From contig CM026426.1 in the NCBI GenBank assembly GCA_014871385.1, positions 39,215,799 to 39,279,798 on the forward strand: a stretch of 64,000 bases of DNA, written 5' to 3'. The translations under genes were made by a program, and so were the position numbers. The stretch comes from Ceratodon purpureus (taxonomy: Eukaryota; Streptophyta; Bryopsida; Pseudoditrichales; Ditrichaceae). Under the pieces are notes generated by a model, which saw only the letters and a list, made by a program, of their open reading frames with translations, ran no database searches and was not told the origin of the DNA. Numbering within the stretch: the first letter of the stretch is position 1; each line of letters begins with the position of its first letter. Positions 1 to 64,000 of this stretch are shown here, piece by piece.

Positions 1-314
1 TAAACTCACGAGTCTCTGATCCTTACCTTGCACTGTCCCGGCTACCGAGCCCCCTCTCGGAATCCCCTTGCTTCTCTCCCTCTCTTGGTGTTCACGGGGT
101 CTTAGTTGGGACTACACCTGTCTAGCTTCCTCGACTGTCTCAGAGTTGAACTGCGCGCCCGTGGAAGACCCAACGGTCTCAGGTCCGGTACTCAAAGGGA
201 CACCCTGATGGCCCTATGACCGTGTCCCGAGACTAACACCCACGGACAGTCTTCAGTCTGCCTTTGTAGCTATTCTCCAACTTCTACCCTTAACCCCTCT
301 AACTCTCACCTCAG
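1..314. other. C/T-rich stretch, no gene recognised
   Basis: I see no open frame with recognisable protein similarity here. The sequence is pyrimidine-rich and ends in a CTCACCTCAG string that could be a splice acceptor for the transposase exon that follows, so part of it may be an intron or an earlier exon of that gene cut by the window edge. Confidence 0.4.
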
Positions 315-2738
315 GCAGCTCCATGTTATGACCCAGGTTAACATACACCTATGGGAGCAGACTTTGTGCTCAAAGGTGGAAGGCACTGATTGGCACAATA
401 TGAGATGCATCCGGGGGCAATGTTGACTGTGCGGGTTCCACTGCATTCCTCTCTGCAAGAGCAAGTTTGATCCTTCAAACCAGAAGTTGCTCGAATGGAG
501 ACGCTTTGAGATGGTTTTAACCGGTGGAAAAACCAGATCACGGGCGCCGAAAAAGGTGGTGCGCCTTGAGTATAAGCATACAACTGCGCTAGCCTTCCTT
601 GAGTTCGCGGCCTCCAAAATCCCTGCTTTTGTAAAGCACCAGCACAATGCACGTTGGCAGGACACCCGGTTCAAGAAATCAGTGGCGAAGCTTCAGCTAG
701 GAGAAATTATGTCCCTCATCGATTATGCGGAGAATTATTCCTTTAAGGACCACGATGAGGTGCAGAGTATGCACTGGTATAACTTCCAAATCACAATACT
801 GGTCCACATAATGTATTTTGTGAATCCTGCTTTCGATGCAAGAGATCCGAAATCCAAGCGCTTGCATACAGCATATTACTATTATGTATGAGACGATGGT
901 AAGCATGATTCCTTATTTGTGCAACATTGCTTGGATCTGCACTAGAAGAGTCTCACAGATCGTGGCCATTTCCCAAGGCGACACATCGTATGGTCAGACG
1001 GCTATGTCGCGCAAATCAAATGCGCAACAGCTTGGTTTTACATTTCAAGGTGGGTTTCCTAACTCATTTTAGACTATATATTTGCTGTTTTATGAGAATA
1101 TTGAAATGAACACAAGTTTGTAGCGTACACGAACATGCCTGTGAGATTATTGAAATGTGTCTGAAGAGGTCTGAACGAGTGGTTGCATGTTGTATCTTGT
1201 GTTCATTCCGCAACTTGGGCTCTTTGATTGATTGATATTATTTTGAAATGTGCAACATTCTGTGCGTATCTTAACATGATTTAATCGTGCTATTTCTTAA
1301 CCTCTTTGAGATTTGCCTGCCATGAGCTGCTCAACTGGAGAGAGGTGATTTGTTGAGCTTGTGCACATTTTCTGGTTCAGAAAATATATCTGCTGTATAG
1401 GTATCTGTGGGTTATAGGTTTATAGGTGTCGTCCACTACTGCATAGGTATCTCTCCTTTATTTATATGTTTTCATTTTGAGTCTTGATTTTTTAAGGAAG
1501 TAACTGCATGTAACTACCTTTGTTTCATATTTACAGTAACTGTCCTTATAGTATTTACCCATTCTCTTCTGACACAACTTTTATTAGTAACTGTTTAGCA
1601 AACTACACAGAATTGATTTTATAAAGTCTTGCTTCTTACTCGGTTAACATGTTTATGCGATCTCATTTTAACTGCATGTAACTACCACTATTTCAGATAT
1701 CCGTCAAAGACTGTCTCACAAGAAACACCAGAGGGCTGCGCCATGGAATGGCACTACTGGGGATCAGGGCATGGCAAGGGCCCGCACGACGGGGCTGGTG
1801 CATGCGTCAAACAAAGTATACGAAAAGAACAGTCACGCCCTGGTAGTTGCAAATTGCATGGTGCCGTTGACGTTGTCGAATATTTGAAGAGCTCCATGGA
1901 TCGGCCGAACGGAGCGTATCCAGCTGCCAAGAGAGTGGTTGAGCGGAACTTCTTCTTGATTGGTGCAACAGAAGTCTCTAGAACTAATCCGAAGGCGTGC
2001 ACAACAGTGGAGGGTACTAGGAGCATGCAGTCCATACGAAGCATAGGGCCTGCAAACAATGTACTCCTCCAGGTCCATGATTATTCATGCTTCTGCCCTG
2101 GTTGCGTTCATGGGGCCGCTGAAGCATGCCCCAATGTAGCTTATGTTCAACCATGGAAGCTGGTTAGGCTTGAGCCAATAGCAGCTGAAGAAGCAATTCA
2201 AGATGAAGAGGACCTTGACCAAGAGTGGGAAGCTGATTTTGACAGTCACGATCAAGCCGCTGGTTTGGAAGTAGGGGATCATTTCGCAATATTTGCTGAT
2301 CCGAACGACCCAACAACGCAAGGGGCAGAGTTCTTTGTGCTAATCTGCACAAAAAAAATGTACGTTGTAGAGGATAGTGTCCTTCTAGATGGTTGGGGTC
2401 AGGCAGTTGGGAGGTCCAACGAGGTTGTGGAAGGGCTCTATTTCCAGCGCCAGGGACGGAAGGAGAATTCGTACGTTCTCCTTGCTTCACCCGGACCAGC
2501 TCGCATTTACTCGCACGTGATTTGTGCGTCCGGATTTTCAATGAAGCTCCAGAAGCACAAACAGAAGTCTCACACTTCGGTGTATACACTGAGCAACGCT
2601 GCACTGCGAAAGATCAAGTCTGTTATTCGTAACAGGGACATGGCCCAAGCCCTTGAAGCGGAAGATGAAGAGGAGGAGCTGGACACAGATCATGTGGATC
2701 CTAACTCCGAGTCGAATGATGCTAGTAACCTTGATTAG
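315..2738 (+). pseudogene. DDE-type transposase, copy A (degenerate)
   Basis: This is a decayed transposase, recognised by alignment to the fuller minus-strand copy at 18.8-15.5 kb. Exon 1 runs to about 1049 and exon 2 from 1697 to 2738. The splice is consistent in frame (AG|GTGGGT donor, TTTCAG|A acceptor) and rejoins at the same point as the uninterrupted copy. Exon 1 holds a Cys-rich segment, then FVKHQHNARWQD, then DYAENYSFKD with the first acidic residue, then HDSLFVQHC and VWSDG with the second. Exon 2 holds GSGHGKGPHDGAGACVK, probably with the third. The C-terminus is acidic. In-frame stops lie at 424-426, 889-891 and 943-945, so no full protein can be made. The exon 2 frame itself is open for about 345 codons. 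The family resembles a DDE-like group known from uncharacterised animal and plant proteins; the exact superfamily name is uncertain. The N-terminal region seen in copy B lies upstream of, or outside, the window. Confidence 0.75.
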
Positions 2739-3425
2739 TAGAATCCCTGTAAAAAGTGATGTGTTGAAAGTGACGCAGTCTACGTAGGTTAGGCAGAGGG
2801 ATCCAGCTGCTTCAATTCGATGTAAGAGACTAGTGAATGTTGATAGGCATATTCAGAGTTCATAAATTTTTCCAATGCTTTTATACATTGAGAAAGCCAG
2901 GTTTGTTTAGATATTGGGTAAGAAATGGCTACCTGGTGCATAGAAATGCATGGGTGAAAATACACTACGGTTGTACAAAATCGCACTCACGGCAGCATTT
3001 CAGGGCAGGGTGTAAGTTTGGAGCCAAATTAACCCCATTCTTAGTAACTTTTTGTTAAAAGTAATAGTTGGGCGTAGTCTTACATCTCGTCTATTTTTAA
3101 GATTGCTTTGCTATCTTAGGCTTGCATCCCTCAATTCATCATAATGAGTACAAATTTGAAATGAAAGTACTGTCACATTTTCAGGATAAGTGTTTTGTAC
3201 TCTTTATGTGAAGGTATAGCTTAGATTCTTATAGTTTAAAGAGCCAAAGTCCATGTTTTAATACTTGACTAACATCCCCAACTATTTCCATATGCCACAA
3301 AAGACTATACAACACAAAACCCTAGAAAATGGGGGTTTTGGATTGGTGGGCCAAAACACAACGTAAAAATTATTTTTTGATATTTTTTTTTTTTTGAAAA
3401 TTAGTAAGTATACGTTTTGGGTTAG
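2739..3425. other. AT-rich spacer with one telo-box
   Basis: No gene is visible. The stretch is AT-rich with a T-run near 3380-3395. A plant-type telo-box (AAACCCTA) lies at 3317-3324, about 110 bp before the next open frame, where it could be promoter-associated. The short open frames here have no recognisable content. Confidence 0.4.
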
Positions 3426-3849
3426 ATGGGCCTAACATTCACGAATGGCGAAAATAGTTTATTGGGGCTAATTGAGAGCATCGGAGATTTCAGCCCTCAC
3501 TTGAACTTCAGCCCATCAAAAACGATTAGGGTTAGCTCGCGTACTGGTTTTGTACATAGCGTACTCGTTGTACACAATGGACCAATCATCGTCCTAGAAC
3601 GTGGCGATAAAAAAAAGAATGACCTGACACTTCCAGGTTATATGGGGCCTTTTGCAGCGACATTCTCTCCTATACATTCGAATTTGCAAAGGCGGCAGTT
3701 GAAGACTTTGTCGTTTCTCTATACCACCATGAGGGAATTTCACAACGCCGCCTCTAAGTCATTCTTTCTGATTTCTGTTGTTCTCTTGGTTGAGGAGAAA
3801 GGTGGCATGCCTTTCATGAATTGGCTTCTCAACACATCCCTCAAACAAG
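3426..3849 (+). CDS. Hypothetical exon upstream of the RING-like gene
   Basis: An open frame of about 140 codons ends at a strong donor (CAAACAAG|GTGAGT). It may be the first exon of the coiled-coil/RING-like gene that follows on the same strand, because that gene begins without an ATG. The protein segment has no motif I recognise. It carries a short hydrophobic patch (FFLISVVLLV). The matching minus-strand RING-like copy shows no obvious equivalent, so the link is an inference from position only. Confidence 0.3.
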
Positions 3850-4326
3850 GTGAGTACTGTGTTATCCTTCGTTTCCTTGTGCATGCATAGGAATTGCTTT
3901 GTGGGTTTGTGAAATATGTGGCAAAAATTCAGCTAGGAAGGTGCAATGAGCGGTACTCTTGTCGAAGAAATAGGTTCTCGTAGCGTTCTTCAAGATGTGT
4001 GGGTTCCCTTCTCTGCTGCTTTGGGCTGCGCCTTGCCTGCTCACTTGCTCTTGGGATTGCTGTGGGCGTCTTGTACTGTTGACCGTTTCCTTTTTGTGAG
4101 AATAGTTCTACTTGTAGGTTCTGCATAGATTTGAGTAAAAATACACTCTTCGGAGTGTTTTTAGACATAATGACAACTCAGAAAATTAGAGGTTTGATTA
4201 CAGCCCACTCGTCCGTGTCAGAAGTTTGTCAATTTTAACGTCATTATCATTTTGTAACTCCGTTAGTACTTAGTGTATAAGTTAGAGTACATTATGTACT
4301 TCTTTTCGTACAACTCTATACTGCAG

Positions 4327-5614
4327 TGTTATTCCTAAGTTCATACATCGTTGCTGAATCGGGCATTCTTCACGGAGAAGTATGGATTTGAGGACAAAGG
4401 AGCTGATCCCATAAAGCTTACAAGATGGAAGGGAGAACCATTCGATGATGAGAAGTGTGTGGCCCTTTTTGGCGAGCCAGTTGGTAAGGAAGGGCGAAAT
4501 GGGTACTATTGGAAATCCATAAAAAAGAAACGAATAAGGAAGAGGGTTCAGAAGCTCATGGCGGCTCTCTATCAAAGGGAAGCTCTGCCTCACTTGCTCC
4601 CCCACAAGATGGCTAGGGGGATAGTCTTGGAGGAGGAGAACAAGAAGGTGAATTGGGCCGCCTACGGTGCAGCAACAAATCTAACTCAGCGTAAGACACA
4701 TGCTCGTAACGTCGTCAAGCTTGTAAAGGCGAAGGAGGGAACTGCAGCTCAACGAGGCGCGTGGCGAAAGATTCCAGTGGATCCTCGAGAGCTTCACTCA
4801 CAGGTATGCGAAGGGAGGGGTAGCTCAGTGGGCGGAAAGATTACAGATGGAGATGACAGCGGCTCCCGGCTAGAGTACGTGGTGAAATTATTGGCGGTGG
4901 AGAACATGGAGCTTGAGGCAAGGATTAAGGGTGAACGGGTGGCTACTCGCCAAAGAGAAACATGTTAAAAAAATTGAGCACAATGTGGGGGTGGTTCGTA
5001 TCTTAAAGAAGAGGCTGAAGACGTACGAGAAGGATTTAGCGGGAGCTAGGTCTAAGGGAACAATGGATTCGTCGGCGCTTTCGGCCTTGGAGGAGAAAGT
5101 GAAAGCATGTTCTGAGTTAGTGCAAAGCGAGCGAAACACTGCGAAGAGTATACAGAAGACTGTTTCTGAACTGGAGAAGAGTCTCTCAATTCAGAGCGAA
5201 TTAGTGGCACTGAAGCGGATGCAGGTCGAGGATCTTCAAGCGGAGCATGCACACCTTGGACGTGGAAGTGCTGGCTTGCATATGAGACCACTGCCCTTGG
5301 TGTACTCAGTAAGGGAAGGAGGCAATACTGGAGGACCCATTGACATTGGCGGTTGCAGTCTTTGTGGATTTGATTTTCCCCATTCACATATCATTGTCTC
5401 TAGCTGTAGGCACGTCTACCACCCATGGTGTGCATTAGTAGTATTTACCCGTGGCTCAGAATGTAATGCTCCAGACTGTAAACAGGTTCAGCCCATCGAA
5501 TGGATCATGAGTTTTGGATGGAGAGGTGTGCATGTTGGAGACGTCCTGGCGGCGGAGGTGATGAGTGGATCAAGATGCACACGGAGTGTGCATCTACTAC
5601 TACTGCAGACTTAG
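4327..5614 (+). pseudogene. Coiled-coil protein with C-terminal RING-like domain, copy A
   Basis: The gene encodes a basic N-terminal part (motif FGEPVGKEGRNGYYW, then LYQRE, then VNWAAYGA), a long Lys/Glu coiled coil and a C-terminal Cys/His cluster. The cluster reads CSLC, then CRHVYHPWC, then CNAPDC, the spacing of a RING-like zinc-binding fold. Such domains often act as E3 ubiquitin ligases; that role is inferred. The reading frame changes around 4950 (the frame 4351-4968 is continued by the frame 4913-5614), so this copy carries a frameshift or a tiny unrecognised intron. A CTGCAG acceptor lies at about 4326. A paralogue lies on the minus strand at 26.6-25.1 kb with the same order of parts. 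It sits 1.6 kb downstream of a transposase, on the same strand. Confidence 0.6.
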
Positions 5615-6292
5615 CAGCTAGAAGTGAAGCCGCTGGAGCATATCTTAAGGCCATTCAATTCATAGAAGGTAATGTTGTACACAATATACCTTTTTATACA
5701 TCTATGATCTCTATCATTTTTTGTGTACAAGGCTTCTAAGGACGTGTCACTAGGAATAGTTGTATTGTAAAGTTTGTAGTGCCGGAGGTATTGTTTGTAA
5801 ATTCATATTCTTTATTTTAATGATTTGTACCAAGTCAGTTGATATTGCGTACTCTGTAATGCGGTGTGGTCAGAGCTAGTACTTTGGCGTTTTTGTATAC
5901 GTACATGATGTTATATGTTTGTACATAGAATTACATAGTTTATTGTATAGTTGGTACTGTCGTATAGTTTGTATGTTCAATGCACTTGTTTCGTGAAGTT
6001 GCGATATGTCCATGTTTCCGGTTGGACTGTTTGTACTTCGAATTGTACTGAGCTTGTGTCTGTCCATTCACTTGTACTCATTGCACCTCTTGATCATATC
6101 TAAGTAGTGTTTTACCTTTCTTTGTACTATTCATGTGTGTTACTAGAGTACTGTGCTCTATTTTGTACAGCTCATTTGTACTATGTGTACAAAGTTGTAC
6201 ACTGTTTATAGCCAAGTCCAGATTATTTGTACATTGTTTGTACATTTTAGACTCCAGTCCAAACCATAATGTACTATGTGTTAATTGACATT
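5615..6292. other. GTAC-rich spacer or intron
   Basis: This segment starts with a short open stretch ending at a possible donor (ATAGAAG|GTAATG, about 5669). Beyond that it is dominated by the palindromic tetramer GTAC: nine copies fall in roughly 6123-6280, mostly as TTGTAC or TGTACA. No protein is recognisable. It ends at a possible acceptor (TTGCATAG) before the acidic-repeat gene. Confidence 0.5.
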
Positions 6293-7660
6293 GCATAGAG
6301 CATGGCACCGAATGTGGAGGAAGCGACAATGAGGAGCTCATCGACACTGACATGCGAGGAAGGGATTCACCAACAATTGCTGGATTTATAGAAGACCAAG
6401 TTCTTAGCACAGTCAAAGAGGTAGGGGTACAAGCTGAAGTTCACGAAGCAATTGAGAACACCATTGCAGGCGGAGGAGAAGATGAGAGTGTTGCGTTGGG
6501 GCCCGGGGGACAAGATATTTCGGAGGGTGATACACTACTGATATCCACTGCGGGTGAGGGGGTCGGAGCGGGAACTATTATAGATGTAATTGGAAACACC
6601 ATTGCGAGTGTAGGAGAAGATGAGGGAGGTGTCTTCGGGCCTGGGGGACATGAATTCACGGAGGGTGATACTTTAGTGATACCCACAGTGGGTGAGGGGG
6701 GTGGGGACGAAAGGATTACAGATGTGATTGAGAACACCATTGCAGTCAAAGGAGAAGATGACGGAGGTGTGTTGGGGCTAGGGGGACAAGAGGCAGCGCA
6801 GGGTGATACACCAGTGATATCCACTGCGGATGTGGGGGATAGGGAGGGAACAATTACAGGACAGGAGCAAGAAGTAGGGGTTGTTGAAATCATCGTGGAG
6901 GAGCATGGAGCAACCGGGGGAACATTACAACAACCAATTACATCATCAGGGTATGTACATGCAACTTTGCAAAATATTATTCCCATTTCATATCATCTCA
7001 TGTGAAATGTAAAGCTGATTAGTGTACTCAGTGAGTACTTAGTGTACTAATTTTGTTCTTAGTGTACTAGTTTTGTTACTAATGTCACGAGTTATAGGGG
7101 CGGCAATCCCAACGGCGAAGATCGTAGAGGAATGCCTGATGCCGGAGAACCTGAAGTATCTGATACTCAGGCCGAAGTTCGTTGTAAGAATAAGGCAGAT
7201 TCAAGAGGAAGAAAGCGGAATGTCGGGGAAGCCCCACTGCAAATTCAGCCGACAAGGGGTGTAAGTTTGGAGAAGGAAGGAGGGACAGTTACAGTTAAAA
7301 AAAAAAAAAGCGAACAGGTAGACAGCAGAATGATCAAGAACAAGATGTAGACCAAGCCGAGGGCTGAGTTATAGCTAAAACAAGGAAGCGAAAGGGTAGG
7401 GAGCAGAAAGACCAAGACAAAGATGCAGACCAGGCTGAGGGCATAGGCTCGAGGAAGAAGCGCAGAGTTCTCAAAAATCAAACTGAGCGGGCGAACCTTA
7501 GTGATCAGCAGAAGGGCGATTCTCTTGAAGACGACGCGGACATTTAAGAGGAGCGGGTTGGAGTAGGCAAGAAACAGGGAAAGCGCGACAACAAGAAGAA
7601 GAAGCATTCAAAGCCGAAAGTGAGCAAAGGAGGACCGATCCGCAATCGCCCGTTGATGCC
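6293..7660 (+). pseudogene. Acidic-repeat and NLS-rich exons, 5' part of the SET gene
   Basis: Exon 6293-6950 encodes an acidic Gly-rich protein built from about three tandem units of roughly 43 residues (each with NTIA..GED, G.GG.., EGDT and IST). It splices in frame (TCAGG|GTATGT to GTTATAG|GGG) into an exon from 7098. That exon encodes very basic, nuclear-localisation-type sequence (SRGRKRN, KKKK, KTRKRKGR, SRKKRRV). A run of 13 A at about 7298 breaks the frame, and stops follow in the continuing frame, so this part is probably damaged. Position and orientation suggest it is the N-terminal, chromatin-targeting half of the SET-domain gene beginning at 7830. The link is inferred; no transcript is available. 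Part of this region (6931-7130) is duplicated at 11201-11400. Confidence 0.5.
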
Positions 7661-7829
7661 CGCAGCCCCCTAAGTGTTGCAGCGGTTTCCTAGTTGGTCG
7701 AGGAGGTCGCTGCAACCGGAGCAGTTTTGATTTTTTGATTTACAGTTGTAGCTTATCCAATACTAGATTCTGCATTAGGGGCTTACACAGTTTTGAGGTT
7801 GCGTTTCTGTCCATAGGAACATTTGTGGT

Positions 7830-9173
7830 ATGATGCACGCGACTAGTTAAATGGATTAGAATACGTTCCAGTCTCGGTGTGGGTGCGAGGTAAGGAACTT
7901 CATGCTTTAGAGGAATTCACGTACATTCCTCACTCCAGAGCATCCACACTTGCATCTACCCACTTGAGTAAGATGAAATTGGTTTTCCCGGAGTCTTGCA
8001 CTGGTTGCAAAAATGGCTGTCTTGGGATTGGATGCACCTGTGGGCTACAAAACGTTGTCCACTCAGCGTATACAACACGAGGTTGGCTACGTAGTTTTCT
8101 CCTGTACCAACCCGTAAGTATTGTCTAATTCAAATGGATAAGTATATTTTACGAGGAACATTGCAAGGAATCAAGGTTTCCTACTTTCTGTTGGTTTGAC
8201 ATTATCTTCTTTGTACGCAATTGTTCTGAGTGAACTGCTCTAAATACCAATTTGTTAATTTTGTGTTGTTCATTAGTACGAACTTCTACTATGTGTACTG
8301 ATTGGTACCTTGGTCCACTATTTTGTGGTCTTGGTCAGGGTTTGATGGAGGAGACTGTATTCTGTGGATTAACGTGTTCACCCGAGGAAGGTTCTTCATA
8401 CCCTGGTCATACCAACAGGATTTTTCTTCAAGAATGCAATGATGGCTGCAGCTGCAAGTGGTCGTGTGGCAACAGAGTAGTCCAGCGGGGGTTATCCATT
8501 CCCCTTCAAGTGTTTTGGACTGGTTCGAAGGGGTGGGGACTGCGAGCAACTAGCTCCATTCAGAAAGGGAGTTTTGTGTTTGATTATGCAGGGGAGATTG
8601 TTACAAATGCAGAGCTCATGCAACGGAGGGCTACTGCGAAGCTAGGGAAATCAGAGGCATTTACACTAGCACTAGATGCTGATTGGAAATCTGAGCAAGT
8701 AGTAAACGATGATGTCGCGTTGTGCATAGACGGCACAAATCTCTCTAATGTCTCCCGATTTGTAAACCACAGGTATGAGTATTTTCTGTGCAATGGATCC
8801 CTTGTAAATTTGTCTAATTGTGGGTATAGCACTACTGAGGATTCATGCATGTAGTTGGTTTCATTCTCCATTTCTCACTACATGTGGTCGTTTGTTGATC
8901 AGATGTGAGGACGCCAACCTTATTGACGTGCCAGTGAGAGTCAGCAGCAACCATGGTGGAGTGTACCATGTTGCCTACTTCGCACGATTTAATATTCCAG
9001 CATTTGATGAACTAACCTGGGACAATGGTTGTAGTTTTTAGAGACCAGAAGTGAATGCTGTTGATGCCATTTTTCCTTTACATTGTAAGTGTGTTAGCAC
9101 TCACTGCCGTGACATTGTAACCGAAGAACCCCCTATTCTTCTTGTAGTCGATCTTCTTGCTAACTCTATGTAA
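7830..9173 (+). pseudogene. SUVR-like SET-domain histone methyltransferase, with in-frame stops
   Basis: Exons near 7830-8113, about 8277-8772 and 8903-9173 encode, in order: a GLEYVPV motif typical before pre-SET domains; a Cys cluster (CTGCKNGCLGIGCTC) and its continuation (ECNDGCSCKWSCGNR) that bind zinc in pre-SET domains; a SET domain with GWGLRA, FDYAGEIV, SRFVNH, VAYFARFNI and ELTWD; and a post-SET CKC...CRD. Known relatives (SUVR/SUVH-type) methylate histone H3 lysine 9. The 8772/8903 junction is clean and keeps frame (AG|A). A TAG just before GLEYVPV and a TAG at 9039-9041, in the linker between SET and post-SET, make this copy a likely pseudogene; readthrough would reach the TAA at 9171-9173. 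The junction at 8113/8277 does not keep frame with the obvious splice sites, another sign of decay or of a missed exon. Confidence 0.7.
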
Positions 9174-9889
9174 TGATAATACAAAGGTCTGATTCGTCGC
9201 ATGTAGTCCCGGGTCACACAGTCTGTTCTTCCTAAGTGTGGACCACAGTCCGTTTCTTCTAAATCCACATTAACCAAACATTCATGCCCTTCAGAAAGAC
9301 TGGCAGCTCCTGCTATTTCTGTACAAATCTTGTACTATATGTACAGAAATTGTACATTTTATTACTATATTATACATTCTGTATCATTTCTGTCCACTGC
9401 TAGCTTCTATTAGACTTAAATGAAAATTGCAAGTCTCTTTGTTCACAATGCTTAATGTTATTTTTTTCTTCATCTACTTAGCACATTGGATAGGAATTTT
9501 ATAAGTGCCCTAAATGAGATGAGAGTCCAAGCATCAGATATGAAGAGTCCATATTATTAGTCTTTGAAATTCAAATATAAAATATAAACTACAAAGCAAA
9601 GCTCTCTCACAGTGTTTGCATTGCGATATCTCAATATTTGAACCCGGTTCACATAGGGAAATATATGGATGTAGAATTCAATGAGTACAATCAAATTAAA
9701 TATAAAATTGCCATCAAATAGAAATTGTTGTTAAAAATTTTCCATTAATTTAATCTTTAAAGTACAATGCAGACATGAAAGCTCGCTCAAAGAGAATCCG
9801 ATACAATAGTAATGGAAATTTTAAATTGTGGTCTATCAATGTTTTGGTGAGACCCAAATGTACGGTCTTGGAACCACCTTTTCTCCTGG
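9174..9889. other. AT-rich spacer
   Basis: No gene is visible. A few TTGTAC repeats lie at about 9320-9370; the rest is plain AT-rich sequence. Confidence 0.4.
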
Positions 9890-10348
9890 CTACAACCAGA
9901 GAGTGTGATTCCTAGTATCACTAAGCAAGGTCCTCAAATGATTAAGTTCACAACAACTTAATTCGCCTAGTGACGCCGTCTCCAATCTTTCATTGCCGAT
10001 TGGTTCTGCAAGGGCCCAAGAATTCTTAAAGATGTTCCAGTTCTTGTTAAATCGATACGACTGATATTCATCTTTCGGAATCCAGTGGCATTCTGTATAT
10101 GAATCATAGTCCCACTTTGCCAACCTCAAGCAAGCGAATTCAGGACTATTATCAATTTCTCTTTTCCAAAGTGAAGAAACTAGATGAGCATTCTCAATGT
10201 CTTGAAATGTAATTGTTGCTGGTGGAGTATAAGATGGAAAACAAGCCACTTCATCCCACAGGTCGTTTCCATTTGACATACGGTTGAGTAAATTTTGTAA
10301 AATGGTCTCACAAGCAACAACCTCCAACGAATTGGACATCCTCTTCAA
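9890..10348 (-). CDS. F-box-like protein, copy 1
   Basis: An intact frame of 152 codons begins MKRMSNSLEVVACETILQ. The layout LQNLL.RM, then ITFQDIENA, then VSSLWKREID resembles an F-box (substrate adaptor of SCF ubiquitin ligases), where a short helix pair is followed by a V.SLWK motif. The rest is Trp-rich with no repeat domain. A degenerate relative at 47.4-46.8 kb aligns over the whole length and shares ERLETASLGELSC. The F-box call is by resemblance only and should be treated as tentative. It is one of the few complete open frames in the window, with no visible partner gene next to it. Confidence 0.5.
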   Translation of the reverse strand: MKRMSNSLEVVACETILQNLLNRMSNGNDLWDEVACFPSYTPPATITFQDIENAHLVSSLWKREIDNSPEFACLRLAKWDYDSYTECHWIPKDEYQSYRFNKNWNIFKNSWALAEPIGNERLETASLGELSCCELNHLRTLLSDTRNHTLWL

Positions 10349-11200
10349 ATTTCTTTAAGTTATATTAAAGATTACTTACTTTTCTCTAAACCATGGTAGC
10401 AAAGTCATTTACTTGTAATTCTGAAATGCTTTCAAATATTTTTTGTATTAAAAGAATAATTAGGATATAGATATTGAAATCCGAGTAAATAGTTTTCTCA
10501 AGCTTCAAAGGTATATACCAATATAATATTAATAAGTGTTTTTAAATTTTTATTAAAACAAAGTAAAAAAGTACAGTGAAGGAACCTGCTCTTCAATTCG
10601 AGTAGTATATAATATAAAGAGCCAGTTCGAAGATTCCACAAAACAGCGTTGGCGGCATAGTTTCGCAAATGCCGCATACTGGATTCAATGCTTCTCTCTC
10701 TCGCACAAGTTCATCGCACTGCACTCCTGTTATTTCAATTTTCGCACTTCACTCAAACTATCTCAGATTTTTGCGAGACTCGAATTTTGATGTCTGGTAT
10801 TTTGGTTTTGAAGTCAATCAAGTTTGATTGAACAGAGTCTTGTCTCTTCCCAAGCAGTGCAACGGTCCATCAATGTACAAATGGTGTATTACAGTGTATA
10901 CAGATATTGTACATGATGTACATTATTCTCACACACTGTGAACTTCGAACAATTGTGCTCGGTTGTCGTAATTACCCCATAATTATTGGGATTAGTCTCC
11001 CGATCTTATATTTAAGGCGTGTTTGATCAGGATTAAGAGTCAAAGGTTTGGGATAATACTAGAGTCCATCATGTTTCAACAGTACATGGGAACTGATGGG
11101 CTCGTTCCATTGGGCTTTAAAAGAAGTGTTTCACTTCGGAGCAATGGAGGTGTTCCCCAAACCCATTGACACCCCCACCACCTTTTCGACCCTTAAACAA
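10349..11200. other. AT-rich spacer, possible promoter for the F-box-like gene
   Basis: No protein is recognisable. A TATA-like string (TATATAATATAAAG) lies at about 10605-10620, on the upstream side of the minus-strand F-box-like gene but some 250 bp from its ATG. GTAC motifs recur at 10875-10925. Confidence 0.35.
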
Positions 11201-11400
11201 CAGCCTATTACATCATCAGGGTATGGTCATGCAACTTTGCCAAATATTATTCCCATTTCATATCATCTCATGTGAAATGTAAAGCTGAATAGTGTACTCA
11301 ATGAGTACATAGTGTACTAATTCTGTTCTCAGTGTACTAGTTTTGTTACTAATGTCTTGAGTTATAGGGGTGGCAATCCCAGCGGCGAAGAACGTAGAGG
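11201..11400 (+). repeat. 200-bp duplicate of 6931-7130
   Basis: This block matches 6931-7130 along its full 200 bp with about 15 differences by eye and no length change. The source block spans the end of the acidic-repeat exon, its intron and the start of the basic exon, and the intron boundaries are retained here. After 11400 and before 11201 the two sequences diverge. It is a detached fragment of the same gene family, in the same orientation. Confidence 0.85.
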
Positions 11401-11527
11401 TATACTGCATACTTCAACAATGACAAGGTATACAGAAAATGCAATTCTTTAATTTTTAAATACATAAAGTTGTACAAGAAATGTTCTAAAATTCTATCTA
11501 CAGGCTGCTTACTAAAACCACAAGAAG

Positions 11528-11824
11528 CTAACATTCCATTGCATTCTCTAGATTGTCCATCTCTTCCTCACACATCCCTTCATAGAAGTCATTCCACATA
11601 GCTTGGATCTCGACTTCTGTCCATTTAGGACTACTTCTACACTTGCACTTCTTCCTCCTATGCTCCTTCCTCTTAACTTTTGCACAATTTAAACAACAAT
11701 AGAAAACATCAAATAAAAGCATAAGAATGCATCCTATGACTAGAAAACCCTCATAGGAATCTTCTTCTTTGAAGTCTGCTGAACCCAAAGTATGGTCCAT
11801 CGAGTCATTGCAAAATATAGTCAC
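11528..11824 (-). CDS. Small hypothetical membrane protein
   Basis: A 98-codon frame starting MTIFCNDSMDH contains one strongly hydrophobic segment (FLVIGCILMLLFDVFYCCL, about residues 27-46). A basic Cys-containing stretch (KVKRKEHRRKKCKC) and an acidic tail follow. That is the layout of a single-pass membrane protein, but the frame is short and lies in GTAC-rich repetitive DNA. I do not recognise the family. Confidence 0.25.
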   Translation of the reverse strand: MTIFCNDSMDHTLGSADFKEEDSYEGFLVIGCILMLLFDVFYCCLNCAKVKRKEHRRKKCKCRSSPKWTEVEIQAMWNDFYEGMCEEEMDNLENAMEC

Positions 11825-12690
11825 TATAAGTTAGTATTCTATACTGTTATTAGTACTGACAGTACAAATTTAACAATTGAAGGTACATTAAGTACAAAAG
11901 AGTACATAATCTCTGTACAAAGAACTGTACGACCTGGTCGCCACAAACTTCTGTTCAGTTATTTATACAGTAGTACAGTACTATTTACGTAGCTCAAGTA
12001 CAAATGTACCCGAGTACTACATCCACTCTCAGTGTAGTACAAACAACACTAAGTGTAGTACAAACAGCACTAAGTGTAGTACAAACATCCCTAGTTGCTC
12101 AACTCCTATCACACTTCATACAGTTTGTACTGAAGATACCAAAGAGTGTTACTACAAACAATGTTCTTGCTTACCTCTTTTTCCACTCACTGCATACAAA
12201 CCCATTTTTCTTAGTACATATGGTACAAACAGTACAATAAGTACAACTACTCTGTAATAGCGACTAGAAAAATTCATGTTGTAGAAGGGGATCTAGCAAC
12301 TTACAAAATGGTTGTACAGGTAGTACTTCTTGATAAGATCGAAATATGAACTCTACTTCTGCCACTGTACACAGAGTAAGCACCACCAAAAATGTTGAAT
12401 ACACTTGTACAAATCCAAGTACAGACATCGCTCCGAATAGTATGGTCACTCCAACAAACTACTTTTGCAAGGGAATATTGTACCAACAATATACTAGAAA
12501 GTAGCAAACACTCACAATCCAAAGTCGTCCATTACAATCTGTACTACAGAGTACACTCTCAGACTATGCAGAATTGAAGTTCAATAAATTCCAATACAAC
12601 TAATACAAGGGATAGAAGAGGCTCTTACAGTGGCATGTGTAGCTGACCCCAGTTCTCTAAGTGCGCCTCTTCCACAAAACGAACTAGAGC
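11825..12690. repeat. GTAC-rich region with 21-bp tandem repeats
   Basis: GTAC is strongly over-represented: about eleven copies in 11998-12250, against about one expected per 256 bp in random sequence. Three 21-bp tandem units (GTAGTACAAACARCACTAAGT-like) lie at 12034-12096. No coding content is recognised. Confidence 0.6.
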
Positions 12691-13130
12691 AAAATCTCAG
12701 CGCTTCCAGTATGCTCTCATATCGTCCTTGCAAAGAACCCACTCATTAGGAGAAAAATCAGGTCACAAAAAGGCCGTGTAAGTGGCACTTGAGAGAAAAA
12801 AAACGGGCGCTGCCCGCGTACTTTTTGACATGGCATGTGAGGTGCCACCGTGGTGCCAGCAACCGCCACGGGGGCTCGAACCAATGACCTCCGAGGGAGG
12901 CGTGTGGAGGGCACATCTACAGTGTCGGGCTGACATAACCTGCCCACTTGGGACCAAAGCCCGAGCCGAGGCATTCATGTCTCACCTAATATTCCGAGGA
13001 CCTTTGTTGTGAGTGCGCCACGCAGTTCTGTGCGGGCAGCAACTCTGGCATCCGCTGCCAGCGGCAGAGGTGCCCAAAGTAGGGAGTTCACCTAGAAAGG
13101 GCAGGCTTACACGGCTTTATTTTGAGCTCA
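12691..13130. repeat. Possible tRNA-derived (SINE-like) segment
   Basis: Read on the minus strand, GGTTCGAGCCC (complement of about 12869-12879) fits the RNA polymerase III B-box. The flanks are GC-rich and unlike the surroundings, as in a tRNA-derived SINE. I cannot fold a complete tRNA and see no convincing A-box, so this is tentative. Confidence 0.25.
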
Positions 13131-13336
13131 TTTTTCTCCTAATGTAAAAAAACTGGATAGAAACATCGCATTTGCGAACTACCCGTCAGTACCCAAACGT
13201 AGACACCAGTGTACATTATGTACAAAACAGTACATAGTTGAGAAGTTGAAGGCTTCTTCTATTCCTGCGAGATATTGCGAGAAATTTTGGAAGCAAATCT
13301 GAAAGTAAACTAGTAAACAACGGAGAATACCAACCT

Positions 13337-13687
13337 TCATGTCCTCTGACGATTAGCCGACTCACAACTGGTGGTAGGATAGTGATGGAGGGATTCTACC
13401 TCTACGACACCCGCTCGCCCAAACAATGCCGCACTGCTTCTAACAACCCGACTTGGAGAGCTCTCTACAATGTTGCAAAGTCCTAGATAGAATGCAATGT
13501 TTCCCTGCTTTGACTCTGGAGTTTCTAAGACATAGCCGTCTGTTGTGGTAAGCAAGGAATTAAACTCGGTGACTACATCGGCATGAGAAGTATGTCGACT
13601 ATACAACAAAAAGTACGAGGTGATGAGCTTCTGAACATGTTTAGAGTTAGTGAATTTCCGCTTGGTCATGGTTACAAAGAATTCCAA
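13337..13687 (-). CDS. Hypothetical 116-codon frame
   Basis: The frame starts MEFFVTMTKRKF and shows no motif I recognise. It is Ser/Thr-rich with no membrane segment or signal peptide. It lies downstream of the minus-strand transposase (15.5 kb) and could be a decayed exon of an associated gene. There is no independent support. Confidence 0.2.
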   Translation of the reverse strand: MEFFVTMTKRKFTNSKHVQKLITSYFLLYSRHTSHADVVTEFNSLLTTTDGYVLETPESKQGNIAFYLGLCNIVESSPSRVVRSSAALFGRAGVVEVESLHHYPTTSCESANRQRT

Positions 13688-14100
13688 GCAGGCACTACGA
13701 GATAGACTTCAAGTTTAGAACGGGAGACAACAAGAAACAGGAGGCAACATGCAAAGGAAAGCGAAGAAAAGCGGTCGCAACTCTCACCTCTCAACATCCA
13801 CACCACTCAGACATAGTCTCTCAACATCCAACAAAGGAACTGCAAGAACATGCACGACCAGACGAGCGGACTCCCCAGGCTGCGACCTCACAACACGGCA
13901 ACTCCCCAGGCTGCGACCTCACTGCGTACCTGCACCACTCCCATCCTCCCCCGCCCTCAAACGCCACCCGCCCAAACCCGTCACAATATATTGAATTCAT
14001 AGATATTAGCTCTGAAATGTAAGGAGGGGCTAGACGGTGACGGTGACGGAGTGTATTACAAGGTCGGACAAATAGGAGCCATGCATGTCTTTGCATAAAG
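13688..14100. repeat. GC-rich patch with short direct repeats
   Basis: CTCTCAACATCCA occurs twice (about 13786 and 13818) and ACTCCCCAGGCTGCGACCTC occurs twice (about 13869 and 13901). The patch is C-rich and could code only for low-complexity sequence, so I do not call a gene. Confidence 0.5.
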
Positions 14101-15520
14101 ATGACAGTTAAGCACGTATATTATCTGATTATATATGATACATTGTAAATGTATTAGTCCAAATATTATCATTTTTCATCTTTCATATCTTTTAAATACA
14201 AGTATTAAGAAAGATCAAAATTTTAATAAGATATAATTGATAATGTATAGCTTAGAAACATAGGTAATAGAATTAAGGGAATATAGTATTGAAGTAATCG
14301 TTCTTCAATTAATTGATTTTGGATGCTTGTTTAGGATAATGTGCACTTTTTAATTATAAGATGAACACTTAAATATTGGAGACGTAGTTCATATTGACTG
14401 ATATAAAAATATAGTAATGCATATTTCTTTATAATATGTATAAAAATATTTGCAAAAGCCATTTTTGTTGAAAATATGCATATGCCTAAACAACAAACTA
14501 ATTAGTATAAATAATTAATTACATTATTCGTGCAATGGGAGAACACAAGACCTTTTAAAGAACATGATTTTTAAAAATATTACTTCCACTTTCCAATAAT
14601 CAAGTATACAAATAATACAATCCTATGATTCCTTGAATGAATTAAACCATTACAACATGTTAAGAAGACAACAAAAGGGTAATATACAACTTAATATTAA
14701 TGTTCTAGTTATTTTTGAATTCATATTAGTTATAGATCTTATAACTTAGATGATGACACCCAAAAATCAAAACCATAAACCCTAGAAACCCTAAGAAATC
14801 CCTACATACCCTAAAGATTCCCACCGTACCCTAAATATTCCCACCTGATCCTATATATTTTGTCCACCTGCCATTCTACAAGACCCCAATTTGTCTCCAT
14901 TGAGAATCACTTTGTCTCCTGGGAACATATGGCTAAAAATATGCGATGTTACAAATTATTGTCGCCCACGAGGCCTGTATTTGGCACATATAGAAACTGA
15001 ACGATGAATATATCAGTCAGTGGTCGAGTTACAAGGCATCTGTCAGATGTGGCAGTCCACTGAGAACATTCTAAGTTGAGCGTGAATATGATCCCTCCAT
15101 CAGGGATCCTATGTCATCAACATGAATGCCGTTGCTACGCCTTCTGAGATGATTCGCAAAGTACCGTTTTAGACCATTATGTATGGGCAAGCTCATTTGA
15201 ATACAATTTCAGTACTTATAGTACTATTCTATACAAAGTAGTATTGATTTGTACTTTGTTGATGTGACCGATGGACCTTGCTTGAGAAGACCCTTTCTTC
15301 AATGAACCGACGAGTGTTTGCTTTCTTTAGAACTGCGTCGTGGACTCAACGAGTGTAATAATTCACACGTACCAATTGCATAAGAAGAAGTGCATAGGCT
15401 CTGAATGCTTTATGTTTATTATCAAATTTTCCTCCATTACTTCAAAGGAAGTGCACTAAGGCATGACAAAATTGGGAATAAAACCATTAGGATACCATGT
15501 ACTTATTTTACAAGTAGTCC
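14101..15520. other. AT-rich spacer with paired telo-boxes
   Basis: Strongly AT-rich sequence without a gene. Two telo-boxes (AAACCCTA) lie at 14777-14784 and 14786-14793, followed by degenerate ACCCTAAA strings to about 14840, resembling a short interstitial telomere-like tract of Arabidopsis type. Confidence 0.5.
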
Positions 15521-18500
15521 CTACTCTTCGTGTTTCCTAAACCTCTCTAATACAGCTCGAATGGTTGCAAGACTGTCCTCAGTCATGTTGTAGGTGACCT
15601 CCCCCCCTTTGCGTCTACCTGGCTTTGGAACCATAGCAAATTTGCCATGCACCACCAGATATGCGTCAATATGTGCTGGTTGAGAGTTGCTGAGGAATAC
15701 GTAGCCATTGTTCCACTTCTGATAGTAAATGCCACGTATGACGAGGTCACCAACTTCAAACTCCGGGCCCCATGGGCATTTGAACCCAACATCCACCTCA
15801 TATTTTGCCCTACTGCACTGGAGAACATAAAATTCTACTCCTTCATTGTTGCCCTCCATCGCTGGGATAACGAAGTTATCACCCGGCCGAATAGGGTCGC
15901 CAAATCCTTCGCCTTCTACAGCCTCCTCCCAGTCCTCGTCAGCTGATACATTGTGGTCCATCATTTGCTCTCGCACTCCCTGAAGATCGTGAGGTTTTAG
16001 TTTCACAAGTTCCCAGTCTTCAACATGGGACGTATTCACGCAATTTGTAGAGTCCCCGTCTAGACAGAATGCACAAAAGCATGACAATCTCCGAACAAAA
16101 AGTTGCGTTGGGTCAGCAACAGCAAATGAGTACACTGAATGTAATGACTGGGAACCTTTCACAGTCTCACATTCATAGCTTCGTTGCCTCATACAATCCT
16201 TGGGAATTTCCCAGAAATACCGGTTGACCTCCTTGATGCCCGTCTTTTCGAAATTGGTATCCACTCGACCGGCCATTCTATCGTTCAGGAAGCACACTGC
16301 ATCATGTGCATTCTGCATCCTCCTCCTGGTGTTCTGTAGCTGGGACTGCCGAAGAGCACGCTTTACCACAGCGCCTGCACCGTCCCACTCCCCTTTCCCA
16401 TGTCCCGTTCCAAAAAAGTTCCAGTTCATAGTGCAACCGTTCGTGAGTCCAGGGTATCTCGCCACAAAATATAGTGCTCGGGAACCCTTGAACTGGCCCG
16501 CACAACCGTCGGACCACACCACATGGTGCTTTGGGGAAATGCTTAGAAGGAGGTGCATAATCAGTAATCTTTATAAGCCTGCAATATATGAAATTGGCGT
16601 ACGTGTGTGTAATGATGGTTCAAAGTTTACCTTAAAGTACCGTGTGTTCACAAGGTTCCCGATTTTGTACAAAAGGTTACTAATAATATAGACACTGAAC
16701 TATCTACTACCTAGTATACAATGTGTAATGGAGCTTTAATGGTACTATTAAATAAGATAAGCAGCACGTTGTTAAAACATGATATGTACATAGTTTAAAT
16801 AAGCTATGCACTCACTATATAGATCAAATTGATAATAGAATTAAAAGTACCCAACACACCTTGAGACTCTAGCCATCGCCAATGCTGCATCATGCAGTGC
16901 TGGACGAAGAGGGAATCGTGTTGTTCATCATCTGTTATGTAGAAATGGGAGTCCTTCACAAGTTCTCCATCTGGTTTAATCCGGTAAGTAATGTGCACAA
17001 GGATACTGATCTGCGTTGAGCACCAATACATGCTCTGGATCTGGTTCTGAATCTCAAAGGTATAGTTCTCCGCAAAATCAATATGTGATAGAATTACGTC
17101 TTTGCCCATACATTGCATCGACCGCCTGCAATGGTCGTCCTGCCACCTTGCAATGAAGTTATGCCTCACAAACTGGGGCAGTTTAGACTTGAAGTAACTA
17201 AGAAAAGTTTCACAAGAGGTCTCCTTGTAAACCTCTATGATCCTCTTCCGCGGCCTCCCATCCCTTGTCAAGCCAATGATTTCATTTTCGAAACATTTCC
17301 AGGTCACACTGGTTGATGTTGAAGACTCCAAAGGGCAAATCGGCAGCTTTGAAATACCACACTCTGCGCACGTACACATGACGCACGACAGTGCGTGCCA
17401 CTCTGCATTCTCCGGCTTTGGGCACATAATCTCCTGCCAAAGCGATGTTGTCCTAGCGTAAGTCTTAAGTTGGGCGCTGCAATTAGATTCTTCCGGTCGG
17501 AAGAGGCATACATCACACTCGCATTGGCAGTTGTCTAGGATGTAGATTCCCCTCCTCCCATCCCAAATCCTATTGAACTCTTCCCTGAGCATGTCAATCT
17601 CCACGTGATATCTACAGCAACAGACGTTCCTCTCGCTGCAAGCTCTAACAAAATATGGCTTCAGCCTCTCAAAGGCAACCAGCTTGATGGGAGTGTCTGG
17701 ATGCGCCTCGACAAATCTCTTATAAAAAGAGCTCTGCAAGCATGAACAGAGCTTATGAGAAGAGATAGAAGCAACTAGATCCTTTGGATGTTGTGTACGG
17801 ACTTATACAAACACAGTACTCAGATGTACCAAAGAGTACCAAGGAGTACCCAGTAGTACAAACAATACGGATTTAACTACATTTGGTCATCCGGATTTGA
17901 AATTCGGCAGCACAATATATGCATGTGACTTATACACTACAACGATCCTATATTCAAGCACAGTAGGAAAGAATTTATACCTGAATTTCAAGCACATAGT
18001 GGGTGCAATGTTGTTCTCTTACATTGCGACTTATCCACTTCTGAACAATTTCCTTTCTGTTGGGGCTCACGCGAGTCTCCTCTGTCCACCATTTCAATAC
18101 AAGCTCCTTCACCGCGTTAGGCACACCAGGTCTCTTCTTACGTTTTGCAAGAGCAAAAGGTGTCCCAGCCAGACGCACAGTACGTCGGCGGCTTATAGCA
18201 ACCCTCAAATTCCTAGGATGAACCTTCAAAACCCTAGACAAAGCCTTGGCGTTTGTCACCGTTGAAGATACGGCCGCATCAAGAAGAACAGCCTTCCTAG
18301 CAAGCATATCTGCCGAATGAGACCCCTTCACAATGTTCAACTCATGCTGGTAATTCTTTAGAAATTCAAACTGAACCTTTGCATCTTCCACACAAGGATA
18401 GTACTCAAGAAGAAACGGAGAAACACATTCGTCCTGCAGAAAAAGCTCCATGATCTTCAAACGAGAGTGGGCATCGGGACAACCTTGCATCTGACTCATG

Positions 18501-18757
18501 AAGAAATTCACGGTCTCAGACACCACACGCAGTAGTTCTCGAGAAGACAATTCATTGCCCTCCCCACGTCCCTCCTCGGTAGTGGCAAGCAACCTAGCCT
18601 CCCTTTCTCTCTCCCTCTGCAACTCTCTACGTTTACGTTGTCTCTCTGCCTCCCCCTCTCTTAGACCTTCCCTCATCGCATCATAATCCTCAGCCCTTGC
18701 AGAGGGCCCCTTCCTCTTCACTCCTGCACGTCGCTGTGCACCTCTTGCATTCCCCAT
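15521..18757 (-). mobile_element. DDE-type transposase gene, copy B (near full length)
   Basis: Three coding blocks are read on the minus strand. Block 1 (18757-17981) is a charged coiled N-terminus followed by a likely DNA-binding helical part (AKALSRVLKVHPRNLRVAI and VSPNRKEIVQKWI). It joins in frame (CAG|GTATAA to TTGCAG|AGC) to block 2 (17733-16860). Block 2 has Cys/His clusters (CCCRYH, CQCECDVC, CVMCTCAECG), then ARWQDD, HIDFAENYTF, IQSMYW and YITDDEQHDSLFVQHC. Block 3 (16558-15521) has HHVVWSDGCAGQFKGSR, FFGTGHGKGEWDGAGAVVKR and an acidic C-terminal region. The conserved D in DFAENY, D in WSDG and D/E near GHGKG fit a DDE nuclease. The block 2/3 junction keeps no frame with any visible GT-AG pair, so this copy may be inactive. 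It is about 45 percent similar by eye to copy A, so the two are old relatives. Terminal repeats were not found. Confidence 0.75.
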
Positions 18758-20084
18758 TGCCTAAGAGAAAAACAATCTAAGCCCAACAAATTCAGAAACG
18801 CTACATGCACAAACAATATGCAACAACAACAATTAAAATTCACTCAACAGCATTGATGGGTCAGCGTGGACACCATCGCCTAGGCGCGGGAATAAACAGG
18901 AGCAGGCTGCAGGCTGCCCTCTCCCCTTCGGGACACCATCAACCTCGACAGAAGCGACAAATAGGACTCTGCACGATAGAGAAGTGGCCCGCGATGCCGC
19001 CAGAATACACGGAGTACCGTTTCTTGGACATTTTGTACTAAGTGTACACAATGTACACAATGGTACTCAGAGGCCAGAGAGCGACCCTAGCGTATTCTCA
19101 CCCGCATAGCATGTTCAAATACTTCTGATGGTGTACATGAGGTTGGATTTATATACTTAGGTTCGTAATACATTTTCCATGCTGGTTTATCATATCACAT
19201 GTGTTGGTGAAATCGAAAGCCTTCGGTTTTGTACATTCTAGTTTCTAAGTATTTCCAATGGCTGGGCCTGATAAGGTTGTGCAGCTCGTTTATTGACCAA
19301 GTACTCAATTTCTGATGGCTCAGTGAATGCGAGTCTCCATTCTTGTTAACATAAGGCAGTTTTCAGTTGTAAACAAGAGTGAACTAAGGTTTTGAGTTTT
19401 GGGTCGTAAGGCAGTTTTGAGTTATAAATTTCAAAGCTAAGTTTTTTAATTGTAAACATTGTCACAGACTGAGTTCACGACATGTCCAGCACCTTCAACA
19501 AAACCCGCACTAACTCTAACGTAAAGGGCCTCATGGGTATTAAGAGCCCTTACAGCTTGCGTAAACCAGTTGATGTCCTTTAAAAATCAAAACTCTGTAA
19601 AAAAACTGTTTGTCAAAATTCTATTATGATCCTGTTTAATTACGGTAATATTTCTAATAAGATAAAGACTACATATTGAACCAAACTTGAATCAGAGTTC
19701 TTTGATTTCGACATCTTAAATTGAAATTGGGTGAGGCAGTCTGCATGTCAATCAGACCCACACTATGCATTAGCAAACATTTAAACATATGCACAGAAAA
19801 CTCTGAAACTACAAAATCAAGAAAGAGAAATTAAAATGTTCAAATGTGTATTGCCGGCCTCAAGTACATATTGTTCGCGGACTCTGCAGAATTCCCGAGA
19901 AGCATAAACAAAATGCCAAATCTTGTAAGACACAAGTTTCAGTAGTTTATAGCGTATACATAAGCTTTCACCTTGTGGATCGAACAGTACATTCAATTGA
20001 GCACGCATCAAAAACACATATGATTCTTGTATGCACAAAAACCTTGAACAAACTCACTTTCTCTTCATGCCACCAGCAGTAATG
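18758..20084. other. Spacer with GTAC cluster
   Basis: No gene is recognised. A GTAC group lies at 19015-19065, about 300 bp upstream of the transposase start, as also occurs near the other copies. The rest is AT-rich. Confidence 0.4.
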
Positions 20085-20852
20085 CTACAACCCCCTGAAC
20101 TTCAGTGGAATCGAGTCAAGTGTCATTTCCTGTCGTCGTGGAGTAGTTCGACATCGGTCACGTCCAGAGGCAACGTCTTCTTTCATGGCACCCGTCTGCT
20201 TCGTCACTGGAGAAACATCTTCCTTCTTCTTGCTGGCCAATTTAGAGGCCTTCGGTAGACGTCCAACCTTCTTTTTCCATGGCACCTCTACTGCCTCGCA
20301 CGTACCATTTGTCAGAGACTCAGAACTTGGCACAGGTCCCACAATATCTTCTGCTGCCATGTGTGCAATCTTCTTGAACTTCTGCATTGGGTTCTCGGTT
20401 GGGCATTACGTTCGACCACGCTTTCGAACCAATGGGCGGGACTCCAATTCACCCTGCTGTCCTTCCTCACTCTCAAGCAACGTTGATACAACAGCAAATC
20501 CGCTCATCGTCATCATCTTAGTAGCTAGCGCGGTTGATATTGGAGGGTTGGCATCCTCCTCCTCTTCCTCCTCTGAATCGTCACAATCACCTGGTACACA
20601 ATCCTGCCCTGAACGTGCTCCCCCATTGCTGAACTCCTCTGAACCACACCAGTGCACGTATCCATTGTCCGAATCGCTGTCATCACTAAAATCTAAATCA
20701 CCATCACGACCAGCCTTCAGCGATTCTTCTTCTGGGCCATCCAAATTTTCTTCTTCAGGCGCATCCTTCTGAACAACTGCCTCTCTCCTACCGTGGCCCG
20801 AGTCAGGACGTGCAGCCTTCAAAAAGGGGCTCGGCTTCGGAACGAAATCCAA
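20085..20852 (-). pseudogene. Acidic nuclear-type protein with one in-frame TAA
   Basis: A frame starting MDFVPKPSPFLK runs through Glu/Asp-rich stretches (DDSDSDN, DDSEEEEEEDAN) to VRKRGRT. A TAA at about 20406-20408 follows, and the frame then stays open through a basic Lys-rich section (VPWKKKVGRLPKASK) to 20085. An acidic part next to a basic part is typical of chromatin- or DNA-associated proteins, but I recognise no family. It lies 1.3 kb upstream of transposase copy B on the same strand and may be an accessory gene of that element. Confidence 0.4.
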
Positions 20853-20869
20853 ACGTCCTCAGCCTGTGC

Positions 20870-21440
20870 ATTCGTGCTTCGAAGGCTTTGACTGAGGCTC
20901 GGTTTTCTATGTAATTTGGTCTGGAGTGGTAGCTTTTGTTAGATGTGAGCAAGCGCCGTTGCTGTAGATTTTTCTAGAGAGAGGGACGAGTTTGGTGGAG
21001 TAAACTTGCTGTGGATATCTTTGTTTCGATGGTTTGACTCAGACTAGGTTTGGTTTTTGTTGTGGCAATTCTTATTTGGAAGTTCAGATGATTTTTTCTT
21101 GCTTCGGTTTTGCAATGGCTTAGGAACACGGTCAACTTTCTTGGAGATTGGTAGAATTTGAAAAGACACTACCTAACTCCAAGAAAGACTATCAAAACGC
21201 CAGCGAACTTAACCGCCATTCTAGAAAAATGCACAAGCTAAGCAACAACGACCCTCACAAAAACAACCTTTACTGCAAACTAACCAAAAAAAACAAAGCC
21301 TCACTCCGAAGCGTAAATCCATATCACCATCACCAGCAAACGCTATCGCTCTCTAAAAAACATCAGAAGCAAAAGCAACAACGACACTTACTTAAAACAA
21401 AACCTCACTCCAAATCAGTCAGATAACCTCTCGAATCACA
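20870..21440. repeat. Imperfect fold-back segment
   Basis: TTTCTTGGAGATTGGTAG (about 21138-21155) and CTACCTAACTCCAAGAAAG (about 21167-21186) are near-complementary and can form a hairpin. To the left the plus strand is G/T-rich; to the right it is A/C-rich, as expected of the arms of a decayed fold-back element. The outer arms match only patchily (for example TTTTTCTAGA on both sides). Confidence 0.4.
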
Positions 21441-21882
21441 GCTTGACTTCTATATGAGCTAAGAAATGCGTCGGTCTCAATCTTTACAGGAACCTAAAAG
21501 AACTGTGGAAAGTGATTTCCACGGTTGACACACCGGAATACTAATTCCGGTAGGAAAATGATAAAAATTTAAAAATTTTATGTTAGAAATACGGAAGTAC
21601 TAAGCCGATAAGTGAAATAACCGGTTAAGACGGTTGGCCGAATAAATAAGAGACCAGAAGGTCAGCCGGGTGAGATCCGGTCGTCTGCGGTGGAGGAGAG
21701 AGGGGTACAGTCCGTATGACAGAACCCTGACACGGTAGACTTAAGGATAACCACCAAAAGGTACAACGCACACGGGGAGAATGGCTGCAACCATTAAAAC
21801 GCCGCCGCTCGCGACCGTCCAATGATGAAGGGCTACGACCGTCCGTCATGATGAGCTACGAACGGGTGGGCGTGAGGGCAGG

Positions 21883-21890
21883 TATAAAAG
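21883..21890 (+). promoter_or_regulatory. TATA box of the gag-like gene
   Basis: TATAAAAG in a GC-rich context, 202 bp before the ATG at 22092, followed by a pyrimidine-rich stretch suitable for a transcription start near 21915. Confidence 0.55.
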
Positions 21891-22091
21891 GAGGAAGAAC
21901 AGCCGTGCTCCTCCTTTCTCTTTGTCATTTTGTGGCACGCCGGGTCCTTGCGTTCTAAGGCGGAGGGCGTAGTTAGGGTTGGACGGTAGGAGAGAGACGG
22001 TGAGACGGAAGTGTTTCCGTTAGGCGAGAGATTGTGGTGAGGATCGTGCGTGCAACTGTTACCGGAGTGACGGAGAGGAGGACTTAGCAGA

Positions 22092-23957
22092 ATGGGTAGA
22101 AAGGGGAAGGAACCGGCGGGGGAAGGACAGTCGTTCAGGGTACAACGGGTAATGCCGTTGATGCCGGCAGACGAGAGGGAGAGGGAGCTCCTCCGGACCG
22201 CCTTAGAATCTATGGGTTGTGAGGTCCTACTGGACAAGGCATGGGGTTGGAAGCATGCCCTTCCGGCCCAGGAGATCCTCGTCAAGAATCCCGAGAATCG
22301 AGGAACCATCCGGGGAGAGCCGGATAAGTGGACGGCACAACTCTGGAGGGAGACGTATGGTTTCAAGAACTCTGGAGAGGTCTCGACACCGGAGACCCGG
22401 GACTTTGTATGCCGGTATCTCAAGGGGTCCGGAGATCCGAGAGAAGGATGGGAGCTGGAGGACATCGCGAATCCGGAGGCCCGGAGAGTCGTAGGGTTTA
22501 TGAACCCTATTTTCCATCCGGAAAAGCCCAAACGGATCACCATCAAGTGGGCGTCCGTTTTCATTGGGGCCATGATCGGTGAATTCACGGTAGACTGGGG
22601 TGTCATGATGAAGACGATAATTGACCGGCAGGTAGCCAATCTCCGGAAGACCAAGAAGCAGGCCACCTGCCTTCCGTCTTTCCTCATTCACCTCTACCGT
22701 CACAAGGGGCTGTTGAGTCCTGAGGAGATCCGGGAGTACGATGAGCTCTTAAGCTATCAGCAGTTCGCTGAGCCGGAAGAAGTTTCCGATCAGGACGATG
22801 ATGATGATGTTATCGAGGTCTCCCCCACGCCGGCTAAGAGACCCCGCCCCAGTCCGGAGAAGGGACAGCCATCCGGATCACCTCGGACTCCCACACCGGC
22901 CAAGCGAACTTTGAACACGGAGGTCCAACAGCCCACCGGACCACCGGCGCACACCGGGGATCCGTACCAGGACTTAGTTAACCTATCGGAGCAGGCGTCG
23001 ACGTATGCCCGGTTCCTACAGTCGACTAGGCAGGCGGAGGGCCGGTTGGCTAGGGAGGTAATGTCCATTACGGAGACGGACCGGTTGGAAGATTGCCTGA
23101 GTATTCTTCGCAAGCACCGGGACTTGGCCAGTCTCCAGAACAAGCACATGGACCGGCTAGAGAAGTACCGGGAGAGGATTCACAAGCTCGAGCAGGAGGT
23201 GCGTGATGCCCAGAAGGATTACAGTGACGCCCGTGACCGGGCAGCCGAAGCCATCCAGTCGGTCGTCGAGATCAAGGCCACTTTAGCCCTTCCGGTGGAT
23301 GTGGCCAATCAGTGCGCCGTTTACCAAGCCTTCTTGACCCGTCAGCCGGATCCGACTATGAAGAAGATTATAAAGTTCATGCACGACCGGACGCAGGTGA
23401 TGAAGGACACTTGGACGCAGATGAAGAACCTGGTGGAAATCCTCGGTTCCGCAGAGGCCGGTCCGTCATCAGGGCCACCGGCAGATCGAGAGGAGCCCAG
23501 ACCACCGTCCCCACCCAGGGAACCGGCGCAGGTGCCACCTGCAGCCTCTCCGATACGGTCGGCCATCCGGTCAGCCCAACAGGAGGTAGGACACCCGCTG
23601 GAGGATCCTATCCCGGATACCTTGAGCAGTCTGCACACTCTACCCAATTTGGCTGGAGTCGAGACTGTTAACCCCGGAAACATCCCTTTGGGACCGGACC
23701 AAAGACCACCACCGAAAGGCTTTATGCCGGTACAGGGATCTCCGGAAACGCTCCAGGTGGATCTCAGCGCAGTTCCGGTGGCGGCACGATCTCCATCCCC
23801 GGCGGTTCAAGCAGAACAATCCCGGAAGTCCAGTGAACCGTCGGCATCTGAGGCTCCGGAAGAAGGCCCCTCGTTGAAGAAACTGAAGCGGGTACAGCAG
23901 AAGGAACGGTTGGACGGAACCCGGCACAATCCCCGGCTCGATAAGCACAAGGAGTAG
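22092..23957 (+). CDS. Gag-like protein with a plant retrotransposon (Transposase_32-like) domain
   Basis: An uninterrupted frame of 621 codons. The first ~225 residues contain IKWASVFIGAMIGEFTVDWG, then KKQATCLPSFLIHLYRHKGL. This order of a helical segment, an invariant-looking WG and a CLPSFLI..L motif resembles the plant transposon domain often found in gag-like proteins of LTR retroelements; that match is from memory. An Asp-rich stretch (DQDDDDDVIEV), a coiled coil (about residues 320-420) and a Pro-rich tail follow. No zinc knuckle, protease, reverse transcriptase or integrase follows, so the element would need help in trans. The intact frame and distinct codon use (CCGG-rich) suggest a younger insertion than its surroundings. 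Confidence 0.55.
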   Translation: MGRKGKEPAGEGQSFRVQRVMPLMPADERERELLRTALESMGCEVLLDKAWGWKHALPAQEILVKNPENRGTIRGEPDKWTAQLWRETYGFKNSGEVSTPETRDFVCRYLKGSGDPREGWELEDIANPEARRVVGFMNPIFHPEKPKRITIKWASVFIGAMIGEFTVDWGVMMKTIIDRQVANLRKTKKQATCLPSFLIHLYRHKGLLSPEEIREYDELLSYQQFAEPEEVSDQDDDDDVIEVSPTPAKRPRPSPEKGQPSGSPRTPTPAKRTLNTEVQQPTGPPAHTGDPYQDLVNLSEQASTYARFLQSTRQAEGRLAREVMSITETDRLEDCLSILRKHRDLASLQNKHMDRLEKYRERIHKLEQEVRDAQKDYSDARDRAAEAIQSVVEIKATLALPVDVANQCAVYQAFLTRQPDPTMKKIIKFMHDRTQVMKDTWTQMKNLVEILGSAEAGPSSGPPADREEPRPPSPPREPAQVPPAASPIRSAIRSAQQEVGHPLEDPIPDTLSSLHTLPNLAGVETVNPGNIPLGPDQRPPPKGFMPVQGSPETLQVDLSAVPVAARSPSPAVQAEQSRKSSEPSASEAPEEGPSLKKLKRVQQKERLDGTRHNPRLDKHKE

Positions 23958-25120
23958 GGTTTAGGATAGGGACCAGATAAAATGGCAGCGACTAACGATG
24001 GGGCTCCAGTGCACCCGGCTGCCAATCCGGATAGATAACGGCAGTAACTAGGAATAGAAGGCGGCCACCGGTCCGGGATTCCCGGATCCAAGATCCGGAA
24101 TTTCTGGATCTCGGTGGGCCACTTGGTCGCTTTAGGAACCGATAGGTTTTAGTATTTAAGTTAGACGTTTTTCCAAGGCCGGGGCCTTGTTTTTGTACGT
24201 CGTTTTGTTGTTGCAATTGAGAATATACTTTTGGATTTGATTGTGTCAACCGGCTGCTGACGGGTCCGTTGCCGTATGGTGTGTGGTACTATTGTCTTCA
24301 GTAGTGTTCCGGAGGAGTGTTGAACAGTAGGAAGGTCTGGAGAGCGCCCATAGAGACTAGGGAGGTGTCAAGCGTCGAGTGTTGACGGTTTCCAGTCGCG
24401 GAAGGAGTCCGTAGGGAAGGAGAGACGTATTGCAGCAGGGCTGGTAGTCTCAAGGACACGGAGAGCCGTGTGTACACCGGGATCCGGAAACGGACCGGTC
24501 GCTTCCTGTAGATGGGATAAAAGCCGGATGTCCTACTGCGAACCAATCTGGAAGGGAGATAGTATAGTAGAATACTGTGCAGCCGTAAGGTGATGTCATT
24601 GTAGTATGATTTCCGTATCCGTAACCGGCACTGAGTAGTTATCCGGACCGGTCCCTAGCCATACGGAAGGATTATTACTCCACTTCTCGGGTGGTAGATA
24701 GGAACAATGGGGTGTCCAGCCACTTTAAGTCACGGGACGGTGGAAAATCCAGCCACTTGAAAGGATAGACGGATCAGTGGGAACCGGCCACTTGTCTAAA
24801 AAGCCGGAAAATAGGAACGAGGCAAAAACTACTGGAGTCGGCCAACCGGTTGTAAGACGGAATACGGTCGGACATCGGTGGTGATTTCCGTTAAAATCTA
24901 AAAGGAAGAAAACTATAGGTCTTCGTGGGAACGAACACGGAGTGGTTCACTTTGGAGGGTGTTTAGTGTCAAATAAGTGCCTTCTGGAGGAATACGGATA
25001 CCACGTCGTGCTACAAGAACGAACCATGCAACGAAATTCTAACTAAGCTTTGAAATTCACTTGACCAAATTTACCAAATATTACCAAATTCAAGAAAGAC
25101 AAAGAATTATATTTACTTGA

Positions 25121-26567
25121 TTATGTTTGGGTGCTGCTCTTGCCATTAACATCCTTCAGCGCCAACAAAGTGACCTTCGGCCTCGAATCTCTGCAGACGC
25201 CACTTCTGATTCCGAGTGCAAGCAAATTCGTCGGAGAAAACGACTCCTCGCAGTCAAGAACCAGACACTTCGAAGACCTCTGGGCGTACTCAAACAAGCA
25301 AAACGGGTGATAGGTATGGCCGCATGCTAAAGAAGAATAATCGTAGGAAGAATACCACAACCAACAAACAGGACACGCATTCAGAGCGTGATTGTGTACA
25401 AGAGGTTCCTGGGGCTACTCTTTGGGGTCGTGGGTAAAGAGCAGCTCCGTTTCCGACGTGCATCTTACGCAACTGCTCCCACATCGACCCTAAGACACTC
25501 TCCAAGCAAGAAACCCTTGACTCCGACAATCAGTTCGTCTCCGAGGTCTTTTGCAGTGCGCCCTCTAGTTCTTCAATCACATTGGTGCAACCAGAAATCG
25601 CAGTGACACACACACGGACTGTGAGTTGATCTGAAGCTTTCTGGAAGGTCATGGCGTCTTTCTTGGTCTTCAGCCCATCAATTTGCTTCTGGAGTCGGAT
25701 CGCATCTCTTCGCTCCCCTTCGCCTAGCGTCCCCTCAATCTCAGCCATACTAACACAGTCCATCGCAATATACTTCTCCTCTAAAGCTGCTGTCAGCGGC
25801 AGCTCCTCCTCGCTAATGCTCTTCAAACGTGCGTTCACCTCGTCCAACATTAGATGTCGATCGCTCAGCAGCAACTTCTCTCTCCGTAGTTTGTCTTCTA
25901 CCGCTAAGAACTCCTTACGACTCTCAGCTGCCAAGATCTTGCACTCTCGTGCTAAACCCTCATGATATTCGATTGCCCTGACCATACTTTCTATCTCTTC
26001 CCTCTCCCAGCCCGGACCACCTACACTCTTCACCCCCTTAGCTAAACCCTTCACACCCATAAACTTCTTCCCCATAGCTAAACCCTCGAGATCACCCTCT
26101 GTCTTCACGCTCAACCGAACTGAACCCGGAAGCCCGATGTCTTGAAACCTCTTCTTTCCAAGCCTGGTTTCTGCGCTCAATGTGCCCTCGGTCAATGTCT
26201 CCCTTTCTCTCTCCCTCTCCTTCCTACTCTCCGACTTTTTCCTCAAAGCCTCCCTGACCTTCTTTCGCTCAGCCGCAAATTGAGCCCACTTTACACTCTT
26301 GCCCTCATGCATCAGAATTAACCCCTTTGCAAAGGACAATGTGATCTCCTTATTCGATGGCTCCTCCGCTCCATAGACTCTCTGGTACAAGAAAAGAATC
26401 GCAGCCTGCTCCGCATCTGTCATGTGGTGTTGATACCTCCACCCCGATTTGGAACTTTTCGGCCCAAAATACTTGCAAACCGTTGTTTCTGTCACCTCTT
26501 CTCGGATTTCACTAACAAGAACACCCCCTGTCGGAAGGCCTTCACAGCTGTAGCACACACGTTCCAT
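25121..26567 (-). pseudogene. Coiled-coil protein with C-terminal RING-like domain, copy B
   Basis: A 345-codon frame (26567-25530) starts MERVCYSCEGLPTG. It carries YFGPKSSKSGWRYQ, AILFLYQRVYG and KSVKWAQFAAERKK, which match the corresponding motifs of the plus-strand copy at 4.3-5.6 kb, and then a long coiled coil. After 25530 the frame is broken, but the RING-like part remains visible: CPVC, then CGHTYHPFC, then CLVLDC down to about 25121. At least one frameshift separates the two parts, so this copy is probably inactive. Zinc binding through the CxxC...CGHxxHxxC...CxxxxC array and a ubiquitin-ligase role are inferred from the pattern. Confidence 0.6.
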
Positions 26568-27409
26568 CTACGACATAGCCAGAAATAGCATCGTAGGTTA
26601 GGTACAGAAAATACATCCAGTCTACAAAAAATGCAAAAAGCTGAAACTAATGAAATATACATGACACATACCTTGAAATCAATAGAGATGCGGAGACGAG
26701 GGAGCAAGCGTGCGAAAGATGCGTGCAGGAACAAGATGCAAAACAGGCCGCGTGAGAAGGAGCGGAAGTTGCAGGAAAGTGGAGGAGAAGTCCAAGTGTC
26801 GCAAGGGCAGTTCGAATCTGCAAGGGGAGTTTGAATCTGGCGCTCCATTATGGCGCGGGATGGTCCACCCTGTCATTCGATTCTCCCCAAAACAACAAAT
26901 CCGGATACGGAATGAAGCAATCATACCCAGTGAAACCCTCGAAAATTTATTATAAAGAATCATCATGTCCGTCTCTCTAGACTTCCGTTGGGAGATACCC
27001 CAACCTGGCTTGTACCCGAATGCCTCCTGCAATGTTTGCCATCAACATAAACAAGGTCAATAAGTGTGAAAATATCAGGACAAAAGATCATGCTACTCTG
27101 TCTAGATGTAGACCATACCGACACTAGTGCATAATTTGCTGGAGTACCATTTTGGCGTCACCCCTTGCGGGAAACGTTTTTCTGCAATGACGTTAACACT
27201 AGATTTTGGCACAGCCACTAAGTTAATGAATACATTGCAAGTACCTGTTTAAAGTTTTCCAGGATACTGCTCGTATAATTTCTGCGTCCACAGCCTAATT
27301 TTTTCCGGGATTGGAGCAGACAGTATTTGGTCCATGTTTCCTTTGATGAATTAACACCATTAATCTGAAATGCAGTTTCTATCGCAGTAGTCGCATAGGA
27401 CTGCGGCAG
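26568..27409. other. Spacer, no gene recognised
   Basis: Only short frames without recognisable content are present; possible upstream exons of the minus-strand RING-like gene cannot be supported. Confidence 0.35.
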
Positions 27410-27885
27410 TTGGTGCTTCGGATATTCACGTTGCTCAACCTCCCGCTCAAGGTGTTGTTCCTCCTACATATCCAGGGAGTTTGCATCCCCGGTATCCGGC
27501 GTACTTCGGGACCATACCAGTGCAAGGCCCTTGGCACGAGAATGGTCGTTCCACATCCCCACCACTCCACCGTGACTTCATGTCATCTATGTCCGATGCG
27601 CCATCAAATTTGGCTGCTCCCACTCGAGCTCCTTCCCCCCGAGTTCAGAGCACTGAAAATCCGGAGCTGCGTGCACCATTGAGGACACCCACCAATCCGC
27701 AACTTGTTGAAGAAAACCGGAAGCGTACCGCATTACGAGAGGTACGCAGGCCCTATCTTGGAGAGATGGCAAGTGCGCATGCACAGAACAGGGAGCCGCA
27801 CATTGAGATCCCTGTCAGCAACTCAAGTACTGTACTTGGACTTAAGAGCCCATGGCAGAGAGCTGCCCGCTTGTGCGCCCCCTAG
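27410..27885 (+). CDS. Proline-rich hypothetical exon
   Basis: An open stretch following a run of CAG acceptor-like sites encodes a Pro/Ala-rich segment (AQPPAQGVVPPTYPGS, then HPRYPAYFGTIPV) and a basic region, ending at a TAG at about 27883. I recognise no family. Composition and an upstream polypyrimidine-CAG suggest a real exon of a decayed gene, but there is no paralogue in this window to confirm it. Confidence 0.3.
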
Positions 27886-28116
27886 ACTTTCAATTATAAA
27901 GTTAGGAGTTATAAAGCAAAACAAGAATATTGGAACTCACAAGTAGATCGTATTGCTCAAAAACTAGCTCAAACCTTTACATACTCGCGCCCTTTGGACA
28001 TTTCATACCTGGGAATTTTTTTGTAGAATAATCTAAATAATGATAGAAAGACATGGAAGAAATAATTCATTGAAAATGGGGGGCTAAGGCACCCCCGCTG
28101 TCCACTCAAGGCCTTC

Positions 28117-28915
28117 ATGGAGTGGAAGAAATACTGGTTGAGTTCAGTTGGGAAGGAGGAGAGCATTCACATGACTGAAATGAGAAAGGGCAAGAGGAAA
28201 TACCATCACGTGGACTATGAAACCATCAGCCCAGCAGAGGACGCCCAAAACAATGTCTCTCCATATCCGGTACGTTTGAGAATTGTTTCGTTTTTTATCT
28301 TATCGAACACTCTCGCAATCCTTGAATGGTTATGTAATGGCAAGCCTTTTTGAACTAATTAAACCCTTGAAGGACGTAGGTAAACGATAGGACAGGGACT
28401 GGAAACATTCCTCATCATCTTCCAAATGGCTCCATGTTCCTTAGATAGTCGAACACTAGCCTGAGCAACGATTTCCAGCACAGTACGCCAACAGCAAGGG
28501 CAAATTGTGTTGCAACGTGCGCTTCAGCCCAAGGACCCATTAACGACGACCACACACCAAGCTTTCCAAGAGTAAGACCTCCCGTTTGGTAGACGCTTCA
28601 ATTTTCTTTGATTTCTGCAAATCTACATTATACATTGTATGCCTATTCTCTATTCTCTTCCTACCCTGGTATGCTCTGGCCATGCCACCAAAACTAGATG
28701 ATACTATGACGATATCCCACAGAAAATTCTATGAATTCCATTCCTCAGCTACACTACCTTATAGTCTCAGAGAGGCTACGCGAATCGATGATCTGGAGAG
28801 TACAGTTAAAAGGATGGCGAATGACTTAAGCAGAAGCAAGGAGCAAATCAAGGACATAAAGGACCTTCTCTTACGACTCATCAACCCACAGCTTCCACAC
28901 GTGCCACAAGGCTAA
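28117..28915 (+). CDS. Small hypothetical exons, one coiled-coil
   Basis: Exon 28117-28269 (MEWKKYWLSSVGKEES...) ends at a possible donor (CCG|GTACGT). A separate frame, 28681-28915 (MPPKLDDTMTISHRKF...), has a heptad-like stretch (LESTVKRMANDLSRSKEQIK) suggesting a short coiled coil. Neither is recognised. They may belong to one decayed gene together with the proline-rich exon upstream. Confidence 0.25.
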
Positions 28916-30010
28916 TCACCAATAGCCTCACCACCCACACGTTGTTAGCAGCGCACCGTGAGCCCAGTGCCTGCCGAGATACGCTAGCCTTCCCACATAG
29001 CAATACCTCCTCCCTTGCCGGCTTTTCCCACAGGTTCCAATACTCACCAAGTTAGCTCCATGCGCGTTTATTGCCCGTCGCCTCCAAGGAATGTAGATGA
29101 CGTTGTCCGAGCGAGGGATGTCGGTGAGAACTCTCTGTCATGGAGAAGTGGCGAGACAGTGACTGTTACTTCCAACACTCTATTGCAAAACTTCAAGAAT
29201 ACTATGCCTGTAGGTGCGGCTTTCTCCACCAAAATTTCAGCGTCTATTTGAACTGCTTTGCATGAGCATTCCCTGCATGCAAGTGTCGACAATAGAGGCA
29301 TGTCGGATCGAAGTACGCAGCAGTTACCGATCAACGATGGTACACCTCGAGCTACGTCCAAATTTCAACCAAACCCCTCCAGCGCACCTGACGGAGTTAC
29401 AACACGCACATTGTCGACTGCATGTGAGATGGTTTCAAAGGTAAGACCCCCTCGTATGCAATCTGATTTGGCGGTAATGCCCCAAACTACAGAGGATGCT
29501 CTTGCAGCGAATTGTCTTTGTTATGTTCTTCATCCAGAGCACGGCGAAACGATAGAGGCAGAGGGTAGGACCGGCGGAAGCTGGAAATCAAAGAGTCAGA
29601 AGTTCAGGTCACTATGCTAAGGGCGAGCAAATGATCCAATTACACAGGATTGTGGTACCGAATCTCCCATTACTCTTCATCAAGGAACGACAGCCTTTTA
29701 CACTTATGGATCATGCTCTGGTAAAGCCATCCGGGAGTAGTGTCTATGTTAAGAACTCGTGCGTCGAAACCGGGTACAGATACTTGTGACCCCAGACGTC
29801 TCCGGAACCTAGATATCTACTATGAGACTTTGACGGGTACCAGAAAGTCAGAAAGGTAACTCATGAATCCAAATTACCAAGCTTGCACGAACGACAACTT
29901 GATCCAGTTTACGTTCATCCATGGGAAAGTAATTATCCAATTTTTCTGACTATACAAATTCACCATCGGTTTAAAGAGCAGCCCACGTGGTCCCCGTGAA
30001 TCGCTGCAGC
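28916..30010 (+). other. Degenerate coding-like stretch
   Basis: Frames at 29015-29251 and 29258-29620 follow each other on the plus strand with only a stop between them. They encode Ser/Thr-rich sequence without recognisable motifs. From 29620 to 30010 I see no gene. Confidence 0.25.
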
Positions 30011-30015
30011 AAGTG

Positions 30016-30032
30016 TAGGGTTCGATTCCCTA
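30016..30032 (+). other. Isolated tRNA T-arm-like hairpin (B-box)
   Basis: TAGGG-TTCGATT-CCCTA forms a perfect five-base-pair stem with a seven-base loop matching the tRNA T-arm and the Pol III B-box. The rest of a tRNA cloverleaf cannot be built from the 70 bp upstream, so it is a fragment or part of a SINE, not a functional tRNA. Confidence 0.45.
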
Positions 30033-30766
30033 GTTAGCCCGCGCTTAGAATGGATTCAACGTCCGGTCCCACGCCTTGCCGGATTACACCGAAACAGATT
30101 TGAAGTACACCATTCCTGTTCGACTAGATTAGTATCAATTTCGGTGTAAAAGCCGCAGTACTTGACCACGTTTTCTACTAGTGCAAACATTTCACTTCGG
30201 TGGACTAAGTAGAAGACTATCATTACAAATTTGGCACATAGAATTGAAGATACAATGTCCTCAGTACTCCTCAAAACTGTCAAGTACAGATTCACATTTA
30301 CAATGCATTAAATGCCTTTTCATAGAGTCCAAAGAATGGAATATTGATGTGGTCCACAGATATGAACTTCAGATCTCTCACAATGCAATAAATGCCTTTT
30401 CAATGTATATGAGAGGAAGAAACTCAACCGTTAAAAGGACATATGCTTTCCTGATGCATTATCATTCGTACCAAGAAGTTAACCATTGAGGTTTGGAAAT
30501 AGTAGCTCTATATTAAAAACAAAAACGCACCTGAATTGAAGTCCTACATGTACAGTCGGGTACAACATGCTTACAAATGTTCTCGGCCTTGATATTTCAC
30601 CACAAATTGTAGGAAGTTTGAGGAGCTCTAGAAGTTGCATAAATGATCCGATTTGGAAACCAAAAGTTGCGTTGGAATCCCAAAAGAGAAAGCTTTATAA
30701 GTATGATAAACGTATACATATACATAGGGTAAAAAAGTAAAATTATAAATTTTTCCGACATACAAT

Positions 30767-31195
30767 CTACCATTTGGTGTTTCCACCCTTTGCTGAAATG
30801 ATCGCTTTTATACGTCTAGGCATACTTGCAATCAGGTTTTGTAATTGCTCCATAGAGACTTCATTCCATAACCCTTCAATAGTTTGTATCCTTTCTTGTT
30901 TGTTTCTTGGTCGGTTGTAGTGGCAAGTCAAATCTTTGACTAGTTTCCATAAATTCTCAATGGGATTAATGTGCGATAAGTTTGGACGCCACTCTCATTT
31001 TGGAACACCATAAGCCTCCATGCTTCTGCAAGCTTGCTACAGTGGACGGGTGCACCATCTTCCATGAATGTGAGATGACAAGGATGATCATACATGAAGC
31101 AAAATGCACTTAAAGAGCTATGATAGACATTTTGAATGAAATGTTTGCTGTTCGATCTCCCTCTAGCATGATCACTAATAAGCTTTTTTACAGTG
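30767..31195 (-). mobile_element. Tc1/mariner transposase remnant (C-terminal part)
   Basis: Read on the minus strand, FMEDGAPVHCSKLAEAW (second catalytic Asp in the DGAPVH motif) is followed, after a frameshift at about 30995, by INPIENLWKLVK (usually DLNPIENLW, with the third acidic residue). WNEVSMEQLQNLI, SMPRRIKAII and AKGGNTKW-stop come next. This order is diagnostic of the C-terminal third of a Tc1/mariner DDE transposase. The first Asp and the DNA-binding domain are missing and the usual Asp before the LNPIENLW motif reads His. The remnant is too short and broken to be active. Confidence 0.85.
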
Positions 31196-32774
31196 TATTC
31201 ACGGTTTTCAAATTAGACGTCCAACCGGGCCCCACGTCCAAAACCTAGACGTCCGAACGCCACTGTCCCGGACATCGCATCACCGAGTCCCCAGAATTAC
31301 ATCTAGGTAAAAATTTGATTTACCCAACATTAGGGGATGTAAGCATGGTAAAGTGGACCAAACAAGCGCTTAACTATTTGTCAATTATAACCCTTTTGCA
31401 AAAACTGCACAAAAGTGATGGAAAGATGTAACTGAAGTCAATTGTTTTTGCTAATGCAGAATCTCAACTTGTTTTTGCACAACTTGGAAAAGTTTCATGC
31501 AAAGTAGACACTTTAGAATTATTGTGTAAAGGCTTTAAATCCAAGCAAAGTGAATGCAGTCATTTGAAATAGTGGCTAGAAAAGAATCTAAAACTATCTA
31601 AAAATCACTTTTGAAATGGGGCCCTCAGTATGTTTAAGAGGTATTATAAAAGATTCAGTTCATATACTTATTAACTGGTTTGGGGTTCCAAAAGTACCCC
31701 AAGGATGTTTTTAAAATGAGTCACTTCTGCGGTATTTTTTGTGAGGTTTTTTTCACCAAACATAGATTTTTAAATTGAAAAAACATCATCTAAAGACAAT
31801 AAAGGGCCCTAAATGAAGAAATCAAGACTTTGGAAAAGTTCGTTTTCATGATTTAGAAGTAGTGGTCAAATTAAGTTTCAATTGAAGATAATATTTTTAT
31901 GAAGATGCATATAAGATACCTTGTGACTCCCTAGAAAGTGATAAATGCTCAAAAACTACACCAAAATGCTCAAAATCAGCTTTGAGCTTGAAAAAACAGC
32001 ACACTTCATATTCACTTTCTAATGATCACACATTGCACTTACTGGTCCACTAAAACGTGCTTACACCCTAGGTAAAAAATCATGGCTGTCCAATTGGCTG
32101 ATCCCGCGACGCGATCGCATCCGCGCTGACATATCACAACGACGGCCACCAGGGCCGATCGCAGCTTTGGCCCATGGCAACCATTTCAATCAGACGGCCG
32201 AGATAGGGCCGGGGTGGCTGAGTTGCGGGCCGTTGAGGGCCATCGGATTGGGCGCTAGTCAGCGCGGACGGCCACTGTGGCCGACGGCGGGGTGGTCGTT
32301 TGCGCCGTAGACCTCAACGGCCGTTGCAACGCGGCGGTCGTATCAAATGGCCGCGTCGGCCGATGGCCACGCGGCGCCATCGCATCGTGCGGTTGTTTGA
32401 TCTGACGGAGAGAGGCAGAACCGCGGTTGATCAAAGGTTGCGGGGGCGTTGATTTGACTGCCGCATGTGGAGACGGCCGCGAGGGCGGCTTCCCCTATAC
32501 AAGGAGACACCGCCCTCCTTTTTTTTGCACGCTTTCTCTGTCTATTGTGTGAGAGTGGCTGGCTTGTGGTGGAGGGTTACTCTCTCTCTCTTTCTTGGGT
32601 CCTTCTCACCGGGAGGAATGTGGTCTCTTTATGTGTGGGGGGGGGGGGGGAGGTTTTTAATTTTTTAAACGGTTTTTCTCAAAACCTTATGGAATTCATT
32701 TGCTCTATTTTTGTTCTTCGGGAAATGAGGATTCAATTTTAGTTGCAGATTGGGGTGTTCGAAGGTCTTCCACG
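31196..32774. other. Spacer, with a GC-rich block at 32085-32480
   Basis: The first part is AT-rich and featureless. From about 32085 to 32480 the sequence becomes rich in CGGCCG/GGCCG, unlike the flanks. A TATA-like string (CTATACAAGG) follows at about 32494, then a run of 13 G (about 32639-32651). It could be the promoter end of the decayed kinase-like gene that follows. No protein is visible in it. Confidence 0.4.
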
Positions 32775-33804
32775 ATGCCTGAGAACAAGAAACAAAAGAA
32801 TATGGGGCAATAGGATCAGAAGAACCTTGACGATAGACTGTCATTACATTGCAAGGATTTTATTATCGCAGAGATTGTTCGATTCTACGAGCAAACCACC
32901 CTTGCTTCATTGGATAGTTGTTATGTTCAGTATGAATAGGATGGGCCCAAGAAATTCAAACTCGAGATGGAGTTGCGGATTATGGATGCCTTGATGGGAC
33001 CGGAATGGGATGAAGATAGACAAAAGAAGGAGTACACTCGTTTTGTGGAAAATTGAGCAGACAATGCGTCATGGTATGCTCGTGATATTATGGCAAAGTT
33101 TGTAAGGGAGCATAGGGCGTGAGACGATGTCTTCAATGAGGTTGTTTTGAAGGCAGAATTGTTCCTGTAACTAATCCAGCCCATGGGATCCGCGAGGCAT
33201 CGACGTGCTTCTAGTAATTGGTGGGATTCTCCACTTGGTCGAGAGACTGAGATGGCAATACGGACGCGATCATTGGTTGTCTTGTCCGAAACGGCAACCG
33301 CCCGGCCATTGGATGACAGAGTCCTAGAGGTGCTTATGCAACCATAATTTTGTTCAAAGAATGTGGCTTCGCCTTTTCTGGAGCAAGCGACCGGAGTTTG
33401 CTTGAGCCCTCATTAACATCATGGATGTGGTGCACAAAACAAACTGGCTCTACAATGACTTGTCACCAAAGAACATCCTCTTTCACTTTCCTGTGGACGT
33501 GTCGAAGATCTACATCGGGATTTGCGATTGGGATTTCACCTCAAAGATCAATGAGCACAAAAGATTCCCATGGATTTTCACGAATGCGGAGCAGAAGCAG
33601 GAGACCATTGCAAGGCGATATTGGGTGGATCCGCGCGTGGTATATATACACAAGGCTTTCCAAGATATTCTGATCATTCCCGATTTGACCTTGGCATTGG
33701 AGGAGTTTGCAACCGCAAAGATTGCAGCAAAAAACAACAGTGGCAACATGTTTGTCACATATCACAAAGCGGAACCGCAACCGCGGACATTCGAAAGGAA
33801 CTGA
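32775..33804 (+). pseudogene. Protein-kinase-like fragment, multiply interrupted
   Basis: Starting at an ATG at 32775 (MPENKKQKNMGQ), the frame is interrupted by TAG, TAG, TGA, TGA and TAA within about 400 bp, yet the intervening residues read like one protein (LDDRLSLHCKDFIIAEIVRF). A second frame (33421-33804) contains LYNDLSPKNILFHFP, then YIGICDWDF. This parallels the catalytic loop and the following metal-binding aspartate of protein kinases (HRDLKPxN then DFG/DWG), in the variant NDLSP form I recall from plant genes. A domesticated or captured gene now decayed is the best reading. The call is by resemblance and the frame changes are direct observation. Confidence 0.55.
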
Positions 33805-34205
33805 GACCTTGCTAAAGTGTTTCATACTTACTTGGGTAGAGTTTGCAAGAACAATCGAGGTGCTGTTGATGGACTATTTCATCTTATTAACCGATTCAGA
33901 GATATTCACAAGTGGCCTACCTCGGATGAGCACTACCGGTACCACTACCGATATGGAGTGATATCTCTAGTTCTTTGCTTTTCAAAACTTATGGTGTATT
34001 TCTCTATTTCAGTGATATGTCGTAACCAATTTGTTTTTTGTAAACCGGCTTATATTATGTTTATAAAGTTTATTGTGTTTATTATGTTTATTTGTTTACA
34101 AAGTTTATTAACTCAGGGATATACTTTCATGTGTGTACATGTACGTGTAGCATATATTTTAGTCCTTAATTATTTTTACTTTTTTTAAATGTAAATCATC
34201 TAAGT
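33805..34205. other. T-rich spacer
   Basis: Plain A/T-rich sequence; the frame at 33817-34188 is hydrophobic low-complexity and I do not call it a gene. Confidence 0.4.
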
Positions 34206-34420
34206 TTGGGAAGGGACGTAGCTTATACGTGAGCGGAGAGCGGTGAGCGGAGATTTGGAGAGCAGAGAGCACAGAATTGGAGACAAAACCTTAAAATAGA
34301 ACTTTTTATACTAAAAATAATATATAAAAGTAGAAGATTCGAATATTCTTAGTATATTCTTAGAAATATACTTATTTTAGTAATTTACTTGACCCTATAA
34401 CCGTGGACTAATTACAGTAT
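34206..34420 (+). repeat. GAGCGG-rich repeat end 1 (candidate terminal inverted repeat)
   Basis: GGGAAGGGACGTAGCTTA is followed by repeated GAGCGG units (34233-34258), then GGAGAGCAGAGAGCACAGAA and, at about 34395, ACCCTATAACCGTGGA. The same components appear in inverted orientation at 47821-47965 and again in direct orientation at 49145-49385. A GGGACG..GC start resembles hAT-type transposon ends. Together with the inverted copy it could delimit a ~13.7-kb unit. Confidence 0.5.
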
Positions 34421-35159
34421 TCTCATTAAATTTATAGTTCGTTTTCTCTTTTCTTGGTGATTAATTTTTTGACGCGCACCAATTACTATGCTCCAGCTCC
34501 CTCTAACTAGTTCAAACATACATTAATTCCACTTATCCCTTCACATTTATATGCAAATTACTGCTTAAAATGTATTGGTATTGAACCTCTTAAGAGGGAT
34601 CAAGTAACCTTTAATATTGTAACATTTTCTTAACATTACTAGAACTCATCCATTCTAGTCTACGTGCCTTTATTCTCTTTATTAAATTTATTTGTAATTA
34701 TCTCGTATTTTGTATTAACTTCCTCTATTTTATCTATCTTGTTAGTGGGGTCGAAAGAGTCCTTTCATTTATTTTTATCTTTCATTTTATTTTCTCTTTG
34801 ATTTTCTTAATCTCCTTCATAAAATTTTCAACCTTAATATATTTTTTTGCTTTATTTTATTTTTTATTTTTTTGATTTCATTTAATATAGATGTTTTTTT
34901 TGTTCTTTCTTTTATAATTTCAATTTTTAAAATGTTTCTTTATTTTTTAAATTTTAAATGGTAAATGACTTCTGCACAACCATCGTCCTTTTTCAATAAG
35001 TTTAGGAGGATGACAACTTCTAAATGAATGAAAAGCCGATTTTCAAGGGCGCCAAGCATCTTCTACAAGGATATTTAAGTTAAGATTATGGAATGTCTCT
35101 TCCTCTTTTGTTTTAGTGCTTTGTGAAGCCATTTTCCATAGTGCGGGATAGCACTTATG
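34421..35159. other. Very AT-rich spacer
   Basis: Long T-runs and no coding sequence. Nothing else is visible. Confidence 0.4.
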
Positions 35160-35623
35160 GAAGACGTCAGAGATATTGTTGTTTCACTCGCTGACGATGT
35201 TTGCCCATTTCAACCATATGTTGAGGTGGAGGACGAAGAAGAGGTGATGGCCAACAGCCAAGGGCGTCCTTTGACTGACCAACGGATGTGGATGTACAAT
35301 CGAATGTGATGGCTGACCTTCCACGTTCAGATAATTCGAATGAGATCATAGTGCTGGAATAGGACGCAGATGTGCCTTTGCAACCTCATGCATACTCCAA
35401 GGTTGGAAAGATCCCAAGGGAAACCTATTGCAGGGAATCAGTCAATCGGAGGTGGGGAGGTGGGCCATTGTTGAAGCGTTCATACCAAGGACACTTGCCA
35501 AGTGAAGGAACAATGGTGAACGCAAATGTAGTTTGTCCTGGAGTACAGTCAGCGGCTGGTAGTCCTGCTGATAGTGTAGTGGGCAACCCTAAACGTGTTA
35601 GGTTCGAAGATTATGACATCTAA
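35160..35623 (+). pseudogene. Small acidic hypothetical gene with a stop
   Basis: MEDVRDIVVSLADDV... (ATG near 35159) carries EVEDEEEV. It is followed in another frame by NEIIVLE, a TAG, and an open stretch to 35623 (GKIPRETYCRESVNRR, then KRVRFEDYDI). I do not recognise it. It lies tail-to-tail with MULE copy 1. Confidence 0.25.
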
Positions 35624-35865
35624 TAACAAGTATATGTTGGCTGTAATAAAGGGTACATGTCAGGTGATACGAGGTATATGGTGCACTTGTTCAAGATAGA
35701 ATGTATTGAAATAGAATGGAATCAATGTGAACGACAAAGCCTTTATAATGAAGAAGTCAATACAGCTTCTGTATTGCTGACTTAGTACATGGGATATTAC
35801 TTAAATCATTCACTACGTGATCAATGGGCATTGTGGAAATGGCAGTTCTAAAGAAGGAGTGCTAC

Positions 35866-38800
35866 CTACTTCTTCGCCAAGGGGTGACGCAAGATTCCAC
35901 TCTCTAAGAGTAGCTTGACCTCGTTGAAGCTAAAGGTAGGCGCATGGATGAAAAGCTCGGCTTTAGGATCACGGTTGCAGACCTTCAGGAGCATGTAGTA
36001 TAGGTGCTTACAATACGTGAACTGAGTCCTCCCTGGGAACGTAGTCATCGTCTTCTGGGCAAGTGCAACCAGGGTAAGAACTGATGGTAATCTGGTACCG
36101 TGTGATGTGCGGAGCAACGCCGGAGTCCAGCCCAATGATGCAACCGTGGCCCGGCTCAGGTATCATGGTGATGGAACGGAGGCGCGCTTTGAGGGACTCG
36201 GAGGAGCCCATGGAGAGTCGCTGCGCCGGATTGGGACGAGTGGCAGTGCGCTTCACCATCTTGCCGCCTCTCTTGCCTGGGTAGCGGTCCACGTCTGCAA
36301 GGACTCGCACGAAGCTGAGATTTGCAGGGGGCGGGGCAGAGGAGAAGAGGCGTCTTAGGGAGACCGGCTTCTTTGTCGGAAGTTGAAAGTCTGCTGCTTT
36401 GAGGGCAAGAATCCCGGTGAGTTTGAGGTTAGTACCAAGTTTCACTGGCTAGACCTTTGGAATGGAGGGGAATTCCTGGTCCTTTGAGTAGAGTGCTATC
36501 CACTTGCGCTTAGAGCCTTTCACGCAGCGCTCAATATTGTCGTAGCAGAAGAAGAGCTCTGTCTTCTCAACTGTGTTCCTGCGATAGTTAGTCCAAAGCC
36601 CAGTGTAGGTCGGGGCAGCTGTGTAGTGGGGCCCCCTGACAATTATCTCAGTGCACTTCTTTTTCGTTTCAGCTCTTTGGGCCCAGCAGCACTTTGCAGA
36701 AGCTTTGTGAAGTCTCGAAATGTGCCACTCCTGCACATTGACCTTCGTTTCTTCAACCCCGTTGACATAGCAAATGCCGCCCATGTTCACAGGTGAAGGT
36801 AAAGGGGAATCAACTTCCTGGGCAGGAGATTGGGTACCTTCTTCCTCGGTGTCGTGTTCGGAGTTGTCTTCCACAATGACAGGCATCTGCATAGGGCGAG
36901 CCCTGACGGCACGTCTTCGGCCTCTTGGGCGAGAGAAGTTTGTCTTGTCCGGGCGATGAGACTCCTCGTCAGCTCCAATGGGAACGTTGGCTTTTCGCTT
37001 CTGTGAACCAAACACTTTCGCTCTAAGCATGATAGAATGACGGGTGCTGAACTCTTCTGCTCCTAGCATATTGAGCATGGGGTCTTTGAGCAGTGTAGGA
37101 TTTGTCCATTTCTTTGAGTTGCGTTCCGCCATCCAAAGCCTCAATTCCTTCTTCGATGGTCATGTTCCCCCGAAATCACCTTTGAGGAACTGGTAGTAGT
37201 TAACAACCCGTAGAAAAGCTCGAACGAAATCGTCCACGATAGCAACGTAGAGGTTGTTTCCGTTGTTTCCTGAAGCTTGGAGCCACTTGTTATGACCTGT
37301 TTCGGCGAGGTTACAGGTCGGCATCTCTGTGAGTTCTTCTGCCGTGAATTTCTGCAGTTTGGACAGTAGGAGCCGTTAGATTCAACGATTAGAGTTTTGT
37401 AGGTTAAAGATAGGGAAGCGGTATCAAAAACATTAAAGCATAGTACAGAAATCATATCGTGGTCATGAATCCCCCCCACTGGCGGAAGCGGTGGTGCTAG
37501 AATGACAGCCATTAATCGAGTTTGATGAGTCCGCTCGCGCCAACGACCCCGGTAGATGCCCACCATGCTCGCAACGCGAGATACAGAGTGTCCACCTTTG
37601 CCATGCTGGTCGCATTCTTGTACTGAGTACACATCTTCTTGTGCTATTCCCAGAGTTCGTCAAGGAAGTGCTTCTGCGAATACGCGACCATGTTCTGTGT
37701 CCAGTGGAACAAGCACAACCTCTCCCGGTCCTCCATAAGGTCCTCTTTGTTGCCATTGCCGTTTCGAATTAGCACTGCATTCGCCATGTCCGCCATGAAC
37801 ACCTTGAAGTTCACCGCTGCAATGCCATTGTTCTCCATGACCAGGTTCATTTTTTTCCAAAAGACGAACTGGGCCTCTGTGTCCTCGGACTGCATGTCGC
37901 AAGTGGCGATTGTCATCACGCGGCAATAGGTGGCGTCGTATACATGACACGCCATCGTCAACCACTTTTTGACGCGTTTTACATGGTCGAACATGATCCA
38001 TGCGTTCTCTAGATCTCCGCGAGCTTGCATTCGGCTGACCAAGTCGACACCACTTCCCGGCCCGACCTCCGACATCTTGAAGACGAAGACTTTGTCACGC
38101 ATAGCTCCTAGACCAGGAAACGTATTCTCTTGGACATACGCCCACAGACTATTTCCACGGAGCTTGGTGATACCTTCCATGATTATGTACCTTCTGATTT
38201 TTTTGAAGGTCGCGACTTTGTTGCAGATATTTTGTGACGCCATGTCTGTGCATCGATCCAGAACAGGAACCAGCTCCTCTATCGTCAGCTTCCTCGTTGG
38301 TGCATCCTCGGATTGTAGCACATAGCTCCCGATGAGGTGTTTGCTCGCCTCCAAGACAAGGACGCTCTTGGTTGCTTTCTTGTTCAACTCTACCTGCTCT
38401 TCTATTAAGCTACTGATCTCTGCTTTAGAGTCTCTGTAGTCTCCAACTTTCACTGGATGATCATGTGTTCCTATGTGAATAGAAGCTCTAGTCTGATTGG
38501 CTTTGCCCACTACGTAATAAATCCTAGCCTCGCATGTAGCTACACATGATGGAGGTTCTTTACATACCTTGCACACTAGCCTGGAGTCAGATGGAGGAGG
38601 CTGATCCATTAGAAAAGCTTGGAGGGTACACCCTTCAAACTCAGTCTCATTATCCTCGAAGATCTTGGGAACACGCTTCAGAAAGTCACACTCCTTGTTG
38701 CTGCAGCGCAGCCATCCGACGCAGGTGGAACTTCGAAAAGATAGTCTGAAGTCGTTTTTGATGTTTGTTGTGATGGTCTTGGTCCACAAGTGTCCGTCGT

Positions 38801-39603
38801 ATTGTTTGTCCATTCCCTGCATTGACTTTGCGGCGAGCTTAGAGGATCCTGCAGCAGCTAGGGGCAACTCAAAAAGAACCGGACCATCAAACTTCGCAGG
38901 CAAGTACTCTACTCTCTCGTGTCTAGTAGTGGAATAGTCTATCTTCTTTAGAATGTTTTTTGACCCACGCGCCTTCGCAAGCTGTTGAAGGAGGGGGACA
39001 ATGCTAACTCTGACTTGGGACAATGGAGGAGACACATTGGAAGGAGGAGCATCAGCGTGGACCTTAGGCACCAACTTGACGGGACTGACTTCGTCATCAG
39101 AGGAGAGAGATGACTGTCGGATGAGGAGGTTTCTCTACGTCTGAAGTTTCAGTACCAGACTCGACTTTGACCTTGACATCATGAGGTAAGGGAGTCTGAA
39201 TTGTGCAAGTAGAAGAGCGACGGGGGGTAAGGATCTCAGTAGATGCAGCCATCAGAGAATCAGTAAGACCGTAGACTCTATAGGATCCAGGGAAGAGTCT
39301 CCACTGCAACATATTATTCTCATCTCTCATTGAAGGTTGCCTGAGGGTGTGGGTAACCTCGGGAGTAACGTCATCAAAGATTTCCTCCTCTATACTGATG
39401 GAATCCTCACGGAAATGGAATCTGAGACTCAGGCGAAGAGAGGACACCGTAGCTAGACCATCGTCATCTACGCAAAAGCTAAGAGGGATACCCATGCTTT
39501 GGGCATACAAACAGACCATCCCCATGTTCGCAGGCAATTCAGTAGAACTAGTGGAAGAAGGGAGAAGAGTGAGTGTACTAGCGAAGCGGTATCGCGAGAG
39601 CAA
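35866..39603 (-). mobile_element. MULE-type transposase gene, copy 1 (degenerate)
   Basis: Four coding blocks on the minus strand. The N-terminal block (39603-39097; FREDSISIEEEIFDDV, YRVYGLTDSLMAAS) is followed after a frame change by the main block (39074-37644). That block has a Cys-pair region (CSNKECDF, CKVCKEPPSC) and IGTHDHPVK, a GTHxHP motif typical of MULE proteins. Next come VYDATYCRVMT, SEDTEAQFVFWKKMN and FMADMANAV, then CLFHW. These fit the acidic residues and the C..H element of a MULE DDE domain. The next block (37144-36449) has EWHISRLHKASAKCCWAQ. The C-terminal part (36445-35866) holds a SWIM zinc finger (CTCP ... YCKHLYYML) split by a one-base frameshift near 36040. A TGA at 37160-37162 interrupts PSKKELRL. 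Copy 2 at 54.6-51.1 kb aligns throughout. It is divergent from the ParB/methyltransferase gene at 40-46.6 kb. Confidence 0.75.
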
Positions 39604-40129
39604 AGTGAGAGGAATGATGCATCGCTGTTGATCATTTTATTCTAGTTGGAATTTTCATGTGGACGACTAGGTAATGATTCATTCTGTTATGTAAGGAATG
39701 TATGATTTAAGAGAGACGGCGCTAACTAATTAGAATGTTGCCTTTTGCAGACCCAAGTATACTAGGTTAGAGTTTTTAGAACTACGCTTTTAATATTTGC
39801 ATCGTGGAACCGATTCTATTCGATGTGAAGTTTGGTGAGATTAGAATGAGCCGTCAGTGGCTTTCATATGTAATACAAGTATTCCAGTGCTTAATTCAAA
39901 TCTTTTATTATTCTGCAAGCTTCTATTTTTCTCTAATAAAATAGATTGATCTCATCAGCTTTAATTCAAAATGCATTTATTTATAGTTTTCATTAATTTA
40001 AGTAGGTTAAGCATAAGGTAAGTATTTAGGGCTGAGTCAGAGGGGTTGATGGTTTGGGATATATAAGATGAAGGGAAGTTAGAAGGAGTGCTATATTGTG
40101 AGGAGTGTTCTCTCGTTAGTTAGACACAT
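39604..40129. promoter_or_regulatory. Intergenic region between divergent genes
   Basis: About 500 bp separate the MULE start (minus) from the first exon-like sequence on the plus strand. It is AT-rich with a TATA-like string (TATATAAG, about 40061). It probably holds both promoters of a divergent pair; this is inferred from the layout. Confidence 0.3.
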
Positions 40130-40560
40130 GAAGGAGAGTGGAGGTCAGCTCCCTCTACTTATGTCACTCCTAAACCTAGAAGAAAAGCATATGGTACAGA
40201 TTTTACGAATAGGAGAGCGAGGAAGAGGAGAGAATCACGTAGAAAGGAGAAGTCGAAAGGCAACCTCCTGAGTGCACCTCTGAAGGTTAGAGGAGCAGGG
40301 CTGCCTTTGGCAATTAAATTTTGTAGCATTTGTGAACTCATTCTAGAGTCTATAGTGGAAATAAAAGAGGAGGTTATAGATGTCACGGTTAGGGACCATG
40401 GTGTAGTAAACATGGACGATAAAAGTAATGAGATGACGGAAGATTTAGGGTTTAATGGTTTAGAAACACCACAGTATCCGCAGCCTTCGTTTGGCTTAAA
40501 CGAGTCACTTCCAGAAGAGAGTGCTCTAGGATCCACAAAGGATCGACTCTCTACTGAAGT
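40130..40560 (+). CDS. Basic N-terminal exon, probably of the ParB/methyltransferase gene copy A
   Basis: An open stretch without a clear ATG encodes a nuclear-localisation-type segment (NRRARKRRESRRKEKSKG). An acidic part and FGLNESLPEESALG follow, ending at a good donor (GAAG|GTAAGTT... near 40560). Copy B has a similarly basic first exon (55838-56104) in the equivalent position upstream of its ParB exon. I do not recognise a domain. Confidence 0.35.
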
Positions 40561-40911
40561 AAGTTACCGACGTTCCTTTTTAATGTTGAATGTGTATTGT
40601 TCAATTCTGAAGGAGACTGCTTTGTTTCTCATGTTATTGTCTTAAGTAGCATACTTTTAGTTGTAACCGATGTACTTTACAGTGCTTTATGTCTTGCAAA
40701 TTCTTAGTCATGTTTTAAGCGCAGTGTTCATACAGTAAAATTATGAATTCTCCTCTGTATTTAAGCTAACTTTGTTCTTTTTAGGAAGTGGACCGAGGGC
40801 GGAGGTTCTAGATTTGCTAAACAGAGTGGAGGAGTGAGAGGGGGTGATTCAAATGCTTCAGAAGGAACTCGTAACTAAGAGGGAGGTGTTGCGAGAGCGA
40901 GGAGAGCAATA

Positions 40912-41351
40912 ATGGAGGATGGGGAGGCTGTGGATTGCGAGCATGCGGCCCGCGGAGATTATCAAAAACGTGGGCGTAAAGGGGCGGTGCGGGGAGGGCG
41001 AGCCGGTGGAAGAGTAGGAGGCCGTCAGAGGGGTATAGAGGGACAGACTTCAAAGATGGAGGTCGGGAGCGGGCGCCGCGGAGGTGAGGGGCGGAGAGGG
41101 CGTCGCGGTGGGCGGGGAGCAGAACGTGGTCGCAACAACAAAGAGGAGGGCACCGATATGGCTGCCCGGGCTGGGGGGGAGAGAGAAGACTGGGATGGAG
41201 ATCCATGATCTGAAGAGCAGGGGGAGGATCAGGGGGTGGGACGAGAGGGCGAGGACCCAGAGTTGCTTGGAGAGAAAGACGACGACGAGGACGATGACGG
41301 GGAAGAGGACGACGACAATGATGGAGAAGATGACGACGAGGACAAGCAATA
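40912..41351 (+). pseudogene. Arg/Gly-rich protein with acidic tail, TGA between them
   Basis: MEDGEAVDCEHAARGDY begins a stretch rich in RGG/GGR (RGGRAGGRVGGRQRG, GRRGGEGRRGRRGGRG). A TGA near 41207 interrupts it. In the same frame an almost pure Asp/Glu tail continues (EKDDDEDDDGEEDDDN) to a TAA near 41349. RG-rich plus acidic tails are typical of nucleolar or RNA-binding proteins. It may be an exon of the ParB/methyltransferase gene or a separate gene. Confidence 0.35.
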
Positions 41352-41852
41352 AGAGGTTGGAGTAGAGGAGCAGAGAGAGCTACAGCGCCGCCGCTACACC
41401 AACGTCGAGGTGGATTTTTTGCTTGAATGTTGAATTTCTGAGGGATTGAGTGAGGAATGTGGGTTCAGGTGTTTGCTGGGGGTTTGTGGAGATTTGTCGA
41501 AATTGGGTTTGGGGTTTTGTGGAGATTAGGAGTTGGGTTGGTTGGATTCTTGAGGTTTGTATGCGGGATTTTGTTGGGGTTTGTATGTGGACTTGGGCTT
41601 GCGGGGCGGAAGTGCTTGGACTTGGGCTTGCGGGGCGGAGGCTTGGGCTTGCGGGGGCATAGGATGGCTTCAGTCTTTGTTTGTGAAGCATTCGGCCCCG
41701 AATAGATGTGCGGGGCCTCGAGCAGCCTGCAGCATGCGGAGGCTCGGCCCTTGTGGCTGGGCCGATGATGCAGCCAATACTTTCATTTATTGTCTGAAAT
41801 CTTCATTTTATCCCGGATGATTCTAATCTCCATTTCATTGTTTGTAATTTAG

Positions 41853-44800
41853 GAGTCATCTGAGGATAATATGGGGAGCCAAGTACAAGTACCGACTCCA
41901 GCGGAGACCGAGGTACTTTAAATTGTACCTTAATCCTTAGATGATTCACCATTTCTGAAATTACTTGTCTTATTTTATTACTCTTCAATTGGAACATAAC
42001 CTTTTTATTTTTCATAATCTAGGTATATTCCGATGCTTCAAAGCTGTCTGCAAATTCCCCCATATCAGTTATCAATGTCTTGACCTTTCGGATTCATTTG
42101 ATCGGCACTATTGTACTTGTGATGTAGCAGACCCTATAGATTTAGGTATCGTACCTGTAGAGATTTATTCTCCACAGTACATGCCTACATCCGCTGTCTA
42201 TGAGCCTACTTCCCCTCCATACATGCCAACCTCTCCTACACATGATTCACCTCCGATGTCTGCACCCTCTCCTTCCTCGCCTATTAGAGTGAGGCGGCCA
42301 GCCGATGTTGTGTTTGCCCTTCCGGCAATACTGCCGTGCCCTGTCCAACAAACCAGGCGATTTTGGAGGAGGCGCCGTCATTGGAACTGTAGACAATCTA
42401 GGGAGTATTATAGGCGTGCATCACGTAGATAGAGTCTTCAAACGCGTATGATATTGGAGTTGTTGTACTAGATTTATCATTATGAAGTGATATTGTTATT
42501 CTCTATTTCATATTTCTCTATTTTGCAAGAATTTTTGGGATACGATTCCAACATTAATTTGCACACCATTTTGCAGGTAACTCAAACACAAGATGGGTTG
42601 GTAAAACCATCTTGTCCAATAGACTTGAAGACTGCTTTAGAAGGCGAGTTGCAGCACCGCAAACAAAACAAGCTCGATTCCATAGGCGTCATCAACAAAC
42701 TAAGGAACAAACCGGAAAAGGAAGTCGCGCTTGATGGTGCCCTTGTGCAGGATGATCTCAATGGCCTAGGTTCGACGAGTGGGCAAAATGGAGGTACAGC
42801 ACTTGGAGCGGGAGTTTGTAAAGAGATATAGAGATGGGGACCGCGTCATGTACATCTCCATATACAACAATGAAGAGCAGACGAAGGACGTTACGGCGGA
42901 TATCATGGCTGGTTGGAGCCCTTTATGGAGGGCCGCGAGTGATCGTTTTGAAGATGAGATCCGTGGAGACGGGGAGTGGATGCAATTCGCGCACAAGATG
43001 TTTTTTGTCTAGGAAGGTAACCACCGCCTCGCTGCATGGCTCCGACATATAAACAAGCACCATGCGGACGACCCAACATAGCACATCTCTGTGCATTGCA
43101 TTGTACTAGACCGCCGCGGCCATGTGGGCAAGTTGCTTCACCCCATGCACAACATTAAGTGGTAAGTATCTCCGTTCTTTTCCTTGTTTGTACACATTCA
43201 AACTTTTCTGGTACTGTTTATTATTCCTCTAATATTCTACTTTGTTATTCACGTCGAATGAGAATGACCACGTCAAGAGTAATCTTCCAGCAAAGTTGTT
43301 TCGAATCCGCTCATTTGGGATGATGAAACTAGAGGATTTTAAAGACCTCCTTACCGTTGAAGAATATGATGCATGTCTGAAACTCAAGCCACCTAATCCG
43401 TCGTGGTTTCCCTTGACAACCAAAACTTTTATAGCATTTCTGTACCGAGTAAGTTTTACCAACTTCCTGCCTTTGCTTATGCAACTTGGATGATTTTTCA
43501 ATATTCTGATAAATAATTCTGTTTCAACAGCGGGAAATCGCAGTGGCCTCGGATGAAGCAGCGAGGGCCTACCTTGACAAGACACCAGAGGAGGAACAAA
43601 CTGCCAATGCAGTTTGGGATGTCATGACTGAGGCATGTGAAAGAATGGTCGAATCCTTCAAGAAGAAGGACTTTACCAAGTACTTGGCCATTGCAAATCC
43701 CAAGAATGGTGATGACTTCCTCAATGAGGTGACTCCCTTTCTAATACCATTTACAAAACTTTGTATGTCAACGTCATTTCTTTATTTCTTAGTGTCTAAA
43801 ATAATCGCTCTTCATGCAGATCAATCGACATTTCAGTGACTTCTCGAAACCGAAGATGACCCTTGAGAAGCTACAGAAAATTGTCCCAGCAGCAGTTGAG
43901 GCCAAATACAAGGCTCGTTAGTTGAGGTGGTGGAACTCATCCCCAAATTCTAGACTATCTTACAGATTCCTACCGCTCGAATTCAAGGAAACCGACCTCG
44001 ACCCTTGGTTGAACAAGGCTTCATTCTAGGCTGGGGTATATTTTTGACATTTATTATTTAAATTACATGATGATTTTTTATCTTTTATAAATTCTAGCTT
44101 GTCGCTAATATGTTGTCTTCTTTATTATAGTTGGAGGAAGCCGTCATCAATGAAGTCGAGGACATATGCAAAGCGGAGAACCTCTTCATCAATTGGAAGG
44201 ATTTTCCTGATGTCCAGGAACCGGGGGCTTATGTCAACAATTCACGTATTCTTTTATGGAACAAGGCCTTCCCCACGTTCCTTGGAAAGAAGGCAGAGAA
44301 GGCTTATGACAAGAAGTCGAATTTCGCAAAATTTCCTAAAAATGCTGAGGTTGTCAAGCGGGTTACTTACCGGTATGATACTTAACTTCATCTTAGTCGT
44401 TTTCCACAATAACGGGCTCTTTATTATTCTCTAATACTAACCTTCTATAAAATGAGTTTCTTTAGTACTTTAAGAGAGAGCTCGTTCCAAGAGGCGCCAT
44501 CACTGTAGCTTCCTAACTACTTTTCTGCTTGGACTTAGAGAAGCTTGGATCAGTGTATCTATTATCCTTAGCAGCTGAAAAGGTACAAAGCTCCCCACTT
44601 GGAAGCTGGATGCTGGTATCTTGATTGTTTTCGCGGTTTCACAATTGACTCGGAGGTGGACATCAAGACGTTACACGATGCCGGTGAGGTGGTGGCCGAA
44701 GACACGGTGGATGGTACTGAAGATGACGAAGGCCTTCAAGACCAATCATCATATCCTGCACCCAAGAAAGGGAGAGGGCGACTGAAATCTTTGCGTTCGC

Positions 44801-46571
44801 ATTCACAGGCATCACAGCAAATCGGTGCGGCGTCTTCTGTACCAGAACAGAAGGCACCAGAGAACTCTCCAGGTAAGGTCGTTACGAAGCCTTCTCCAAC
44901 TTCATCCCCCGCTCCTTCCTCGATCAGTGCTTTCGAGATCATTAGAAGTCTCCTTGAGCAGAGGAAGGCAAAAAAAATTCCGCAAATTACTTCTTCATTT
45001 GGAACTCCGCATTCCACACAGGTTTATGTCATCAACTCCTCTGTGGATTCGGTTCTGCTTCGACACAAGGAACTCTCTGACGTGGGTGGCGATCATGAAT
45101 GGAACAAGGCTCTAGACATCGTTCAAAAGGTATGATCCGTTGCTTAGTCCTTTCCCTTCGATATGTACAGTCATGTAAATCTTATAATGTCTAACTTTGT
45201 TTTCTTGGTTACTCAAGTTTGAAGCAAACCGCGAGAACCGAGTTCTGCCGAGATGCAAAGAGTATAATCACTTGGGATACGACTTAATCATTGTCGACAT
45301 TCTTGAGAATCTTCCAGTCCCTACGATATCCAATTCACCCTATGTCACTCCACCTTCGAACAAACGTGATAAGGAGTATTTGGAGGAACTCTTCGAATTT
45401 GCAAGACATTACTTGGAGCATGATGGTGCTCTGTGCATAATCCACAACAACGACCAAGATCTGGCTGTGAAGATTTCTGAAGTGACTAAACTTGATGGCT
45501 TCGTGCTGCACCGAGACTGGTGCGGCTTCAATGCACTAGGCTTGGCTCACCCTACCATCCCCGACTCCTTGGTATGTACATCATAATCATTCCTTGTCTT
45601 TGCATTCTGCTAAGCTTACTTATTAATTACACTCACATATTTTGGTGTCTTACAATCTCTTCGATTCTGGGTGCGCGTCTTCATTCGTGGTGGTCACCCT
45701 CCATCCAAGTTCTCTTTTCAAACGAAGAAATCTGATGTCGTATACAACGACCTCCAAATTACCGAGAGTGATTCCATTCTCAACTTCACCGATGTGGAAT
45801 CGCAGCACATGAATGGGGAGGTGCCGTGGAGAGGCCCAAGGGAGAAAGCCCCTGAGATGATGCAGGGCATAATTGAGGAGATGACCAAGCCCGGCGATAT
45901 AGTCTTTGAGTGGATGGCAGGAACAGGTAATCCTTCATTAACAGTTTCTGCATTTCCATCCTCTGATTTTCTCCACTAGGACTGACTTCTTTCTTGTGCT
46001 ACATGTTTCAGGTGCCTCCATCAAGGCTTGCCAGAGTATTGGTCGTCATATCATAGCTTGTGAGGAGGACAAAGCCATATTCAACGCCCTTCTCAAACCG
46101 TATATGGCTACGCCATCCGCCATGGGCCCTCCAAAACATCCTAGACCAGCAGCAGTTCAAGATGCACCTCCAAAGAGAGCAAGACGAGATAAGTACAGTA
46201 AGTTCTTCTTTACATTTTCTTACTTCAGGGCTAGTTCCCTTTGCTTCTTTATTGATTCCATCTTCACCTACTCATTCTTACCACTATCGATTTCCTCTTG
46301 CAGAGTAGTTGCGGCAACACCGCCATGTAGGCCAAGGCCCGTGTCCATTCCATCGTGGCGTCTTCATTCCAGCCCGATTCAGCCTTATATACTTCCGAAT
46401 TATGCAGAGGCCTTAGCACTAGCGCTCAAATCTAGAGCCCTTACATATGTTCCTAGTCGGCCAACTTCTTTTGATCCTAGGGCCCTTATATTTGTCGATG
46501 CAGAGGCTGTAGAAGGAGATTCAAAGTCACATGGTTCTGAGAGTGGAAGTAGCGATTGTAGCATGTTGTGA
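41853..46571 (+). pseudogene. ParB-like / permuted DNA methyltransferase fusion, copy A (degenerate)
   Basis: Many exons, each bounded by GT-AG sites, align with copy B. Order: a short exon (41853-41910); an exon with RNA-polymerase-II-CTD-like YxPTSP units (42166-42270); a ParB/sulfiredoxin-like exon ending at 43161; exons ending at 43449 and 43728; exons starting at 43820 and 44131; an exon at 44572-45129 with CWYLDCFRGF and a Ser/Pro linker; and a methyltransferase part. That part (45218-46197) holds YDLIIVDILENLP, HYLEHDGALCIIH, then FEWMAGTG|ASIKACQSIGRHIIACEED, which is the FxGxG S-adenosylmethionine-binding motif. The target-side motif precedes the SAM motif, as in permuted N4-cytosine/N6-adenine methyltransferases. 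A Pro-rich exon follows (46304-46571). Damage: a frameshift near 42770 and TAG at 43010-43012 and 43079-43081 in the ParB part. The methyltransferase part is open. Confidence 0.7.
42166..42270 (+). other. RNA polymerase II CTD-like YxPTSP units
   Basis: Within copy A the coding sequence reads YSPQYMPTSA, then VYEPTSP, then PYMPTSP. These imitate the YSPTSPS heptad of the RNA polymerase II tail. It is seen directly in one reading frame; the reading frame around it is not confirmed. Confidence 0.4.
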
Positions 46572-46811
46572 GTTTGAAAGAGGCTTCGGTCTATCATTGT
46601 TTTCATCTGATTTGATTTGATTTAATTGGAGTTGATTTCATAATCCTTCGTCTACTCTACTGCAAACACCCTAAAGTAGTTATGACTCTCATTTCTAGTT
46701 CGTATCCGTGTATGTAAAGGATGAAATGTCACAACTGTAATGCTCAAAATATATATAATGCTGTAATTACTTTCTTAATCATTCAAAATCTCACCCTAAA
46801 TCATAGCCATG

Positions 46812-47375
46812 TTACCTATTCTTAGGAGAGATCCAAATACCATCTCTCGGAGAAATTCTCTCTCCTTCCAGCACATCTAAGACCTGATTCCCATTGGCCA
46901 ATAGCAATGACCTCAACTGATCTAACTCAACGCAACTAAGTTCTCCAAGGGACGCTGTCTCTAACCTCTCGATGTAAATTGGATTTGCAAGTTTCCAAGA
47001 ACTCCTAAAAACACTCCAGTTGATGTTGAACCGATTAACTTCGTATTTGTCCTTCGGACTCCAATGGCGACCTTCGTACGAAAAGTAATCCCACCTCGCT
47101 AGCTGAAGGCATGCGTATTAAGGACTGCTGTCAATCTCACGCTTCCAACTCTTCGACACAGCACGAGCGCTCTCGACGTCTTCAAACGTGATTACAGTCG
47201 GAGGAGTCCAACCCTGCGTTGCACAACTACCTATATGATCCCAGGGGTTAGGCCCATTTGCCATCCGCTTGAGCAAATCTTGTAAAACCGTTTCACAGGC
47301 AACGACCTCAAATGAATCGCCCATACCTTCAAACAACTCCCTAGCAAGTACACGCTTAAGTTCTACAGTAATCAT
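46812..47375 (-). pseudogene. F-box-like protein, copy 2 (nonsense mutation)
   Basis: This copy aligns end to end with the F-box-like gene at 10.3-9.9 kb: VACETVLQDLLKRM, then VITFEDVESARAVSKSWKREID, then LQLARWDY, ERLETASLGELSC and a short extra tail ending ISPKNR. A TAA at 47118-47120 replaces the Glu codon seen in copy 1 (SSP-stop-YACL against NSPEFACL), splitting the frame. Everything after it is still readable, so decay is recent. It lies just downstream of ParB/methyltransferase copy A, in the opposite orientation. Confidence 0.6.
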
Positions 47376-47820
47376 TGAGCTAATACAACTTCAAGGACGT
47401 CCGCTAAGGATTATATAGATTGTTGCTTGACACTTAAGCTAGTAATGGTCTTATCTAAAGACGGAGGATTCTTCAACCAAGACAAGCAGTCTGACTTGGT
47501 ATGCATCTTGGTTTCAGCAGCTCCAATATTGCACACAAACTCTGAAATATTCCACGAACTTTTAAGACCATTTCTTTTTGCTTGTTTAGAGTTTTCTTAT
47601 TCCTAGTATTATCTATATTATCTAAAAACATCATGCTGGAATACTTGTATCTAGATCCAATAAGGGACCAAATCTAAAGGATTGTATGCATGACGTCATC
47701 ATGACATCAGCCCTAATTTGTACCTCAATAAACAAACGTAAGAAATTCTTACCAGAGATAACCCTGAATTCCACCGTAATATACTCTTTTTCTTAAAAAA
47801 GTAACAAACTCATGCCTTAT
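47376..47820. other. AT-rich spacer
   Basis: No gene is visible between the F-box-like pseudogene and the GAGCGG repeat end. Confidence 0.4.
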
Positions 47821-47965
47821 TTTAGTAATTTTCCACGGTTATAGGGTCTACTTTGCTTTTGAAAATTTGGCTACTTGTCATTTCTGTGATCTCCATTCTG
47901 TGCTCTCCGCTCTCCGCTCTACGCTCTCCGCTAACATACGAACTTTCCCCGCTTGGGAAGTACTT
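47821..47965 (-). repeat. GAGCGG-rich repeat end 2 (inverted relative to 34.2 kb)
   Basis: CCACGGTTATAGGGTC, then CCATTCTGTGCTCTCCGCTC, then CGCTAACATACGAACTTTCCCC. On the minus strand this gives the same order of pieces as repeat end 1 (GGGGAAAGTTCG, GAGCGG units, GAGAGCACAGAAT, GACCCTATAACCGTGG). The two therefore face each other across 34.2-47.96 kb. Confidence 0.5.
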
Positions 47966-48834
47966 GCTTTCCTTTATTTTCCTATATTATTACATGCACA
48001 TCCCTCTAAGAATATGCTTCTCATTTTAAGGACTCGGCTGATTAGTAAATCACTGAATGAATTTACTTAAGAATTGTACATCCCCGAGGTGAAAGAAATT
48101 TCATATAAGATTCACTATGTTTATTTAAGGCGTACAGGGGTGGAGGAATCATCTCCTACTACAACTTCAATTCAGAGTTTTTTTACATTCAATTATAGGC
48201 CAATTTCGGGGATTCACAATTTAACGCTATGGTCAAATTAAATATACGTGAAGAACAATAAGTAATAGAGCTTTGATATCTAACAATAATCATGCAAAAT
48301 ATTGAAACTGTATGTTCTTTTTGCACAAAGTAATATTGATAACTCAAGTACATGTGATGGTTTCTAAAAGTAAAAAAGTGTGACATACTCCTTTTAAATC
48401 TTACAACTATTATAATCTACTAGACAACGCATCTATGTTCTATTCTGCGGATTCTATCTATTTCCTGAAAAGTCTTCAGCACGGACCGATTTACTTCACA
48501 CCATATATTGTAGATATAAACCCTCCAAATCTGGCTAGATGTCACATCTGGAATCCTTGTTTCTAATGTCGTGATTACATTAATGACGTGTCACGCTTTG
48601 ATTGTTGTAGTATTTACATTCCACACCCCCCCTTTTAATAGTCTTTCGTCCAGACTATTCCATTGTACGGGTTATGGAGAATTTATCGCTCATACTTTCA
48701 CCAAAGGCCATTGAAGCAGCGTCCGTTAAAGCTCAAGAGAGATTTTCACAAATTATATCGGAGGTGGAACGTGCTATATATAGATTCATTGTCATCAAAA
48801 TAGAAGTGCAAATACTTGCATATTCTTTAAGAAT

Positions 48835-48838
<4 letters not shown>

Positions 48839-48903
<65 letters not shown>
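48839..48903. repeat. (TA)n microsatellite
   Basis: An unbroken alternation of T and A for about 65 bp. The long IY-repeat frames read through it on both strands are artefacts. Confidence 0.95.
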
Positions 48904-48905
<2 letters not shown>

Positions 48906-49144
48906 CCATATTTCCATATTTCATTTTTTATGTGAAGTTATGAAATGCATTGAGTATTTAAATTGTACTTTAATTCTTCGTGTTCATATTCTCAAATTTT
49001 TTTAGATTCTTCATATTTATTTTGTGATTTGTATTCAAATTCTTGATTGAGTGTATATAGATGCACTTCCGAAAGACGATTGAGATGCAGCAGAAATTGA
49101 GGTCATAAATCTACAAGCTCAAGTGAAGATTTTGTACTATCAAC

Positions 49145-49385
49145 CGTATGGGACGACGCTAAAGTGCGAGCGGTGAGCGGTGAGCGGAGAGCGGAGAGCG
49201 GAGAGCGGTAACTTTTCGGATATTTTGATGAAAATGTGAATTAGAGCGGTAAGATTACGGTATTTTATGGAGTAACAATTTTTTGCTTTTTAAAAATTCT
49301 AAATGTACTTCGGAATGTGACCTATGGCCGTGGACAATTTCAGTGAAATGACTGAAGGACGTAGATCTATGACCGTGGAAATCTT
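49145..49385 (+). repeat. GAGCGG-rich repeat end 3
   Basis: TATGGGACGACGCTAAAGTG leads into GAGCGG/GTGAGCGG units (49168-49207). CTATGGCCGTGGAC (about 49323) and ATGACCGTGGA (about 49370) follow, the same ingredients as at 34.2 kb and in the same orientation. A matching inverted partner further right was not found. Confidence 0.5.
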
Positions 49386-49801
49386 GGTGTTGGGATCAGT
49401 GGACAGTACGGGCTAACACCCGTGGAATGCTGTCATAAGAACTGTTCGTTCGGTGCTTATTTTGCAAATAGTGGTCCGAAGTACAAAATCTATCACTCTT
49501 TTATGACAGTTAAGAATTTGTGTCTTTCTAAACATGCTAAAGTGACCTTTCATATGTCAAGAACCATTCAACCGGTCACCTCCTCAAATGCGTTTGACGA
49601 TTCAAAACATCGAACTTCATTTATTGATCACTTCTTGCCTAGATTCTACCGAGTGAATGACTGCTTGAGCTTGAGTTGAATACATCGTGATCCTTTTTGA
49701 ACACAATATTAGTCTTCCAGTAATTCCTCTATTACAATTTCCAGGCAGAATCAAAAAAAAACATTGTTGCACATAGTGATAGTTCTTGCCCATCTATAGA
49801 T

Positions 49802-50332
49802 ATGCGAAACCGGGTCAGTAAGAATCAACATTGTTCTCTGATTTTTTTAATGTTCTTATATTTTCATTGCGTACATGCTTCGCGACCAAATACACATAGT
49901 CCCCTTCAGATTCAAAACGCATCTCCTCATCCGGTTATAGTGAATTGTGCCGAAAAGAAAGCGGCCAATGGACTAGTGAGAATGAAATACGGTTTCTCTA
50001 AAAATCTTAGTCCAAATTCGGCAACTCTTCTTCGTTCTCCGCTTCAACAACGTATGAATTTGGAAATGTTCAGACACAATCTGTTCTGCAGATTTACGTA
50101 CGAAACCAGGAGTTGGAATGGCGTGGAATCCTATATTGTTGAACCTGTCTGCGTTTATGAAAATCCAAAAGTGCTGAGCAAGCGAAACAAGTTGGCAGGA
50201 TACTCGGACAATGATTGTCCAATCTGTGATGAATGGCGCATTCTGAGGAACCTCAATGTCGATGGAGAATTCAGGCCGACGGAGTATATGTCTCTCAATT
50301 CTGTCCTCCTCGAGGTTGTAAGCACTTTTTGA
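49802..50332 (+). CDS. Predicted secreted protein, family uncertain
   Basis: An intact 176-codon frame has a hydrophobic N-terminus (LIFLMFLYFHCVHAS, about residues 11-26) typical of a signal peptide. It has a Cys-containing middle (HNLFCRFTYETRSW) and a closing CPICDEWRI motif. The pattern is loosely reminiscent of plant S-protein homologues (secreted small Cys proteins that end in C..C.W.I), but I could not confirm the core motifs. It lies between the GAGCGG repeat and MULE copy 2, and may be a host gene. Confidence 0.35.
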   Translation: MRNRVSKNQHCSLIFLMFLYFHCVHASRPNTHSPLQIQNASPHPVIVNCAEKKAANGLVRMKYGFSKNLSPNSATLLRSPLQQRMNLEMFRHNLFCRFTYETRSWNGVESYIVEPVCVYENPKVLSKRNKLAGYSDNDCPICDEWRILRNLNVDGEFRPTEYMSLNSVLLEVVSTF

Positions 50333-50370
50333 AGAAGGGCCAGTTCAGGAAAAATCCATACACCTGAGGA

Positions 50371-50865
50371 TTGATTGATAGACTTGGCGACTACTTTGTT
50401 TCAATACTTAATGACCTCAACCACGAATTGATGCTGGTTTACGGGCCAGTAAATGGTGCTACGACAGTCAGAACACTGCCATCCCTTCTTCAAAGAGAAT
50501 CTAAGAATGAACGTACTACAGGAGTTATCTTAAGAAGAGCTACACATCCACATTTTATTACAAAATGGATATGCAACTTCATTCTAATAGCAACAAGGCA
50601 ATCCCGTAATAATGTATTTCTATGGATACCACCTGATGACCTTGATCAGTCCATGTTGTGTATTGATTGCGCTTGGAAAGCAAATGACAGTGGTATTTTC
50701 CTGGATACGAGAAGCTGTCACCGGAACGGCCCTAAGTGGGTAATACAATTTGATTGGATTGGACGTTGTGAGGCAGTAGTGGATGTCGAGGATCGTCACT
50801 CAACAGCCGATGTGGATGATGAAAATCCAAGCAAGCGTCAAAAACTAGAACACAATGAATTATGA
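50371..50865 (+). CDS. Hypothetical protein with C-terminal basic motif
   Basis: A 164-codon frame starting MIDRLGDYFVSILND follows 38 bp after the preceding frame on the same strand and could be the second part of one gene. It ends in an acidic patch and a nuclear-localisation-like SKRQKLEHNEL. No known domain is recognised. The frame is intact. Confidence 0.35.
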   Translation: MIDRLGDYFVSILNDLNHELMLVYGPVNGATTVRTLPSLLQRESKNERTTGVILRRATHPHFITKWICNFILIATRQSRNNVFLWIPPDDLDQSMLCIDCAWKANDSGIFLDTRSCHRNGPKWVIQFDWIGRCEAVVDVEDRHSTADVDDENPSKRQKLEHNEL

Positions 50866-51138
50866 CTACAGTGCCCAGCAGAGAAGTGATTGGAACAATG
50901 ATATGCAACATAACATACACACATACGCACGTACAACAATCAGCGACAGAAAGAGCAGTTCTGATAAGAATATAAATTACTATAGAGGACGTTGATTTCA
51001 AAACGGTGTACGGTCTCAATGGTCATGCATAAATCTAGTGGTGGGGTTAATACGGTCAGAAGCTTCCACCTTAGTCATTATATTCTGACAAAGCTAGGCC
51101 ACTGGTATACCGCCCTTTCAAACAAAGTTCGTTGTGTT

Positions 51139-54100
51139 CTAGAAGTCTAAGAAGGAATTGGGAATGCCCAAGCACTTACGATAAGGCGATGGCACAATTA
51201 TTGCTGTGCTTGGTTGACGGAGCCTTCTTGTTCCGTCGGATGAGCTTTCTTGATCGCCGGGTAGGGAACTCGTCCGAGTATGGCAGTATGCCGGCGTAGG
51301 GTAGGCCGAGAAGTCCACTGCCGCTGCCCGGTCTTGAAAGAGTCTTCTCGGTGACATCTCCTTCTGCTGGGGGAGTCTAAAGCCAGCATTTTCTAGAGAG
51401 AGGATCTCTTTCTTTGTCAACTTTGTCCCAAGTTTCACGGACCACACCTCAGGTACCTTTGGCACCGATAGGACCCACTTCCGTTTGCTACCCTTGATAA
51501 ACCTGTCAATGTCGTCATTGCAGAAAAAGAACTAATGACTCTCTATTCTGTCTTTCCTGTAGTTCTTCATGAAACCCGTGTATGTTGGCGCTGCAGTGCT
51601 CTTCTCGTGCTGCACGATCCGTGCCACGCATTTCTTCTTAGTCACAGCATGTTGGGCAAAGCAGGCCTTAGCGGATGTCTTAGGAAGTCGTGCAATGTGC
51701 CACTCGGAAGGGTTGCAGGGAGTCTCCTCCACTGAAGTGACGTGATGGTAGTCGACTCGAGGTAGAGACTGGTCAAGTTGAAGGTCAGCTTGGTCCTCTT
51801 CGCTGCTTGTAGGAGAATCCGCTATTACCATAGTCAGAGGATAGTCGCTCTCCCGGCGTGCAGCTCTAGTCTGGACACGAGGTCTTGACACAGAGATCTT
51901 GTCTGGCCTATGAGACTCCCGTTCAACTCCAAAGGCAACATCAAGTTTACGTTTCAGAGAGATATAGACCTCCTCCCCTTCAAGATGCGGGTCCTTGGTG
52001 CACCATTCGTCCGCTCCTGGCATGTTCATAATCACTTCGTGAAGGACTTTCGGGTTTCCTGTCCTTGCTGCAGATCTCTGTGCACGTCGGAGCTTGAGCT
52101 CCTCTTTTGACGGACCTTTCCCAGGACGCTCCCCCTTTAGGAACTGGAAGTAGGCAACGCATTACATGAACGCCCTTACAAAGTCGTCCACAGCTACGAC
52201 ATACAAGTCGCTACCACGATCTCCAGACTGCTGCTTCCACCAGTTGTGGATTGATTCAGCAAGGTTGTAGAACGGCATCTCTGCGAGCTCATCTTCGCTA
52301 TGATTCTGCACACATTGGAGGTTAGGTTAGATAGCTGGGTGTCCAATAATTGACTGTAGGGCACCAAACTTCAGATGCGACAGAGATTATAAGGATATGG
52401 TTTAATTACCAATTCCATGTAACCTCCCTATTGGCGATACCGGTATTGCTAGAACAAAAGCCATGTTTCCAGATCTGAGAGCCCTTTTTCTGTTGCTGCG
52501 CCGGCTGACATCCACCATGCTCGGATTGCCAAGAACTTTGTTTCAGCTTCCGCCATTGTCGTGGTATTCTTGTACTGCTGGCAGAGTTTGATGTGCTGCG
52601 CTCGTAGGTCCGGTCGAATGTGAGCCTTTGTATGTTGCTCTAGAGACTGCCTCCAATGGAATAGGCATGTCCTCTCCCTATCAATCATCATCTCGGAGGC
52701 GTTACCGCTTCCATAGATAATGCGAACTGCATTGAAGTTCGCTTCGGCACCATCCGCCATAAAGCCCTTAAAGTTAACTCTCTCGACCCCGTGAGTCTCC
52801 ATGATAGCATTCAGATTCTTCCAGAGGACGGACTAGGCTGCCGTGTCCTCCGACTGCATGTCGCACGCTGCGATTGTCATTATCCGACAATAGGTGGGGT
52901 CATAGACGTGGCAGGCCATCGTTACCCAGGCCCCGACTCGCCTCACGTGGTCAAACATGATCCACGCGTTGTCCAAGTCACCCCCAATATGCATACGCTT
53001 AACTAAATTGACTCCACTACCCGACCCTACCTCAGACATCTTGAAGACATACACCTTCGCAGCATCATCGCCTTGCCCCAGAAACAAGTTGTTTTGGATA
53101 AACTTCCAGTTGCTGAAGTTTCACAGCATTCTGATGCTGTCTATGGTCCCAAAGCGCCTAACAGCCTTGAACGAGGTAATGCAATTTCTGATGTTTGGGG
53201 AAGAAAAGTGCTTACATCGGTCAAAGATTGGTTCGAGCTCCTCCAATTCCAGAATCCTCTGCGGTTCACCTTCCTTGGCCAGAAGTAATGGGCCCAGCAG
53301 CTCCTTCGCAGTTTCGAGGACGATGGCGGAATTGGTGGCGGACGGGGTACGCTCCACCTGCTCCTTGATCAAGTTCATCGTATGTTCGTCAAAGTTGCGG
53401 TTCTCGCCGGACTTCACTGGATGGTCGTGAGTTCCCAGGTGAACGCATGCTCTCGTCATGTGAGGTCCCGCACTGACGTAGTATATCCTTGCAGGGCAAA
53501 GCGCAACGCAGGTCGGTGGTGTATTGCAAGACTTACAGACTACAGTGGAACTTTGCGGCGGGTTAGATCCAACTTCAAACAGTCTCTCAGATATCCCATC
53601 CCATTCAGTCTCATTCAATCCTGAAGTCGTGTTTCCACGTGTCAGATACTCACATTTGACATTGTCACAACGGAGATGGCCAAGGCACAACGAAGAACGG
53701 AAGACCAACTTCACGTCGTTCTGAATATTCGAAGTCACTGTGCGAGTCCAAGGGTGTCCATCGTATTTCCTATCCATTCCCCATAACTGCTTTGCAGCGG
53801 AGTGATGGTCGTGAGCACCTAAGGGTGGGAACTCGAAAATGACATCGCCGTTGTACTGAGGTGGAAGGTACTGAACTTCCTGCATTCTAATTGCATTAAA
53901 ATTGGTGCGCGAGAGAACACTCTTTGACCTCTTACGAGCGCTAAGCTTCATGAGGCACTGAACGACACTTTCTGAAGGGGAGACTGCAACACTAGACGGA
54001 ACCGAGGACTTCACAGGGACAACCACCTCCTCACAATTATCACCTGCAACACTAGAAGGAACTGCAGACTCCACAGTGACAACCACCTCCTCACGATTAT

Positions 54101-54640
54101 CATCTGCAATTGGCAGTGTCTTCTCCTTGCTCTCATGGATCACCGGAATCTCTTCTGCGTTTTCACTATTGGAGTCATCACTCAGCTCATAGATGGTCTG
54201 AAGACTTGGCTCTGTCTTGACCTTCCTCAACAACGGTTCAGACTCAAGGCACACCGTTGTGGACGATTGGGGAGTAAGCAATTCAGTAGAGGCAGCTAGT
54301 AGAGACTCGGTAACTCCGTAAACTCTATACTTTCTAGGTTTGAGCATCCAGAACGTTCCAATCTCATTCTGAGTTGACAACTGACCCACGGCATGCGAGA
54401 GAGCACCAGTGATGTCGTCAAAGAACTCCTCTTTTATATGCAGTGATTCCTCACGAAACCGAAATCAAAGACTCAGAGTGGTGGAACTGATCATAGCGGG
54501 GCCATCTACACCCAGAGGAAAGGTAATCGGAACGGAATGCGAATCCGCACAAAGAATGACCATCGAGTTCAAATTAAGAGGCACCTGCAACAATAAGATC
54601 TGTAAAGAGGAATAAAAACAAAGAGGGACGCATAAGAATT
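51139..54640 (-). mobile_element. MULE-type transposase gene, copy 2 (degenerate)
   Basis: Same order of parts as copy 1. N-terminal FREESLHIKEEFFDD and YRVYGVTESLLAAS; the main block (54389-53121) with CDNVKCEYL, CKSCNTPPTC and GTHDHPVK; the catalytic region (53087-52449) with YDPTYCRIMT, FMADGAEAN and CLFHW; then EWHIARLPKTSAKACFAQ and a C-terminal remnant to 51139. In-frame stops, each placed where copy 1 has a sense codon, lie at 54465-54467 (TGA), 53121-53123 (TGA) and 52833-52835 (TAG). A further TAA lies at 52162-52164. The gene therefore cannot make a full transposase. Alignment with copy 1 is continuous but clearly diverged (under about half identical by eye), so this is an old relative. 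The SWIM finger seen in copy 1 is not clearly preserved. Confidence 0.7.
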
Positions 54641-54984
54641 CTTTAGTGGTTAAGTATGATGCCAAATATAATCATCGAGTGGTTATCTCCGAGTGGTGGA
54701 ATAGGAAGGAAACCGAATTTGCATGCTATAGCACTGTAATCTTAATGAGACGCTTTGTACGTACTTAGTTTGGCAACTGTAATTTATTACATAGGGATTA
54801 GTACACGTACCCGCCCTAATCAGCAGAATTAATCCAGAGTCTGAGATACGACAGTCATGACTGATTATGACAGCAACTTCCTAAAATATTATCCTCAAAA
54901 ATCGAATGAAATTGTTCAGTGTTACATTGGAACCACTCAATTCATAATGGTCTAGAAGTAACTAATAAAAGCAACCCCTGGGAC

Positions 54985-55491
54985 CTATATTTGATGACTG
55001 CGTTTCATAGATCGCTGAGCAGCAGCGGAATCATTATTACTATCTTCTTCTCCTCCTTCTGTGCTATGAAGTGCTCGGCATCCTCTACTCTGTAGCTTAC
55101 GTCCTCTGGGCCGCGGGGTACTTCTTAAAAGAAGTCTGGAATATGTTCCAGGCTTGATGACCCCTACATTTGCGTACACATGGGAAGCATTACTAGAATT
55201 GCCCTCGTACTCCTAAACTTCAAGAGTGGCTGCTGGCAACGACCGGTCACATTCTTTTGCATCCAAAGTCATCACATCCGAGTGTATGATCGGTGCCTTG
55301 CACTGGGTGCAATCAGGCAACTTGGACTCCTCAATTGGTTCAAAAGGCCCGTCAAAATTACCTAAGGACATGCTCTCCTCTCTCTCCTGCTGTGTAACCG
55401 GAACTGAATGAGGAGGGGATTGATGCGGGTCCATCACGTCAGGAGTAAAAATATCATGTGAGAAGTCCGATACTGAATGTGGCGTTTGCAT
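54985..55491 (-). pseudogene. Acidic Ser-rich hypothetical gene with one TAG
   Basis: MQTPHSVSDFSHDIFTPDVM begins a frame open to 54985 except for a TAG at 55213-55215. The N-terminal half is Ser/Pro/Glu-rich; the C-terminal half is basic (STPRPRGRKLQSRG). No domain is recognised. It sits just upstream of MULE copy 2 on the same strand and opposite to the first exon of ParB/methyltransferase copy B, so it may be an accessory gene of the unit. Confidence 0.3.
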
Positions 55492-55837
55492 ATCTTATAT
55501 AGAGATTGACAGAACTTGACATTGCATTGAGGAATTCTGTTTTGAATTTAAGCGGGTATAAATAAAGGGGTTTTAGTAAATGCAAGCGGCATATCAAAGA
55601 CGGCCGCTTTGAAGATATTCTTCTTAACATGCAGTAAACAGCTGACAGTATGAAAGTTGAACTAACTTTGTCTATACAGCAGTAATTAAGTCTTGGTTAC
55701 CGGATCTTAACCATGACATGCGCTGTAATGTTATCAAGCAGTCGAGTACATATGAACATTTGGTCTGTTCACAGATTGTTCAAGCATAGCAATGTCATGG
55801 ATAAAAGAGCGGGTTTTATTTTAGCATACAAGCAGAG

Positions 55838-56104
55838 ATGATAACCAGATCGGGTGCAAAAGCTAAGCTAGAATCTAGAAGAGAGCGACGTCTAGAGAGG
55901 TTACAGAAGTTAGCGCTTAGAGACCACATAGGTACACCATACAATTTGCGTTCAACCATGGGGAGGAAGGGAGGAAACTCTAGTTAAGTTGTTGCTCGAG
56001 GAGAAGGGGGTGACGGTGATGCGTTTGATGAAGCCGAGGTCCAGCCAAAGAAACTTCAGTTTCTTGCCGACGGCGGTTGTTCAACTTTAATAAAGACTAC
56101 AAAG
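55838..56104 (+). pseudogene. Basic first exon, probably of ParB/methyltransferase copy B
   Basis: MITRSGAKAKLESRRERRLERLQK starts a basic exon. A TAA near 55985 interrupts it after MGRKGGNSS, and the frame then runs (EAEVQPKKLQFLADG) to a consensus donor (AAAG|GTAAGT at 56105). Its position, divergent from the MULE-side genes, matches the basic exon of copy A (40130-40560). Confidence 0.35.
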
Positions 56105-56499
56105 GTAAGTTACGTTGATATGTAGTTCACATTCCAGTCACATAGTTGATTTCATACATTATTCACTGATTACTAGTTCATGTTAAAAAGAGACTTGTTC
56201 GAGCTAGAATGATTACCGCTGTCCATATTCCACTCATTTCATGCATTTTACTCCGAGTAGACTCAAGAGTAGTAAACAAGTATGTAGTAGTTTAATTACA
56301 TCATCTAGGGCAAGGGGACCTTAGGCAGTCGGTACACAAGGCACATGAGCCCATCTGAGGCTGTCTTCTGAAACCATGGTTCACTAGGTAATGCTTGGCC
56401 TCGAGGCATCCACCTCCCTGCAAGATCTGCAAAGTGCTAGCTCTGAAAACGCAATCACCGAACCTGTTCTAAGCTAGTGAAATTGTTTCGCAAGAAGGG

Positions 56500-56574
56500 G
56501 ATTTGCAGGAAGTGGATTTGCAGGAAGAGGATTCGCAGGAAGGGGCTTTGCAGGAAGGGGCTTTGCAAGTTCAA
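56500..56574 (+). repeat. 15-bp tandem repeats, possibly coding
   Basis: Five units of about 15 bp (GATTTGCAGGAAGTG-like) in a row. In one frame they read DLQEV, DLQEE, DSQEG, ALQEG, ALQVQ and stay open, so they could be part of an exon of copy B. The units are regular but not identical. Confidence 0.6.
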
Positions 56575-56879
56575 CAGAGGGGCAGTCGACATCAGTTTCA
56601 GAAGTCAGATTCTTATTCCTCCTGCCCTAAGCAGTCTCAAAGGATGGTGGAGTTAGGCGCCTCTTTACAAGCGGAAGCCTAGAAAATGAGATAGAGATTA
56701 GGTGTGCTCGGAGAGGAACACAGTGGGTTATCATTACGTGATCCTGTAAATCGATGTCGTGGGCTGTACATGTGTCAGTGAGCAACCATTTGTTGGGTTC
56801 TTCATCTGCATTATATGACTTTGTTAGACTATCCAAGCCTAGGCTGATTTGCGAACATTCCCCCCTACTCTACTTGGAT

Positions 56880-57220
56880 ACAAATCTGAATGCGAATTTT
56901 AATGAAAGGGCCCGAGCAGACTCGCAGCCCGCACTTAAAGGTACTAGAATTTAGTAGTGTAACCAGGAGAATGGGCCCGAGCAGACTCGCAGCAGGCTCT
57001 TCAAGAAACTAGAATGGGGTAGTGTAACAAAGTGAAAGGGCCCGAGCAGAATCGCAGTAGGCAGTTGGAGGTACTAGAATTCGGTAGTGTATTCAGGTGA
57101 AAGGGCCCGAGCAGACTCTTGCAGGCTCTCCTAGAGATAAGAATTCGGTAGTGTAATCAGGTGAAAGGGCCCGACCAGACTCTTGCAGGCTCCTCTAGAA
57201 ATTTGAATTCCGTAGTGTAA
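56880..57220 (+). repeat. ~65-bp minisatellite, block 1
   Basis: Five units spaced 64-65 bp apart (GGGCCC at about 56908, 56973, 57038, 57103, 57167). The core is GGGCCCGAGCAGACTCGCAG, followed by a variable arm and GGTAGTGTAACCAGGTGAAA. Confidence 0.85.
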
Positions 57221-57479
57221 CGTCACTTCTTGTCGAGTTTCCATGTGGCCCTATTATATGTTTCTGTCAAGGTCTTTGTGTATTTCGGTTTGGTTGGTTG
57301 AAGTTAAGTAAGTATGGTCTTAGGGCTGAGGCATATAGACCATCACATTCGGGCATATGAAGATTCTAGGACTGTTTGAAATCACAACATATACAAGGAT
57401 ATCATAGCCATTTGAAATGTCATTACTGCCTCTTCGTAGGTCACCATAGCCATATCATAGGTCATCATAGCGATTCCCA

Positions 57480-57945
57480 AGATCATCAGACTTGCAGCAG
57501 GCACTTGTAGGCAGTAGAATTGGGTAGTGTATGCAGGTGAAATGGCCCGAGCAGACTCGGAGCAGGCACCTCAAGAAATTAGAATTCGGTAGTATAACCA
57601 AGTGGAAGGGCCCGAGCAGACTCGCAGCAGGCACTTGAAGGTAGTAGAATTTGGTAGTGTAACCAAGTGAAAGGGCCCGAGGAGACTCTTGCAGGCTCTT
57701 CTAATAATTAGAATGAGGTAGTGTAACCAGGTGGAAGGGCCCAAGCAGACACCTCAGGGTACTAGAATTTGGTAATGTAACCAGGTGGAATGGCCCGAGC
57801 AGACTCGCAGCAGGCACTTGTAGGTAGTAGAATTCGATAGTGTAAGCAGGTGAAACGGCCCGAGCATACTCTTGCTGGCTCCTCTTGAAATTAGAATGAG
57901 ATAGTGTAACCAGGTGGAATGGCCCGAGCAGACTCGCAACAGTGT
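57480..57945 (+). repeat. ~65-bp minisatellite, block 2
   Basis: Seven units by eye, with one shortened (57738-57790), preceded by a segment containing CATAGCCAT repeats. The same segment precedes block 4 at about 60.75-61.0 kb, so both blocks belong to a repeated composite. Confidence 0.8.
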
Positions 57946-58129
57946 ATTAAATGACGAAATCAAGTGTAAAAACCGACAAAAGTAGATCTCAAAGACGAAC
58001 ATAGTCATTTTTGTACTTCTAACTATCATGAGTACGTAGATCCTCAGTTCATTTGTTGGTTCAGAAGTCTGCTCGGGCCTAATAACTACATATTTTGAGC
58101 TTATTCCTTGGTATTTCTCAAAAAAGCTT

Positions 58130-58345
58130 TTGGAATGATGTAGTGTAACAAGGTGACAGGGCCCGAGCAGACTCGGAGCAGGCACTTGAAGGTAGGAGAA
58201 TTCGGTAGTGTAACTAGGTGAAAGGGCCCGAGCAGACTCTTGTAGGCTCTTCTAAAAATTAGAATGAGGTAGTGTAACCAAGTGAAAGGGCCCGAGCAAA
58301 CTTGCAGAGGCTGTTCAATCAATTGCAAGGTGCAAGGGCCCGAGC
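58130..58345 (+). repeat. ~65-bp minisatellite, block 3
   Basis: Three to four units, the last two shortened. They are followed by isolated GGGCCGAGCA strings. Confidence 0.75.
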
Positions 58346-58840
58346 AGAGTCCCGGCAGGCTAGACACAGAGCTTAAAGAGATGTGCTGATGGTTTGCTCG
58401 TCTCCTAGCACGCTTGCAGCAACGTTGTTTGGACTTATTTAATGTCGTTCAGGTGGTCATTATCAATTGGTATGGGCCGAGCAAATTCAATTTCTTGTTT
58501 ATTTACTTGAATTCATCGAATCACAGAGGATAGTCAGGTGTGACATAGTGTACCAAACCTTCTGCTTTCCGTCATGGCTGCGAAGTTCTGTTGGGAATGA
58601 CGTGCATTGTTTTTTATATCAGGCCATATGTTGAGTTTAAATTGAAGCACGTGCTACTGGTCAATACTGATTCATATTGGATATTACTCTATCTTTGTTT
58701 GGCAACTATTGTGCTAGGTCCTCAACCATCTATTGCAGAACTTTGATCATGCACAATTTTGTACCTGCTGGGCTGCATTCTCTCCTAAAATTCGTATTCT
58801 TCATTCGCTATTTTAATGTGGTATTATGTGAGATTGTAGG

Positions 58841-61800
58841 AGCACCAACATGAAGTGGGAGGCATTCTGGATGAGTCACCACCGACCCTGACCCAAAAAT
58901 CGGACGGTCAAGATGGAGATTCAGATGGAGAATCGGACTCAACTGGTGATACATTCCTGGGGAATGAGGACCAAATTTGGAACCGCCAGAAGCTAAATTC
59001 TGTTTCGACAATTGCTGAGCTCCGAATGCAGCCACATTATGCATCAAAATTTGAAGTTCCTCTCTGCCGTATGCTTGCAATGCCGATGGTGCGGCCCACG
59101 TTACAGAGTGACCTGTCCAGACTTGAGCAGGAATTTGTGCATGGCTATGGCGAGGGTGCCTCAGTATTCTACTTGTCAACCACTGACAAGGAGGGGAGAA
59201 CCAGGGAGATTTCTGAAACAGACAAGGCCAAGTGGGGACCAATTTGGGACAAGAAAAACGATGAACTCAACAACCACCTCCTCTCCAATCCCGAGTTGGC
59301 TTCCCTTACCAATGTGATGTTTTTTGTTTGCGACGGTAACCATCGGTACCAGGCCTGGTGGAACCACATTGAGCGCCTGCACAAGACGGATGAGTCATGG
59401 CACTACTCGGTTGATTCTATTCTCTTGGAAACTAGAGGTAGAATTGGCCCAGTAATGCAGGTGATGCACAACATCAACAAGTGAGTTTCACCTTCAAACT
59501 ATAGCACCTTCAATACCCTCAGCTGTTTTAGACAACACTCTATAATGTAATTCTTGTGCTGATATTTTGCGTGACAGAAACACGGAGGATGCTCATGTTA
59601 AGACCAATCCAGTTCACACCCTCTTCAGGGTACACAAGTACGGCCTCATGCCACTGGAGCAATTCATTGATATTTTGTCAAGTACTGATTTGAAGAGGTG
59701 CAAGAAAACAAAGCACAGTACTTGGCAAACCTTGCCTGTCAACGTGTTCAGGAGTTTCATTTTCCAGGTACATTCTCATTATCCCCTTTCATTGTTATTT
59801 AATTTTTCTGCATGGTTGACTAGCTAATGATTTTAATAATCTCGAATGTTCCAAAAAACCACACGCAGGCTGTCCTAGTCTTTGTCGAATGCCATGGGGC
59901 ATCAGCAGTGGATCATCATCATGGTCCGCCATGGTCTATGTAGCATTACTCAGCATAATCCATCTTTGTCCATCGCAGACTATGCTAAATTCTATATTGT
60001 AGCATCATTATATCTTAGGTAGCTTGGCATTAAAGTACCATGTCTAAAATTAAGTTCGTATTTGACATTAAGTTGGTATTTGACCCTGTGGGAACTGGAT
60101 TGGTATTGCACCATGAGATAAGCCGTGCTGCCGATGATGGTCTTCGAGGATTCCTGGAACACAACGACGGCAATTTCACAGAATCTGGTAAGACTAGGGC
60201 CATGAAGGCCGCAGTGAAGAGCGAAACAAGAAAACTTCGCTCTAAAATGAGTAAGTTTATTGCCGTGGCAAACCCCGAACTGACACCAGCGTGGCTGCGT
60301 GAGGTAAGTATCCGTTCCTTATCCCTTAACACTATTATTTCCTAACTTCTTAACATTCATTTAAGCTCACAAAGAACCAGTGCTTTAGTCTCGAACAGTC
60401 TCTTCATATGTCGAAAGTTCACATCAATCTTGATAGTTTAATTTTGAATGAGAGTATTCAGATCAGTACCTCGCGTTTCCGTCTACCTCAGGTCAGTGCT
60501 CATTTTGCAGTGTCTAGGCAATGCTGGAGCAAGTGTGCTCGGGGCCAAGCACACTTGGGCACTCCCATCTCATGTCTGTTTTTCATCTCGAATCGATGAA
60601 TGTCGGGAGAGACGAATTCTGTCTGCGATAGTCCCAATCCAACTGTGCTCGGCCCCGAGCAGTCTCATTACCGAGGTTCATGGTGGCTGGGCTCTCCATC
60701 TATTTTGGGAACATAGACTTTCTAAGGCATTCTCTCACAAGATCAATTACGTCACTTCTTGTCGGGTTATTATACGGCCCTACTATCTGTTTCTGTCAAG
60801 ATCTACGTGTATTTCGGTTTAGCTGGATGAAGACAAGTAAGTATGGTCTTATGGCTGAGTCATATGGAACATCACATTCAGGCATGTGAAGATTCTAGGA
60901 CTGTTTGAAATCACAACATATACAAGGATATCATAGCCATTTGAAAAGTCATTATTGTTTCTTCGAAGGTCATCATAGCCATATCGTAGGTCATCATAGC
61001 GATTCCCAAGATCATCAGACTTGCAGCAGGCACTTGTAGCTAGTAGAATTCGGTAGTGTAACCAGGTGAAAGGGCCCGAGCAGACTCGCAGCAGGCACCT
61101 CAAGAAATTAGAATTCGGTAGTATAACCAAGTGGAAGGGCCCGAGCAGACTCGCAGCAGGCACTTGAAGGTAGTAGAATTCGGTAGTGTAACCAGGTGGA
61201 AGGGCCCAAGCAGACACCTCAAGGTACTAGAATTCGGTAATGTAACCAGGTGAAAGGGGCCGAGCAGACTCGAAGCGGGCTCTTCTAAAAATTGGAATTC
61301 GGTAGTGTAACCAGATGATAGGGCCCGAGAAGACTCACAGCTGGCACTTGAAGGTAGGAGAATTTGGTGGTATAACCAGATGAAAGGGCCGGAGCAGACT
61401 CGTTGCAAGCACCTCTAGAAATTGGAATTCGGTAGTGTAACCGGGTGGAAGGGCCCGAGCAGACTCGCAGCAGGCACTTGAATGTAGGAGAATTCAATAG
61501 AGTAACCAGGTAAAAGGGCCCGAGCAGAGTGGTAGCATGCTCTTCTAAAAATTAGAATGAGGTAGTGTATCCAAGTGAAAGGGCCATATCAAAGGTCATT
61601 ATAGCAATGTCGAAGGTCATCATAGCCATCAGTCAAGCAGTGACCATTTTTCTTATTGCAGAGATTTCTGTTGGTCTAACAATCTCCTAGTTGGATTCTA
61701 ACAATCGTACTTTCCCGTTCACTGGCAAGTGGAGCGGCATTATTCATCTAACACCACCAACACAGAGCTAACCATGGAAAAGTTGCAACTCATAGCCACG

Positions 61801-64000
61801 GCAAAGGCTACCCCACGGCGAAGATCAGATGGCTTCAATTCTTCAACTCCTCTGCGGCCACCCGTGAGGCTCGGAAGATCCCACCGAAGCCCGTCAACGA
61901 AGAGAGGCTGTGATCCTGGCTCGCGAGGGCAACTTTCTGGGCAGAGGTATGTTGCTATTCATTTAGCACTTTAAATTTTTTGACTTGGATATATAATAAC
62001 TAGATTCTAGCTAACTACTGTCTTTCTCAATTGCACATATCAGCTATCAGAGCAGTTGTCTGCAAGTTTCGAGGAGATTGTGTGACAGGACCAAGTCAGT
62101 ATTGACATGACAGTCTCCACTGAGCCGATGACTCTAGTAGCTTACGTGGAAGACTGCCGAATGAAGCTCTGAGACCACGTTTTCAATTCATACTTCCGAG
62201 GAGTCGAAGGTTTCCAGAAACAACTCGAATTTCGGGAGTTCAAGGGAACAGACCTCGTTGTCAGACGAGTTCTATTCAGGTGTACCCTTATGTTCCAGTG
62301 GTTTGCACAGTCGTGATGTTCATAAGCTCCACTGGTTAGTGGTTCGTTATTGGGAGTCCTGAAAATTGCGTGGCCGCTATGGTAATCATTTGTGCCAGTC
62401 AAATGGTCTCGAGTATGCTTATCTGAATATGCTTTATACATAATGACCAGAAAGGCTCCATTTGCTATGCAAATTGTGACCATGCTAGGCTTTTAATCAC
62501 CCGGCCATGCCCGCGATGTCTAAGAATACCATGCCCTCAATTACCCTTCTATGCTGCCCCTATTTATCATGCTACGCATAACATGCTGCAAAGGGATCGG
62601 ATTACGGTGCTCATGAAACTGGTGATGGAACTCTTGCAGATATTTCAAGTATGAGCTCTTGGCCAAGCAGGCAATCAGAAAAAGGGAATCTCCCAATTTT
62701 TCTCACCGCATGGGTCGACAGATCGAATGAAGCATGCATGTTCTCAGGTTCACAGCAGCGGACATGGACAACTTCTCATCTTACAGCTGGAGCATGGTAC
62801 TTGGACTGTGTGCCATGTTTTACTCCATCCTTCGAAATCGAGCTGCGGAAGTCCAGGGATGCCATCGGTGAGTCCGGTATTGAAATGGTGGATCTTCAAG
62901 GTATTAGAGGATGAAACTGAGCGGGCCAAGGCTCTTAAGAGAAGGATCGAGGAGGACCGGAAGAAGGCCCAAAAAGTAAGAGAAGCCGAGGAGAGGGCCG
63001 AGCAGAAGGAGCTGGAGAAGGAGCTGAAAGCAAAGGAAAAATCGGGCAGAACGGGCAAGAAGAAAATCAACACCCCTGGTGAGGATGATAAGAATAGTCC
63101 TTCTGGCAATTCCGGGCAAAAAGAGAAAAACAACTCGAGGGGTACAAAAAGAGGATCTTCCTATGATCAGCTCAATCAACTCCTGGAATTCAACGATGCT
63201 GGGGAGTGTGGCCAGAATTCCGAGTTAATCCTCAAATCATCCCTCATAGATGTACTCGCAGGCAGTGGTAATGAATTCACTCCCATGTACCTGGAGATCA
63301 AGCGTACCCTACTTAAGGTAATCCAGATCACATGCATTTCGAACTTGTTATAATTTTCGGATGAATTTGCTCATGCCATGATGCCATGGGCATCCCATGA
63401 TGTGCCACGATGCCATGGTCGTGGCGGGTAAGGGCCTCTGCACCAGCTTGCTAATGAATTGCCCACCAGCTTGCTCTTGACCAGCTTGTTTAGATGATAT
63501 TCCTTTGTCAGGTTTTGTGCTTTTTCTCCTGGTTTTTGTTCTTGATTTTATCCGTGTAACTTGGTGGCCTGACCCGAGCAGAGTCTAGAGCAATGACAGT
63601 GCAGCCGATCTGAGTTGGCCTTTTGAAGTGATGCGTGTATTTGCAGCTCGGTTTATTTAGAACCATGCTCTTAACAACCTCACGTGGTTTTGACTTTCGA
63701 CCATACCACTGACTTCTCTTGAAATTGAATACCTGTACAGGTCACCAATGGGAGAAGCCTCTTCATGAGTGGGAAACAGATGAAACATCACTTTGTCGAC
63801 CTTATTATTGCGGATCTACCTGAGGGCCTTCCTGTCCCCGGCGTTTCAGACCCACCTATATCCATCCCTGCTTGGAACGAAGACTCTACTGATTTCTGGC
63901 AGAACACCTTCGACTTTGCCGAGAACCACCTGCATGATGACGGAGCCATGATTTTTTTTCATCCGTATCATGCAGCAACAAAATCAAATATCCTAGGTTA
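58841..64000 (+). CDS. ParB-like / permuted DNA methyltransferase fusion, copy B (runs off the window)
   Basis: Exon 58841-59480 encodes an acidic N-terminus, then LSRLEQEFVHGYGEG and a ParB/sulfiredoxin-like core (MFFVCDGNHRYQAWW at about 59317-59361; the DGNHR loop is the signature). Exons 59578-59767, ~60118-60303 and ~61725-61946, and further ones near 62043-62280, 62640, 62756 and 62900-63317, align with copy A and share its boundaries. They include AGAWYLDCV and a Lys/Glu-rich linker (EERAEQKELEKELKAKEKS). The last exon (63741 to the window end) has FVDLIIADLPEGLPVP, DPPIS and LHDDGAMIFFHP, the target-side motif of a permuted methyltransferase; the SAM-binding motif would follow outside. 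A TGA at 62170-62172 lies in one weakly supported exon, so integrity is uncertain; the ParB and methyltransferase exons are open. Substrate is unknown. Confidence 0.7.
61020..61590 (+). repeat. ~65-bp minisatellite, block 4, inside an intron of copy B
   Basis: About nine units, again led in by the CATAGCCAT-repeat segment (60750-61020) that also precedes block 2. Its position within an intron of the methyltransferase gene gives a date later than the gene itself. Confidence 0.8.

What the first reader, a model, noticed from the sequence alone, without database searches (positions are those of the whole stretch)
35866..64000. Divergent MULE transposase plus ParB-methyltransferase pair, present twice
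Twice in 28 kb a minus-strand MULE-type transposase (39.6-35.9 and 54.6-51.1 kb) is followed in divergent orientation by a plus-strand gene with a ParB/sulfiredoxin-like domain and a permuted DNA methyltransferase-like domain. The two MULE proteins and the two ParB-methyltransferase proteins are each well diverged, yet layout and intron positions are kept. The unit therefore looks like a co-inherited mobile system rather than one recent segmental duplication. ParB-like domains joined to N6/N4 methyltransferases are known mainly from prokaryotes and phages; a spliced eukaryotic form carried by a DNA transposon would be new to me. It might mark the element's own ends or modify host chromatin.
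Basis: partly seen in the sequence, partly recalled or inferred. Interest (0 to 1): 0.9.

Follow-up and report, generated by a model that had tools for sequence, protein, structure and literature searches.

The report
Moss jumping gene carrying ParB-methyltransferase-like gene
A large, multicopy DNA transposon in a moss genome carries, beside its transposase, a second gene that joins a bacterial-type ParB domain to a DNA-methyltransferase-like domain with an altered catalytic motif, which suggests that the transposon brings its own tool for acting on DNA or chromatin.

Summary
Both units are transposable elements: E1 (window 34214-47950, 13,737 bp) and E2 (49151 to 3.9 kb past the window, 18,768 bp). 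Each has terminal inverted repeats holding tandem GAGCGG-type 7-mers and a 10-bp target-site duplication (9/10 in E1, 10/10 in E2). E2 interrupts another transposase gene whose uninterrupted relatives align without a gap across the junction. Two further E2-type copies (C1, C9) have the same ends, exact 10-bp duplications and the same divergent pair. Among E1-type transposase copies, the partner gene was found in 3 of 3 loci read over 10 kb and 8 of 12 systematic samples read over only 1.5 kb, divergent in all 11; four are unresolved. The ParB exon is under purifying selection between E2-type subfamilies (median dN/dS 0.11). Its predicted fold matches ParB/Noc/KorB and sulfiredoxin. The MTase part passes the Pfam N6_N4_Mtase cut-off, but motif IV is D-x-P-E-[GN]-L-P (22 of 23 rows), never DPP[YFW]. 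Corrections: both window copies are damaged, and the transposase matches no Pfam MULE model, so 'MULE' rests on terminal anatomy and motifs. The protein's function is inferred: most likely an element-encoded factor acting at the element's own ends.

The parts
34204..34213 (.). E1 left target-site duplication copy, GTTTGGGAAG
   Evidence: matches GCTTGGGAAG at 47951-47960 in 9 of 10 positions
34214..47950 (.). Element E1, 13,737 bp
   Evidence: terminal repeats and 10-bp duplication
34214..34300 (+). E1 left terminal inverted repeat with GAGCGG 7-mer array (34231-34250)
35866..39636 (-). E1 transposase gene (MULE-like); long open exon 37644-39134; C-terminal CxC...CxH (SWIM-like) part at about 35.9-36.4 kb
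   Evidence: ORFs; 238 homologues of the long exon; 86 genome matches listed
40124..40645 (+). E1 ORF with basic region (STYVTPKPRRK...RRARKRRESRRK), similar ORF in L062; upstream exon of the partner gene or a third gene
41959..42432 (+). E1 ORF with Y-x-P-T-S-P-x heptads and a basic tail, similar ORF in L062 (2503-2952, minus); upstream exon of the partner gene or a third gene
42585..43161 (+). E1 ParB-like exon, decayed (two in-frame TAG); start approximate
   Evidence: sequence against the open ORF in L062
44572..45130 (+). E1 partner-gene exon between ParB and MTase parts
   Evidence: similar exon in L062, L065, L068, L069
45188..45571 (+). E1 MTase exon with motif IV (DILENLP)
45650..46200 (+). 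E1 MTase exons with motif I (FEWMAGTG)
   Evidence: joined MTase part: Pfam N6_N4_Mtase 32.8 bits, cut-off 26.7
47890..47950 (-). E1 right terminal inverted repeat with GAGCGG array
47951..47960 (.). E1 right target-site duplication copy
49141..49150 (.). E2 left target-site duplication copy CAACCGTATG; the second copy lies 3.9 kb beyond the window
   Evidence: 10 of 10 identical
49151..64000 (.). Element E2 (total 18,768 bp, right end beyond the window in L010)
   Evidence: terminal repeats, duplication and empty site
49151..49230 (+). E2 left terminal inverted repeat with GAGCGG array (49168-49208)
51139..54640 (-). E2 transposase gene, decayed (in-frame stops)
   Evidence: against open exons of copies A and B
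55213..55494 (-). Small ORF conserved in copies A and B; possible third gene
58840..59482 (+). E2 ParB-like exon, open, 214 aa
   Evidence: 226 homologues; 151 genome matches; fold
62782..63319 (+). E2 partner-gene exon between ParB and MTase parts (extent approximate)
   Evidence: similar ORF in copy A
63729..64000 (+). E2 MTase exon with motif IV (DLPEGLP), continuing beyond the window; motif I exon (FDCTAATG) also beyond

Best explanation
The finding shows two members of a large family of MULE-like DNA transposons (the four read in full are 13.7-21.6 kb) in a moss, most likely Ceratodon purpureus, on its large sex chromosome. Each element has terminal inverted repeats built around tandem GAGCGG-type 7-mers, inserts with a 10-bp duplication, and carries two divergent genes: a transposase, and a spliced gene with a ParB/Srx domain and an N6_N4-MTase-like domain. 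Shown: the unit moves as one, the pair recurs, and the ParB exon is kept by purifying selection. Inferred, about 0.4: the second protein is an accessory factor that recognises the element's own repeat arrays through its ParB part and lets its MTase-like part modify, or merely bind and shield, the element's DNA against host silencing, in the manner of VANC in Arabidopsis VANDAL elements. The conserved but altered motif IV (D-x-P-E) suggests that its chemistry is not that of an ordinary adenine or cytosine-N4 methylase.
Confidence: 0.75

Rival explanations
1. The ParB-MTase-like protein is an active DNA methylase that places its own mark (6mA or 4mC, or another base) on the element, used to tell element DNA or fresh copies from host DNA during transposition.
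For: Joined E1 MTase part passes Pfam N6_N4_Mtase (32.8 over 26.7 bits). Motif-I-like FDCTAATG / FEWMAGTG is present. Retrotransposon-borne methylases that methylate de novo exist (PMC5890265, abstract seen).
Against: Motif IV is D-x-P-E-[GN]-L-P in 22 of 23 rows and DPP[YFW] in 0 of 23. Loss of the aromatic residue argues against ordinary base flipping and transfer (established knowledge of these enzymes, recalled).
Confidence: 0.25
2. It is a transposition accessory factor (end synapsis, copy control or nuclear delivery) with no epigenetic role, like the second genes of MuDR-type elements.
For: Shared terminal arrays and recurrence of the pair. Second ORFs occur in several MULE groups (PMC6446971, passages).
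Against: Does not explain keeping a methylase-like domain; no direct evidence.
Confidence: 0.25
3. Passenger: a captured host gene carried along without a role for the element.
For: MULEs tend to acquire host gene fragments (PMC6446971, abstract start in the listing).
Against: Purifying selection between E2-type subfamilies (median dN/dS 0.11); presence in two lineages whose ParB parts are only about 41% identical; about 118 of 150 listed ParB matches without a stop (counted by eye).
Confidence: 0.05
4. Not a mobile unit: two neighbouring genes duplicated by ordinary segmental duplication.
For: The two units lie side by side, 1.2 kb apart.
Against: Separate target-site duplications, E2 empty site, no match between A and B outside their ends, copies on C1-C13.
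Confidence: 0.01

Closest known systems
VANDAL elements with VANC (Arabidopsis MULEs; PMC5735166, abstract seen; PMC10398659, listing only)
   Same: MULE-type element with an extra gene; targets of VANC often form tandem repeats in the elements
   Different: No ParB or methyltransferase-like domain is named in what I saw; sequence relation was not tested
MuDR and other MULEs with second ORFs (PMC6446971, passages of its Table 1)
   Same: Terminal inverted repeats, duplications of 8-11 bp, in some groups a second ORF; SWIM-type finger in many groups
   Different: Extra motifs and ORFs in the passages seen (SET, FAR1, PMD, DUF, MutB, ovarian tumour gene) do not include ParB or an N6/N4 methylase; the transposase here is unseen by Pfam MULE
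Retrotransposons with C5 cytosine methyltransferases (PMC5890265, abstract seen)
   Same: Eukaryotic mobile elements that carry DNA methyltransferases
   Different: Retrotransposons and C5 enzymes; here a TIR DNA transposon with a ParB domain and an N6/N4-type domain
Prokaryotic and phage proteins joining ParB with N6_N4_Mtase (recalled)
   Same: Domain order ParB then MTase
   Different: Here spliced and longer, with D-x-P-E motif IV; no phage record matched the ParB exon and no IMG/VR relative was found
Canonical PF10551 MULEs of the same genome (L001-L008)
   Same: Same genome; one such gene is the target that E2 interrupts
   Different: No detectable profile relation to this transposase (7 rows)

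Membership tests
Mutator-like elements (MULE) | Target-site duplication of 8-11 bp | tested here: met
   10 bp in E2, A, B (10/10) and E1 (9/10); range from PMC6446971 passages
Mutator-like elements (MULE) | Terminal inverted repeats | tested here: met
   67/80 (A), 64/80 (B), 53/94 (E2) and 56/88 (E1) alignment columns identical over the first 80 bp
Mutator-like elements (MULE) | Transposase related to PF10551 MULE domain | tested here: inconclusive
   0 of 30 members match PF10551; hhalign against 7 canonical copies probability 0.1%, but those 7 rows are of low diversity
Mutator-like elements (MULE) | D...D with C-x2-H after the second D, SWIM-type finger | tested here: inconclusive
   HVYDxxYC in 23, F[MI]AD in 29, CxFHW in 25 of 30 rows; D-D spacing 49 in the 6 rows printed; CxC...CxH at the C-terminus of A and B. 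Motif definition recalled; catalytic role not tested
ParB/Srx superfamily | ParB/Srx fold with DGxHR-type motif | tested here: met
ParB/Srx superfamily | CTP binding and clamp closure on a parS-like site | not testable with these tools
   needs biochemistry
N6_N4_Mtase (PF01555) | Score over Pfam cut-off | tested here: met
N6_N4_Mtase (PF01555) | Motif IV (D/N/S)PP(Y/F/W) | tested here: not met
   DPP[YFW] in 0 of 23 rows, D.PE[GN]LP in 22 of 23; not filed as an active methylase for that reason
VANDAL/VANC anti-silencing system | VANC-like protein with target repeats and methylation loss | not tested
   no methylation data here; only repeat arrays at the ends were seen

The most novel reading that the evidence does not exclude
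A eukaryotic DNA transposon uses a partition-style module: its ParB-like protein loads at parS-like GAGCGG arrays in both terminal repeats, perhaps spreads along the element as a nucleotide-gated clamp, and brings a repurposed methylase-like domain (D-x-P-E) and, in E1-type elements, Pol II-CTD-like Y-x-P-T-S-P-x heptads to keep the element open or transcribed against host silencing.
Probability: 0.15. Interest if true: 0.92.

Novelty: new variant of a known kind. Interest (0 to 1): 0.76.

Why it matters
Mobile elements that carry DNA-modifying or anti-silencing genes are rare test cases of how transposons fight host epigenetic control. This family couples a prokaryote-type ParB to a methylase-like domain in a multicopy plant transposon with well-defined ends, so it makes testable whether ParB-type loading on terminal repeats occurs in eukaryotes and what an N6/N4-type domain with a D-x-P-E motif does. 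It also shows a transposase family that Pfam does not recognise.

Tried and rejected
Rejected: segmental duplication, and a single-copy host gene (see rivals). Profile searches for ParB (Pfam, NCBIfam, PDB sequences) gave nothing convincing; only weak TIGR04172 DGQHR (1 of 51 members) and DUF1015 (5 of 51). MTase exon profile and transposase profile against PDB sequences: chance-level matches only. A first fold model was poor (pLDDT 45.8) and was not searched. A CCTATGACCGTG motif at window 213 looked like another element end, but no GAGCGG array lies beside it in the first 480 bases: treated as chance. Viral and phage relatives of the ParB exon: none found. I compared by eye the truncated E1-type transposase list with the E1-type MTase list: hardly any rows lie within 20 kb of each other. 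Both lists are top slices of 2,429 and 1,552 candidates, so I take this as uninformative, but it is not support.

In one search some queries (ParB_E1a, ParB_E1b, MT4_E1, MT1_E1, midE1) were translated in a wrong frame by my coordinates; their rows are ignored. In one search minus-strand loci were misoriented; its dN/dS results were replaced.
Full report
Setting. The window is G000:C6:39215799-39279798 of a 362.5-Mb genome; C6 is 110.5 Mb. Ceratodon purpureus has a 360-Mb genome and U and V chromosomes over 100 Mb each (PMC8000587, passages seen), and the one match that bears an organism name is a C. purpureus hypothetical protein, KC19_5G032000 (91% identical over 37% of the query). I therefore take the genome as C. 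purpureus and C6 as a sex chromosome; this is an inference.

The two units are transposons. Self-comparison of the window extended by 21 kb showed inverted end repeats around each gene pair. E1 spans 34214-47950 and E2 49151 to 67918 (window numbering continued beyond 64000). Their ends begin GGACG or GGG(G)AAA, carry runs of GAGCGG with a 7-bp period, and are flanked by 10-bp duplications: GTTTGGGAAG/GCTTGGGAAG for E1 (one mismatch) and CAACCGTATG twice for E2. E2 sits inside a gene of another transposase, of the PF10551 type. With one duplication copy left out, its flanks align without a gap at the junction to two uninterrupted genomic relatives, L006 and L007 (83% over 1,130 columns). The 18.8-kb unit therefore moved as a whole. 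For E1 no empty site was looked for.

Recurrence. The E2 ParB exon has 151 matches in the genome (1,881 first-look candidates, 150 scored), with several groups of copies on different chromosomes having identical scores. Two copies of one such group, chosen because they looked recent, were read in full: A (C1:783575-804144) and B (C9). Homology between them starts exactly at the left terminus and stops at the right terminus, with duplications GAATAACGAA and AGTAAGATGG. Both contain the transposase as two open frames (740 and 490 codons), the ParB exon and the MTase exons in divergent order. A and B are 99.4% identical over the transposase half and 88-96% over the main aligned stretches of the rest.

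The E1 transposase exon has 86 listed matches (2,429 candidates, 86 scored); 82 of 86 show no stop, and 10 of 86 lie on C6 (counted by eye, the window copy included). For three copies (not random; C3, C2, C9) 10 kb upstream was read: ParB exon on the opposite strand in 3 of 3. For 12 copies (every seventh rank) only 1.5 kb, 7.0-8.5 kb upstream, could be read. A ParB exon lay there in 4 of 12; with the other exons of the same gene as probes, 8 of 12 had the partner (L065-L069, L072, L075, L076), all divergent. L070, L071, L073 and L074 had none. L071 has DNA similarity to non-coding element DNA (71% over about 700 bp, higher over short pieces); for L070 another 2 kb (L080) was also empty. These four are unresolved. 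The ParB query hit 0 of 10 loci fetched for other reasons, eight of them only 3.3 kb long. In the protein database, transposase P0188 and MTase exon P0125 both give a longest contig of 18,151 bp, which suggests, without proof, the same pair on one contig from another source.

Selection. Among 30 E2-type ParB exon copies (E2 and L014-L042, the best-scoring ones), 24 have no stop. The 135 pairs with dS over 0.1 give a median dN/dS of 0.11, range 0.10-0.19; these pairs largely repeat one contrast between subfamilies and are not independent. E2 itself against L014 is less constrained (dN 0.033, dS 0.083), and three close E1-type pairs give 0.18-0.55 at dS of 0.02-0.05. L050 against L053 has dN 0.25 with saturated dS. 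Purifying selection over the longer distances argues that the protein is needed for the element's spread.

The transposase. 238 homologues were found, the best 120 listed. None of 30 aligned members matches the Pfam MULE model, and hhalign to seven canonical MULE rows of this genome fails. Motifs fit a MULE-type DDE enzyme as I recall it: HVYDxxYC in 23, F[MI]AD in 29, CxFHW in 25 of 30, with a C-terminal CxC...CxH. I call it MULE-like.

Damage. The E1 ParB exon has two TAG codons where L062 has Trp. The E2 transposase has in-frame stops where A and B are open. Neither window copy is intact, though each keeps some open exons.

Function. Shown: mobility as a unit, recurrence of the pair, selection, fold or family of the two domains. 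Inferred: recognition of the terminal GAGCGG arrays by the ParB part, and anti-silencing or shielding. The nearest functional model is VANC, whose targets often form tandem repeats (PMC5735166, abstract seen). Active self-methylation and a plain transposition role remain open. Literature: no paper was found with the four words Mutator-like, methyltransferase, ParB and transposon; the listings showed no such element in titles or abstract starts. These searches cover an open-access library only. Passages of Table 1 of PMC6446971 name extra ORFs and motifs of MULE groups without ParB or N6/N4 methylases; the whole table was not read.

Noticed in passing
window 41959-42432 and L062 2503-2952 (minus): ORF upstream of the E1-type ParB exon has heptads Y-x-P-T-S-P-x (five in L062, about three in E1) resembling the Pol II C-terminal domain, followed by a basic stretch; similar ORFs in L072 and L075.
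   Followed up: partly
window 1617-2738 (+) and 15521-16570 (-): Two diverged copies of a protein with a GHGKGxxDGAGAxVK motif, probably from another mobile element.
   Followed up: no
window 8234-8854 (+): ORF that looks by eye like a SET-domain histone methyltransferase piece.
   Followed up: no
window 56.9-58.3 and 61.0-61.6 kb: Minisatellite of about 65 bp (GGCCCGAGCAGACTCGCAGCAGGCAC...) in E2, in two blocks, the second within the ParB-MTase gene region.
   Followed up: no
copies A and B (L043-L049): The transposase half is 99.4% identical while the rest is more diverged (88-96%), which suggests exchange of halves between elements.
   Followed up: partly
   Followed up: no
window 55213-55494 (-): Small ORF conserved in copies A and B between transposase and ParB gene; possible third gene.
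   Followed up: no
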